A stretch of DNA of 64,000 nucleotides, from positions 31,177,087-31,241,086 of the forward strand of contig OZ029916.1 in NCBI GenBank assembly GCA_964023275.1. The letters run 5' to 3'. The notes below the pieces were generated by a model that was not told where the DNA came from, made no database searches, and worked only from the letters and a program-made list of their open reading frames with translations. How positions within the stretch are numbered: position 1 is the first letter of the stretch; every line of letters begins with the position of its first letter. This DNA comes from Norana najaformis. Taxonomy: Eukaryota > Annelida > Clitellata > Crassiclitellata > Hormogastridae. Positions 1 to 64,000 of this stretch are shown here, piece after piece. A program made the position numbers and the translations under genes.

Positions 1-424
1 GGATCTGCCAGTGTCAGGATAATTACTCGATCACTGTGTTAGGCCTATTTTCAATTTTATATAACAAAGGCAAGCCCTGTTGGGAACTACAAAACAACTT
101 ATTCCAGTAATTAAACAGGCCTATTACCATCGCTATTTGAACTGGCAAATAATAATTGTCTCTCCAAAAATACTCTACGTACGATAACAACAAACATGCC
201 AAACGAACTAATACACACTGACTCTACTTATTTTGTATGGGTGTATGCTACTGTGAGAGAGCGGCTGCGAAAGCGGATGATGATCTGGAATAGCGGCTGC
301 AGCGACTACGGGTTTCCTTCACCCGGAATAGTCCGTCATTTATGCCTCTTTAAGTCGAAAAGTTCGTGTTTGCGAGCATCCCTGGAAAAAGAAATAATGA
401 ATGCATGAGCATCACTAGCACGGT

Positions 425-565
425 CCGTACTCTGGGGCCTTAAATGGCGTGGCGCCCATTCAAACGGGCAGCGATGGTGAAGGATCTCACCCGATTAATT
501 CATTAAAACTGAGCAGAGTCGAGGCCATAGAATGGCTATAGAAAACATTTTACATTTACATTTAT
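425..565 (+). mobile_element. SINE copy, 3' part (family S1)
   Basis: It contains CCTTAAATGGCGTGGCGCCC, AAGGATCTCACCCGAT and GAGCAGAGTCGAGGCCATAG, and ends in an ACATTTACATTT tail. The tRNA-like head is missing or degraded. Confidence 0.7.
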
Positions 566-627
566 TTATTTACCAAGGGATTCTTCCTTGTAGATAGATC
601 ATAGAATAGCTGTTGGCTATACTGTAA

Positions 628-790
628 TGTGGTAAAATGTGTGTAATGTGATGTTATTTGATGTCATGCGATTAAATGTAATGTGATGTAATCTAATGTG
701 ATGTGATGTGGTGTTACATCATATTGCATTAAAAATTACATTCCATTACATTGCACCATGTGATGTAGTGTGATGTAATATAATGTGAAG
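628..790. repeat. GATGTAATGT-type low-complexity tract
   Basis: It is built of TGATGT and TAATGTGA words without a fixed period. Similar words make the tandem repeat at 48600-49550. Confidence 0.6.
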
Positions 791-1194
791 AGGACAATTT
801 ATATAGCGGCATTATAGCGCAGTTTATTAACAAAACAATTTCAAAGACGTTTTACAGAGTCATGAGATGCAGAGGCCTATTCAGTCCTTCTTTCTTCTAT
901 ACTCCAATAATTCATAAAATCTGTTAAACCAATTGGATGTAAATCTATACTTAGAGGCCTCAGTTCAACTGAGTCATCTGCAAATATGTTTGGCATGTAC
1001 ATGTCTAATCTAAGTTTAGTTAAGAATTATCTCCTTTAGCGCCTCTATCTGCCTATGACACTAGGCCTAAAGGTCAACAGTTGTAAAAGTAGACTGTCAT
1101 TAGGCGCCCCATGCAATACCTATGGCAACATCATTCGCCATTAACAATGTCATCAACAACATAATTATCAATGACAGCATTATCATTGCTATTA

Positions 1195-1350
1195 TCATCA
1201 TTATTAATAGCAGCAACAACCACAACAACATCAACGTCATCAACGTCATCAACGTCATCATCATCATCATCATCATCATCAATAACAACAACAACAACTA
1301 CTACTACTACTACTACTGCTGCTACTACTACTACTACTACTACTACTATA
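1195..1350. repeat. Compound trinucleotide repeat (ATC, CAA, CTA)
   Basis: Runs of ATC, then CAA, then CTA. The long open frames over it are repeat artefacts. Confidence 0.9.
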
Positions 1351-1879
1351 GCCATAATTTCAGCAGTAGCAATGTTATCGGCATCATCAGTAATAGCAAC
1401 AACAACATTATCGTCATTATCTGATGACATTTGTCCTACCTCATAATCAGTGCTCCTAAACCATAAAGCTTAGGAGCAGATCCAGTGTTTAATTAGTTTG
1501 AGGGTGAAATGAATCCCATGTACGTTGTCTCAAAATTAATTCTAACTGCGATTCATTCTGACGTCAGTTCGCGAAGTTTCGTAGGAGGCTTTACGGACCC
1601 TAAATCCACCTCTGGCCTAGCTAATAACTTTCATTAATTGACCCTTAAGTTACTATTTCCCCGATTAAGTGAAAGCAGAGAAGGGCAGCCCCTTAAGCTA
1701 ACCCTGAGAGACAACCACGAGTGTGAAGTGTTAGCGACTTCATTTTTCTTAGCCCCGGGCAACTGGCCGGTCTTCTTCCTCGTCGTCTATCTTTCCATCG
1801 ACACTGTATGGTCAGTGCACTCATTTTATAACTGATTTCGCCAGGCGCTCAAGAGGAGCAGAAATTTTAGAAACATCTT

Positions 1880-1960
1880 TCTGCCCTGACAGGCATTTGA
1901 TCCCCCACCTTTGGGTGACAGCCCAGCACGCTAACCAGTGGACTATCGCCCACCCTCAAA
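1880..1960 (-). repeat. Degenerate tRNA-like sequence, probably SINE-derived
   Basis: On the minus strand ATAGTCCACTGGTTAGCGTG resembles a tRNA D-arm/A box. A weak B box (GGGATCAAATGCC) follows about 30 bases on. Stems are not preserved, so I do not call it a tRNA gene. Confidence 0.4.
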
Positions 1961-2044
1961 TGCAGCTTATGAAGTTGGCTAGGCGTGATAAAAAAGCTGA
2001 CAGTTTAAAGATTAGCCGATAGCACTAAGCAATCGTAATCGTAA

Positions 2045-2225
2045 TTCCGAGATTTCTACAGCTCCCAGTGAAAGCCACGTCGCGGGGACCAGCTTATTTA
2101 CAGGCGCTCAGTCAAAACAAAATCGATAGGCAAAAGGGTTCGGTTCCAGGTCAAGATCCAAAAGTCAGACGGAGAGACAGCGTGGCAGCTATGAGTGGTG
2201 GCGTTTGGGGTTGGAGAGGAGAGAG
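2045..2225 (+). repeat. Dispersed repeat family R2
   Basis: It shares AGCTTATTTACAGGCGCTCA, GGGTTCGGTTCCAGGTC and a following AGTCAGACGG block with 38520-38740 and 57970-58145. Function unknown, non-coding. Confidence 0.6.
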
Positions 2226-2317
2226 AGAGAGATAAGAGAAAGAAGCAAAATTAGAACAGGTCGGAGACTCCGAATCGTCTACCTCCTGCGGTGTTCCTCT
2301 GCGTCTATCGCCATCAG

Positions 2318-2498
2318 CTACATGTTGCCGAAGATTCCGGCAAATGTCTTCCGCAGATTCTTCATCGTGTCATCCGGTTCCTCGAGGTCCTTCACGATCG
2401 CATCGACCTTGCTTGGCGACGCCGGGCCCAGCCCTGCCCCAGAGAGTCTCTTCTGCGGTGATGACTGCGGGGCCTGGGCAGGTCCCGTCCGCCCACGA
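2318..2498 (-). CDS. Syn: Synapsin coding exon 12, domain E and stop
   Basis: After an ATCTTTTTAG acceptor it encodes [20 protein letters not shown], a Gly/Ser/Pro linker and the terminal helix [20 protein letters not shown] with TFAGIFGNM and a TAG stop. It matches domain E, shared by synapsin a-isoforms (vertebrate end: TIRSLRKSFASLFSD). Domain E contributes to vesicle clustering. Confidence 0.95.
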
Positions 2499-3796
2499 CT
2501 AAAAAGATTTATCGACACAGCCGTATCTCGCAATTCACGTAATCGTAGCGTATATCTTAAGTAATCGTAGCTTGTAATTTACGTAATCGTAACTTGTAAT
2601 TATATAATGGATTTAAGCAGTGATATAAATACAGTAAATAACTGTATGACTAATGAAGTCGTTTACTCTGTGCTATTATGGCACTTTATATATCTGATAA
2701 TTTATGTAGAGCTTTTAAAGACCTCTTTAGGTCGCTATAATCCCATAGACACACTCGATAGGACTCGACAGTCTATACTATAGGATCTACGAAACACTAA
2801 GCTATGCACATATTTTTTGTTTGTATGATTGTATGAAAAATCATGTATCAAATGTATGGCTGACATACTGTTACATACACGCACTTGCTGCCTGAGGGGT
2901 TGTCCATAAAAGACGTCCGCAAAAATGACCTTTGGACCACTCCCTCCCCTTGCCACGCATTTATCCGCATTTGGCATTACTCTCCCCATTTCCCCTTGCA
3001 TACGCCCCCACTACGGTCCGTGCACAGGGACCTTAAATGGCGTGGCGCCCATTCAAACGGGCAGCGGTGAAGGATCTCACCCGATAAATTCATTGCAAAA
3101 TGAGCAGGGTCGAGGCTATACGGTCGCTATATAAAACCGATACATTTACTCCAGTGGCGTACTAATGCGTAGGTTAGGGCTATTGTGCGACCGAAGGGGG
3201 ACTCGTCCCCTGACACAACTGCGTCCACCAAAGGTACTTGTATTATACCAAACGCCCAATAAGGACGCACATATAGGGAGGGGAAGGGGTCACCCGACTG
3301 AGGAAACGCAGTACAATCTGTGCCTCATTGAAATTGCCAGAGGCAGTACTGGAATTCGTAGGCTTACTGCACGTACCAAGTTTAGATGCGGATGTCCGCA
3401 AAGGGCATAACCCTCCCTCACATTGTCCGCATTTTCCTCAGTCGGGTGACCCTTTCCTCTCCCTATATGTGCGTTCTTATTGGGCGCCACTGAAGAAAAT
3501 GAATCATCTATTCATCTGTGGAAATGGACAGCCTACAGCCAATAAGTGTATGCGACACAACAGTGCCTGCACTTCTACGACAGGACCTGCAGCACGGCAC
3601 ATTGGCCAAGTGCTATAGAATTATTCATTCATTCGTTCGTTCGTTCATTCATTCATTCATACATTTGCTTGTTCATTCGTTCATTCGTTTGCTCGTTGTT
3701 TCGTTCACTCACTCGCTCACTCACTCATTAAATCACTCATTAACTACTCGATCATTCACTCACGCACTCGCTCATCCTTTCTCTTCTCTTTTTTCA

Positions 3797-3843
<47 letters not shown>

Positions 3844-5130
3844 TCTCTCCTCCGTTCTGTCGTTCATGAACCTAAGTAGGCCTTAGTCGAGTAGGCCTAC
3901 CTGTCGGGGGCTGTCGTTGGTCCTGGTGGGCGTGGAGGCTCTGCCGGTGGCGGTCTCTGGGGGCTTGGCCTCGACGTCGTCGCCGCCGCCGCTCCACCCG
4001 ACGGAGATGCTCCTGCCCCTTGTCCTCCTGCTCCTGACGTCGACTGCTGCCTGCCGTAGACTCCCTGTTGTTGCTGCTGCTGGTGGTGATGAGCAGTGGA
4101 GGCCGGTAACTGACCAGAGCGATTGATCATCGAGTGGTCAGCGCCCGATGGACCGTTGACGTCGTAATGTGTGAGTGCACCGGCACTTGTTGTTTTACTG
4201 AAAGTGGCGCACAATAAATCATGACATCTAACCAATTTTAATCAATCGATAAAATATTAATCGATGATAATACAAATGGAAATCGAAATATCACAGAAAA
4301 GCTGCGTCAGGGAGACCTTCTTACTCACCATCGCTTAAGAGAAGTCCAAACGAGCCAGGTTGTTAGGCCAGTTTCGGTAAGGTAGAAAGTAAAGCTCACA
4401 TATCTCACTGTGGAATGTAAGGAAGGCGCTCATTTTCTGCTCTTCGACCCATGAACCAGCAGTGAGTGAATCCCAAGGTCCTGGACTTGGCCCTGGACAT
4501 ATGTCCATCGCAGGACCTGAAGTTTTCTTCCCAGTTTACGCAGGTTCTACTGCTTGACGACAGTCAAGTGTGCACAAGCAACTTTTTCAGGTTCGTTATA
4601 CTGAATCCGCTTAGGAGCCTCGAACGCAGACAGTTGGATTAGAGCAGGTGACCGATAGACCACCGTGTCTCACGTGTTTGTTTCTGTGCCCCGCCAGAAT
4701 CTTAGGGAGGGCCTAGCCAGAGGAAAAAGACAGTGTCCTTCTAAAGTCGAAAGTGATCCTACGTAGGATAATGCAGAAGCGCAAGTAAAATAGGATTCAG
4801 GATGGACGTATGTCTATTCTACGCCGGTGAATAAGCTGGTCTCACTTACGCGCCTTTCTGATGCAATGAGATTTATTGTCCATTATCTTGTATTACATCT
4901 GTCTGTCTCTGTGTGTGTCTGTCTGTCTGTTTGTCTGTCTGTCTGCGTCGGTGTCTAACCTGTCCCTTCTCGTGCCTAACCTGATTCCGGTCGTTGTCGA
5001 AAGGGGGCGACAGTAAACCTCCATTTTGTTGATGACGAGATCTGCAATCAAGCGACAGTCGTCTCCCTGTGCACCTCCGAGCAAAGTCATCGACGAATCG
5101 TTGACCTGTTAACAAGAAAATACAGGCTAA

Positions 5131-5193
<63 letters not shown>

Positions 5194-7726
5194 TATTAAT
5201 TATTATTATTATTATTATTACTACTACTACTACTACTATTACTACTTCTACCACTACTACCACTACTACTATTACTACTATTGCTCAGATAAGTTACAAG
5301 ATGCCGTTAAACACTGGATTTGATTCGAAAATAAGGTATGATAATGTCGATGACAAGAGCTCTGTTAGCGATAAGATGTCGTTCAACGCTGAATACTAGT
5401 ATAATTATTAAGCTTGTTTTAACACCTTCAAATTGCTTTATCCGACACTACATAGGGCCCTACTCATCATGTTCGTTCAATCGCTAGGATCCATCCCATC
5501 TCCCAATATAATACGATGACAGGTCGATGTCTCCGTTCCTGGCGGCCATAATAGTGTATGTCGTTAAAGTTCTTAATAGGCCTAATAATGTGGGAAATAG
5601 GGTTGCAACTTGGCTTGCTACTTGGCTTGCTGCTTGGCTTGCTGCTTGGCTTGCTGCTTGGCTTGCTGCTTGGCTTGCTGCTTGGCTTGCTGCTTGGCTT
5701 GCTGCTTGGCTTGCTGCTTGGCTTGCTGCTTGGCTTGCTGCTTGGCTTGCTGCTTGGCTTGCTGCTTGGCTTGCTACTTGGCTTGCTACTTGGCTTGCTA
5801 CTTGTTAGAAGTATGTCCTTGACCTCTATGATGTATTCGTGACCGTCTTTGCTCTGGATTGCCTGCACAGCCAGCATATCGAGGCCACCGAACAGTTGAC
5901 TGCACTCATCGACCCAGAGTTTGTATCTGCGACGACAAAATAACATCACAGTTGTCGTCGTCGCCATACTCACTATATTTAACTTATGGTTATCAGTAAC
6001 AACAGCGTCATCATCGTTGCCATTAACAACGTCAGCTGCAACATTTTGAATAACAGTGTCATCATTATCATCATCATCAACATCATCAAAGGCATCATCA
6101 TCATCATTATTAGTAGCAACAACAATCACAACGGCAACAGCAATGTCATTAGCATCATCAGAAGCAACAACTATCATAATATCAGCAATAGCAACATTAC
6201 CGGAATCATTATCAATGACAATAACAACAACATCATAGTCGTCATCATCATCATCGTCGTCGTCTGAAGACATGTGTCATACCTCTCCGTCATTGCTATT
6301 TGCTCCAACATGGCTGAACCTGTGTTCGCTTTCCAGTTGCCAGATAAGGACTTCCGCCTGGAAAAGACACATTACAAGGTCACTGGAGTAGTATTTGTAA
6401 ATAGTAGCGGTAGTAGTAGTTGTAGCAGCAGCAGTAATAGTATTAGTATTAGTAGTAGTAGTAGTAGTAGTAGTAGCGTAAGCCCCCGACACGCTAACTG
6501 CCCTACGCTGTCTTCCCACTGGCGATGTGTATGCATGCATGTATGTATGTATGTATGTATGTATGCATGCATGCATGTATGTATGTATGTATGTATACAT
6601 GCATGCATGCATGTATGTATGTATGTATACATGCATGCATGCATACATGTATGTACAGTATGTATGTATGTATGTATGCATGTATGTATGTATGTATGTA
6701 TGTATGTATGCATGTATGCATGTATGTATGTATGTATGTATGTATGTATGTATGTATGCATGCATTCATATATGTATTTATGTATGTATGTATGTATGTA
6801 TATATGTATCTATCTGAACATTGATGTGGCGCCTTGGACATCTCTCAAAGCGCCGATGTTCGTGCCGAAGTCGTTCAGTCGAAGCTAAGAAGGGGAATTA
6901 TTGGATTATTAGTTTCATTAGCAATTAGCAAAGTATATGGTGTTGGTGACTAATGCAATGGCGCAGACATTCGATGACAGAGCGGCGCCTTAGCGCTGTG
7001 GATACGATGATGGCATGCACAGTGAAGTTAAGTAGTTCTGAACGCGGTTAGTACTTCTATGGGGTGCCATTCACGTAATACAAACTAACTGAGTCAACTC
7101 AGCCATCCCTCTTTGTGACGTTGGTGAATAAGATTCAGGGTAAACTGAAAAGCTTAGAAATGTGTCCAGTTATTGGATGTCTGTGCTCTTGTTCCCCTTC
7201 AGCCGCAGGATCCTTGAAATCCCAGGACCACTCTTCTAAGGGGTTTATTAGGTAGGGGCGTCTAATCAACTAGGCCTATGTTTACTTACTTTGTGACACC
7301 GACAACGAGAAGAAAAGCGATTATGATGATGGAATGATGAATGATAAGGAGGAGAAGGAGGACGATGACAATGACGACGACGATGACGATGACGGTGACG
7401 GTGATGGTGATGGTGATGATGATGATGGTTACATTAATGCTTTGTAGTTGTTTCCGATCTTCTGGACGTAGATGTCACACTGTGAGTCGACTAGTAGTTC
7501 TGTTGTCGAGTAGCTGTTAGCAACCGCTGCCACGCTAGCTATGTCCTGAAACCCGTAATGGTTCTCCACCTTCACCTGGAAAACACAGTCGTACTTGTAA
7601 AATCGACGATGTCTGAAGCGCTGCTTAAAAGCTAAGAGCAGGGCATAAGCTTATTCTCGAGCGTTGCATCAAGTCAGAGGGGTTGTCCAGAGATACGGTG
7701 GAAGAAGAGTTCCTGTTGCTGGGAAA

Positions 7727-7767
<41 letters not shown>

Positions 7768-10133
7768 CGACAGAGGAACTGTTCCGGCGGTGCTGGGTTT
7801 AGGGTGAAAGAAATGGGTATACGCGGCGGAATGGATGGATCACGGTAAGAGTTCTTGAAGAGCAGGTCTATAGTCGGTTGACCATGTATATACTGTATAT
7901 CATGTATATTATGCATATATCATGTATATCATGCATATACGACCCAAATATATGTACTGTATATCATGTATATCATGCATATATCATGTATATCATGCAT
8001 ATACGACCCGAATACATATCTATATACAATGGGTCTATATTGTTCGGCCGACTGACTTTATGCAGTTGAGAATGCAAAATTTCAACATCGCAAATTTGGG
8101 AAGTGTTGATAATTGAGACGATAATGATTCTTCTTCTTCCTTCTGGCTGGAATTAATTCCTCCTAGGGAGGGGTCAGCCACATGAATCCTTCTTTTCCAT
8201 TTGTTTCTGTCTTCAGTATCTTCTTTCTTCAATCTGAGGAGCTTTAGGTCTTGCTGAATCGTGTCTCCCCATTTCTTCTTTCGTCGTCCACGACTGCGGC
8301 GTCGGTAAACCTCAGCTGTCATAATTCTTTTAATGCAGTTTTCCTCCTCTCTCCTCATCACATGAACGTACCAACTCAACCTGGCTTCTCGTATACCTTG
8401 TCAGACATACATGGCACTCCCAATTTCTGTCTGATATACTCATTCCTTTTCCTGTCTTTCAGTGAGATTCCAAGTATCCATCGCAGCATTCTCATTTCAG
8501 TTCTCTCCAGCAGCTTCTCCTCCTCTTTTGTTAGTGTCCATGCTCCTACTCCATATATCATCATTGTCTTATCATTGTTTTGTACACCTTTCCTTTGACT
8601 TGAACCGGCATTTTGACATCGCATAGTACGCTCGATAGGTCTTTCCATTTTTGCCACGCTGCCTTGATCCTGTTCTTAACATCATGCTTGCATTCTCTTT
8701 TAGCATTCATTATCGACCCAAGGTATTTAAATGTTTGTTTCAGTGCATTTCCTGCGATGTCCTTTACCACAAGTGTCTCATCTATTTTGGAGCATACCAT
8801 GGTCTCTGTTTTATTGATATTTATTTTAAGACCCTTGCGCTCCAGTGCTCTCTGCCAATCAGTGAAACGCCCTTATATCTTTGTCGTTGCGTCGTCTGCC
8901 ACTATGAGGCCATCGGCATACAACATATCTCATGGTACTTCTCTTCTCAAGTTTTCCGATATGGCATCCATTACTATGATGAACAGCAGAGGACTCAGGC
9001 AGGATCTCTGATGTACAACCACTTGAATCTCAAATTTTACTGTGTTTCCTATATTACTCCTCACTGAAGTCTGTGCATATTCGTACATTGATTTCACCAG
9101 TCGCACTATTTTCTTTGATACTCCCTTTTTCCTCAGACTCCAATATCCGACCTCTCTTGGAACTAGAGATCAAAAGCCTTCTCCAAATCTACAAAAGTCC
9201 AATATCTCTTGTTGTTTCCTTCTAGTATTTTCTCCTGCACCTGTCTCAATATGAAGATGGCATACGTTGTGCCTCTACCTGGTCTAAAGCCAAACTGGTT
9301 ATCATGTAGCTTGACCCGTTCCCTAATGCGCCCTTCGACCACCCTTTCGTACACTTTCAGTCCAATTTCCAGCAGCTTAATTCCTTTGTATTTACTACAT
9401 TCCAGTACGTCTCCTTTTTGTTCATATATCGCTACTATTTCACTTTCTTTCAGAACTTGTGGCAACCTTTCTTGTTTCATGAAGTCGTTTAAAATGATGC
9501 ATAGTCATTCGATGCCATCATGTCCTAGTGCTTTAAACATTTCGGCGGTCATTCCCGATGGTCCTGGTGCTTTGTTGTTTTTCATCTTTTCAATTGCTGT
9601 CTCAAACTCTTTGCGAGTAATTTCATTTTCCGGTCCTGCCACAGGAAAGGCTTTTTCTAGCGACTCCCTTTGATTTTCTTCATTTAGCATTTTTCTTCAA
9701 AGTATGTCTTCCATCTAGCTCTGATATCATCCTTCTCAGTTAGCATCTTACCATCTTTATCTTTAATTACACTAGCTGATTGCTTATCCTGCTTACTTCT
9801 TTGTCTTGCTTTTGCTATTTTATATATCTTTGCCTCTCCTTCTTTGGTGTTAAGTTCTTCATATACATCATGTAATGCCTTGCTTTTGGCTATTGCTGCA
9901 GCCTTCTTTGCTTCCTCACATGTTATCTTGTATGTTGCTTTTAGAGCAGCATCTTGCCGATCTGCCTGCCACTTTTTAAAGGCAGTCTTCTTATTCTTGA
10001 GACGATAATGATCATCATAATTATTATTCATCATGATCATCATCATCTTCATCGACATCATCATAATAGTAATAGTAGTAGTAGTAGTAGTCGAAGTAGT
10101 AGTAGTAGTAGTAGTAATAGTAGTAGCAGTAGC

Positions 10134-10173
<40 letters not shown>

Positions 10174-13100
10174 ATCGTGGTTATACAATAATAATAATAT
10201 TATTAATAATAATTATAATAAAAATAATAAAAATATTAATAATAATAATAACGATGATGATGATGATGACATCATCATCATCATCATCATCATCATCAAC
10301 TTCATCTAACGGGAGTTTGTTCTAGAAGTCAAACCTATGCAGCAGCTTTGCCTTGCCATGATAAAATGGGGACATTGCTTTTGAGAGATACTTAAACAGG
10401 CAAAACAGTATTAAGGGTCTTGATATATACGCATACATACATATATAGCCTACATACATGCATGCATATATAGATACTTACAAAAAGCCTAAAGTGAGAA
10501 AAGATCCAGACTGACCTTTCCTGACCCTGAGTGGGCGTGGCCAATCTTAACGACTATCGGGAACTTTGGGGTGACCAGCTGCAAAAGACAAAGCTATTCT
10601 CTAAATCTGAAACCGGTGATTATACAAATATTATGATAACGACAACTATAAAGATGATTGTGATGACGACATCTATAATGATGATAACAGTGGTGATGAT
10701 GATGATGTTTCCGACGACAATGGTAGTGGTTTTGACGGTAATGGTGAAATAATAATAATAATGATGATGATGACGCCCTTCAACAGCTCCTTGAGTAAGT
10801 TTTCAGTTCTGAGGAATTACACTTACTTTGGGCAAGAAAATAACAATTGCAATAATAAAAATATTGCAAGCAATGGTGATTATAAAGATGATAAGTATGT
10901 CGACAGTGAAACACAGGAGAAGGAGGAGGAGGAGTAAGAGGAGGAGTGGAAGAAATTAAGCCATTGAAATGATTTGAGCACTGGGTAACTATGGTGGTGT
11001 TTGGGAGTTTTGATAAATGCACGGGCAAGACATTCTGAATTATTTGCAGACGTTTTATTTGAGATGACTTGATGTTCTAGAAGAAGGAATTGCAGTAGTT
11101 GAGTTTTGGAGTGAACAATTGATATGGTCATTGTGCTTTTCTGATTCCCCCTTTCTTATGTCTCCCGATTCCCTTTTTCGTTCCTTCTGCTCTTCGACTT
11201 CCACTTCTTGATTTATTTTTGTATTTAAACTGTTTTTAAAGATGAAATCTGGACTGCTTTTTATGTCACGTGACCCAAAAAGCACAATGAAGAATAGAAG
11301 AGGTTTGATGAGTTCAGACTTCGATCATTTTGAGACGGATCCGATCCGATCAAATCGTGACGAATAGAAATGACTGATCAATTTGCAGACGAACCATTTC
11401 TTTGTAGTTCGGATAATAGGACTGTTCAATCAGAGGGAACTTATCCTTTCCCAGCCGCCTCTGGATTTGTATCAGATGCGCAAACTGAAAAAAAAAACAG
11501 TCATATATATAGAAATATCATTATTAATTATTAATTAATAACTTTTATTGCGCATGTGTCAAGAGCACAACGCTGTCAACCGATGGCGCACGAAAGCCAA
11601 GCCCCAGTCAAGTCAATACCCAGAGGACCAGTCCATTAAGACCGAGAGGCAGCCTACAGTGGATAAGCACCACTGAAATGGATTGTTGTCTTCTGGCCCA
11701 AGTGCAGTGCGCAACGCCACAACTTCCACTCCGTTGTGCGTCATCTACTGCAGTCTGCCATCTAGATGGAACATTGCCACTGTATTTTCAGTGACTGCAA
11801 ACACGTATATCAGTCAACATCAACACTTTCAGCAATGTTAAAATATGTTCAGTTAACGAAAACTAAAATCCGTGACGGAAACTAATTTTTTTAAAATATT
11901 CGCCTTCTGCGCATCCAGACTTTTCAGTTCTTTGGTATTTATCTTCGGTTTCTGATTACCGATTTTGGTGTCAGTGTCGGTTTTTCTGAATATAATGATA
12001 TCGGTTCGGTATCGGTTAAACGGACCCCACTGGTTGAAGAGCAACTCACTGACTTGCCCCAAAAACAAATGGAACATGGCCGAATTGCTCTTGGATCCGC
12101 CCATGGATATAAATAGATAGTGGCGGATGCGAAAATGATGTAACCTCTTATTTGGCGGACTAAAGTTTGATTATATTTTTATCATGAGCTGGACATCCCT
12201 ATAACATCTTCCCACCCACCATTTCAAAATTCTGGATAATCCTTTATGAGCTTATAAAGCTTTAGAAGCTACTTGGTGAGCTCTGTAATCTGTATTTGTT
12301 TTAGAAACTAACAAAGCATTGGTGAATCTAATGGAACACTAACCCCATCTCACCCAGGAATGCCCATCCAACCACCAAAATCCTCATCACCTACTAAAAC
12401 CCACTACACCCTCCAAAGCACACCAAAACCCATCAAAACCCACTTCACCCACCAATATCGTCAATTACCCCCAGAACACTGGTTAGAATATGCTGGCAGT
12501 GTACACGAATACATTCAACAAATTCAACCCGTTAAATCCAGATCAAATACATAGATGGGTGGTAGACATATAAATCTGTTGTGTCTTTTGATGTGTATTT
12601 GCGCTATGGGAAGAAAGCGCCTGAGTGGCCGAATGAATCCATCCTCGCGAAAATAGATTATCGATGACCTTTGGAAGGCATAGGAAAGCAAAGAGAGACG
12701 AAGGAAGATGGAGGAATGCAGAGGGGAAATGAGAAAAGATGGATGATGAGGATGAGAGAAAGAGGTGGAGAAGGAGGGAGAAGGAACGAAAAAATAGTAA
12801 GAGAAGAAAGAGAGGAGAAGAAGAGAAGATAGAGGATTGAGGAGTGAAATTGAGGCGTGACAAATTGAAAAAGGAAGGATGGAGGAGAGATGAGGGTAGA
12901 TGAAGGAGGATGGGAAATGAGGAAGGAGGGTGAGAGAGGAGAAAACAGGGATGATGGAGTAGGCTGGAGGAAGAAGGGAACAGAAAGAGGATGGAGTAAA
13001 GAGAAGGCATTCATTGAATTACCGACGGAAAAATTGCAAACGGAGGAGAACTAGAAGACGAGCAGAGGCTTCGGATCTAAGAATAAAATGAATAACAAGA

Positions 13101-16100
13101 AGGTCGATGTGTGGAAGAGAGGGGAGGATAAGACAGGAACGGGGCAAATTAATGGGGCTCAATGGAGATGGACGGCGATAAGAGAGTGGAAGGTAAATAT
13201 CGACCGAAGCAACGGATAAGTGCGCAGAAGACTAACAGAGGATAACGAAGAAGAGGAAGAGGAGGAGGAGGAAGAAAAGACGAGGACAAAGTGCAAAGCA
13301 CGAGAATTAGAAGAGGGTAATAAAAAGACGGCGAGAAGAAGGAAGATTACGATCGGTAAGGGAGAACGAGGGACAGGATTACGACAATGAGGAGGAGATT
13401 TGTAGGCATTGCGAGCAGAATTTTGAGAATTAGTCGAAGGAGGAGAATGGTGAACTTAAAACAGGAGCAAGACGAAACTTAAAGAAGGATATGAAAAGAT
13501 TTTTGAGCATTAGAATAAGAAGCCGAAGACTGGCAGGAGAACAGCAGAAAGAGCGTGATGCTGAATGAAGAGGACGAGGAGAGGAGGAGGCGAAGGAAGA
13601 GGAAAAGGAGGAAGAGGAGGAGGAGAAGGAAGAGGAGGAGAAGGAAGAGGAGGAGGAAAAGGAAGAGGAGGGGAGGAGAATACCTTCGATTGATGATAAT
13701 AAAATGAGCGCAAAAGCGGAATCAGTCCTAGAAATGCAATACTAGAATAACAATAATAATGGTGACAATTTAGGAATAATAGCGTGGGTGGGAGTGGCAG
13801 TAGTGGAAGTACTGGAAGTAATGGGAAGTTGGAGTGGTGGTGGTGGTGGCGGCGGCGGTGATGGTGGTGGTGGTAGTGGTAGTAGTAGTAGGGGTAGCAG
13901 TAGTAGTGGTAGTTGTTGTAGTAGTAATAGTAGTAATAGCAAAATAACAATATTAATAATAATAATCATCAGCAACTCATCGCCTTCATCATCATCATAC
14001 TTTCATGCATCATACAACAGCCAAAATGCACAACACGAACACTGCATTTGTTATCATCACCAACTTTCTCGTCGTCGTCGTCATTATCATCATCGTCTGC
14101 TTTGTCGTCTTGCAATAAGCAACATAAGCTGGACGTGTAGAAGAGAGCATTGGTTGGAATCATTGATCTGTGGGGGGACATACCACCCATGGCTTGTCGA
14201 GGAAGTTGTAGATCGACTGAAGGGAGTTAATGCTCGGAATGGCTCCGTATTGGAGGCCGAGGATGATGTTGCGCCAGTTCTCCGTTGCGTCCCTCACGTG
14301 CTGCCGCACGAGAACAAAGTCCGGCTGGAAGGACCTGGACAAAGGCAACCATATCAAGGGCTCAGCAGAGGACTCGGTTCAACTCCTGCCCTGTGACCGC
14401 GCTAAAGGGTGATGGAACTGCTCATGGTATACCATGCCATGCCTTGCAATGCTATGCTATGCCATATGGTATAGCATGTGTATAGCAAAGGGTATGTTAT
14501 GCAATACCGCAGTAAACCATAGGATATACCACATAGTGTATTATCATATGTACATCACATGGTATACCATGTGGTATACCATTTGTATATCAAATGGCAT
14601 ACCATGCAATGCATACTATGCTATAGCATATCATACTGTAATTAAAATCACAAATTTATGTAGCGCCCCTTCAAGAGAAACTCTTTAAAGGCGCTTCCGA
14701 CCTGAAAACACAAAACTACGATCGAATAGAATATTTTTCAAGCGCTTTCAGACAACAAGTAGGGAAAGGCCAAGAAGTCCGCATCGCAGGTCGCTAGGCA
14801 ATACATTTCGGAAAGATGGACCAACTACAGCAAAACTTCGACGTTAGGGAGTGGAAATTCGGGCCGGTCGAACAGTCAAGTCACCTTGCACAGCAGGGAG
14901 AAGAAATCTGCGACCGAGGAGGGAAGAGGCCGAGACGCAGAGCTCCTTAATTAAGATAAGATGGAACACAGCCTGCATGACAAGTATGTAGAAGCATTAA
15001 GCCCATAATTCAATGCGTTTCCAACATGATAATTTATATCTTATACCTACTTATTTCATACCTGATAATTGCTCTCTTTCTGTTGTATTTCTCACCATAC
15101 ACTGCTCGCATTACCATATGGCGTGCTACATAGGGTAATAATATCTAAGGACCAGAACTGATCTTTCATCATATCACGGGAGAGAACTTCAGCTGACCTT
15201 ACGTTCACCTTGGCGTCGTTTCGAACGTTGAGAATCTCGACCGTAACTCCGCTGTGGCTGAATGCTGATAGATTTATCTCAGAAAACTGCGCCTATATGA
15301 ATCAGAAACAAAAAGAACAATTAAAAATGCACACTTAATATTTACTTGCTCAGTAACTAGTAAGTATAGTATGCATACATATTACGTAAGTGTATCTAGA
15401 TAAGTTTACCTGTTTGTTATCTCTGCATACTTATTAACTAGTTTCTTATCTATATAATACTACGCTTTAACGTGTCCGTACGTGTTCCGGCAGCGGCGGC
15501 GTCTAGCGAATAATATGAGAACATTTGGCAATTCTTTTCATGATCTCTAGCTAACGAGAAGGAATGATGGCGTAGGGGAGTTGAGGGGAGATGGGTAGGG
15601 AGAGGGCAAGCGGGAAACACAGGAGATTTTTTCAACAAGGAACATTTTGCCAAACTAGCTCATATATGCTTTGCCTGGTATTGGCTAGTAAATGATTATG
15701 TTTATAGACTAACTGAAATTGCTTAAATTCTTGGATTTTCATAAAAACATATGCATAGGTCACAGACAAATTCAGTCTTGGTGAAGCAGAACAGTTTGAG
15801 GAGCGAAGGTTCTTCAGTTGCAATGAGAAACATCTTCATTCAAATTACTTTTATCTTAATTAGTTATTCTGAATAATTAAATTACAATTAACTACTGTAG
15901 TAGAAAAATTTCCAAGCAATTAGCCACATACCTGTTCTACTCTCAAGTCCCAATCACCAAACACCTTTCGCCCTATAAAATACCTGCTCCTGAAAGGGTA
16001 ACATCAACAAAAACGTGAGGTGTTAGTATCTAACACCAAGAATTGCTTTTAAATAGTCATTTGGGCCAAGTTAAATTACATTGCTGTCCAGCAGACCAGC

Positions 16101-17771
16101 AGACTAGCCTGTCTTGATATATTAAAGGTTTTTAAAACTGAACAAAAGTTCATGGGGCTTCCAAGCCAGCACAATAGACCGGCCCTCCCATGGGGTAGGC
16201 CTTTGGACGCAGGCACAAACGTAATTACCGAACCGCAGGTGATGTAGTGTAAAATAAATCGTCGTAATTTCTTATTAGGAGGACGAGGAATAGTGAGTGA
16301 ACAGCTTGAGGTGTTTCATCGATCGATGCCTTCTGCATTATTTATTACACTGGTGCTATGTTAGTTCTTAGATTAGATTAGATGAAGATTGTTCTAGGAA
16401 GGCGGACCACAGATCTATGAACCAAATTCTAAACATCACACAATGATGATGATGATGATGACGATGGTGGTGATGATGAAGAAGATGATGATGATGACGA
16501 TGGTGGTGGTGGTGGTGGGGTGGTGGTGATGATGATGATGGTGGTGGTGGTGATGATGATGATGATGATGATGGTGGTGGTGATGATGATGATGGTGGTG
16601 ATGATGATGATGATGATAAAGATGATGATGTTGTTGGTATTCTGTGCATTCACTTAGCTCTTTAAGATTTGTGTATGCGTTTTTTGTTTAGGTCTGCTTA
16701 TTTATTTATTTGACACCATATGATATCCTGAGAGTGCGATAGAAATTGCTTCGTCCTCGAAGTGAGAGATGTGACAGTAATTTCCGATTGCTTTCGTTCG
16801 ACGAACAACTCAGCTCATTTATTCATGAGTTCCGAGGGCAGATGACCTTTTGAATGTGGCAGACACTTCGAAGCTTGTGCCTAAAATAGCGGCAGCGATC
16901 TTAGGTGTTTGCGGCGCTACATAAATTTCGTATTTGCTTAAGATCTGTTGACTGACTTTGAATTGAATTAGGTTGGAGTGACGGGTGCTATGATGACAAT
17001 AGGATGGCTTTCCATTCATAATTCATTCTAAACCAATTGCCCTCAGTCAAATGACGGACTGGATCGGACGATGGGACGAATGGCTCGATTTGTCACTAGT
17101 CCGATTGTTCATTCATCCCAGTCAGTCAGTCAGTCAGTCAGTCAGTCAGTCAGTCAGTCAGTCAGTCAGTCAGTCAGTCAGTCAGTCAGTCAGTCAGTCA
17201 GTCAGTCAGTCAGTCAGTCAGTCAGTCAGTCAGTCAGTCAGTCAGTCAGTCAGTCAGTTAGTTAGTCAGTCAGTCATTTAATAAATAAGTGTGTAGATAA
17301 GTAAGTTAGTCAACCAGTTAATAGGTAAATCGTTTAATCGGTCAGAAAGTACCTAAGTCAGTCAGCCAGTAAATAACACATTAAGTAAGTGAATCAGTCA
17401 GTCACCCATCCAACAAACCAATCTATAAATCAAGCAACTAGCCAATCACTCAACGCAATCAGTTACTTCATTAGCCCACCACCCACCACCCCTAGGTCGT
17501 CCGTCGTCGATAGTTACCAGTCTGTGTGTGGGTCATCGATGACGAGCAGGATCTTGCATCGGTCCCTCGTCATCGTCGACTGACTCGTCGAGGCCGAGGT
17601 TCTCTGGCCGAGAGGAGTGGCATTGACGGCCGCACGCATCATTCCCTGGACCGCACTGATGGACGGCGACGTCGGAGCACTGGTCAACGGCGGTCTCCTG
17701 AGGATCTGCTGCTGATGCTGCTGCTGCTGCTGCTGCTGAGACAGCGACGGATGCTGACCGTACTGGCCCAT
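2318..17771 (-). CDS. Syn: Synapsin, twelve coding exons (5' end extends beyond)
   Basis: Synapsins coat synaptic vesicles, tether them to actin and hold the reserve pool. Their central domain C has an ATP-grasp fold that binds ATP. Coding exons are 17518-17771, 15932-15989, 15198-15292, 14184-14334, 11395-11484, 10516-10578, 7433-7575, 6283-6357, 5824-5926, 4981-5105, 3901-4197 and 2318-2498. They sum to 1635 nt (544 aa plus stop) with every junction in phase. Landmarks in order are the domain C start (VIDDPHTDW), [78 protein letters not shown], a Gln/Pro/Gly/Ala-rich domain D-like exon, and domain E ([13 protein letters not shown]). The family assignment rests on collinear similarity to vertebrate and insect synapsins. 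Weak points are the 5' end and the less typical donors after exons 3, 5 and 10. No polyadenylation site was assigned. Confidence 0.95.
2995..3150 (+). mobile_element. SINE copy, 3' part (family S1)
   Basis: It contains GTCCGTGCACAGGGACCTTA, AATGGCGTGGCGCCCATTC, AAGGATCTCACCCGATAAAT and GGTCGAGGCTATACGGTCGC. It lies in synapsin intron 11. Confidence 0.7.
3152..3492. mobile_element. Foldback/MITE-like element in synapsin intron 11
   Basis: It begins CAGTGGCG and ends CGCCACTG. Inside, 3253-3306 and 3433-3487 are near-perfect inverted copies of one about 55-bp sequence (CCCAATAAGGACGCACATAT and on). No clear target duplication flanks it. Confidence 0.5.
3620..3860. repeat. (ATTC)n then (CT)n microsatellites
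   Basis: ATTC/GTTC tetramers at 3625-3770, then a CT run at 3798-3850, in synapsin intron 11. Confidence 0.9.
3901..4197 (-). CDS. Syn: Synapsin coding exon 11, low-complexity domain D-like linker
   Basis: The 297-nt exon lies between CACTTTCAG and a GTAGGC donor, with phases that fit exons 10 and 12. The product is disordered: [18 protein letters not shown], a His/Gln run, Gly/Ala/Ser repeats and Pro-rich [18 protein letters not shown], which resembles SH3-ligand sequence. Vertebrate synapsins have a similar proline-rich domain D in this place. Confidence 0.88.
4440..4690 (+). repeat. Dispersed repeat family R4 (in synapsin intron 10)
   Basis: It has GAATCCCAAGGTCCTGGAC, TTCTTCCCAGTTTACGCAGG and GTGTGCACAAGCAAC. 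These match GAATCCCAATGCCCTGGAC, TTCATTCCCAGTTTATGCTGG and GTGTGCGCCAACAAC near 47950-48080. Confidence 0.45.
4981..5105 (-). CDS. Syn: Synapsin coding exon 10, end of domain C
   Basis: After a TTGTTAACAG acceptor it encodes [20 protein letters not shown] and ADLVINKME, the end of domain C. It continues [12 protein letters not shown] to a GTTAGG donor in phase 2. An alternative GTTTAC donor at 5018 would end the exon after NKME, but it would not keep the frame of exon 11. Confidence 0.88.
5130..5285. repeat. (AAAT)n and (ATT/ACT)n microsatellites
   Basis: Uninterrupted AAATA tetramers to 5180, then ATT and ACT triplets, in synapsin intron 9. Confidence 0.9.
5607..5806. repeat. 12-bp minisatellite, about 16 copies
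   Basis: The unit GCTTGCTGCTTG repeats with few changes. It lies directly downstream of synapsin exon 9, and on the minus strand, in the frame of that exon, it encodes (SSKP)n. Confidence 0.95.
5824..5926 (-). CDS. Syn: Synapsin coding exon 9, acidic ATP/Ca2+ site
   Basis: The exon lies between TCGTCGCAG and GTCAAG. It encodes [20 protein letters not shown] then [14 protein letters not shown]. The vertebrate motif is CAVEALHGKDGRDHIIE. The second glutamate (IIE) is kept, while the glutamate after AV is glutamine. If the donor is skipped, the frame runs on into a (SSKP)n minisatellite in the intron. Confidence 0.95.
6000..6262. repeat. CAT/CAA-rich low-complexity tract (synapsin intron 8)
   Basis: Mixed ATC, CAA and GTC triplets. 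Composition resembles 1140-1430, including the words GACAACATTATC-like and CATCATCAT, so it may be a related repeat unit. Confidence 0.7.
6283..6357 (-). CDS. Syn: Synapsin coding exon 8
   Basis: The 75-nt exon lies between TTTTCCAG and a GTATGA donor. It encodes [20 protein letters not shown] and AMTE, then an arginine split with exon 9. The vertebrate counterpart is [21 protein letters not shown]. Confidence 0.96.
6405..6815. repeat. (AGT)n and (ATGT/ATGC)n microsatellites (synapsin intron 7)
   Basis: AGT triplets at 6405-6476. ATGT tetramers with ATGC variants at 6527-6815. The many 'MYVCMYVC' type frames are artefacts. Confidence 0.93.
7365..7428. repeat. (GATGAC/GATGGT)n tract
   Basis: GAC, GAT and GGT triplets immediately 3' of synapsin exon 7 in gene orientation. 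Confidence 0.8.
7433..7575 (-). CDS. Syn: Synapsin coding exon 7
   Basis: The exon lies between TTTTCCAG and a GTAACC donor and ends in phase 2. It encodes [20 protein letters not shown], then [20 protein letters not shown], then NYKALM with exon 8. This matches the VDNQHDFQDIASV and VRVQKIGQNYKAYM segments of vertebrate domain C. Confidence 0.95.
7725..8010. repeat. (GA)n and a TATATCATG tandem repeat
   Basis: GA run at 7729-7765. At 7885-8010 a repeat built on TATATCATGTATATCATGCA contains two near-identical copies ending ATACGACCC. Confidence 0.8.
8110..9995 (-). mobile_element. Degenerate non-LTR retrotransposon (LINE), RT region, in synapsin intron 6
   Basis: Broken minus-strand frames read in order [20 protein letters not shown], a [16 protein letters not shown] motif, [46 protein letters not shown], and the post-RT segment [10 protein letters not shown]...[11 protein letters not shown]. 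These are the RT and C-terminal parts of a LINE ORF2, with frameshifts and stops. It lies in the same orientation as the host gene. A related copy is at 25985-26945. Confidence 0.9.
10010..10310. repeat. Compound trinucleotide tract (ATC, AGT, AAT)
   Basis: It follows the LINE fragment at its 5' side in gene orientation. AGT at 10070-10130, AAT/ATT to 10250, then ATC to 10305. Confidence 0.85.
10516..10578 (-). CDS. Syn: Synapsin coding exon 6, glycine-rich ATP loop
   Basis: The 63-nt exon lies between TTTTGCAG and GTCAGT. It encodes [20 protein letters not shown]. The lysine and HAHSG loop belong to the nucleotide-binding part of the ATP-grasp fold. The vertebrate loop reads HSGMGK, so methionine is serine here. 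Confidence 0.93.
10640..10770. repeat. GAT/GGT-rich tract (synapsin intron 5)
   Basis: Degenerate GAT, GAC and GGT triplets. Intron 5 (10579-11394) otherwise shows nothing recognisable. Confidence 0.6.
11395..11484 (-). CDS. Syn: Synapsin coding exon 5
   Basis: The 90-nt exon follows a long T-tract and CAG acceptor and ends at a GTTCGT donor. It encodes [20 protein letters not shown] and [10 protein letters not shown], matching FAQMVRLHKKLG...YPNHKEM of vertebrates. The usual Lys-Lys pair is Arg-Arg here, a conservative change. Confidence 0.93.
11485..12650. other. Synapsin intron 4, left part
   Basis: No gene or named element seen. The 12355-12470 part is CA/CC-rich low complexity (CCAAAACCCATC-type words). 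Confidence 0.5.
12650..13690. repeat. Purine-rich (GGA/GAA) tract, about 1 kb
   Basis: The plus strand is almost only A and G over long stretches (GAGGAGGAAGAG words), densest at 13245-13290 and 13560-13680. In the synapsin transcript this is a polypyrimidine tract inside intron 4. Confidence 0.85.
13780..13985. repeat. GGT/AGT/AAT triplet tract
   Basis: GTGGTGG and AGTAGT runs ending in ATAATAATAA. Confidence 0.85.
14184..14334 (-). CDS. Syn: Synapsin coding exon 4
   Basis: The exon runs from a CAG acceptor to a GTATGT donor. It encodes [12 protein letters not shown], an Asn-Trp-Arg segment, [19 protein letters not shown] and DKPWV. This is among the most conserved stretches of domain C and aligns without gaps to vertebrate synapsin. 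Confidence 0.96.
14420..14640. repeat. Palindrome-rich TATGCCATGG low-complexity tract (synapsin intron 3)
   Basis: Repeated ATGGTATACCAT, CATATGGTATAG and ATGCTATGC words, many self-complementary, with no fixed period. Confidence 0.75.
14645..14830 (+). repeat. Dispersed repeat family R3 (in synapsin intron 3)
   Basis: It has TTTATGTAGCGCCCCTTCAA, CACAAAACTACGATCGAATA and CGCAGGTCGCTAGGCAATAC. A longer relative is at 20795-21075. Confidence 0.5.
15198..15292 (-). CDS. Syn: Synapsin coding exon 3
   Basis: The exon starts after a pyrimidine-rich ...ATATAG acceptor and encodes [20 protein letters not shown] and the following strand, ending NVR. The donor that keeps the frame is GTCAGC (15197-15192), giving NV-RSFQPDF with exon 4. 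A stronger-looking GTAAGG five bases earlier would break the frame, so the weaker donor is preferred. Confidence 0.88.
15932..15989 (-). CDS. Syn: Synapsin coding exon 2
   Basis: The 58-nt exon is bounded by a CAG acceptor and a GTATGT donor. It joins in phase to exon 1 to give [20 protein letters not shown], the counterpart of the vertebrate WAKYFKGKKIHG segment of domain C. It is too short to stand out as an open frame and was found from the expected protein segment. Confidence 0.92.
16440..16632. repeat. (GAT)n/(GGT)n microsatellite
   Basis: GAT and GGT triplets in alternating blocks. Confidence 0.92.
17122..17278. repeat. (CAGT)n microsatellite, about 38 units
   Basis: It is nearly pure, with three variants (GTTA) at the right end. 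Decayed CAGT words continue to about 17470. Confidence 0.97.
17518..17771 (-). CDS. Syn: Synapsin coding exon 1 from first in-frame ATG
   Basis: The exon runs from ATG at 17771 to a GTAACT donor at 17517-17512 and ends in phase 2 after TG of the DDPHTDW tryptophan codon. It encodes a Gln-rich stretch (polyQ from CAG/CTG triplets around 17710-17740), a Ser/Thr/Pro-rich domain B-like linker, and the first strand of domain C ([14 protein letters not shown]). This ATG is probably not the biological start, because conserved domain A lies just upstream in the same frame. Confidence 0.9.
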
Positions 17772-17852
17772 CGTCCCAGTCGCATCGGACCCATCTTGCT
17801 GGAGGTCTTCCTGAAGGTCGCTCGAACTGAATCGGCGACGCAGGAAGTTAAC
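17772..17852 (-). CDS. Syn: Synapsin domain A extension upstream of the first ATG
   Basis: In frame with exon 1 and directly upstream, the sequence encodes VNFLRRRFSSSDLQEDL and on to the methionine at 17771. RRRFS is the PKA/CaMKI site 1 motif at the synapsin N-terminus. The frame is open back to a TAA at 17903-17901 but holds no ATG. Either an upstream exon supplies the start (a possible AG acceptor sits just 5' of TTAAC at 17851) or initiation uses a non-AUG codon such as the CTG at 17843. The exact 5' boundary is unresolved. Confidence 0.75.
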
Positions 17853-19116
17853 TCCAGACGAGAAGTTGTCGCGGAAGCTGGCGTAGGAAATCTTGGCGAT
17901 TTAACGGGGGCTGATCTGGAGAGAAATGACGACCAGAAGCACTGGAAGAGAGACCGGAAATGAGCGGAGGAGACGAAGGTGCGGACGTCTTACAGGCGCG
18001 TCGAATTCATTGCATGTGAAGACGGAAATTCTGACATCCGGTGATCAACTGACCTAAAAGAAAGGGTATTGCGGTTTTGAATGGTTTCAAGGCGCTATAT
18101 AAATGCATGTATGTTTGTATGTATGTAGTCGAGCTTTTGTATAGCGCCTTTTAAGAACCTCTCAAAAGCGCTGTATGATTGGCTGTGTAAGGCAACTAAT
18201 CGATCTAATGCGTCGTAACGTAAGGTAATTCAAGTGAAGTGAAACGGAACAGAATAAGTATCTTCAAGGGTCCAGATGTGTACAGAGATGTGTTCACATG
18301 TGGCAACTAACAGTCACTGGAGCTCAGTATTTCGACAGTTTCTGATCATTTTAAGTTTTAATAGCCACTGGAACAGAAATATTGTGGCCACAGGGAACGT
18401 GGTCAGAACTCGTTTAGGAACAAACAGATCGCAATTCACCCACAGAGACGTTTATAGCACATTGCTGAAAGATGCGCGCAGTAAATGAGCGCTTTTCTTC
18501 CCTTCCCTTCCCTTCCCTGCCTTGCTTTTCCTATCCTTGCCTTGGCTGGCGCTATATCAAGCGTTCTACGACTGATTCTGTTATCGTTGAGCGACTGCTT
18601 TTTCGGGTTTTTATGCGGCGCTATTTCTACATCTCGAAGCGACTAAATCAAAGGATCCATGTCAGGAGAGGGATGGCAGGAGGATCAGTTGATCACTGCT
18701 TAGAGGAGTGGGCAGTGCAGACGGGTCGCTACTTTTGGCCAGTGAGAAATAACCCACGGGCAGTGAGAAGAATGTTGTGCTCTGTAATGACAGATGTTAC
18801 GCTAGAACTATTCTGATGGATATCTCTATCTCTCTGAACTTGGTAGAGATTTGGCTGTAGAGGAAATTCTCTATCTTTCCTGTCATTTCTTTTCGATATT
18901 CTTTTTTATTTATATCGTTATGTTCCCCCCTCTCTCGCTATCTATGTCTGTCTGTCTATTTATCGATGTGTCGATCTATCAATCAATCTATTTATTCTTA
19001 TCTCTCCTGCCTTTTCTCTTCTCCCTCAGTCTCTCTTGCTTATTTTCTCGCTCTGTCTTGCCCCCTCCCTTCCTCCCTTCCCTCTCTGTCTCTTACATAC
19101 ATTATCTCTTTTACTG

Positions 19117-19171
<55 letters not shown>
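19117..19171. repeat. (CT)n microsatellite
   Basis: Uninterrupted CT run of about 27 units. Confidence 0.97.
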
Positions 19172-19174
<3 letters not shown>

Positions 19175-20724
19175 CGTTTGAGATCTTTGCAAGAGCCTAA
19201 AAGTTCTGTCCTCGATCCCTGTTGTTTGTGTAAGGATAAACCGGCGCCAATGCTGTTTCACATTGTCTGCTACTCCAAGCGTGTTTCCGATGTTGGTGAA
19301 TCTGCAGCGACATCTAGCGGGCTTCCGATGCGTCTGCTCGCTACCGACTACCTCTAGGCTCTAGAATCCCTCCGCCCATCTACCTTGATCTGTTGCAACC
19401 ACTTTTAGCGCCATTCTACTCTAGATCTTCTCCATAAGGGACGATTAAGCAGAAACTGAGATAATTGACTTTCATCTATAACGAATGAAGTGGTTGTCGC
19501 CTTAGTGACAGGTGGTTTTCACTGTAGACAAGTCGTGTTCACGATGATGCACTTGCACAATGATACACAAGAGCTATCATACGAAATGAAGGTAAGAAAT
19601 TGAAAGTGACAGAGGAGGAAATGACTGTGAGTGATTATACACAAAGTGCTGAACCTTAAAGACATTATGAGGAAGGAGGTTGAAAGGGCAAATTCAGTCA
19701 AGGAATGATTAACAGATCGGATTAACAGACAGCCATAGGTTCAAGACGAAATAAGGAAACAATCAAAAGGCAAATGCGACTTATGAATGATTAGCAGATC
19801 ATTGTATGCAGGACAAATGATAAATTTTCGGCTGCATAAGTCTTTAGTTAGGGCAGATATGGAATGCTGCATCCAAGTACGAAATCCGTGATCTGAAGCA
19901 GAACACAGAGAAGCTCGAGAAAATGAAGAAGAAACTAAGAAGATAGAGGAGAATAAAAGAAACATGAGCTATAAAAAGGCCATAAAAATAGATGCTACCT
20001 GACAAGACTGGAAAAGCGAAGAAGCAGCGCATACTTGAAATAAAGCTTGTCAATGGAAAGGGAGGAAGATTTTTAAACCACGTGGTACGAGAAAGTCGAC
20101 GAGAAGCCAGGAAACAATTTGTTTTAAAGACTCTCCTGATCCCTAAAGCAACGATTTTAGGAACAAGAGTTGTAGATCAGTGAAACGGCGGAGACGATAG
20201 CACTGTCCCATCGGAGGCAACTGATGCAATTTAGCAGGTTGCTCTGAGAAATTGGCCTCTAGGGAGCGGACATAAAAGCGCATCGGATACAGACCCCTCT
20301 TTTCTGAATCACTTTTAGAACTACAGTCATATAATGCTATGCAAGTAGAGAGGTCCCATAAGATTTAGAAAATGCTTGGGCATTATAAATATAGGGAAGC
20401 GCGTAGGGGACATGCGATGATTTTTTGTCTAGCGCAAACTAGATGAAAAACTAAAGCGTCGCATGTCCCCATCGGCTTCCTCATAAATATCATCTGGAAC
20501 TACCAAATTGTGTGAAGTTCGGGCAAAGTGTAATGTGACTGAACATTTCATAGCGCCTTTTTACCTGTCTATAACGTTCCTGCCTAGCCTAAATGATGTT
20601 AATGAGCCATGGAACACAACTGCAGTAAACAGAGTTAGCTGGTTACTTTAAAGATGAACTAGGCAGCGTTCCAAATCCGTGATTTACTTGGGCCGATACT
20701 TACGATACTACGAAGCTATATATG

Positions 20725-20792
20725 CACATATATTATTATAATATATTGTAATATTATAATATATTATAATATTATAATATATTATAATATAT
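20725..20792. repeat. AT-rich tandem repeat (ATAATATATT-type)
   Basis: About six copies of a 10-11 bp TATTATAATA word, ending at an R3 copy. Confidence 0.85.
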
Positions 20793-20794
20793 GA

Positions 20795-21075
20795 GCATCT
20801 GGATATTTATATAGCGCCTTTATTGAACTCCAATACGCTGCCCAAATAAGTTACAAAGCCGACGCGTAAGTGGAAGGAACTCTGACACAAATAAAATCCG
20901 GTCCGTGTGGTCTACAGCCAGGCAGTTAATTTGGTCTTTTAATCACGTATACCAATTTAGCTGCCATCTGAACACACAAAACCACGATCGATCTGAATGG
21001 CTTTCGACCGCTGCTGGAACAGAAGCAAAAGGACGAAGCAGCTTGCGTCACAGGTTGCTAGGCAACGTGATCTAG
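20795..21075 (+). repeat. Dispersed repeat family R3
   Basis: It has TTATATAGCGCCTTTATTGA, CACAAAACCACGATCGATCT and CACAGGTTGCTAGGCAACGT, in the same order as 14645-14830 with extra sequence between. Confidence 0.5.
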
Positions 21076-21254
21076 AATGATAGGTTGATCACGCTTCTAT
21101 GCTGAGATGAGGAATTTCTGGACCAGAGAACAATGAGATGACCTCGCGCAGCTGAGTGAAAAGATTAGCGGCCAGATCCAGCTGATAACGAGATGCATAA
21201 CTCGCGTAGACAAGACGGAGCGCAGCCACCCAACCATGCGGTTGCTCATCAGCA

Positions 21255-21335
21255 TAAACATTTGCTTATGCATAAGCTTATGCATATTCATAAGCTTATG
21301 CAAATTCTTAAGCATAAGCTTAAGCATAGGTTTTT
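21255..21335. repeat. CATAAGCTTATG palindrome cluster
   Basis: Several overlapping self-complementary words (ATAAGCTTAT, CTTAAGCATAAGCTTAAG) in 80 bp. Confidence 0.8.
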
Positions 21336-21564
21336 GATTCAGCAACAGGTGTAGGTCGTCACTCATTAAGTTAGACTTAGGTCTGGACTTAGACGTCTGC
21401 TGGTAAGACGATTAGCAGCATTAAGACTGTCTGCAGCTGGGCAAAGAAGGAGAGAGTGACGCCCACATAGATGGTATTACCATGATCAACCTTGACACAT
21501 ATTAATGCGTGCATCAGAGTAGCAGCGACTAGAATAGTCAGCGAGCGATATACTCAGCACATAT

Positions 21565-21775
21565 GACGCAGGTTACAAAAATGATGATGGTGGTGGATAT
21601 TGTTGTAATTGTTATTAATGGTGGTGTTTTTTGTGATGATGGTGGTGGTGGCTGTGGTTGTGGTGATGATGTTTGGCGCGGATGTGGGTTGCTAATGTTG
21701 GTGGTGGTTGTGGCGGTGGCTGAGGAGATGGTGGTGGTGGTATTGGTGATGATGGTGGTGCAATTGACAGCTACA
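21565..21775. repeat. GGT/GAT triplet tract
   Basis: GTGGTGG-rich tract. Open frames across it are artefacts. Confidence 0.85.
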
Positions 21776-21929
21776 GTAAGACCACTTGTACTAGTATATA
21801 GAATTGCAGATGGCCCCACCTGAAGTAATGCATTCAACAGATACGAATTTGTGACGGTGGGGCTTTGACGACAGCATCACTCGTAAATCTATTATTCGCG
21901 TGCTTGTCCAATAAGTGCATCGGTATCTT

Positions 21930-22400
21930 CTGAATTTTTGCAGCCAATCCTCCATAAGCCCGGATTATTTAATAACCAGGGCAGTATATCAGGGCCGCGC
22001 CTGATATCCACCATTCGTCCTCTACAAGTCAGCTGCTTTCGATTCCCTTGCACGTCGTCCACTTTCCGCTCCCGTTGAAAAAAGGCTTAATGGAAGTTTT
22101 CCCACGCGTGCTCGGGAGTTAACAGCAGCACAGGGAAATTGCGCCGCCAGATTAAAGACATGAATCATTTGCTCCGTCGCTTCTGCGTATTTCAGACGGG
22201 ATGCAACTAACTCCGCAATGGCGACCGGCGCGTAATATAACGCGGCGAAAGTTGGCGGCAAGCGCCTCTTCCGACTGTTAATCCACACTCAGATCCGGCA
22301 ATCGGTCTTCCTCTTGATACCTGTCATGGCGTCTCCCAGTTAAACTATCGATCCTGCGCGGATTCATGCATAGGCTAACGCCCGCAGAAATCCCCTGACC
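21930..22400. other. CpG-rich block of unknown nature
   Basis: It is richer in CG than its surroundings (words such as GCGCCGCCAG, GCGACCGGCGCG, ACGCGGCG). A minus-strand frame of 88 codons is open at 22022-22288 but matches no family I know. It may be regulatory, a decayed exon or foreign sequence. Confidence 0.35.
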
Positions 22401-22639
22401 TTAGTCGCGAGTAATTCAACTGGGTCTTTGATGAAAAACAAGTGATTCTCTGGCTTAATGCTTGTAGCTCGTCGACAAAGAAGCTAATTTGTGGCAAAGA
22501 TTGGTTTGGTGCTTCATTGTTTGGTACTTGCACTTCAGTCGATCGATCTATCACCTGCGGGTGTGAAAATCAAGTGATCATCGTAAGAAGTATATGTAGG
22601 TCTACACAGTCGAATCTTTACAGCCTTCTTTACTGAGGA

Positions 22640-24950
22640 GGATTTTTCAGGTAATTCTAACGCCTGGTAACCCTTTATGCCTTTTGTGTCGCTGTTGGAA
22701 GCACTGCAAAGGTGGAACGATATACTTTGCGATAACTCTAGATATGAGGTTCCTAATCAAGATGCACCTGTGACAATATCCTCACTCGCTGTGTGTGTGT
22801 CTCCTTGCTCACTTCTTCGATCTTTGCGCTCCCTGGATGTGTTGGCCTTCTCGATCTTTCTTTTGATTACTATTTCTTTTCACTGGCTGCAACTCCTAGT
22901 ACTCGTAAAACTGTCGAGTTGCATTTTTGAGTAGGTTTTTTTGCATGAAGTCAATTCATATAGCCTACCACGTAGAAAATATCTCAAGCATAAACACACC
23001 AACCCAGTGTTGCCCAACTAGCTCTCTGTACAGAAAGAGACTATTCCTTAACTATGTGCACTTAACTAATCAGGTTGCACGTCTTCATACGTAAGCACAC
23101 CTTACGGCCGAGTGTCACGCTTCGTTGTCCTTGAGCGCAACTCGAATAATCAACTTAAGTAGCGCATCAATCTTATTAGTTACCGAAACCATTACACAGC
23201 TTCGGCGTTTGATTAGGCCTCGGGGTCCCACATCTGACACTGTGTAAGCCTATATGTAAGTTCTTGGTTGATAATTGATATTAGTTCTTTAATTTATTTA
23301 TTTCGTGGACTGGCACTAGACTGTTTGCCTGTGTTTGAGGTAGGTCTACCTGTAGTCCGGCTCTTTTTGTCGAGACACGAAGGTGTTACGGGTCTAGACA
23401 TTCACATTTGTCGTGAGTTTCTAATCCATGAGATTATGGGCAAATTTGATTAGAAAATTTTATGAGGTAGAATTACTTTTAGGATGATTATCACACTGTT
23501 ATTACACGTCGTGTTATATGTAAGGTAAAGTAAAACGACTGCATTTCTCATGTGGTATCATATGCCTTCATTAGACTGTCTCCTAGATGTGTTTTTCGTA
23601 GTTGTTCATGAGATATTGGCGTCAAAGACTTCTTATTTGTCCATTTGATGATCTACCTAGTTGTGTAAGTCCTTGATTTACCCAGATGAGTAACATTTTA
23701 GTTCACCTAACTGAGTAACTCCTTGGTTTACACAGTTGAATAACTACTTAGTTTACCCCAGTTCAGAAACTTTTTGGTTTGTCTAGTTTAGTAACTCCGT
23801 GTTTTACTCATTTAAGTAACTTCTTGGCTTACTCAGTCCAGTCACTCGTTGGTTTACGTCGTTGCAAGAGTAACTCCTTGATGAGTCAGACAGAATGACT
23901 CTACCATTCAGGGTTGTAAGATTATTGTGTTGCTTCGTATGGTTCGTCTTGTTCGAGAGACTCGACTCTGTCATTTCTTCAAGTCAGTCGATTCATCCTC
24001 TCTTCTCCACACACGCAGCCACTTCGTCTTCTTGCTTCCATTTTCTTTATAGTCCGATCCCGTATTCATAAGCGAACCTACTCTAAATTAGCTCTGGCTC
24101 AGTCGGAAGGGCAATACACAGGGAAATCTGGTGCCACATAAATTACAACCAAAGTCTAACAGACGCTGTTCCTCCGTTCTCCCTCCCCTCCCCTCTCGTC
24201 TTTCTAAAACGTCTTCCGCAGTGATTTAATTTTCCGGTCGAACGATCTCTATAAATCGTGTCGGTCACACAATCCAAATGTAGACCAACTCGAGCGAAAT
24301 TCAAAATTGCTTTCGATAAAGTCACAGGAATGAGACAAATCGAGTCCATGATAATAGAAAGACAAAGCAGAGGATTACCGAAGACATTACAGTATCACTG
24401 TGGAAAAATTCAGAAGAACAAAGTCTCAAATCTCCACAAAGAAGGATAAATAAACGTCTCGAAAAAGACATCTTAAGATCTACATATGAAACTCCAGTAA
24501 GATGCTCGAATTTTGAAAGAAAACGAAAAAAAATTATTTTTAGCCTCTTGGTTTATTGACAGACTATTGTTCCTCATCCTCGCTGCAAGGAAGGTTGGAT
24601 TCGAGGATGTGTGCTGAAGTTCACCACTGGTGACTTTTCTAATTAGGCCTATCTGAGCCATGCTTGAGCCCTGAAGAACTTTCAGTTCTTAGTGACATTT
24701 AACATCGTTCAAGCTAGCGTAGAGTGCGTCTCTGAAGAGCGCCTTTCTCTTATATGAATTTCTAGTTACAATTACAGTTACAGGTACATGTGTAGATTTC
24801 ACATTTATACAATTTAGTTTAAGAGATTAGGATAAGGCTTAATGAGGTTTCTCTAAGATACAGCATAGTTGCCACCAGAACAGAAGCAATAATGCTATCA
24901 ATGACCTCAACAATAGCAACTAAATCGACTGCTACCTGGCTTTATTTAAG
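22640..24950. other. No gene seen; contains one degenerate tandem repeat
   Basis: A 33-36 bp tandem repeat is at 23650-23882. The remainder shows neither family-like coding sequence nor known elements. Confidence 0.5.
23650..23882. repeat. Degenerate 33-36 bp tandem repeat, about 7 copies
   Basis: The unit resembles GAGTAACTCCTTGGTTTACC followed by CAGTTGA. Copies differ by 20-30 percent. Confidence 0.8.
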
Positions 24951-24961
24951 CTTATAATTGC

Positions 24962-25056
24962 ATCTAGGCTAAACCAATGTGCTGATTATTATTGCATTGT
25001 AGGCTAAACCAATGTGCTGATTTTGATTGCTTTGTAGGCTAAACCAGTGTGCTGAC
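24962..25056. repeat. 36-bp tandem repeat, 2.7 copies
   Basis: Three copies of TAGGCTAAACCAATGTGCTG separated by ATTxTTATTGCxTTG. Confidence 0.9.
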
Positions 25057-25444
25057 TTAAATGGTGTTTGCCACAAGCCGTTTTAAGGACATTTTTTAAT
25101 TCGTGAAAAAATGAAAATTAAAACGTAAGCTACTCTTGGCAACAGTGCAGCCAGAGCCCAAATCTCCCCACGTGAACTAAAATCGTTAAATGCTTTAACG
25201 TCAGTATAGGGAATAAAGAATCAACGATATTTGCACTTATTCGGGAATATTAATGAGATATTTTCTGTTCTTATTTCTGCTGTTACGACATGAAAATGAG
25301 CAGATTATAATCGAAAGCTTAAATTCAGTACAGCTCCTTGAGAATTTTGAACAACAACTATCCAGATATGTTACAAAATTTCATGTAATATAATGCAATA
25401 CAACTGCTAATGACTGTTTGTATTACATTACATTATAAATGTAA

Positions 25445-25695
25445 ATGTAAATATTTACGTTTTTCTATAGCGACCGCATGGCCTCGACGCTGCTCATTTT
25501 TCAATGAATTTATCGGGTGAGATCCTTTACTACCGCTGCCAGTTTGAATGGGCGCCATGCCATTTAAGGTCCCTGAGTACAGCCCGTGCTACCTTGAGGT
25601 TAAAATCTATAACAATAAGCCACGACGGGAACGCGAACCGGCATCCTCACGCACATAGGCGCTTTGATGTAAGAAAGTGTAGCTAACCAGACCAG
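25445..25695 (-). mobile_element. Full-length tRNA-derived SINE (family S1)
   Basis: Read on the minus strand it starts TGGTCTGGTTAGCTAC (A-box-like) and has CCGGTTCGCGTTCCCG (B box). The body AGGGACCTTAAATGGCATGG, AAAGGATCTCACCCGATAAA and CGTCGAGGCCATGCGGTCGC follows, then a TTTACATTTAC tail. It is the most complete copy in the window. RNA polymerase III transcription is expected of such elements. Confidence 0.75.
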
Positions 25696-25984
25696 CATGT
25701 ATTACACTACTTTATATTACAGCTCATTTGAGAACTTTGAATTACAAATTATTCAGATATTCCCAAAGTGTTAGGGTTAACAAGACTACGTGACTATGCT
25801 AGTGTGCACGTATCTTTAACTGTTGCATGTGGTCGTATTGGACATAACTCAAAGAGGCGAAGGGAAGTGCTTTTTTGAAGTAACTAAATGCGCTATATTA
25901 AGTGACATGACACATATATGCAAGACATAGGCCAGTAATTGACTAGAATTGGCGTAGTACGTTGAAATGTGAATCAATATAGGC

Positions 25985-26945
25985 CTACAAAGATGCACAG
26001 ACTTCAGTGAGGAGCAATATAGGAAACACAGTAAAATTTTTGATCCGAGTGGGTGTACATCAGGGATCCTGCCTGCGTCCTCTGCTGTTCGTCATAGTAA
26101 TGAATGTCATATTGGAAAATGTGAGAAGTACCATGGGATATGTTGTATGCCGATGGCCTCATAGTGGCAGACGACGCAGCGACAAAAGATACAAGGGCGT
26201 TTCACTGATTGGCAGAGGGCACTGGAGAGCAAGGGTCTTAAAATGAATATCAATAAAACAGAGACCATGGTATGTTTTAAAATGGATGAGACACTCATGG
26301 CCAAGGACATCGCAGGAAATGCAATGAAACAAGTAGAAATCTTTAAATATCTTGGGTCGATAATGAATACTAAGGGAGAATGCAAACATGATGTTAAGAA
26401 CAGGATTAAGGCAGCGTGGCAAAAATGAAAAGACCTATCGAGTGTATTATGCGATGTCAAAATGCCGGTTCAACTCAAAGGGAAGGTATACAAAACAATG
26501 ATAAGGCAAGTGATGATACATAGGGCAGAAACCTGGACATTGACGAAAGAGAAGGAGAAGCTGGAGAGAACAGAAATGAGAATGCTGCGATGGATTCTTG
26601 GAATCTCACTGAATGACAAGAAAAGGAACGAGTATATCAGACAGATATTGGGAGTGGCATGTATATCTGACAAGTTACGAGAAGCCATGTTGAGATGGTA
26701 TGGTCATGTGATGAGGAGAGAGGAGGAAAACTGCATTAAAAGAATTATGACAGCAGAGGTTTACGGACGCCGCAGTCGTGGACGACAAAAGAAGAGATGG
26801 GGAGACATGATTCAGAGAAAACCTAAAGAAGACCTAAAGCTGCTCAGACTGAAGAAAGAAGATACAGGTGATAGAAACAAATGGAAAAGAAGGATTCGTG
26901 TGGCTGACCCCTCCCCTATATAGGAGAGATTAATTCCAGCCAGAA
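25985..26945 (+). mobile_element. LINE fragment, 3' part of RT and C-terminus, same family as the synapsin intron copy
   Basis: It starts inside RT (GVHQGSCLRPLLFVIVMN), continues after a frameshift at the region of the YADD box, then [49 protein letters not shown] and [15 protein letters not shown]. It ends near CAGCCAGAAGGAAAGAG, as does the copy at 8110. The 153-codon frame at 26462-26923 is still open, so this copy is not very old. Confidence 0.88.
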
Positions 26946-26949
26946 GGAA

Positions 26950-28335
26950 AGAGAGGGAAAAAGAGTTGAAATGTGAATCTGAATGTCATTTACATGATAA
27001 ATTAATAATCATATTATACAGTTTTGTTATGCACTGTGCAAGCTCTAAGAGTGCTTAAAGAATGCACAGTCCCGATGTATAATCAGCCAGCGATACTTAA
27101 AGCCTACTGAAACTGAGAACTCTTCTGAACGAGGTCCACGAATTTGTTAACAAGAGAGGACTGGAATACTGAGGGTCTCTGAAATGCACACATTATTTTG
27201 CGCCCAATGTATCGCATGCAAGTTAACGACCCAAAATTCTCCTTTCGCACTAACCCTTACGGCTGTTCCAGGGGACTTGTACGCTTCACTGGTTACGCAA
27301 TGGACACAGAATGTATCCAGACCTCGCTTGGTCTCTTTGAAACTTGTGTTGGGACTTAAAGCTCTTAGCCTACAACAGCTGAATGCCATCGTTTGACGCA
27401 TGTTTTGATTCACTCTGCCTCATTGGATAGTGACAGGTATGTTACATGTATGTCTGAGGACGCTTAATATAGGGCCCTTAGATACCACACAAAAGCGCTG
27501 CACATATGGCTGTCTACTGATCTAAACAAGCGCGTGAAGGCAAATCAAAAATAATTATATGCTGAACAGAGAAGCACGCACTATTAAAAGTATAAGGGAA
27601 AAAGGAAAAGCTATCAACCATTAGGCGTAGACCAATATAGCAGTTATTCACAGAAACAGAATCATTAACCGTGACAAAATGATACTAAGTTTTCTGTTAT
27701 TAAGTTTTCGGCAGCAAGGTTTTAATCTCTCCATCCGAACAAAACAGTTTGTCTAGTAGGCCGGCACTACATCTGAACCGTGATGGTAATTCATTTAAAC
27801 TGTTGCAAAGATGACTACGGTTCGAAACTTGCTCCACCATTCTATGGGGACATGCAGAGAATGTTAGTGTGACAGTGTTTGGCAGACACTCTTGTTCAAA
27901 GCCCCACTACTAGGCGACTTTTATTCCTAAACTAGGAGCCTAAAAGCTACCTTAGTGCTTTGTCTTAAACAGAATTTTATGCTCATTTTATACAGGACAA
28001 CTCGGAGGTTGCAAGCGCTAAAGCTACAGTGTATTGCTACAGGGCACGTTCATCATCATCTTCATCATCATCATCAACATCAGTGCCTGACACCAGCCAT
28101 TTGGGGGCGATGGGTGGGAATAAATGATCTCTATTCTTTTTGGTCATTCGTCAATCTAGTGCCTTTCTCGTGTTTGGTCCAAGTCGTGTTTTGTCTTCAT
28201 TTATGTTGTCTAACCAGAGAAGTCGTGGTCCTCCTTTGTTTCTCGTTACTTATCGTTCAATGTAGGTCTACCTTCGGATTTTGACTCGGAACCGAACCAG
28301 ATCCAACCTGCCACACCGACCTTGTTTTCGATTAA
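26950..28335. other. No gene seen
   Basis: No family-like coding sequence. A short CATCATCATCTTCATCATCA run is at 28045. Confidence 0.5.
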
Positions 28336-28806
28336 TCACCTGCGATTAAATTGTTTTCCACGACTTAGATGTTTTTGGCGCTGATGTAATGCAGACATTA
28401 CCTTACTCTTCAACGCAGGAGGCGCGCAGACATGCAGGTGAGCTTGATCAACCATGTCTGGTATCGATGACATGGTGTGAAACAAAGGATATATTAGGCT
28501 CACCTTGTTTCCTGCGACGAATTTCCTTCCACGACAAGTGAGTCTGGCGTATGCGGCTGGACTCTCTGCTCCTCCCTGAAACACTCGGTCCCTGCTTCCG
28601 TCTCTCCTTCTCTTTTTCGATCGATCGATCGCAAGGCGTGGCTGTGTTCGCCGGAATTTATGATAATCCAGAGATCGATAATGCGTGTCCAGTACGGCAC
28701 CGCTGGCAATGTATGTGCGTCCTCTAAGTGCCCAGTCTGGCTGCCTGCCTCCTATGGCCGCTCTGCCCACTGCGGCTGCCGTAAACTGATTGCGCTGTCC
28801 CTGCAT
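28336..28806 (-). CDS. Unexplained open frame, possible exon
   Basis: A 156-codon frame from ATG 28806, open at least 60 nt further upstream, in GC-richer DNA without simple repeats. The product is basic (RSKKRRRDGSRDR) with AAAVGRAAIGGRQPDWALRG near the start. I recognise no domain, and no splice sites were established. It could be a terminal exon of an unknown gene, a 5' exon of synapsin, or chance. Confidence 0.25.
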   Translation of the reverse strand: MQGQRNQFTAAAVGRAAIGGRQPDWALRGRTYIASGAVLDTHYRSLDYHKFRRTQPRLAIDRSKKRRRDGSRDRVFQGGAESPAAYARLTCRGRKFVAGNKVSLIYPLFHTMSSIPDMVDQAHLHVCAPPALKSKVMSALHQRQKHLSRGKQFNRR

Positions 28807-28914
28807 GTCCTCTGCTGGCGGCTCAGCCAGGCCCAGCCTGGATTTTGTCAGTTGGACGCAAAATCAATAAGCAAAGACAAGCCGCCTTGATCACTGATTA
28901 GAATCGGACTGTCA

Positions 28915-29430
28915 TGGACATAAAGAGAGAACGGAAGGAAGGAGGGAAAGAAGGAAAGAAAAAAAAGGAAAGAAAGACGGAAAGGATGTATGAAGGAAGG
29001 AAAAAGGAAGGAAAGAAAGAAGGAAAGAAGGAGAGACGGAAAGGATGTATGAAGGAAGGAAAGAAGGAAGGAAAGAAAGAAGGAAAGAAGGAGAGACGGA
29101 AAGAATGTATGAAGGAAGGAAGGAAGGAAGGAAAGAAGGTTCGAATTTAGGCGTAGGAGGAAAGGAGGGAAAGCGGAAAGAAAGAAGGGAAGAAGGGAAG
29201 AAAGCAGGAAGGGAAAAAAGCAAGAATGTAGGAAGGAAGGCGAAAGAAAAAAGGTGGATGGGGTGCAAGGAAGGAAGGAAGGGTGATTGGATGAAAGGAA
29301 AGAAGAAAGCAAAGGAGGAAGCGAAAGAATGAATGAAGAACGGAAATAAGGAAGAAGTGAGAAAGAAACAAAAGAATTGAATTAAGGAAGAAAAGAAGGC
29401 ACCAAGAAAGGAAAGAAGGAAAGAAAAGAA
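28915..29430. repeat. (GGAA)n purine-rich microsatellite, about 0.5 kb
   Basis: GAAGGAAG words with a 60-bp higher-order period (…GGAAAGGATGTATGAAGGAA) repeated three times at 28980-29120. Confidence 0.92.
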
Positions 29431-29439
29431 AGAAGGATT

Positions 29440-31680
29440 CACCGCATAGCATTATCTGTCGGTCGTCTTCTGAATTACAGGAAGTGACGCCAGAATTGTG
29501 ACCTTTGCCCTTTAACTTCAATCAATCGATTGCGTTATGCAGTCAGAATGACTTACCGGCTGTAGGTCTAAAGCGGCTGTCCTCTGACCCCGGACGTTAT
29601 TTATGCGAAGGTTATTGACGCCAAGTGGGTGAACGAAGGGCCACGCTTCAATGCACGCCTTTATGGACCTAACATGAAATTCTCCTAAAACTGATGACAC
29701 TATATCATTGGTCTGGATTTTAGCTAAGAAAATAGAAATGCTTTTGTGAACATGATAAAAATAAATCTAAAATAATGTTCATTTCATTGTGCTAGATTTT
29801 TATGAACCCAAGTAAAGGCTCAATTTGTTGTAGATCTGCTCTGGTCGTCTAACTGGAAATCGACCTACAATATTAAACTTCTTATGGTTTCTTGTTTATA
29901 TATAGACAACACAGAAAATATTGGTAACAGATATTCTGTTGGAAGATTCCTCTCTTTCGCACTAAACTGAAAACTTACATCTTCCAGTCCGGTTATGGTT
30001 CTTAATGTTTTCTGTTTCCCTTTTCAGCTTCTGAACTTCTGAAGTTTGTAAGGGGCCAAGCCCGGATTACCCAAACAGGTACACTAGGTTGCTACCTAGG
30101 GCCTCACAACATCAAAAGGCGCCTCGATAGTCTAATTATTTGCGGAAAATGGCAATTAGACTAATAAGTGGACTTACAATTAGCCATAAAGAGTAATCAC
30201 CTCATTTAATTGTAGAACATCTTTTTCTTAATATACGTACGTGATATCTACTTGTATCAACTGTCCATTTTTATGTATCGCTATAAACCCAGCGCTTGTC
30301 CAATGTTCTTTTGCATATTTGTGTATTAATGAACAAATTCACTGCTATTCCTGACAGCCACGTTTATTGCGTCCACAGTGGATCCTTAGTTGGCTACCAA
30401 CTGCATCAGCGGCACATGGCTATAGGCCAAACTGAACGTGGCTGTCCGGGATAACAAGTGGATAAAGTCAAACTTTCACGCAGACCAATTCAGGATAAAT
30501 ATACAATTGCTTCAACTGGAATTTGGAATGAACTTTCAGAAAACTTTAAAAATTCAAATGCTGAATTAAAACTAAAATGCAGCAGATTTCTCCCGCGATT
30601 AAATTAATTTATTTATGTCTACATAATTTTCAGATAACATGTATGAGTTATATGCTTATATAATTTATAAACCTTCGCTTAAAGAGCGCTGTGTTTACTG
30701 TAACTCGTGTCAACTGTTTGGAAGCTCATTCGAGTTTCTCCTTCCTGCCAGAAGTTATTGTATGCATGACAGTAGGCCCCTAATAACATTTTCCTTTATT
30801 TATACCAGAGTAGCAATATTACGTTAACATTTCTGTAAACATCTATGGAAAGTGTTTGAATTATCGCAGATTATATTGCAAATTATACGCATTTGTTCAA
30901 ATTAACGAAGTGAATTGAATAATCAAGGTGGCCTCCAAAAGCTGAGATTAGCTTATTAGTGCAAGGAAAAGCGATGGGAGGCTGGAAACCCCTCATATGG
31001 GACTCAACATTCTCCATACGCCCTCTGTCTTTGGGGCAGCCCCTTCGCGGCGGGAAAGGGAGGGGAGATGAGAGGATGGTCCCACATAATCTTGTGCCTA
31101 TAAGCCCCAATAGCCCTTAATCCGGGCCTGAAGGGGCATTACCAAATTTCAGTTGTATTATATTGTATTGTATATGAAGTCGCTTAACCCTTTTTAATTC
31201 GTTATAGAGATGTATAAGTATATAGCATGTGGCCTACTGACAGTATACGTAGGCCCACCGTAGGCTGGAATAATTATTAGGCCTAGTGATGGAGTAAAAT
31301 TCCCTCTTGATAGAAATTATCAAATGTAGTTGGCCAACTTAAAAGCTTTAATTTACATTTATTTTATAGTTTCATATAATTCACCAATGCTTCCTTATAA
31401 GCATTTATATATCCACATTTTCACTTATACAACTATAGTTGTAATATTGCTCAGGGCAATCTTACGAAGCACCTACATGTGATATATATATATATATATA
31501 TAGTTCAGGATTTTATGCCTTATAAGCTATTATTCACGTGTACGGTCGTTGTCAGTGTACAGTGGTTAATGAGTGGGTGGGATCGTTGTAAAATCCGGGA
31601 TAGGGGCATTTAGTTGTGTAATACAAACTATTTCAAGTTTCCTCAGGAATTTCTGAAAACTTTATATTTAGATAATTATT
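29440..31680. other. No gene seen; LINE tail inside
   Basis: It holds a LINE tail at 29945-30060 and a (AT)n run at 31485-31501. Around 30480-30600 a short DKYTIASTGIWNELSENFKN-like frame resembles mobile-element protein ends, too short to assign. Confidence 0.45.
29945..30060 (+). mobile_element. LINE 3'-tail fragment
   Basis: It shares AAACTTACATCTTCCAGTC, the GGTTCTTAA block and CTTCTGAA...TTTGTAAGG with 57125-57215. The encoded KLKTYIFQSGYGS-type ending is that of LINE ORF2 C-termini. Only the tail is present. Confidence 0.55.
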
Positions 31681-31689
31681 CATCTCTGG

Positions 31690-31722
31690 TACTACTACTA
31701 CAGTTGCTACTACTGCTGCTAT

Positions 31723-31772
<50 letters not shown>

Positions 31773-31875
31773 TTAATAATAATAATAATGATGATGATGA
31801 TGATGATGAAGGTGATGAAGATGATAATGGTGATGATGATGATGAAGATGATGATGATGATAATGATGATAAGAT
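31690..31875. repeat. (CTA)n, (AAT)n and (GAT)n microsatellites
   Basis: CTA triplets to 31772, then AAT, then GAT triplets. Confidence 0.95.
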
Positions 31876-32324
31876 GTATGAGTACGTGTAAGAACATTTA
31901 CCCATAAAATGAAGTTAATGATCCAACCAGCGACCCGAATTCCACAATGAATTCTGGTCACGCACCATTGATGGTGGCAGCACCAGACCTCGAGGCATCG
32001 CTGTCCTCTGACTTTCAAGCCATAGGATCTGCCCTGAGAATTCTTCAACTCAACGTCTCGAGTCTTTCAAAAACTACGTGCAAAAAATCAAATAAAATAT
32101 ACATCAGGCACACATTTCAGGTACACCTTTGCATTTGATACATTGCATCAGTGTGTTTAACAGAGATAGTCTACAGCAGAGACAGAGACCGAGAGAAGGA
32201 GAAAGGAAAGAAGACGTAGAAAGAGGGAGGAGTTGCAGGTGCGCCCTATATAAGCATACGAAGTATACATGTCTATACACGAGTTATATATTTGTAGTCC
32301 ACATTCTAGACTAACCCTGACTTC

Positions 32325-32510
32325 CGCTATCGTTTCGTGCCAGGGTCACTGTTGGTGATAGAGCTGCAGTCAGCTCTTTGTTTAAAGACGTTCTCATTTC
32401 CAAGGGGTTCTCATGCTGGAAGGAGTTTGTTCTGTAAGAAGCGCTGTATAATTTATCAAATACAATACAATGCATACAATACAATAGACTATAACTTATC
32501 ATTAGTTAAG
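32325..32510 (+). mobile_element. LINE 3'-end fragment with GCGCTGTATAATTTAT tail
   Basis: It reads RAAVSSLFKDVLIS-like sequence followed by AAGCGCTGTATAATTTATCA and an AATACAATACAA tail, as in LINE 3' ends. Frames are broken. The assignment is by resemblance only. Confidence 0.4.
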
Positions 32511-32514
32511 CACA

Positions 32515-34310
32515 ATGAGAATCTAGCCTTGATGAATTAGTATATATATACTTATATAGAGAGAGGCCAGTAGTTAATATGAATACGATTGCTTTTGGGT
32601 TGATACTTAACCTGAGCTAGATAGACATTCGTTCAAATGATTTTTCTTTCTCTGGTGGGTCTGTCTATATGTCTCTCTGTCTGTGTGTCTGTCTGTCTGA
32701 ATGCAATAAATATACAATTAGAGAGGCAGTCTTTCTCTAACATATATTGCGTGTCTCTCTCTCGGCATTCCTAACAGTTTGCGTGACCATAAATGCTCTA
32801 AGAAATACTTGCCAACCATGTATAAAGGACTGCTGTGTAGTGCGTACTATAAGACTGTAGGCCTGAAGTGCTGTTTAGGCTGCTAGCCTTTAGGCGCTAT
32901 ATATATATTTCTATATGGCCTAGACATCGAGCTAGGTAGGCTTTTGGCTTTAAACGAACATAATAAGTTAGCAAGACAGTAGTAGGCCGACGGTGTGCGT
33001 AAGCATGATAGAGTAGGCCTGCTCGCAGAGATATTGCCTAGAGATTGCCCAAAGACATCAAGGAAGTAGAATTTGGTGTATAAGCAGAAAAGTTTACTTC
33101 TAGAACAGGTTTCGTATACCAGGCAACGTATGTTCATTTTCTACCGCCAGAACTTCTCAAAGGCTCCGACATACGGCGCTATATAAACTTTAGACACTTT
33201 ACCAACAATAGATTTTTTACGAACAACAGTACTGTTAGGCCTAGTTCACGTACGACGAATCGATTTGTCGCCAACTGGCGATCGTCAAATGTTGGAGCGT
33301 CGATCAGAAACATTTTAAGAGCTGCTTTGCTGACTGAAAAGACGCCAAGCACATGGAAACTGACGTGGATTCGATTCCTGTCTTGACTTCATAGAACAAG
33401 GCCGTGAAAGTGAGATTACGATTACCATTACGATAGTGTTTACAACTAGACTACTCCTGTTGAACTCTTACCTGTTACACTTTCAATGACATAGTTGTCT
33501 GTTTACATCTGCTGTCAGTGTGGTTCCCTGTGCTTCTGTCTGTGGGTGTGCTTTAGGCTAACAGAATTAATTGAATTTCAAAGGATAATGATTTGTAAAA
33601 AGTTAGATCTAAAAATACACAGTGTAATGTAATGATATCTTATGTAAATATCTTTACATTTTATAGCGCTATACAAAGCTCTGTGACAGAAAAAGAAGCT
33701 CGCATGTTGGGGTAGGATTGAACCAAATGGGCAAAATTGATGGTTTGGGCAATTTCGTGGATTTTAGCGAATAAAGGGGAAAATAAAAAGTTGACTTTAA
33801 AAAGCCAGTCCTCTTAAAGCTGTTTCTGTGATTCAAACCCGGGTGTGAGTCGTGTGAAATTTTCCCTGTAGGACATTGTCACAAAAGTCTGATGATTGCC
33901 TCATAACAATTGCCATCGATTTTGTGGTAATATAGGCCCTACGCCGTCGATGCCCTATTGGTTGTTTCGAACTTTGGCGGCACAATGGACAATCTGTCTC
34001 CATATACCTCACTCCTGCGTCCCAGGGGCTGCCTTGTTCCAAGGTCATCCCCGTTCATTCCTTCGTGTCGTCAATCCATGCCCTGCTTGGTCTTCTTTTT
34101 CTTCCTTGATCCCTCTGTTTCTTCCGTGATTATTTATTTTTTCCAGCCAGTAGGCCCTACACCGATAATTTTCCCACAGCATTTTCACTTTGGATTTCCT
34201 ATTTTATGTTAGATTTCCCTTTTCTGTTCTTTGCTTAACAGTATTAGTATTATCATAGCCGCGTATTGACATACACGCATCCTGTGGTTCAGAATTTAAC
34301 TGATTAAATT
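32515..34310. other. No gene seen
   Basis: GTCT-rich words near 32660-32700 and a GGCGCTATATAAACTTT tail near 33175. No coding family recognised. Confidence 0.5.
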
Positions 34311-34314
34311 CTGT

Positions 34315-34750
34315 CCACCTAGGCAGTTCTGTCATACAATACAGTACTTTGGGCCACAATTTTAGTGTTGTGTTTGACTCCAAACTGTCATTCAGTGAAC
34401 ATGTTTACTCGAAACATGTCTGAAATCACTGCAATGGCTGTCCATAAAGAAGACCGCGATAATCGTTTGCAAAGGACCTGCATTTCAGCCAACAGTGCTA
34501 TTGTCACTCCACGATGACGCCCAAGACTTCATTGCTTGACCAGGTCCTCCGACTGTCTTATTCTGGCTACACCACGGGCAAGGACAGCTCTCGGAGGCGT
34601 GCCTCTTCCGTGGCCGGCCTCATACCTTGAAACTATCTCCCGGGAAATGTTCTCTGCAAAGTCTGTGTTGGGTTTCAGATCTCGATTAAACACTTATCTC
34701 TTCATGAACTCATTTCCTCCCTCGGCTGTTTCCATGTCTTCTAAGATTTC
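34315..34750 (+). mobile_element. LINE fragment, C-terminal end of ORF2
   Basis: Translated in pieces it gives VVFDSKLSFSEHV-like sequence, then ARTALGGVPLPWPASYLETI and SAKSVLGFRSRLNTYLF. The last is the common end of ORF2 in several LINE clades (fxSRLKTxLF). Frames are broken. Confidence 0.7.
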
Positions 34751-35023
34751 CCTCTGGGTTTTCTTAGCATCAGCCATCGACTGACGGCTTGAGCATCATT
34801 ACAGTGGCGCAATAGAAGGTTTTGGATTATATTAGGCTATATTAGACTAATTAGCTTGCATGCGTCTTTCAATAATAGTCATCAAGGAAATGGTTCGTGG
34901 ATTGAAAGAGATTGCAAGAACACAATAACAATCGAATACCTGGGCAATTTCCCCTTTCGTGTCTTGAAACGGCGAATGTCGCAGGATGCAGAAGCACACG
35001 AATCCCATATGCAGATGCAATGG

Positions 35024-35188
35024 AACACTTACCCATATTCAGAGGTAATGGAACTTACCCATATTCAGAGGTAATGGAACTTACCCATATTCAGAGGTAA
35101 TGGAACTTACCCATATTCAGAGGTAATGAAACTTACCCATATTCAGAGGTAATGAAACTTACCCATATTCAGAGGTAATGGAACTTAC
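35024..35188. repeat. 26-bp tandem repeat, about 6 copies
   Basis: Near-identical direct repeats of AACTTACCCATATTCAGAGG + TAATGG without spacers. Identity is high, so the array is young. Confidence 0.95.
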
Positions 35189-35189
35189 C

Positions 35190-36130
35190 TTACCCGTGCA
35201 TATGCATGACGCTGACTGCTTTGCCTTTTGGTGTGGACCTCTTTATTGATTAATGGGTTATGTCACGTAAGTTGGCTTTTGAAATATGAGATGGATTCAT
35301 TTTCCAATAATTGGAACCTAAGTTAACTTGTCTGCCAAGCATGGAATATCGCCACTTATAGGCGACAGACAACCACGAGATTTCTACGATTTTCATTTTT
35401 TATTTTGGATTTAATTTCGCTGTTTTTTTCTATTTCTTTTTTGTTTGCTTTCGCGTTTCGCGTTTTATGACTGGCTTCCTCTTTGGAAAAGAATCAAAGA
35501 ACTTCCTTCATGTCTAAATCAAGCAATCGATATTAGCTCTTTTATATTATGGCTATTTGTAGACCTGGCTAAACTCCGCCCAGGCGTTAACGTTGGCCTA
35601 AGCTTCATCACCGGCATAGCCCTATCTGCAGGCTTACCTGATGCAGGCCTAACTATTTATAGGCCTGTGCCTATACTCGTGTGAAATTTGTTGAACATTT
35701 TATTACTCTTGGAATTTTTGTGACGAAATCCAAATGGTTGGTTGAAGACTTTGCTTCATAAGTGTGCACCTTTACGCAAGCAGAGGATCTCCCGCGATGA
35801 GCGCGGAAGTAAGGCAGCATTTCCTTAGGTCTTATTTAGTTCTGCCGTATATGTTAGTTTTCTTCCGCCTCTCCAGCTGTAAGTAACTTTAATCGTGTTA
35901 AGCAGCTTCTATGGCGCCATGATCTAATGCGCGTTTGTGTTCCAAATCTCACAGCCGCTAACCCGATCGAGAAACAGATCAGTACACACCATCAGGGATA
36001 GAATTTTAAAAAGAAAATGTATGTCTGGATTCTAATTTGATCAACTGCAGAAACTTTTACGGCGTCTTTATACACAGACAACAGTCACTTGAACAGGTCA
36101 GTCTAAATGGATAAATGAGGATTCTTTCTG
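35190..36130. other. No gene seen
   Basis: T-rich stretch at 35395-35450; nothing else recognisable. Confidence 0.5.
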
Positions 36131-36134
36131 GATA

Positions 36135-36765
36135 ATATTTATTCAAATCCGGATACTATCCACTGAAATCAGAATACTATCAATTAAAATGTGGATAATA
36201 TCCACTGAAATCGGGACAATATCCATTAAAATCTGGTTATTATCCATTAAAATCTGGTTACTATTTATTTAAATCAGGATACTATCTATTGAAATCCGGA
36301 AACTATTCATTGAAATCTGGAGGATACTATTAATTGAAATCTGGAGGATACTATTAATTGAAATCCGGATACTATCCATTGAAATCAGGATATTATCAAT
36401 CAAAATCTGATTATTATCCATTAAAATCTGGTTACTATCCATTTAAATCCGGATAGTATCTATTGAAATCCGGATACTATCCATTGAAATCCGGATATTA
36501 TCAATTAAAATCCGGATACTATCTTTTGAAATCTGGATAATATCCATTAAAATCCGGATACTATCCATTAAAATATGGATACTATGCATTGAAATCCTGG
36601 TACTATCCATTGAAATCCGGATACTTTTTATTGAAATTCTGATACTATGAATTGAAACCCGGACATTATCCATTGAAATCCGGATGCTATCCACGAAAAT
36701 CCGGAAACTCTTCATTGAAATAGGTAAACTATTTATTGAGATCAGGATACTATTCATTGTGTTTG
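36135..36765. repeat. About 21-bp tandem repeat, about 30 degenerate copies
   Basis: The unit is GAAATCCGGATACTATCCAT + T with length variants of 17-24 bp. It spans 630 bp, 1 kb upstream of gene A. The open frame of 104 codons over it is an artefact. Confidence 0.93.
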
Positions 36766-37029
36766 CGAAGCCTCAGAGAATTCCATCACACGTATGTGGC
36801 GACGCCCTACTGGCACAAAATGGAAATCTGCTGATAATTTAGAGCCGCATAGTTCAATACGACGTTTTTTCTGTCTTGTCCTGCTTTGTCCTACTGAGTC
36901 CATTCCGTCCCTGCCCTGTGCCTTAGCGTGTTCTGTCATTTCTAATCCTGTCCTACTGTGTATTGCCTTGTCTTATTCATGCCCTCCTTCCTATTGCTGT
37001 CAGTCCTACTCTTGTTCGCTGGCCTAGGT

Positions 37030-37245
37030 AGCTACATATGTAAGCGCGTACGCCAAGGAAGCCTCTGTGCGTGAGGATCCCCGGTTCGCGTCCCGGTCGT
37101 GGCTTATTTAAGAGATTTGAATCTTGGGCTACAACAGTTCGTGCACGGGAACCTTAAATGGCGTGTAGCGGTGGTGAAGGATCTCATTCGATAGGGTCGA
37201 GGCCATACAGTCGCTATAGAAAAACGTGTACAAATTAGAATTTTT
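37030..37245 (+). mobile_element. tRNA-derived SINE with head (family S1)
   Basis: The head has TAGCTACATATGTAAGCGCG and the B box CCCGGTTCGCGTCCCGG. The body has GGAACCTTAAATGGCGTG, GGTGAAGGATCTCATTCGAT and GGTCGAGGCCATACAGTCGC. An internal deletion removes part of the GCGCCCATTCAAACGG segment. It lies 0.5 kb upstream of gene A exon 1. Confidence 0.72.
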
Positions 37246-37760
37246 ACAATTTTTTGCCCTGACTGGTTAGTCCACTCCAAACCGTCCCTGGCCTGATCTG
37301 TTACATGTCCTACTCTTTCTTTTACAGGTTGCCCTGCTTTGCCTATCCTCTCCTATCCTGCCCTGGTCTGTTCTGTCCTGTAGTTCATGTTGCGCTGTCG
37401 TATCCAATGATTTGTGAAGTTGTAACCGAGCATTTTATTTCCTTAATCATTGCTTTACGTTGGCGGCGACAGAGACTGGCCACTCGCCATCAAATGCCAA
37501 GGCTAAGAAATTGAAGTCGCTAATACGCATACTTGGTACTCATGCCTCTCGAAGTTGGCTTTAAAAGGGCTGCCATCTTCTTCTATCTTCCTTCTTCCTT
37601 CTTTCTTCTTCTATCTTCCTTCCTCCTCCTTCCTTCTTCTTCTTCCCCTCCTCTTCCTCTTCCTGTTCTTGTTCACCCTCCTCCTACTCTTCAGCTTCAG
37701 CATCAGCTTCAGCTTCAATTTCTGATCAAGACTTACACGGATGAATTCTATTTATCGCAG

Positions 37761-38094
37761 ACTTTCGACCTGCTTTCTTGGAAAGGTCGTCTCATGATGA
37801 ATTGTCGTCTGCGCTTCTCCGATGACGACCTCTTGCGTCAACTGACGGAGGCGTCGCTTCTCGAGATTGGCAGAGCTCTCAGCTCCGACCTTCCTCAGAA
37901 CTGGATCGCTCTGGCGACCAGACTGGGTCTAAAGAACGACGAAATCGAGCAGCTGAGGCGCGTGCCCAACCCTGGATACGAGGTTCTGAGGCGCTATAGG
38001 ACGAGATCGAATACGACGATTCGAGTTCTCAGAAATGCCTTGACTTACATGAACCGGTCCGACGTCATTGACCTCCTAAACATAGCCATGACAG
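37761..38094 (+). CDS. Gene A exon 1: Death domain
   Basis: The exon follows a long pyrimidine-rich tract (37575-37700) and a TTATCGCAG acceptor, and ends at GTGTAT in phase 1. It reads FSDDDLLRQLTEASLLEIGR, then LPQNWIALATRLGLKNDEIE, then YEVLRRYRTRSNTTIRVLRN and MNRSDVIDLL. The W-x-x-LA-x-x-LGL-x-x-x-x-I core and the final six-helix pattern are those of Death domains. These domains self-associate in apoptosis and innate-immune complexes. Confidence 0.85.
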
Positions 38095-41000
38095 GTGTAT
38101 AGAATTCATAGACTTCATGTTGTGTGCTGCTCTGTATTGTTATGTAAAGATCGAAATAGATGAGCTTTCAGGTAAGAAGATAATGTAATGCACTGTTTTT
38201 GTAACAACTACCAACAAACGTCACAGATCGTCTGCTCGATCAACCGACGCCTGTCAGCCTCCTTCTAGTTTCGACAACTTCCAATATTTGTAGACTGCTT
38301 CGTTCTCGTTCAGAGTTCTTCTGACGAAATGTCCCCCGGCCTAATATTAATATTATATCATACATAAGACTGCTATGTAGATGATGTTAAAATTAATTTT
38401 AAAAATACATATGTGCATTACCTATCTTTCTAATAGCAGTCCTACAACATGCAGATGAATTTTAATACAGCGCTAAACAAAGCTTAACGTCAGCAGAATC
38501 ATTGGAGCTCTTTGCGAGTTTTTGGATTTCGAGATTTATACAGCGCTCTAAAGTTAGCTAAATCTCGGGAACCAGGTTATTACACGCCGCTCAGTTAAAA
38601 CACAGTCGGTAGGAAGTTATGGTCAGGTTCGGTTCCAGGTCGATATCCAAGGGCCAGGCAGGTAAACAATCAGACGGCTGTATACGGTGGATGGTGTTTA
38701 GAATTGGAGCGACGAAAGGGTTAACGGGAATGAGAAGAATGGTAAGAGGAAGGGAGTTTCGTTTTACATAGAGTTGGTGCAGCGTAGACTAAAGAGTGGC
38801 AACAGAATTTCAGAGAAAGTAACTGGAGGACGAGAAAGGGAAAGGCATGAGGAAGAAGGAATAGATTCTTAGTGGCTGTATGGTGAGAAGCTGGTGTATG
38901 TGATGTGACTTTAGCAGTGTCAAGCGAAACGGCAGGTAGGGGAACTAGGTGCGACCTGGATCACTGAGGCACGGTGGATCCCTTCAGTTTAGCCCATTTG
39001 TGATGTCGCCATCTACCGAATGTGTTTGAATTACTTTAATACTGTTGCCGGCTTTGTGCACTGTGACTCTGAATGTAAGTTTTCGTTTTTATAAAGAAAA
39101 ATCGATTTTTGATCTGTCGGGCCTTATTTTCAGGTAAGGGTTATTTGCTAAATATTCAATATCACATTGTGGCAGGTCTTTGACAGAAGACCCTTTTGTG
39201 TTGGAAGAACGAACTAAGTATTGGAGGGCTGCACAACGGATTTAAGCTTTCCTTAGGGCCTACCCTCTGCATAGGGCGAGTTGGATCAGTCAGTGACGGG
39301 GCAAGTCTGACCCCGTGACACATCTTGTACGCGAAAATTATATTCCAGATGAGCTCAAAACATGCGAAAAGGAAAGCATGTTGTGTGGGGGCAAGATGGA
39401 TTACAGAGGTCCAAGATGGACCATAATTACAAATATTTTTAATTAGAAAATTCTCTCCCTCAAAAAATGATGCAATCAAATTTGTGTTCCTCATAGCTAT
39501 ATTACCTCGTTGGCTGTGAATAGAACAAAAACTGTGCTCTTGTTACACATTTATGGTTTCTTAAAACCGGAACTTCCTTACGGGATCCATCTCGCCCCTA
39601 GTTTCTATACGCGAAGGTAGACTGATGGGCAGAAGAGGGCCTAAGAAGTAAATGTTATCGTAAACGAGCAGAGCATTTATACAGTGGCTTTCTGAGTTAA
39701 TTTTATGCTATATGATGTTTAGAAATGTTCAGAAATGTGATGACATGGGCTCAAAGGCCCTAATAACGGCGCTTTGTGATGAAAGCAATAGCCTTTTGTC
39801 AATTCCTAGGTCTGTAGATGCGCAAGACAGTTGTCGTGCTTCTGATACCACTGCACCATAGTATTCGTACTCGTAATCTTTAATTGAAAATTTATTAAAG
39901 CGCTACTTAAAAGCTAAACGCAGGGCACCCGCTTATTCACAGGCGCTGCTTCCGTGTGAAGAACAAAATCTGGTTGCCAGGAGACCAAAGAGAGAATGCA
40001 ACATTATTAGAATTAGTAATTAATATTAACACAGTTAACCTTAGTTGTGATTTCTGCGTCTGCGAGATAAGAGCAGAGGAATTGTAGTTCTATAGAGTCA
40101 TATAAACGTCCCTGTTTATGTTTATATGCCTTGATAACTATACTTTAAATCCTTATTTCGGATTTAAAGTATATTTCATCTGAAGTGAATACATGTCATA
40201 GCAATAAAAATTAGAACACATTTAAACTCCAAATGCCTTGGTACCACCAACATCACCACAAGTCCATCTGGCCACCCAGCACACCTTCCCTTCGGAGTCG
40301 GTAGGTGAGTGGTAACAGCAGTATCAATATGTGAGCCAATTTGGAAGTAGTACAAGTAGCAATCTATAAATCAGTTTGGAAGTAACAGAAATAGTAACCT
40401 GGGCCAGTTTGCAAGTAGTAGTAGAAGTAGCAATATGTGAGTCAGTTTGCACGCCATCTCTTCAATCTGTGAATCAATTTGGAAGCAGTGGAAGTAGCAA
40501 TCTGTGAGTCAGTTTAAAAGTGTAAAAGTAGCAATGAGTAGCTTTTATGCTTAATTTCTAGTATTGCTGTGTAGATCCGACCGATGTGACGATTGTGATT
40601 CGTTGCGAGGAAAGATTGCATGAAGTGTCACAAGGTGGAGTTCCTGGTCTCACGACGCTACTAGAGTATGTTCGACCTTATATCCATCGCACGTTCTGGC
40701 AGGTTCTGAATAGGGGAGTGACCTTCGCTCGCCTCAACGTCGACCTATCTCCAGGATCCAATCGCTCTTGGACCTCAGCTGTTGCCGAATTCATGGTTCG
40801 TCCATATACGCAGATAAAACTCAGGCATTGTGAAGTAGGCCTAACGCAGAAATTAGAGTAATTTCGTTTTTAGATCAAACAGCTGTTTATCGTAATTATA
40901 CGCAGGGTATGAATCAATGGTTGTTTTTATGCAAAGCCACAAATCTGCAACTAATTAAGGAATTAATCCGGGGTTTTGTGGTCATTAACTGAGCAAGTGA

Positions 41001-43839
41001 GTTAACCATCGTTGCCGTTTTCTCGACTCTTTGTCATCAACTGACTGATATAAGAAACCATCTAAGGAAAGCCAAATGAACTGAAACAGATCATCAGGAG
41101 GTAGGGCTGGCAACTTAAACATTTTGCGTCTTAGCCATTCATTTGTGTCTTGGCTTTTGACCTCTCGAGATTTTGATCATGGCTTTCAAACTGACTGAAC
41201 AACATGCCTCTGGCGGATTTATTTGATAAAGCGCAGACATTTAATCTGTAGTCTTCTTGACGTAGCTGTCATATGGCGCTCAGAAATTTTGACTATTTAC
41301 ATAACATCACATTGAAAAATATCAGAAACAGAACCAAGAACAGTTAAGGTGAGAACCTTTTGGATGGGTAACTGTATGTACACACCAGAGAACGAAGATA
41401 AGGAATTTTGCTAGAATGCAAATTCTTGAACTTATGCATGCATTAAGACGAATTCGTGGATCCACTGAATGAAAGCCAGTGAATTGATTTAAATAAATAT
41501 GTTCCTTGCTCACACTGGGTTGTATAATAAATTCACGCCGTGTTTCTATTTTAGGGCCAGCAGATTGAAATTGAACTGTTTCCAGCACCACGTAGACCAG
41601 TAAGTCTTATTGTACACACTATTTGGACGCATATAAGAAGCCAGCCCGAAAGAATACAGAATATCCTATTCATTTCGTATATTTAGATAGAGGCAAAGAT
41701 GACATACTATCATATTTATTTCGTATAGGCTATTTAGATAAAGGCAAAGATGACAGACTATCCTATTTATTTCGTATATTTAGATAGAGGCAAAGATGAC
41801 AGACTAGCCTATTTATTTCGTATATTTAGATAGAGGCAAAGATGACAGACTAGCCTCTATATTTTTCCTATATTTAGATAGAGGCAAAGATGACTATAAT
41901 GTATTTATTGTGTGTTGCAGTGCATTTCATTTCACTCTAATCAAAGTATGTTGTATTGCAGTTCATTGTATTGTAACGTATCATATTGTGTTGCATTGTC
42001 TTATGTTGCATTGTATTCTAGTGTATTATATTGCATTGAATCGTAATTCACGTGTTTAAACGGCACATACTTGACGCCTCTGAATAAACGCTGCAGTACA
42101 CTGAACCGGAGCCATAAAAGCACTGTATGGGATATAACCAGGTTATGGTTTTCTTCATTGTACTGCACTGCATTGCGGCAAAGATGACAGACGATGTGTG
42201 TGTTGTGTGAAGGTGAGAGCCGAAACGGCGTTCTGTCGAAGATCGCATTACCTCGTCGAACGAAACTGTCAGAGCTACATGGAGAACGATTTGCTCTTCT
42301 TCGAGGTTGCACCCCATGCAATGCCCAGTCCCCCATCCCCTCGGACTTCGGTGCCGGCTCCACTCTCCACTTCCCCGTCGTTGTCAATCAACTTTGACAA
42401 TGGGGGGCCAGCGCAGCAGTCTCCGGATCCCCAGTCGGACGACTTTCCGTCGAGCCCTGTGTGCCAGTGTTCGTCCCCCGTTCCGCAAGAGAACTTCGCA
42501 GGGCTTCCGGGATTCCATCCGGAAATACCCACTGACGATACAAGGCGCAGTAGGGTATGTATTGATAGGCGCACGATGACGGTTCAATGCACATCATTAT
42601 TGAACGCTTTGGATGCACGTCGATAAGCATCGTTGAACGCGTTGAGACTTAATCGTTTTGTTCATGAACTGTTTATGTCTGATAGTATCGCTATCTGGAT
42701 CTGCAAGGTCCACTTGTGTATATGGCTCTGTATGTATGTCCCGGTGTCCTCGTATCTGGATGTCGATAGGTATTTGTCTGCGTGTATGTGTCTTTGTTGG
42801 TGTATTTATGCCTGCTTGAGTATGACAGCTTGTGTGCGTTTGTCTATGCTTGTGTAGGTCTGTCTGTGTGTCTGTGCGTTGTTACACAGTGACGAGTGCA
42901 TGGACTGCTCGTCATGATTCTTCTGTTATGTGTAGCAACCACGACACTCGATGTTCGGTCTGGCGTTGCGAGCGTCCACCGAATGCATATCGCTTGATAG
43001 CATGTGTGAAAAACATTCATTTTAACAAATGCACTTAAGTTACTATGAATTTAGACATAGTTCATTAGCAAATAAAGTGAAGTTGCTCTGCAATTTTGAG
43101 AAGTTCAACGAGGGACTACATACAAATCTTCAGACAAATCTATGCATATTCTATATTATACGCACTGTATTGTATTGTATTTTAAATAGACTGAAGAAGT
43201 CCTTAGGGGTAGCTTGGCGAGGGACGGTGCTTACATCTTGCGACGAACTACTAATGAGAACTGTGTGCTATCTTTATCCGTTGTGTAAGTCGCAACTCAA
43301 TTCTCTTCTATTGATTGTTTTAAGCAGTGTTTTCGAACCCGAGATATAAGAAGGTAATAAGGTAAAGGTAATACAATTGTTTACACGCCTTTGTAGAAAC
43401 TCCTCAGAAGCGAGGTCCTGAGGTTGAAGGATCATTCGGCTGAGGCGCAAATATGACCACAGCAATCCAACGACAGCACAATGACCATAGAATTTTCCTT
43501 GATACTCAAATACGGATCAAACAGGAATGGAGGGCTGAGTGAGCGCCATGTCACTAGTATTCCACGCATGGTCACCCATCCAAGTACTCACTTGGTTCAA
43601 TGTTGATTTACTTCACTGCGACAAATCTAAGTGGCCATCCATTTTAAGCATCTCTGTTGACCTCTGTTGATCAAGACTATTGCCTAAGGCCAGGCCATCT
43701 TGATTGATACGGATTGAGGACAAGGAACAAGCCGTTATTATTGTTATTATTATTATTATTATTATTTTCCCAGAGGTATATATGAACACTCAGGATTTAA
43801 AGAAGTCCGGAGAAAATGATAAATCATCTGGAACGGCTA

Positions 43840-43893
<54 letters not shown>

Positions 43894-44188
43894 TGTTGTT
43901 GTTGTGTTGCATTACTGATTGAATGATCATGCTATTGATTAATCGAACCATCTATTCGCAAGAGTGTAGCAGTTCAACGTTTGGTTTATGTGTAGATGCA
44001 ACGGAAGAGTGATTCATTTCTCTATCATGAGAAGCATCACAGAGGGATCATTTAACTACTTTATCTTTGGTTCCGACAACTTTCCCTCAGTTTACGAACT
44101 GATTGCATTCTACCGTCACCACTCCTTGTCTGCTGAAACGATGGCCATCAATACACAAGAAGTGTTCTTGACAACTCCAGTTCCTTAA
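37761..44188 (+). CDS. Gene A: Death - Ras-binding-like - SH2 protein, six coding exons
   Basis: Exons are 37761-38094, 40575-40795, 41555-41599, 42213-42554, 43190-43284 and 43996-44188. Junction phases are 1, 0, 0, 0 and 2, with a total of 1230 nt (409 aa plus TAA). An in-frame ATG at 37794 would give 398 aa, and further 5' exons are possible. Domains in order are a Death domain (about residues 20-110), a ubiquitin-like fold resembling a Raf-type Ras-binding domain (about 112-200), a Pro/Ser-rich linker, and an SH2 domain that reads to the stop. The SH2 keeps its key arginine (YILRRT in place of FLVRES). The layout suggests a cytosolic signalling adaptor without enzymatic domain. That role is inferred from domains only. 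A possible AATAAA signal lies at 44319. The paralogue is gene B, about 10 kb downstream on the same strand. Confidence 0.82.
38520..38740 (+). repeat. Dispersed repeat family R2 (in gene A intron 1)
   Basis: It has ATTTATACAGCGCTCTAAAG, CGCCGCTCAGTTAAAACACA, GGTTCGGTTCCAGGTCGATA and ACAATCAGACGGCTGTATAC, collinear with 2045-2225. Confidence 0.6.
39895..39995 (+). repeat. Dispersed repeat family R2, diverged partial copy
   Basis: It has AAAGCGCTACTTAAAAGCTA, GCTTATTCACAGGCGCTGCT and AACAAAATCTGGTTGCCAGG, similar to the first half of R2. Confidence 0.45.
40300..40545. repeat. Degenerate tandem repeat, about 6 copies
   Basis: The core is GTAGCAATCTGTGAGTCAGT + TTGGAAGTA, with period 35-50 bp, ending about 30 bp before the gene A exon 2 acceptor region. 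Confidence 0.7.
40575..40795 (+). CDS. Gene A exon 2: first part of Ras-binding-like fold
   Basis: The exon runs from a GTGTAG acceptor to a GTTCGT donor (weak, but the same donor is used in synapsin exon 5). It starts in phase 1 and ends in phase 0. It encodes DPTDVTIVIRCEERLHEVSQ, GGVPGLTTLLEYVRPYIHRT, then TFARLNVDL and RSWTSAVAEFM. It aligns to gene B exon 2 around VPG...VRP-x-I-x-R. Confidence 0.75.
41555..41599 (+). CDS. Gene A exon 3: last strand of the Ras-binding-like fold
   Basis: The 45-nt exon lies between TTCTATTTTAG and GTAAGT. It encodes GQQIEIELFPAPRRP. The equivalent 42-nt exon of gene B encodes GEQVDIQLSYTDAL. Together with the preceding W-T-S-A-V-A-E-F-M it resembles the end of the Raf RBD (W-N-T-D-A-A-S-L-I-G-E-E-L-x-V). 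Confidence 0.78.
41640..41895. repeat. 46-bp minisatellite, about 5 copies (gene A intron 3)
   Basis: The unit is TATTTATTTCGTATATTTAG, ATAGAGGCAAAGATGACAGA and CTATCC, with small indels. A remnant GGCAAAGATGACAGACGATG sits at 42177, just before the gene A exon 4 acceptor. Confidence 0.9.
42213..42554 (+). CDS. Gene A exon 4: linker before SH2
   Basis: The exon runs from a GTGTGAAG acceptor to a GTATGT donor, phase 0 at both ends. Its N-terminal part (ERNCQSYMENDLLFFEVAP) aligns with gene B exon 4 (DRNVISWIDEGSLCFGYAD). The rest is Pro/Ser-rich and likely disordered (SPPSPRTSVPAPLSTSPS), ending PEIPTDDTRRSR just before SH2. The acceptor is not strong, so the start is less certain than the end. 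Confidence 0.7.
42555..43189. other. Gene A intron 4
   Basis: GT-rich words (TGTGTCTGTG) at 42770-42880; otherwise nothing recognisable. Confidence 0.55.
43190..43284 (+). CDS. Gene A exon 5: SH2 domain, N-terminal half
   Basis: The exon lies between TTTTAAATAG and GTAAGT. It encodes TEEVLRGSLARDGAYILRRT then TNENCVLSLSV. This is the A-E-x-x-L....D-G-x-F-L-V-R-x-S....L-S-V core of SH2. The arginine of YILR is at the phosphotyrosine-binding position (beta-B5). It ends in phase 2, like gene B exon 5. Confidence 0.85.
43735..43895. repeat. (TTA)n microsatellites (gene A intron 5)
   Basis: Two TTA runs at 43735-43768 and 43840-43892 with about 70 bp between. Confidence 0.95.
43996..44188 (+). 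CDS. Gene A exon 6: SH2 domain, C-terminal half and stop
   Basis: After a TTATGTGTAG acceptor it encodes CNGRVIHFSIMRS, then FIFGSDNFPSVYELIAFYRH and HSLSAETMAINTQEVFLTTP, then VP and TAA. G-x-V-x-H-F-x-I and F-x-S-x-x-E-L-I-x-F-Y are the C-terminal signature of SH2 domains. The histidine of VIHF sits at the usual beta-D position. Confidence 0.9.
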
Positions 44189-47100
44189 ATGCAATATATA
44201 CAACGGTAACTGCGGGCATGAACGATTTCGAAGTTACCTAATCGTACATTTCTTTTACTAATCAAATGAAAATTGCACAGGAACCTACCTGATTGCTAAA
44301 TTAACACTTTGTAACGTAAATAAATGCGGCCGCTAAACCTTGCAAACATTTAAGAATTGATACAAAGGTCGTCGGCACAACATTACATGCAATCCAAAAC
44401 TTGCGTGTGCAAGAACTGGAAGCCGTTTCAAGTACCATCAAAGCAACGTGTTAACCTAAAGGAGAGGAAAGCTTTGGTGAAAATTAATGAGTTTACACGC
44501 GAAAGGAATGTTGAAAATGAAACATTTTGAAGACAGGTGGCAGAAGAACCCTGCTAGACAAGTGTTTGTATGGCTGTTGTCGCAACAAGACATAGGAACG
44601 ACTGAATAATGTCATCACGACTGTGATGAACGTCAAAGCAAGGGGGGTCCGGAGGGAAGGCCAACATATTGAATTGGGGAGAGACATGCCATTGAGTTGC
44701 CCCCAAACCGCGTTTGGAGAGGGTTGTCCACAGAACTTGTAATTGCAAATACAGTTATGCTAATGTCGCTCAAGAAAACAAAAGAGGAACAGAATTGGAA
44801 AATCGATGCAAAGGAGGAAAGCCGAAGTGAAACATCGCGAAAAAATGTGCGAAAGTGGAACAAAGGACATGAAATTTCAAGACATCAAGGCAGAGCGCGA
44901 GGAGTCATGCGAATGGCGAAAAACCGACCGAAGAAGGTGGATGACTAAAAAAGAGGTCGTCAAAAACTGTTCACCAAACAAGACCTCAACCATAGTAAAC
45001 ATAACCCCCCCTTCAACTCTTGGATCTGCCAATGCGTTAAAGAGTAAGAAACACTAAGTGGAACGACTACTACATTCCAGCCAAATCTGTAGCTGTGATC
45101 CGTTTTCAACGTTGGGAAACACGACTTTGCTTTTGTTGACTTTTTAGTATTCGACGTATTGATGACGACTGCAGTGTGGAAGCCCAGGACAGCAAAACAT
45201 GTTGCTACTGGTCCGAATCTTTAATTTTCCGAGAGTGTATCCTCCTGTCTCGTAGGTATTTAAGTTCAACATGTTGTATGTAGTAGCCAATTGGATAGAG
45301 CTCTCGGCTTGTAACGAGGAGAATACAGGGTCGAGCATTCCTGAGATGGTCATTGTGTAGGGACCTTCGGCAAGTCCTTAACTTACAATTGCTCAGCGCC
45401 GTCGATTGATGCTTAGCCATTGGATAGTGGCGCCTAATAAATGCAGAAATAATAATGTTTAATATTAATAATATTTATAATAATATTTGACATTGCTTTT
45501 AATAATTTTTAATTGAATTTTTCTTAATTATTATTGTTGTTTTCATTTTCAGTGTTTATATAACCAAGAGAAATAACATTGACATCTAATGTTTTATCAG
45601 CTATATGTTAATTGAATAAATTATTATAGTTTTACTTATTAATATTACTATTTTCATTTCTAGAGTGTTTATATAGTTAAGAAATCTAAAGAACAAATTC
45701 AGATATAAGCCTAACGGGAACATAAATCTGGATGTCTTCAACCTAACTATTGGGTGGTCATGTCCCTGCATCCCACAGCCATCGACGCCTGTGACTGTGC
45801 TGCAAGATATGAGATGTGTAAGGAAACGTTTATAGCACATTACAATGCTATCAAACATCTTTCAGTTTAGAAATAAAAACAAATGCAACGGTACTTGTTA
45901 AGTAGACTGCTGACCGATACTTGTTAACTGTACTTGTTGAGTAGACTGGTTGTTAGCATAGCGACTCATAATACCTCTTAAGGCAGTCTACACTCAGGTT
46001 GTTAGAAAATCCGTGATTAGTAAAACCTTTTACAAATGTACGAATGTATCTATGTTTGTATGTACGCACATATGCATGCATGCATGTATGTATCTATGCA
46101 CTTAATATGGTGCTTTTCTAGGACCTCGTAAAGCAGCTGCCTAACCTAGCCTAGGTGGTGTTGAAGCTAAGAACAAAAAGTTCATCTGTAAGAAAATAAT
46201 GTTCAGATTCTGTAGCTAGAAAGGTCATCAATGATGCACATATTAGCCTTAACATTATAATGTACTTATGCATATGCTCGGCTGCTCATATTCAGATTGT
46301 AAGTGCAGTTAAACAGCCAATGTGTAGGTGCACTTGAAATATGATTGGAAGCCCACTGAGAGTGTCCTCTCTGGATTTATAATCAATTTCGTCATTATTC
46401 TAAAAATTCTTATGATCATTATTGATCATATGATCTACTCGTGGTCAGGTCATCACTGTATTCTTTGCCTAATGACCTAAATAAATTTACATGCACCAGT
46501 TTGAGAGTCAAGTGAGGTGTTACTTGTTGGCCAAATTGTTTTATTTGTTTTATCAAATTGTTTAATCCTGAGAAAAATAATATTTCACAGATCACTGCAC
46601 CTGGACTGTTAATGAAAACTGTTGTAACATGTAGTTGTTAAATATGACGTCTTGAAATTTATTATAAGAAATTAGTTGACCCTGTAAGGGGTTGTTGTCC
46701 CTTTCGTCTCACCTTTGGATGCCTCTTAATTTTTGCTTCGATGAATTGTAATATTCATTTTTATTTTATGTTCAGTAAAAGGCTTCAATTAAACAAACAT
46801 TTATGCTGTGTCAGTCTTAATCAAACCTGAAGCCAATACAACAAAATGTTACCTGCATTGTGTAATGTATATATTATCAGGGTGTGATTTGTAAGAGGGC
46901 AACTGCCCCCTCTCTCACCGAGATGCATATCCCGGTCACTTGGCTTCCTACACACAGAGGTCTTCTCTCTACTATTTCCAGTCATAAATCGCATCCTGTA
47001 CATAATGTTTCATGATTATGTTGAATTTAAACAATCGTATTGTTAAATGTGGACTATGCAGAGCTTTTTGTAAGAATTACGGGCGTTGGTACTTGATTCG

Positions 47101-47630
47101 AAATGAACCGCTCATAAATTAACTGTACATAGATTAGTTATGCACATACATTAACTGCACATAGGTTAAATAAGCATGAGCTAACTTATCTGTTAACTGC
47201 ACGTACCTCTGAGACGCTGAATAAACTCTACGGTGCGCTGAATCCGGTATAACGTTACAAAAGCAAGCATAGAGTATTTATTTTAATTATAAATAATACG
47301 TGTTATCCATAAATAGATAAAATATTACTGTTACAACAACAGTATTTTCTTACAATACGTACAGCGCATTTGGTCTCAAAGAACATACTGAAGCATCCGA
47401 ATTTACGTTACTTTCAAGCTACGACAGCGTTTTGTTGTCTGGATATGGTTTAGAATATTTGCGCTGCTTTTAATAAAAACTAACAGAAAACCAAATAAAC
47501 TCCTGAACTAATTATCTTAAAACATTACTTTGTTTTAATTGGTTTATTTCTATTTATTTTTTATAAGTAAGCCAAATAGCGCAGAAAGAACCAAACTCGG
47601 TCTATTATCGTTCATGTTGGTTAGATTCAT
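44189..47630. other. Region between genes A and B, left part: no gene seen
   Basis: The gene A 3' UTR should lie at the left end (AATAAA at 44319). An 83-codon frame at 44697-44948 is lysine/glutamate-rich and unrecognised. (TGCA/TGTA) words at 46040-46095. Confidence 0.5.
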
Positions 47631-47639
47631 TTGAAATCC

Positions 47640-47825
47640 TGATGATCTGAGATGATCTGACATAATCTAGGTTGATCTGACCTGATCCAAGTTGATCTGA
47701 GCTGAGTTGATCTGACCTGATTCGATTCGATCTGATCTGAGTTGATCTGACCCTGATATGAGTTGATCTGATCTGAGTTGATCTGATCCGAACTGAGTTC
47801 ATATGATCTTATCTGATCTTGCCGA
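47640..47825. repeat. GATCTGAGTTGATCTGA tandem repeat
   Basis: About 15 degenerate copies of a 10-17 bp word built on GATCTGA and GTTGATCTGA. Confidence 0.85.
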
Positions 47826-47929
47826 TCTTTGCAACCAATATGGACATAAAGTTGTTAATGATCTGACTCCTTGCATCGCAATCACAATAAATATAGATCT
47901 CATGTCCCATGGTGGAAAGTGAGGGGCTA

Positions 47930-48140
47930 TTCATTTGCCACTGTTGGGACCTTGATTGACGAATCCCAATGCCCTGGACAAGGGGTCGGTGCATCATAGC
48001 ACTTAATGTTTCATTCCCAGTTTATGCTGGCACCAAATTCTTGCTTGATGCAGAGACAATTGTGTGCGCCAACAACTTGTCTAGGACTTTACAATGAGTC
48101 CGCTCTGCAGGAGCGAACCCACAATCGTTGGATAACAGAA
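47930..48140 (+). repeat. Dispersed repeat family R4
   Basis: It has TTGGGACCTTGATTGACGAA, CAATGCCCTGGACAAGGGGT and AATGAGTCCGCTCTGCAGGA. It is collinear with 4440-4690 at moderate identity. Confidence 0.45.
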
Positions 48141-48594
48141 CATTTAGAATATACAGTTTCTTCTGTGAAAGGCGCTGTGCAATACAGCGTGTTTGAGAGC
48201 TATTAAAAAGTCTAGATAAATATCCCCATATAAAAAAACACACAGGTAAGAACACTGTTACAGATCGTTGTACATGATATTGTCTGGATTCATCCGGATC
48301 TTGTTGCATCTGCTTTCGTTACTTCGTAAATGAATGCTATAAGAACAAACACAGAATTACCGTAGAACTGATACGAACTTATTAATGAACCATTAATTGA
48401 TGTTATGATTATTATAAAGTGTTTCGCGACGTTTCTAGTTTCTTTCTCGTTGGAGCTTTCTCTTTCCAGTTTGTATAATGTCAACACCGATATGCTGCTT
48501 GCTGTGTTATCACACGTTATTTTTAATTATCATAAATCTTACATGAAGCCTTCTTTTTATTTCACGATAGCCTTGACTTTAATGTCAAGTATAC

Positions 48595-48679
48595 CTAATG
48601 TGATATAATGTGATGTGATATAACGTGATGTGATATAATGTGATGTGATGTAATGTGATATAACGTGATGTGATATAAT
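48595..48679. repeat. TGATATAATGTGATG tandem repeat, left half
   Basis: A 15-bp type unit (TGATATAACGTGATG). It continues at 49367-49550 after the solo LTR. Confidence 0.92.
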
Positions 48680-49366
48680 TGTCACGGACTGCCCTGGTAT
48701 ACGGACGAGCTCTCCATTGATAATACCATATACCGTATAAGTTACTAGACTATAAACGTAAATACACGTCGATGGTCGGTTGATGGCCGTGGGGTCCAGA
48801 GGGTCATGAGATGGGCATGACGTCATCATACGACCGAAGGATAAAAACGCGAGGTGTGCGAACAACGGGTTTTTTCAATTCAGTCTTTTCAGAAGAACGA
48901 GTCGTCGTGGTACGAAAAAGTCTTCGCATAAGAAAGAGTTCAGTTGTCGCTGAAGGAAGTGTGGTAGCTCGCTTCAGGACGTCGCCGGGGGCAAGGACTT
49001 GTCAAGGACAGCCCGCTTCTTTCACCCGTCTACGTGGAGAGGGTTACGAAACGGTTTGCAGAAAACCCAGGACAAAGGTACCGTCGCCTCGATCCGCTCA
49101 GAACTTACCCCACCATGGAATCGTGAGTTTTAGCCAGTTGTGGTTGGAGGGACCTGGGAAGGGCACGGCCATCGACCGGGTGTTGGAATATGTAAAGATG
49201 TACTGTAAAGATAATTCTAGTTTGTATATATGTTGCTCATTGTGTTACTATAGGTATAAATATCGGTGTTGTGGTCAATCGAATATTTCTTGTCTCGCCA
49301 CCACTCACAACCTCCCCGGCTGGTTAGGCCTAGGATATAATTCGCCATCCCACGTAAACCGTGACA
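48680..49366 (+). mobile_element. Solo LTR of an LTR retrotransposon
   Basis: The 687-bp block begins TGTCACGG and ends CCGTGACA, so it has TG...CA termini in an 8-bp inverted repeat. It is flanked on both sides by ATAAT (48675-48679 and 49367-49371), a 5-bp target duplication. It sits inside a TGATATAATGTGATG tandem repeat that is interrupted cleanly. No internal gag-pol sequence is present, so it is a solo LTR left by recombination. An open frame across it is not a host gene. The plus orientation is proposed from the TATA-like box. Confidence 0.88.
48818..48848 (+). promoter_or_regulatory. CRE/ATF palindrome and TATA-like box in the solo LTR
   Basis: TGACGTCA, the full CREB/ATF consensus, is at 48818-48825. 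ATAAAAAC follows at 48841, about 15 bp downstream. This spacing suits a retrotransposon promoter reading to the right, toward gene B. Activity is inferred. Confidence 0.5.
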
Positions 49367-49550
49367 ATAATGCGATGTGATATAACGTGATGTAATATAA
49401 CGTGATTTGATGCAACGTGGTGTGATATAACGTGATGTGATATAATGTGATGTGATATAATGCGATTTGATATAATGTGATTTGATATAACGTGGTGTGA
49501 TATAATGTGGTGTGATATAATATGATGTGATATAATGTGATGTGATGCAG
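49367..49550. repeat. TGATATAATGTGATG tandem repeat, right half
   Basis: Same unit as 48595-48679, about 12 copies. Confidence 0.92.
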
Positions 49551-51114
49551 GCATCTAATCTAAGTCAACGTTGAACCTGCTGTATTGATAAGTACTTAGC
49601 AACTCCAAACAAGTACTATTTAACCTTTAGCGCAAGTTGTCAACTGCCATGTGGCAGCCACAGCGTTACACACGTTCATGATTGCATTTTATGGTAACAT
49701 AATGATATGCTTTTGCAAGACATAATATGAAACGTTTCACCTGATCAGGTTCTTATTGACAAAACTGTTCCAATGTCCACACGTGGTTTCCTAATCTCTA
49801 TAGACCTAGATGTGACTTAGATAATCGTCGAAGAAATCACAATTTCAGAAAGTTTTAAAAACAAAGCAATCGTTCATTAACAGACCTATATACTTGTCAT
49901 CATAATTTGACAGATACACAGATTTTACTTAGTAACGACCATCGACGGTGTCTTGAGCATTAATACAGTGGCGCTATAGAAGTTGTCATACTGTTACTAG
50001 ATTATTGTATAATGGCGCTGTAGAATTACGCGGAAAATGAAAGAAGCCTACAGTGATGACCGGGATCGCCAATAAGCTTTTGTAATTTCCTGTGTTTTAA
50101 AAAGTTACTTCCTCTTCCTAGACAAACGCCATTGGCCGCCTGTAATACACTCCTTTATACTTGCAGTATGGTTGCGTGAATATTTTTCTCTTTAGATCGA
50201 GAACTTGTTTTGACCACAGCCTTGTATATTTTAACACTCAATAGACCTGCAGATTATATTTAGGGGTAGAAATCCAGGGGTTACCTATATAGGCCTGTGA
50301 TTTACTTGCGTTTATGTTGAACCACTGCGTTGCATTTATTTTTGACTTTGTGGCCTAGTCATAAAGTGCATGACTGGCCTGTTGGAGCTAACGGTGACGT
50401 TAATGAACTCTTGACCCTGAATTATATCTTCGTATCTTCTTGCCTACGGACGTTTTTTACCTCGAGCGCAAACGGGAAACTTTCAGGCCAGACTAGAAAA
50501 TATCCCAATCTAGGTGTTTTTTTGCCATGTACAGAGTTTACTAGTTTCAACCACATGTTCGCATTTCTGTACATGTAGTAGACTCTTGGTAGCTGATAAA
50601 CAAGTTGAATGTTAGAAAAGAAACAGGATTTCTGAAGTCTTCAGAATTTGCTGCTCGTGTATCCCGATACAGTACGGACGTTTACGTATGTCTTTCTGTG
50701 TACACAGGTCCTCTTGCTCCCTGCCGTTGACTGTTATGGCTATCTAGCTAGGGTATCACATAGGTATTATATACATGTCTCAGAGAACCAGGAAGTATTC
50801 AAGTCGGTCTAAGCGATCTACAGCGATTATCAGATCCTAACTGAGTTTTCGGTGATCTGAAAAATTCAGCATGATTAAGGACATGAGTGACCACAAGGTG
50901 AGTTCAAGATAATCATAAGCTTCATCAAAGTCAGTAATCTTCTGTTTTTCTAGTAGTTTTTACCACATTTCTTGATGCATTTGCCTGTGGCATACGGATA
51001 TTCTATACGGGCTGATGGTCATCGGTCGCCTCACATGACCCGTCTCACCAACCTAGGACAAGATATTTGAACAATGCGTTTTTAATTAATAACAACGACG
51101 ACGATTCTGTTAAT

Positions 51115-51198
51115 GCCCCTACCACTACTACTACTACTACTACCACTACCATTATTACTACAACTACTACTACTACCACCACTACTACTACTACTCTC
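51115..51198. repeat. (CTA)n microsatellite
   Basis: CTA triplets with ACC and ATT interruptions. Confidence 0.93.
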
Positions 51199-51529
51199 CT
51201 GGTCCAGTTTATAGTGGAATACAAGCACACTGTGAACAGGATCCACGTGTAGCCCGTTTCTGCCCTTCACTTGCCTTTAATCTAGCTCTAGAACGTGGGA
51301 ACCACAAAAACCTGTGGCTTTATCTGGTTTGGTAGAGTAATTGTAACTGTAATGATGACAATTTATACAGCATCGTAAATAGCTAGCTAGTTCTAGGGTG
51401 CTTGACAGTGTCAATTGTCAGCGCCAGCACTGAGAGTTACACTGTAGATGGATTTTGGGTTCCCGTTTGAGAAGGTCCACGATGATAGACCGATATACGA
51501 ATATGCGATCTAATGCTGCATATTAGTCG

Positions 51530-51795
51530 GTATGTATGTATGTATATATGTATGTGTGTATGTATGTATGTACGTATGTATGTATGTATGTATGTATGCA
51601 TGTATGTAGGTAGGTTGGTAGGTAGGTAGGTCGTAGGTAGGTAGCAGTGGCGGATTTAGCTATAGGCGTGAGGATGGTTCGCCCCGCGCCTATCCCTCAG
51701 ACCAGACCCGTGCATGGTGAAGTGCCAGAATGTGGAGCCCCCACGCAAGTAATCACGGAGCCGCCACTGGTAGGTAGGTAAGTAGGTAGATGGGT
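51530..51795. repeat. (TATG)n then (GTAG)n, split by a MITE
   Basis: TATG tetramers at 51530-51607 and GTAG tetramers at 51608-51644. The GTAG run resumes at 51770 after the 125-bp element. Confidence 0.93.
51645..51769. mobile_element. 125-bp MITE with CAGTGGCGG terminal inverted repeats
   Basis: It begins CAGTGGCGGATTTAG and ends CCGCCACTG, a perfect 9-bp terminal inverted repeat. It is flanked by GTAGGTAG on each side, which fits an 8-bp hAT-type target duplication. The host site is itself a GTAG repeat, so the duplication is not proof. No coding capacity. Confidence 0.65.
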
Positions 51796-53884
51796 ACGTA
51801 TCTGGACATTTGCATAACGCCTTTTGAGAAGAACGAATAGCCACTGTTCGAGGATCTGTATCTAGGCAGTTGAACTAAGACGGTTTCATTCATTGGTTTT
51901 TAGACCTCGACAGGAAACACTGCACGGCATTCGTTCTGTATTCCTTTCGTTCGGTCGTTCATTCGCTCATTCGTCAGGGACCTAACGAAACTGATGTAAT
52001 AACTTAGGCCTATACAGTAGAAGTTGGGTATTACTTGACACACTAATTAACCTGTTAGTAGACCATGTGTTATTTGTTCTACACAGCTACTTTGTTTCCT
52101 TTGGCCTCCAAAGTAGCAAGCTAATTAGAACAAATAGCCCAAAAGCCGCTTCGGCAAGCACATATGCCCCTACATGTGACACGTGCACTTATGTGCAATG
52201 TGCCTTTTCTGCACTTGAATGCACATGTGTTTATGTTTTTATGCAGAATATAGACTACATAAGCTGACACCATTTAAATTGACTGATGAATTACGAAGTA
52301 TTTCTGAGTCGTTATTCCCCAGGGTTTCTATAATTAGACAACTATAGGCTATTCGTTACAGGCTGTAGGACTACAGAAAAGGCTTGTAGGCCTTACTGTC
52401 TTTCTGTTTTCGTGGAAATGTGTAATGACTGAAAATTAAATTTTTTGCTGGAAGAAGACCGAAACGGGAAATATCGGTCGAACTCCGCCTCTTTGCCTCA
52501 TTTTTCTTCACTTTCGGTCATGTTTTGCTATCAATAGCCCACCATCAGCCTCTCTTGTGCACAACAACAACGACAACAGACAGACAGACAGACAGACAAA
52601 CTGTGTAGCAGTACTTTGTGCTACACTGGTTCGACTGCCCGTAACAAGGTGCCGTGATTTTTTAAACTGAATAAACTTCCACCGCTTTTGAAATTTTTGT
52701 AAGGCACAACTTCACAACTTGCATGAAAATTTTACTTTTCATTAGGGCCTATAAGTGAGAGTTACCGGTTTAACGGCTGGGATGATCTTTTCACGGATTC
52801 ATTAAGTTTTGCAACAGGTGTCCAACGCTTTTCGCCAAATCCGAATTTAGGCACACGGAAACTGAAATTCTTAGGGTCAAAACCCCTCTGGCCCCCAGAT
52901 TTTCGAGTGTAACATGGTCCTCTGGCTAGGTCCCTTTGCCGATGCCCATGACAGTGTTATGTGATACGGTTTGCAGTTCGAAGTTTTCCGTTCCATGTTC
53001 TGAGAATTTTTTGGAAATCTCTAGAATCCAGAATCGAGTCAATCTGGTGGGTGAGAATCTGTGAATTTTATTAGCCGTCGTTGAATTAAGGGCCTGCAGG
53101 AAATTGAACTAATCTATGCCTGAGTCATGCTTTAGAAATTAAACTTCAATCAATTGTTACACGTTTCTAGAGCTAGGCGCTAAAAACTTGACAATTTTAT
53201 TTGAGTCTCATGCATGTTGTTTTCACTGACAACGAGCCGACGTTTCGCTTTTACGTTAACCTATAGTTTTCCGAAATTGTTATTCAGTTATATCCTTACA
53301 AGGCCGTCGTTGCCGATGGCTTCTAATTTTAAAGGAGATAAGCTTTCTCGCTGCTGTGACGTCATCGTCTATCGAGGGTATGTGTACAAAAATAGCACAT
53401 AATAGCACACACCATAAATAAAACTAAAACGCGACGTTCATATCTATATTTCCTGGTCAGTCCGGTTTAACCACTTGCAAATGAAACTGGCGTCATTCTG
53501 CAAAAACACTCTGGTGGTATGTGTATTATTATTGTTCATGGTAGTGGTAATAGTAGCAGTGTCGGTGGCGGTGGTGGTATAAGAAGATTTATAAAGCCCA
53601 AGTTTTTATAATTAAATTTCATGGCAAATGCGTTGACAGTGCGTCGGTCTAATTAGATGCCATAAACAGGTAAGTCTTCATTTTATTCCTGAAACTTCGA
53701 AAGAAAGTTCTGGAACACTGAGTTCGACAGGCAGCGCATTCAAGACCTTTGGGCCTCAGGTGCACCTAAAGTTCTTACACGCATCACGCGTCATCTTATG
53801 ACGTCCTCTAAGTAGATGTCTGAGAATCTGAACACATAAATCTGAGGCGTGGATGTATTTTCGCTAGGGTCCAAGATGCATGAA

Positions 53885-54175
53885 TTATACAAAAGCCAGG
53901 GTGAAGTAGTTAGTCTTAAGAAGTGATTTAAAAGATGATAGCGAGTTTGCAAGTCGGGCCTTTTGTGGTAGACGATTCCATATGCGAGGAACACAGCAGC
54001 TAAAGGCACGTGATCCTACAATTGTCCTGAAGCAAGGTTCTTGCAACAAACCAGTATCGGAGGAATGCAAGGATCTAGGAGGGCGATATGGAGTCAGCGA
54101 AGTATTAAGATATGATGGTAGGCCAGTGTTCCGAGCCTTAAAGGTCAAGCACGCAATTTTAAACTTAAACGCCAT
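53885..54175 (-). mobile_element. LINE fragment, C-terminal end of ORF2
   Basis: The minus-strand frame reads FKIACLTFKARNTGLPSYLN, RSLHSSDTGLL, SRAFSCCVPRIWNRLPQKAR and SLSSFKSLLKTNYFTLAF. This is the classic ORF2 C-terminus of LINEs with Y-K-A-L/...A-P-x-x-W-N-x-L-P. It lies 5' of gene B on the opposite strand. Confidence 0.85.
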
Positions 54176-54359
54176 TCAACAAGAAGTTCACGAAGGCGAT
54201 CTAATGCATTCGATGAAGAAGTACATGTAACAAATAATTATGTAATTATATATAACGGTTAATGTTAGGGCTATTGTTAATGCTTGGGTTAGCAATTGAC
54301 TGTTATCTTGCTCTAGACCGGATTACAAGTGATCTTCTTGTTATCTAAGCCTACTAGAA

Positions 54360-54450
54360 TGACGATTAATTCATTGAAAAATGAGCAGGGTCGAGGCAAG
54401 AGGGTCACTATAGTAAAGCGTGTACATTTACATTTTACATTTACATGTTT
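54360..54450 (+). mobile_element. SINE 3'-end fragment (family S1)
   Basis: It has ATTCATTGAAAAATGAGCAG, GGTCGAGGCAAGAGGGTCAC and an ACATTTTACATTTACATG tail. It lies just upstream of gene B exon 1. Confidence 0.6.
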
Positions 54451-54570
54451 CAGCCTTCTGGACCAGCAACACTCTCCTGACCATTCCAGCTGAAGGCAGG
54501 TCTTCCATCTGACCCACTGATCGTCCAACATTCCGATTTACCTGGAAAAACCAAGGATCCATTCCTATCG

Positions 54571-54925
54571 ATGGCTGACCCCCGCAATTTGCCCAAAGGC
54601 CGCGGGCCGGGGTCAGACGCGAACGATGAGGCTTACAAGATTCCCGACACGAGGCACTATAAGACGCTTATCGAGAACAACTACGACTCCCATCTTCAGC
54701 TGGGCCGGTCAATCCGTCCAGAGAAGTGCCCGGTCTTGGCCAGCCGCCTGCTGAAACCCGATGAGAGAGACGCCTCTCTAAACAAGGATGGAGTTCAGTA
54801 TTTGGGGTTGGAGGTGCTTAACGTCTGGATGGAGAAACAAGGAAGCACGATCTGGGTGCTCAAGGACACCCTGGAAAAAATGCAACTTTGGGACACTTTG
54901 GCTCTACTCGAAAAAGCCAGATTCG
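54571..54925 (+). CDS. Gene B exon 1: Death domain
   Basis: It starts at MADPRNLPKGRGPG and has an N-terminal extension (YKIPDTRHYKTLIENN). The Death domain reads LGRSIRPEKCPVLASRLL, then YLGLEVLNVWMEKQGSTIWV and LKDTLEKMQLWDTLALLE. The L-x-x-W-x-x-x-x-G-x-T...L...L-x-x-x-x-x-x-D-x-L-x-x-L-E ending is typical of Death domains. The donor is GTTAGG in phase 1. Confidence 0.8.
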
Positions 54926-57900
54926 GTTAGGATTCGTTCTCTCATTAGCGAATAACGATAATGATCTATTTAAGTTTTCACTCATACGTCAAGCCGTATC
55001 CCTAACTGACTGATTGATTGCTTGATTGCTTGATCGATTGTTTGATTGCTTGACTGACTGACAGAGACTGACTTACTGATTGACTGATTCATTCATTCAT
55101 TCGTTCTTTCATTCGTTATTCGTTCATTCATTCTCTCATTTATCCATCCACTATCCAGTCATTGATGCCAACTGTAGCTCCGTTCGTATGTTAGTCTGTC
55201 TCGACCAGCTTGCATAGTGGTTCGTTGCGTCGATATTTCGCCCATGCAGCGTCCGGGATTCGAATCCCGGTTCAACATATGAAGTTGGCAATGCATTGTC
55301 GAGCCACGTCAACCGATGTTCTCCAGTTTTTAAGCTGTCCATTTGAAGTCAACGGCCAGATCCTCAAGTACAATAAAAGCAGTCAGGTGGCGGGTTTATG
55401 GAGTTCGTTAAGGATGCATCCTCTAAATTCAGAGGACTGGCCCAATCAGTTTGTCCCTGACGCCAATTCCTCCCATTAACTCTCAATCACGGATCTTCGA
55501 CAGGACTATAACAATTGAGTTTAAATTACTTTAACATGACTAAGTATTCTTTAGTTTCGTTCTCATACCAAATTTTATCAACTTTTACTTTCCCAAACGT
55601 AACCTTACTCTATCTCCCGTTGCCTTGCCTTACTTTACCTTATCTAAAGGTCTCTAACTTACCTTATTTTGAGTCTTCTTACCCGGTCTTAGATTTTCTT
55701 ACCTCCCTTTTACATTAGGTCTTATCCGACATTACATTACCTTGTCTTCCCTTTCCTTTCCTTGCCTTACCTTTCTTTACCGTACATTACCGTACCATAG
55801 CATATGTTTTGAAAGGTGGTTGTGTTGCCTGTAGATTACGTACCACTGTACATCATGATATTTGAGGCGGGAGAAGAAACGAGCGAACCGCTTATCAAGC
55901 AAATGAAGACCGTTCCCGGTGCAAAGCCACTGGTCGACGTTGTTCGACCCATCATCTATCGCAAGCAAGGCTTAAAGCTGGCTCAGAGAGAGAAAATCCT
56001 CGATCTTCGTTTGGTTCGATCTAGCGATGGCGATCAGGAAATGATCTGGAATTCCCCCGCTAGGAACTTCAAGGTATGGCCACTTCTCGAATTAGTCAAG
56101 CGCTCCATCCACATAGTTGATGGAGCCGCTGCCTTGTAACCATTTTAGTTCACGGCCCTTACAGCTGGACGAGCTGTAAGGGCCGTGAACTAAAATGCTT
56201 ACAGGTTAATTCATAATAACAACAATAAGCGTTAATGGAAGCGCTATATAAGTATCTTATTATACTCCTGATAATATTGCCATTGGCAAAGGCGTCTACG
56301 TCTTGTTTTTAAATTAAGTTGCCCCCGCTCGAATTGGTAGCTGAGATACGCCCCTGCTAATGAATACAGTCCAGTTGCCGTAGAGGTACAGTGGTTCAGC
56401 CGAAGGGTCTTTACGAGACCTTCTCCTCCACCCTGAAGACCGCGCCTCTTAGCACAAATTTTGTGGCGCTTGATATCCATAGCTGGAATCATAAGTGTGA
56501 TCTCCAGATTTCTTCAGCGCCCAAAAAATTTACACCTACATGAAAGTTCTCCCATGGTAGCGCTATGCAAAGGGTTAGCAGGCCTACTTGGATAAACAAA
56601 CATGAATAGAATAAATGTCCGCCTTCAATGACTTTTACGATGGTCTGTTTGGTTAGCGCTGAGCCTATAATCGAAAGGCGTGCTGAATGGATTTCGTGTA
56701 ACGACCGTGGGCAAGTTTCTTGCTCCCACGTGCCTCTGTCACCACACGGTATAACTTGGCAAGCGGCCAGTCCTGTGATGCATTGATCCGGTCCGTGTCC
56801 AGAACCTTGGGATTCGTCCACTGCAGGATCAACGGAGCAGGAAGAACAGGAATGATCTCATCCCTTATGTTCCAGTATTGAACACAGCAGCTTTACTTTT
56901 ACTGCTACTGTTACTCTTTCAGTCCGTCGGAGTCAGTAAATGAGTACTTTGGGAGGATAAAAGCGGTGTCTGCTGCTTGACTGCCATGGTTGTGTTTGTG
57001 CCTCGGATCCCTTGGCCTTAGAGGAGTTCGGTCTGAAGATGCGTCCTAACTTTACCTTAACGACAACATCAATTTCACAACAGGACAATCTTTTCTTGCG
57101 GGATGTGGCGTCACAATAATTTCGCTCTAAGCTCAAAACTTACCTCTTCCAGTCTGTTTGTGGTTCTTAACATTTCCTGTTGTCTGGCTTCAGTGTGCAT
57201 TTCTGAACTTTGTAAGGAGGGCATCATCAGATTGTATAGGCCTACAACTGTATTATATTGCATTGTAAAAATTGTCAAAGTCATTGTCAACAGATAGATT
57301 CGAACTCCTGACGGTTTGACACGTTAGCATTTATCGGCCACTTCGACCCTTTAACCTTTGACATTTAACCCTTTGGCTCTTTAACACTTTGGCTTTTTAA
57401 CCGTTTGTGAATGGTAAATGTACATGTTTTTCTATAGCGACCGTATGGCCTCGACCCTGCTAATTTTTCAACGAATTAATCGGGGTGAGATCCTTCTCCT
57501 CCGCTGCACGTTTGAATTGGCGCCACGCCATTTGAGGTTCCCGTGTATGGACCGTGCTAGCCCGAGATTTGAGTCTCTGTTAGTTACAGATGTTGTAGCG
57601 CCTTTGTAAGCTTCCCAGTAGGCGCTATTTTAATAGCAAGATACATACATACAATACATACATAGATATATGTGTATATATATGCTTACAGGCATGTTTC
57701 TTTATGTAGCGACCGGCACCCGAATCTTTGGCGTTGTGACCCTTTGGCTCTTTAAACCTTTTGCCTTTCAACTTTTTGGCCCTTTAACCCTGTGGCATTT
57801 TAACTATTTGGCCCTTTAATCCTTGACCCCTTGTTTCCTTTACGCTTTGCCCTGAACTTTAAAACTGATATATAATGTGGTTGTTTTCAGGGCGAGCAAG

Positions 57901-60900
57901 TCGACATTCAGTTGTCTTACACTGACGCATTGGTAAGCCTTCAGCGTTACATTACACTACATGGCATTTCTATAGTAATCGTAATCTCAGGATTTCTTCA
58001 GCGCCCAAAAGACAAAGTCGGTGGAACCAGCTTATTCAGGAGCTCAGTCAAACACAAAATATTGGCGAGGCAGGTATGTCCAGGGTCCGTTCCAAGTTTA
58101 GATTCAAAGGTCAGACAGATAGACGGACGATTACGGCGCATGGATTTCTTTGACATAGTATTGCAATTACTTCACACGTTCAAAAATCACATCTATCAAC
58201 CATAATACATGGCATTTACAGTGCGGGTAGGCCTTCACTGCGTGTATTAGGCATAAAGCAATATGTGTGTAAGTATATATGTATATATATATATAAATTT
58301 ATGTATTGCATGTATCTATCTTGATATTAACATAGTGCCTATTAGGAAGTTTACAAAGGCGCTACAACATCTCTAACTAACATATCCAAAAAAGCGCGAC
58401 TTCATGTAGGCTGAAAATTTTCTTGAACTGTCTCAGTTGAAAAAAGAACGTATTTTCATAGGCAGATTGTTCCCAAAGGACAGACTAATGCAGGAGAGAT
58501 GACGATGAGTAGCTCCTCATGGTCTGCAGAGTCCATGTGTGGAAATTGCTCCTCATGGTCTGCAGAGTCCATGTGTGGAAATTGCTCCTCATGGTCTGCA
58601 GAACCCATGTGTGGAGACCTGCTCCTCATGGTCTGGAGAGATCATGTGTGGAGACCTGCTCCTCATGGTCTGCAGAGCCCATGATGGGAGACCTGCTCGT
58701 TCCACCTACCTGTCACTGTAGCAGTCTTAATATGAAATCACATATACTTAGGATGCATTGTTTGTTAATTCTGTTCGTCTCTTCTTCTTGACATTCATTT
58801 AGGACCTTTAAAATCTATCAGATAAAGGTAAAACGAGGTCAAGAAATATGAAAGCCGTTACCTTGCTCTATCTGCTGAACAGTTGATGTTATTGTGAATA
58901 TCAAGTAATGCAGTCTAACTGAAGTGGTAGTTACATTAGGACGACTGAAAGAAGATTATATGAACTTACGTTATATTAAAGACCTGAGTCTTGAGTTTAA
59001 TCATAAACTTAATCACATGGTCCCGGAATCGAATCAAAAAGTGTTCTGCCGTCTCGTATAGAGTACTTTTCTTAAATTACATTACATTCTCTTACATTAC
59101 ACGCCCAGGATTTATAGCTGGGCCAAAGAGATACAGATATGGGAGAAAAGATCCATGGTGCCAGTTCACCAATTCTGCTCTTCTTGCAATTTCTGATGGG
59201 GCCTTTCGCTCAAAATAGGAACTGGAATTTTAAGAATCCTATCCTGATGCCTTCTGTTCTTCTAATCTTTGTTGCCGCTCCAATTCCAAATACCATCTAC
59301 CGGAGCCGTCTATATGTCTACATGACCTTTAGATCTGGACTTGGCACCGAACCCGATCATATGTACGACGTCCATTATGACCTACTGAATCCGTCTCTAA
59401 CTATATTATCCTACTTACTTGTATTACTTTACGCTGTACTTCAGAATAAGCGCCGCACGGATCCCGGGCGAAAGGTGGAGGGCGTGACTCCGGTCGATCG
59501 CAACGTCATCAGCTGGATCGACGAGGGTTCTCTCTGCTTCGGATACGCGGATGCGGAACCCGCGACATTCGAGCGGCTTGCACATCCGGTCCAAGAAATG
59601 GGTAAAGTGTTAGATCAGCCGATGAAGGAACTGTCCTTGAAATCGGACTTGTCGCTTGAAGATCACGGGACAAAGGTGGTTCCGGAAGTGGAGGATTGGA
59701 GCGACTGCCCCGGATTCTGTATCAGCGTCGATCCGACTGTGAGTAGAGCATATGTTAAAAAGTGTTCACATGAGTTTAAATAACTTCAGTTAAGATCACG
59801 TAAAGTTAAATAAGTTCATGATAATTCAAATAACTTCAGAGTCGCTCATTTCCCTTTCATAGGCCCAGATTCGCCAGTGCTCGAATCCCATCTAGCCCTG
59901 GTTACGGAGCCACTGCATCGCAGGGCTTAGCGCTTGATTCTTACTTACTAGTTACTACTTTTGTTATTTTTGCTGTTCATTTTGTTACTAGACAGAGGAC
60001 ACTTTGTTGGAGCATTTGACGAACGATGGCGATTACGTGATTCAACAGACTCAAGTCAGTGGACAGAAGAACCTCAAACTCAGCGTCAGGTAGGCCGAAG
60101 CCTACTATAGGCTCAAAGGCACTTACGTTTTACATTAAATTTACATTGGATTACACGTTTTCACAAGAATTCAGCCTAAGGTCAGGAGTGTGGCCCTTGG
60201 CATGTGTCACAAGATAATGCGCTACTGCACCTAAATTACGAGCTGATCAGCTGCGCTGTATAACAGAATTACTGATGCGAACATAATTCAGTGAGTTAAC
60301 TTTGTTAAGTGGCTGTGTGGTATCAACAGTTAGGAAATTAGATTTGGATGGATTTAAGAGCAGTCCATTTTCTGCCATCCAGGACTGACACGGATAAAGA
60401 TCTGAGATAATGAATGAGATATAGAATGAGCGAGCTGGAAGATGAAAGATTGTCGGAAGAAATGTAGAGCTGAGTATCATCAGTGTAAATTCGAACTCAG
60501 CAAGCAGGTCAAGAACAGAAGGTGCAGTTACTTTGCCGTTGTCCATAAAGTACATAATGTCGCTGTGAACAGAAGAAGCGCTATCCAAGCACAATGAAAT
60601 TTGCTATATGCTGACGACTAGTAAGGGAGAAGGACTTTGAAAACAGACGCATTTTAACGACACGGTTCAAGAAGTTTCGACATGACCTTAAAGTTTGAAA
60701 TTGGCCGATAGTTGGCATAGTGTCAGTAACCCAGAGACGGCATTTCAGCAAAAGATAGACCAACGCATGGGACAAACATGAAGGCAAAGAGCCCTGAACC
60801 AGCAACAGATTGATTAACGTCACGATGTTGCATATCAAAACAGCTTTTGATAAGGTAATTTGGAATTGCATCTAGGAGGCAGGAGAAGAGAAAAAATTAC

Positions 60901-62116
60901 CAGATTTCATCCAAAGTTGCGAAAGCAAGGGGTTTGAGAGCAGGTAACGGGAAGTTAGAAGATGAAAAGCCATTTGATAATGGAATACCAGATAATTTAG
61001 CCTAATATTGGATATTTTGTCACCAAAAAGTGAATGAGTGTCCGCCAGAGCGAATGGTGAGGAAGTTTTCAGTAACGTGGATGGTGTGCACCTAAGAGTG
61101 CCATACTAAGGCCTAGGCAAGACAAGTTTTCTGAGATCAAGTTTGTAAGAATAGAGGACAAATTTCGAAACAATTTAGCATTGTTCCTTGTTCCTTGACA
61201 CGCACGTGACAGAAGGGTAGTCGACAGCTTGCGTTACAATTGGCTACGATGACGTCTAGCATCAGCAATTTCAGAATTATACCAGGGTTTCGGGTTACGA
61301 GTGGCACTTTTCTGGACTTAAGAGGAATGTGCTTATCAAGCAATTCAATTAGATTATGCCTATGATTGGAGTCGGCAAGAGAGGGCACACATTTGAGTCA
61401 GAAGAAGGAAGTGATGAGTAAACGTAATTTTTGAAAGTCCGTACGCCTAATTATGTTAAGCCTAATTTATGTCAAGCCCGGAAAGTGAAAACAGTGTACT
61501 TCGGTGGTGGTTTATTAGGTAAGGCAATAGAAATAACGATAGTAAGATGGTCGAAAAAATAAAATTCCTTAATTAGGATGTTTCGAATTATGTTACAATC
61601 AGATCTTGTCAACCAGAAGACCAAGAATGTGACCTTGGGCATGTGTCAGTATGGTAATGCGCTGCTTTAGATCGAAAGAGTTCAAGAGTTCATGGAAGGT
61701 TGGAGCTGTATGAACATTTGTATATTCACATGAATGTTAAAGTCGCCAATTATGATGATGATGATCGGTGATCACGACAAAAAGACCAAAACCTAGGTGA
61801 TGGCGATATTGTTATAAAAACCAACACATAAATAAAAGACATAAAGAATTAAATAATAATCCAAGGCCATAAGTTGTAACATTATTTTCGATTCAGGCAA
61901 GGAGAGCGAGTGTTCCAGTACCCGATCGTCACTCAGGTCAATCGCGAGAAGTGCTATCTGATCGAAGGTGGCGACCACTTCGTCAGTTCTCTTCCTCAGC
62001 TCATCGCCTTCTACACGACCAACAGCCTCCATCCTCTGATGCCAACTCCTGCCGCAGCAGCAGAAGACTCAATCACCCCAATTTACCTGAAGAACCCTGT
62101 TTCAAATGTCAACTGA
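54571..62116 (+). CDS. Gene B: Death - Ras-binding-like - SH2 protein, six coding exons
   Basis: Exons are 54571-54925, 55835-56073, 57891-57932, 59445-59738, 59992-60089 and 61897-62116. Phases 1, 0, 0, 0 and 2 are identical to gene A. From the ATG at 54571 the total is 1248 nt (415 aa plus TGA). The frame is open upstream to 54481 and a CAG acceptor at 54487-54489 could replace this start. Order of domains is as in gene A. The SH2 core reads YVIQQT where FLVRES is usual, so the phosphotyrosine-binding arginine is glutamine. Sequence identity to gene A is low but collinear, so the duplication is old. Introns carry a perfect hairpin (56141-56197), a 36-bp minisatellite and an antisense LINE fragment. 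Confidence 0.83.
55005..55170. repeat. GATTGCTT and ATTC tandem words (gene B intron 1)
   Basis: TGATTGCTTGAT words then CATTCATT/CGTTC words. Pyrimidine-rich CCTTAC words follow at 55600-55790 before the exon 2 acceptor. Confidence 0.75.
55205..55295 (+). repeat. tRNA-like head, probably of a second SINE family
   Basis: It has GCTTGCATAGTGGTTCGTTG followed by CCGGGATTCGAATCCCGG, a perfect T-arm and B box. Acceptor and anticodon stems do not pair well. A related block at 63190-63260 has GAGTTTCGAATCCCGGTGCA and then TCAAGTTGAAG, like CAACATATGAAG here. Confidence 0.5.
55835..56073 (+). CDS. Gene B exon 2: first part of Ras-binding-like fold
   Basis: The exon lies between TTGCCTGTAG and GTATGG. 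It encodes DYVPLYIMIFEAGEETSEPL, TVPGAKPLVDVVRPIIYRKQ, then KILDLRLVRSSDGDQEMIWN and SPARNFK. The order strand, strand, helix, strand, strand is that of a ubiquitin-like fold. The arginine of IIYRKQGL lies where Raf has its Ras-contacting arginine (KVRGL). Confidence 0.78.
56141..56197. repeat. Perfect inverted repeat, 26-bp arms, 5-bp loop (gene B intron 2)
   Basis: The left arm 56141-56166 starts CATTTTAGTTCACGGCCC. The right arm 56172-56197 is its exact reverse complement. The loop is GGACG. It starts 67 bp after the exon 2 donor. Confidence 0.97.
56690..56830 (-). repeat. Dispersed repeat family R4, inverted partial copy
   Basis: On the minus strand it reads GACGAATCCCAAGGTTCTGG and ends with a CCGTGGTGTGACAGAGG-like segment, related to the start of R4. 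It lies in gene B intron 2. Confidence 0.35.
57110..57290 (+). mobile_element. LINE 3'-tail fragment
   Basis: It has the same tail as 29945-30060, with ACTTACCTCTTCCAGTCTG and TTCTGAACTTTGTAAGG, followed by an AT-rich TGTATTATATTGCATTG end. It lies in the intron between gene B exons 2 and 3. Confidence 0.55.
57415..57610 (-). mobile_element. SINE copy (family S1)
   Basis: The plus strand shows CTATAGCGACCGTATGGCCT, CGACCCTGCTAATTTTTCAA, GAATTGGCGCCACGCCATTT and GGACCGTGCTAGCCCGAGAT, the reverse complement of the S1 body. The head is incomplete. It lies in gene B intron 2. Confidence 0.68.
57891..57932 (+). CDS. Gene B exon 3: last strand of the Ras-binding-like fold
   Basis: The 42-nt exon lies between GTTGTTTTCAG and GTAAGC, phase 0 at both ends. 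It encodes GEQVDIQLSYTDAL, which aligns to GQQIEIELFPAPRRP of gene A and to the final G-E-E-L-x-V strand of Raf-type RBDs. It was found from the expected phase and partner exon in gene A. Confidence 0.78.
57970..58145 (+). repeat. Dispersed repeat family R2 (in gene B intron 3)
   Basis: It has ATTTCTTCAGCGCCCAAAAG, GGAACCAGCTTATTCAGGAG, CTCAGTCAAACACAAAAT and AAGGTCAGACAGATAGACGG, collinear with 2045-2225. Confidence 0.6.
58510..58695. repeat. 36-bp minisatellite, 5 copies (gene B intron 3)
   Basis: The unit is TGCTCCTCATGGTCTGCAGA + GTCCATGTGTGGAAAT. The period is a multiple of three and all copies are open in one frame (SSWSAESMCGNC). No splice sites join it to gene B in frame, so I treat it as non-coding. 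Confidence 0.9.
59445..59738 (+). CDS. Gene B exon 4: linker before SH2
   Basis: The exon lies between TGTACTTCAG and GTGAGT, phase 0 at both ends, 98 codons. It begins NKRRTDPGRKVEG, then PVDRNVISWIDEGSLCFGYA, then an acidic, likely flexible stretch, ending VEDWSDCPGFCISVDPT. The tryptophan near the end may be the W that opens SH2 domains. Confidence 0.78.
59992..60089 (+). CDS. Gene B exon 5: SH2 domain, N-terminal half, arginine missing
   Basis: The exon lies between TTTTGTTACTAG and GTAGGC and ends in phase 2. It encodes TEDTLLEHLTNDGDYVIQQT then QVSGQKNLKLSVR. It aligns residue by residue to gene A exon 5. The G-x-F-L-V-R position reads G-D-Y-V-I-Q, so the conserved arginine is replaced by glutamine. 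Confidence 0.87.
60175..61790 (-). mobile_element. LINE fragment inside the SH2-splitting intron of gene B
   Basis: Minus-strand pieces give IIGDFNIHVN (endonuclease end, near 61735-61790), a HMPKVTFLVF block, LIELLDKHIPLKSRKV, SLPSCLSHALVYLLLKCRLW, FLNRVVKMRLFSKSF and WMAENGLLLNPSKSNFLTVD. This order (endonuclease then RT) is a LINE ORF2 with many breaks. The block 60175-60240 repeats the endonuclease-end sequence seen at 61615-61680, so two insertions or a rearrangement are present. Confidence 0.8.
61897..62116 (+). CDS. Gene B exon 6: SH2 domain, C-terminal half and stop
   Basis: After a TTCGATTCAG acceptor it encodes QGERVFQYPIVTQVNREKCY, then LIEGGDHFVSSLPQLIAFYT and TNSLHPLMPTPAAAAEDS, then a short tail and TGA. 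R-V-x-Q-Y-x-I and F-x-S-L-x-x-L-I-x-F-Y are SH2 C-terminal features. The usual histidine of the beta-D strand is glutamine here. Confidence 0.9.
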
Positions 62117-64000
62117 CTAACTTCTGCTTAGCAGTAGGTTTATTCACATGGTATACCAATTGATCTGCACTCACAAGCATCCAATCATTATCAAAGACGA
62201 GGCGAGATGATAAAGATATCCGCCACTGCCTTTAGTTATGTGGTGCCAGTTATGTTATCCAAGCCCGGATAAAGGAGGAAGACGACGCTATCATCTACTC
62301 TGTGACACAGCGTCGCTAAACATGAACTACCGATATGAGAAAAAGTGGAATTTAACCACCATTAGTCTACGCCTAAAAGATGCCATCCATAATCATGATG
62401 ATATGCTTAGAATGATTAGTCAAGCTGTTCATATTCAGAACCTCTATAGCGAAAAATATTTAACAATTCAGATTCCGCATAAAGAAATCTTAAATTGCCT
62501 AACGCTCTTGGCTTTAAGATCCTCAGAAAGCCTAGTTATTTATATTTATAATATGTATATATATTTATAATATAAAATATTTATAAAATAAGAATTTATT
62601 TCGCCAAAATTCTCTAAATTTATTGTGACACGGAATGCAAGGTTTGTATGTACAGGTCTAGGTATGTCTGTACTTAATGTGAATAACTTACCTGCAAACA
62701 TACTGTACCTGCATTGCTCAAAAACTGCATTTAAATTTTGATACAAAAAATCATCATCTGAACAGATTACTTACTGATTAGAATTGGTTTACATAATTCA
62801 TGGGAAAATTCAAAACTCTTCCTAATTTGCGATTTCGAAGAGCCCCTTTATTTTGTTTTAAACTATTAATTATTTCGTTTTTAAAGTTCTTGGCAGTGCG
62901 GATAATGATGAACTAAATGTCTAATGTTCATTATCGGTGTCTGATAGAAGTTGACACTAAATGTCTTATAGAGTTAATGTGATCATGAATACTCGGCCCA
63001 TATGCTGTCAATTTCGAAACAATCAGCCATCGTGTCTTAAAGCCAGACAGTTTGAGTGAGAGGTCGAGTGCAGAAATCGAGCATGCCTGGCTGTATCAAA
63101 AAGTATTACTCTTATTATTGTGTTATGAAAGGCGCTATAGGAATGTTTGATTACAGTACAGTTTTCTGCATTATCAGTTGGAACTGCAGCTGATTCAAAA
63201 TGCATTTATCTTACACCTCTGCGTCTGAGTTTCGAATCCCGGTGCATCAAGTTGAAGTTAAACGGACAGTCTGTTTTAAGCATATGTACCCGTAAGGAAA
63301 GGTTGTTCGGTTGTTGAATTGTTGCTGTCCTGTTTGCGCTTCAGTCAAAATATCCTGAAACCCCAGCTCCTCTAAGTAGGCCTATTGAATGTGATGGGGG
63401 GGGCTATTAACTATATTGCCTAACCTTACTAATTTGTCTCAGACTGAGCAGTGGTCACGCTTCTGTTTACAAAAATCGGTCATTTGAAGCCCCTTCATCT
63501 GTTCTTTGTACCACCACAGGCTGCCACCCTAGACAACCGCGTTCCTTGGGTCCATAGCTGGTCCATACTGAGCCAATAGTGACAAATTGGAGGCAGCTCT
63601 GCCCCAGTATGGGTCCAACTAATGTGGTTGTTAGGGACGATAGTGTAGCTAATTGTGAACAGTAGCAAATGTATTGTAAAATCGGAACATTCTGGCCAAT
63701 TTTGTGTTTATTTTACGATATCATATGATAGGAAAAATTGAGTGTCATAAGATGGATTATTAATTTAACAATTTTAAAATTTTAAACTAAAGTTTCATTT
63801 TAGGTATATAAACGAAAAATTGACTCAGGGTGTTAGGCCAGTATTTACAACAAAAACGTATTGTGATGAATTTTTGCTAATTTTTGTTAAGATTTATTCA
63901 CGTGCGTGAGTTGTTGCTTTCCGTTAACAGCAATAATTAACACTCAATCTTAAACGATCAGACTTTTTAATTAAATTTTATATAGCTATATTTGCTGTTC
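62117..64000. other. 3' flank of gene B: no further gene seen
   Basis: The gene B 3' UTR should lie at the left. An AT-rich TATATTTATAATAT tract is at 62535-62600, a tRNA-like fragment at 63190. No coding family recognised to the end of the window. Confidence 0.5.
63190..63265 (+). repeat. tRNA-like head fragment, relative of 55205-55295
   Basis: TTTCGAATCCCGGTGCATCA followed by AGTTGAAG matches the B box and downstream part of the copy at 55205. Confidence 0.4.

Follow-up and report, generated by a model that had tools for sequence, protein, structure and literature searches.

Death-fold complexes are normally reached via receptors or sensors bearing a death-fold domain of their own. An SH2 domain together with a domain of the Ras-association type can be found in RIN and in the Grb7/10/14 adaptors, which are not known to contain a Death domain and carry VPS9 or PH domains. 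Regarding associations of death-fold and SH2 domains, a passage on the 'NCOA6 clade' lists SH2 as one of the C-terminal domains present after a Death-like domain and TRADD-N in the sponge Amphimedon (PMC8195603). New death-fold domain combinations are a subject of an amphioxus paper, which also describes engineered DED-SH2 and DED-PTB adaptors (Howard 2003) that turn tyrosine-kinase signals to apoptosis (PMC2575513). Given the sponge proteins and the engineered adaptors, as far as these passages present them, the joining of a death-fold domain to SH2 is not wholly new. The claim of a preliminary description of the present locus, that no characterised protein combines Death and SH2, may stand, but predicted sponge proteins with SH2 after a Death-like domain had already been mentioned (PMC8195603, same passage). 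A thin check of the open-licence literature for phrases of the 'Death-SH2' type returned no paper from 2005-2015.

The window, i.e., the whole 64-kb stretch of Norana najaformis DNA analysed here, harbors two genes in tandem on the plus strand, each with six coding exons (Table 1). By exon joining, gene 1 (37794-44188) gives a predicted product of 398 aa and gene 2 (54571-62116) one of 415 aa. All introns are GT/AG (10/10 across both genes) and their phases are 1,0,0,0,2 in each. The two six-exon genes initially described are both present. The span first given, 37761 to 62116, is right at its end, where the stop codon of gene 2 finishes; its start lies after an AG that is a possible splice acceptor, 33 bases 5' of the ATG at 37794 and in the same frame. 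An AATAAA poly-A signal follows gene 1 at 44319. Some joints are less certain: the exon 2 donor of gene 1 (40795, ATG/GTTCGT) is weak, and the start of its exon 4 is uncertain, with several possible in-frame acceptors and a weak one at 42213.

Table 1. Coding exons of the two tandem genes (positions in the window) and exons of the third copy (positions in the C9 segment).
Feature	Position	Strand	Evidence
Gene 1 exon 1, Death domain	37794..38094	+	Pfam PF00531 3.7e-10 on exon, above cut-off; ends phase 1
Gene 1 exon 2, most of putative RBD-like middle domain	40575..40795	+	Exons 2-3 29% identical to gene 2; no Pfam match
Gene 1 exon 3, middle-domain end (GQQIEIEL)	41555..41599	+	Phase 0-0; like exon 3 of gene 2 and C9
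Gene 1 exon 4, Pro/Ser-rich linker and SH2 start	42213..42554	+	Open frame up to good donor
Gene 1 exon 5, SH2 first half, FLVR-type Arg (GAYILRRT)	43190..43284	+	Alignment to PLC-gamma-2 SH2 FLVR stretch
Gene 1 exon 6, SH2 second half and stop	43996..44188	+	Pfam SH2 1.8e-9 over exons 5-6
Gene 2 exon 1, divergent Death domain	54571..54925	+	31% to gene 1; AF2 and Foldseek
Gene 2 exon 2, putative RBD-like middle domain	55835..56073	+	AF2 strand-strand-helix-strand-strand, pLDDT 68.7
Gene 2 exon 3, middle-domain end (GEQVDIQL)	57891..57932	+	Phase 0-0; like gene 1 exon 3
Gene 2 exon 4, linker	59445..59738	+	Phase 0-0; GT/AG sites
Gene 2 exon 5, SH2 first half, Gln at FLVR Arg position (GDYVIQQT)	59992..60089	+	Alignment to gene 1
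Gene 2 exon 6, SH2 second half and stop	61897..62116	+	19.5 bits over exons 5-6, below 21-bit cut-off
C9 Death exon	1165-1465		Search match, then exon placement
C9 middle exons	2023-2240 and 3075-3116		By eye/script
C9 linker exons	from 3446 (end uncertain) and 4576-4690		By eye/script
C9 SH2 exons	5938-6044 and 6512-6728		Second half by tblastn

The products of the two genes align by BLASTP at 5e-18, with 107 of 384 residues identical (28%), and four of their five introns are placed at identical alignment columns; the third is offset by 10 columns within a gapped linker. Taken separately, the Death, middle and SH2 parts are each more similar between the genes than all 5000 shuffles, and the similarity of the linkers does not exceed that of shuffles (0.125; 5000 shuffles). 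Over 363 aligned codons, mismatches at codon positions 1, 2 and 3 number 196, 176 and 237, and the third-position GC is 0.56 in gene 1 and 0.64 (0.637) in gene 2 versus an intron GC of 0.39 and 0.41; on both counts, the two genes fit coding sequence. Within the otherwise unlike exon 4 linkers, a Tyr with acidic neighbours is aligned (SYMEND in gene 1, GYADAE in gene 2) and is a possible phosphorylation site. The linker of gene 1 also displays six SP/TP within 96 aa, which are possible sites for proline-directed kinases.

Other features can be found in the window. Exons of a synapsin gene lie on the minus strand at about 5022-17552 (best tblastn match to a mammalian synapsin domain 8.8e-17), and open frames at about 8000-9700 and 25849-26923 resemble, by reading, fragments of non-LTR retrotransposon reverse transcriptase. 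An inverted repeat seen by eye at 56143-56195, shortly 3' of gene 2 exon 2, has arms of 24 bases separated by a 5-base spacer.

A third copy is present on another chromosome (G000:C9, about 1.0242-1.0297 Mb). The Death exon of gene 1, searched against its own genome (608,420,607 bases, 17 contigs), matched itself, a single strong relative, which lies on C9 (E 3.4e-10), and, weakly, four further places; gene 2 was absent from these matches, such an exon-by-exon search missing weak-scoring exons. With tblastn in 20 kb, an exon for the second half of SH2 was detected (3e-5) 5.1 kb downstream of the C9 Death exon and on its strand, the remaining exons having been placed by eye and script rather than found by search. 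Exon order and phases are as in genes 1 and 2, with one extra linker intron. The joined C9 SH2 scores 37.1 bits with a profile of the two genes, versus a shuffle maximum of 9.9, and the C9 middle domain 9.1 bits versus 8.8. Among the evidence that the exons belong to a single gene, this copy is the strongest, and the predicted family is small, with three members found in one animal. Elsewhere in the genome, four Death matches of a different type lie near one another at G000:C2:46992667-47074160, and downstream of two of them neither SH2 nor middle exon of the Death-SH2 family was found. Six SH2 matches, each to the second half of the profile, are spread over 226 kb at G000:C8:30389029-30615317, perhaps a multiplied gene, with no Death or middle exon of the family beside them.

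With regard to the Death domain, the curated Pfam cut-off (PF00531, 22.6 bits) is exceeded by gene 1 (40.2 bits on the exon, 6.2e-9 in the whole-protein scan) and by C9 (29.7 bits, 7e-7), whereas in gene 2 neither the exon nor the whole protein matches PF00531. Standing at 31% to gene 1, the gene 2 Death exon is modelled by AF2 as a low-confidence bundle of seven helices (pLDDT 57, gene 1 being the only aligned sequence), and 31 of the 41 Foldseek matches to this model are death-fold proteins by name, all with E above 1. A PDB profile search with both Death domains ranked NRADD, ankyrin-3 and RIPK1 first. These first-ranked relatives differ in architecture, and to our knowledge none of them has an SH2 domain. 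In both genes an in-frame stop lies directly past the donor of the Death exon, at the third codon in gene 1 and the second in gene 2 (the joint codon counted), so that a Death-only product may be generated by intron retention.

In SH2 domains, a His downstream of the FLVR Arg helps to bind phosphotyrosine. The curated Pfam cut-off (PF00017, 21 bits) is exceeded by gene 1 (38 bits over exons 5-6, 1.9e-9 in the whole-protein scan) and by C9 (25.2 bits, 1.8e-5; the C9 pieces were scanned separately), and the SH2 part of gene 2, taken alone, falls just below it, SH2 not being listed in the whole-protein scan of this gene. Neither Death nor SH2 was thus listed for gene 2 in the profile search on spliced products, in which both were significant for gene 1. 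The same domain order, claimed at the outset for both genes, is accordingly borne out by Pfam in gene 1, while in gene 2 it follows from homology to gene 1 and not from independent profile matches. A PDB profile search with both SH2 domains placed PLC-gamma-2, PLC-gamma-1 and SYK first. For gene 2 by itself, PDB chains went unmatched up to E 10. Where PLC-gamma-2 reads GTFLVRES, gene 1 keeps the Arg in its FLVR stretch, together with the downstream His (RVIHFSI), and by alignment a Ser, which may speak somewhat against phosphotyrosine binding, stands two residues past this His. C9 displays both residues (GWYLIRV, KLKHFEI). In gene 2, Arg and His are lost, with Gln at both aligned positions (the second in RVFQYPI). 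According to passages of an SH2 review, the FLVR Arg is conserved in all but 3 of more than 120 human SH2 domains, its point mutation leads to an affinity loss of about 1000-fold, and basic residues at two further positions are frequent helpers (PMC7530234). Given the cost of losing this Arg, as stated there, the SH2 domains of gene 1 and C9, which keep Arg and His, should bind phosphotyrosine and that of gene 2 should not. Because of the Gln at its FLVR Arg position, gene 2 probably does something different from gene 1.

As for the middle domain, it is quite possible, if short of probable, that these are real Death-SH2 proteins in which the middle is some other small domain without Ras binding, i.e., plain two-ended adaptors. 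In keeping with this, the profile of the RAF-like RBD (PF02196, cut-off 25.7 bits) is silent in all three genes though RAF1, run against this Pfam library, reaches 97.8 bits, Pfam and PDB profiles together gave nothing for the middle domain but one chance-level match, and the four genome matches of PF02196 at E 0.001 all lie outside the window. Local alignments to RAF proteins are unevenly supported, with shuffle fractions for genes 1 and 2, respectively, of 0.014 and 0.007 against RAF1, 0.078 and 0.025 against BRAF, and 0.0085 and 0.48 against ARAF. HHalign likewise gave weak results, namely a probability of 3.3% (a score reached by 2 of 200 column shuffles) and, with three sequences, of 1.9% (4 of 300). 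Against a domain unrelated to RAF stands the motif W-x8-G-[EQ]-[EQ], common to the three genes and RAF1 and aligned in 4/4 alignments; it occurs once in 86794 residues of the six-frame open reading frames of the window, the genes' own copies spanning two exons. One of the two four-sequence alignments is moreover colinear through the helix, RAF1 SLHDCLMKAL lining up with TLLEYVRPYI, PLVDVVRPII and ELWDGLLPCL, which it does not in the other one, nor in either three-sequence alignment (0/2). The strand and helix order predicted for gene 2 exon 2 alone also fits, the strand expected from exon 3 being missing in the model. For the Ras-binding-like call made earlier, RAF-like motifs and the predicted strand and helix order speak in favour, a profile match and consistent shuffle support being absent, and an RBD-like middle domain of RAF type is suggested only.

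On balance, we lean slightly towards the reading that the genes encode cytosolic Death-(RBD-like)-SH2 adaptors leading from phosphotyrosine to death-fold complexes, with gene 2 as a phosphotyrosine-independent partner, because Death and SH2 exceed the Pfam cut-offs in two of the three genes (in gene 1 within one conceptual product, in C9 as pieces). No catalytic domain was recognised by Pfam in the products. A very improbable alternative is that the Death exon belongs to one gene, either forming a short gene by itself or ending one, and the middle and SH2 exons to another, so that no joined protein exists. The stop just after the Death donor in both genes would suit it, as would the weak donor of gene 2 exon 1 (54925, TCG/GTTAGG). 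However, the open frame of gene 1 exon 2 has no ATG ahead of the domain, the phase-1 joint fits in 3/3 copies, and Death and SH2 exons are found together on another chromosome too; among alternative first exons running from an ATG to a phase-1 donor (43 and 12 candidates in the first introns of the two genes), the highest-scoring pair (22) was judged chance-like. The presence of Death and SH2 in one chain, as initially proposed, is well supported at the gene level, with reinforcement from the third gene. Gene 2 might also be a decaying copy without function, to which its Death and SH2 scores below the profile cut-offs and the loss of key SH2 residues would point, but its 415 codons are open in one frame, with GT/AG at all joints and the third-position GC given above, and decay seems improbable.

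In the adaptor reading, the C-terminal SH2 domain of gene 1 or C9 would dock on an activated receptor or scaffold at a phosphotyrosine site, the middle domain, perhaps ubiquitin-like and of RAF-RBD type, would provide a further contact, with a small GTPase or a partner of that sort, and the N-terminal Death domain would gather other Death proteins through death-fold assembly. Gene 2 would act as a phosphotyrosine-independent partner or brake, e.g., by Death-Death pairing with gene 1. The fuller proposal of a natural, lineage-specific Death-RBD-SH2 family that joins, in one chain, tyrosine phosphorylation and Ras to death-fold assembly and in which an active member is accompanied by a phosphotyrosine-blind tandem regulator is speculative and rather unlikely to hold in all its parts. 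Through a protein that reads phosphotyrosine with SH2 and has a Death domain of its own, tyrosine kinases would be linked in a single step to death or innate-immune complexes, which growth-type signals could then enter directly; paralogs with and without the phosphotyrosine pocket offer a ready comparison.

Compared with known systems, the absence of VPS9 and PH from the Pfam scan of the gene 1 and gene 2 products distinguishes them from RIN and Grb7/10/14. As in the Amphimedon proteins, a death-fold domain comes first, a small alpha-beta domain (predicted in Norana) second and SH2, a possible C-terminal domain of the sponge proteins, last, but the second domain there is TRADD-N, of RRM-like fold according to the passage cited (PMC8195603; a comparison by description and not by sequence), whereas the Norana middle domain has the modelled strand-strand-helix-strand-strand order in exon 2 together with RAF-like motifs. 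A Pfam match to TRADD-N was not found up to E 10 in any of the three genes, the filters dropping weak matches and the structure model being weak enough to allow for a TRADD-N domain as well. Within a limited literature search, what is new is that one animal has three genes combining Death, an RBD-like domain and SH2, the SH2 of one of them being apparently disabled. The engineered DED-SH2 and DED-PTB adaptors, as outlined in PMC2575513, likewise join a phosphotyrosine module to a death-fold module, but are artificial and have DED instead of Death; if the fuller proposal is true, the Death-RBD-SH2 family would be the evolved counterpart of these engineered switches.
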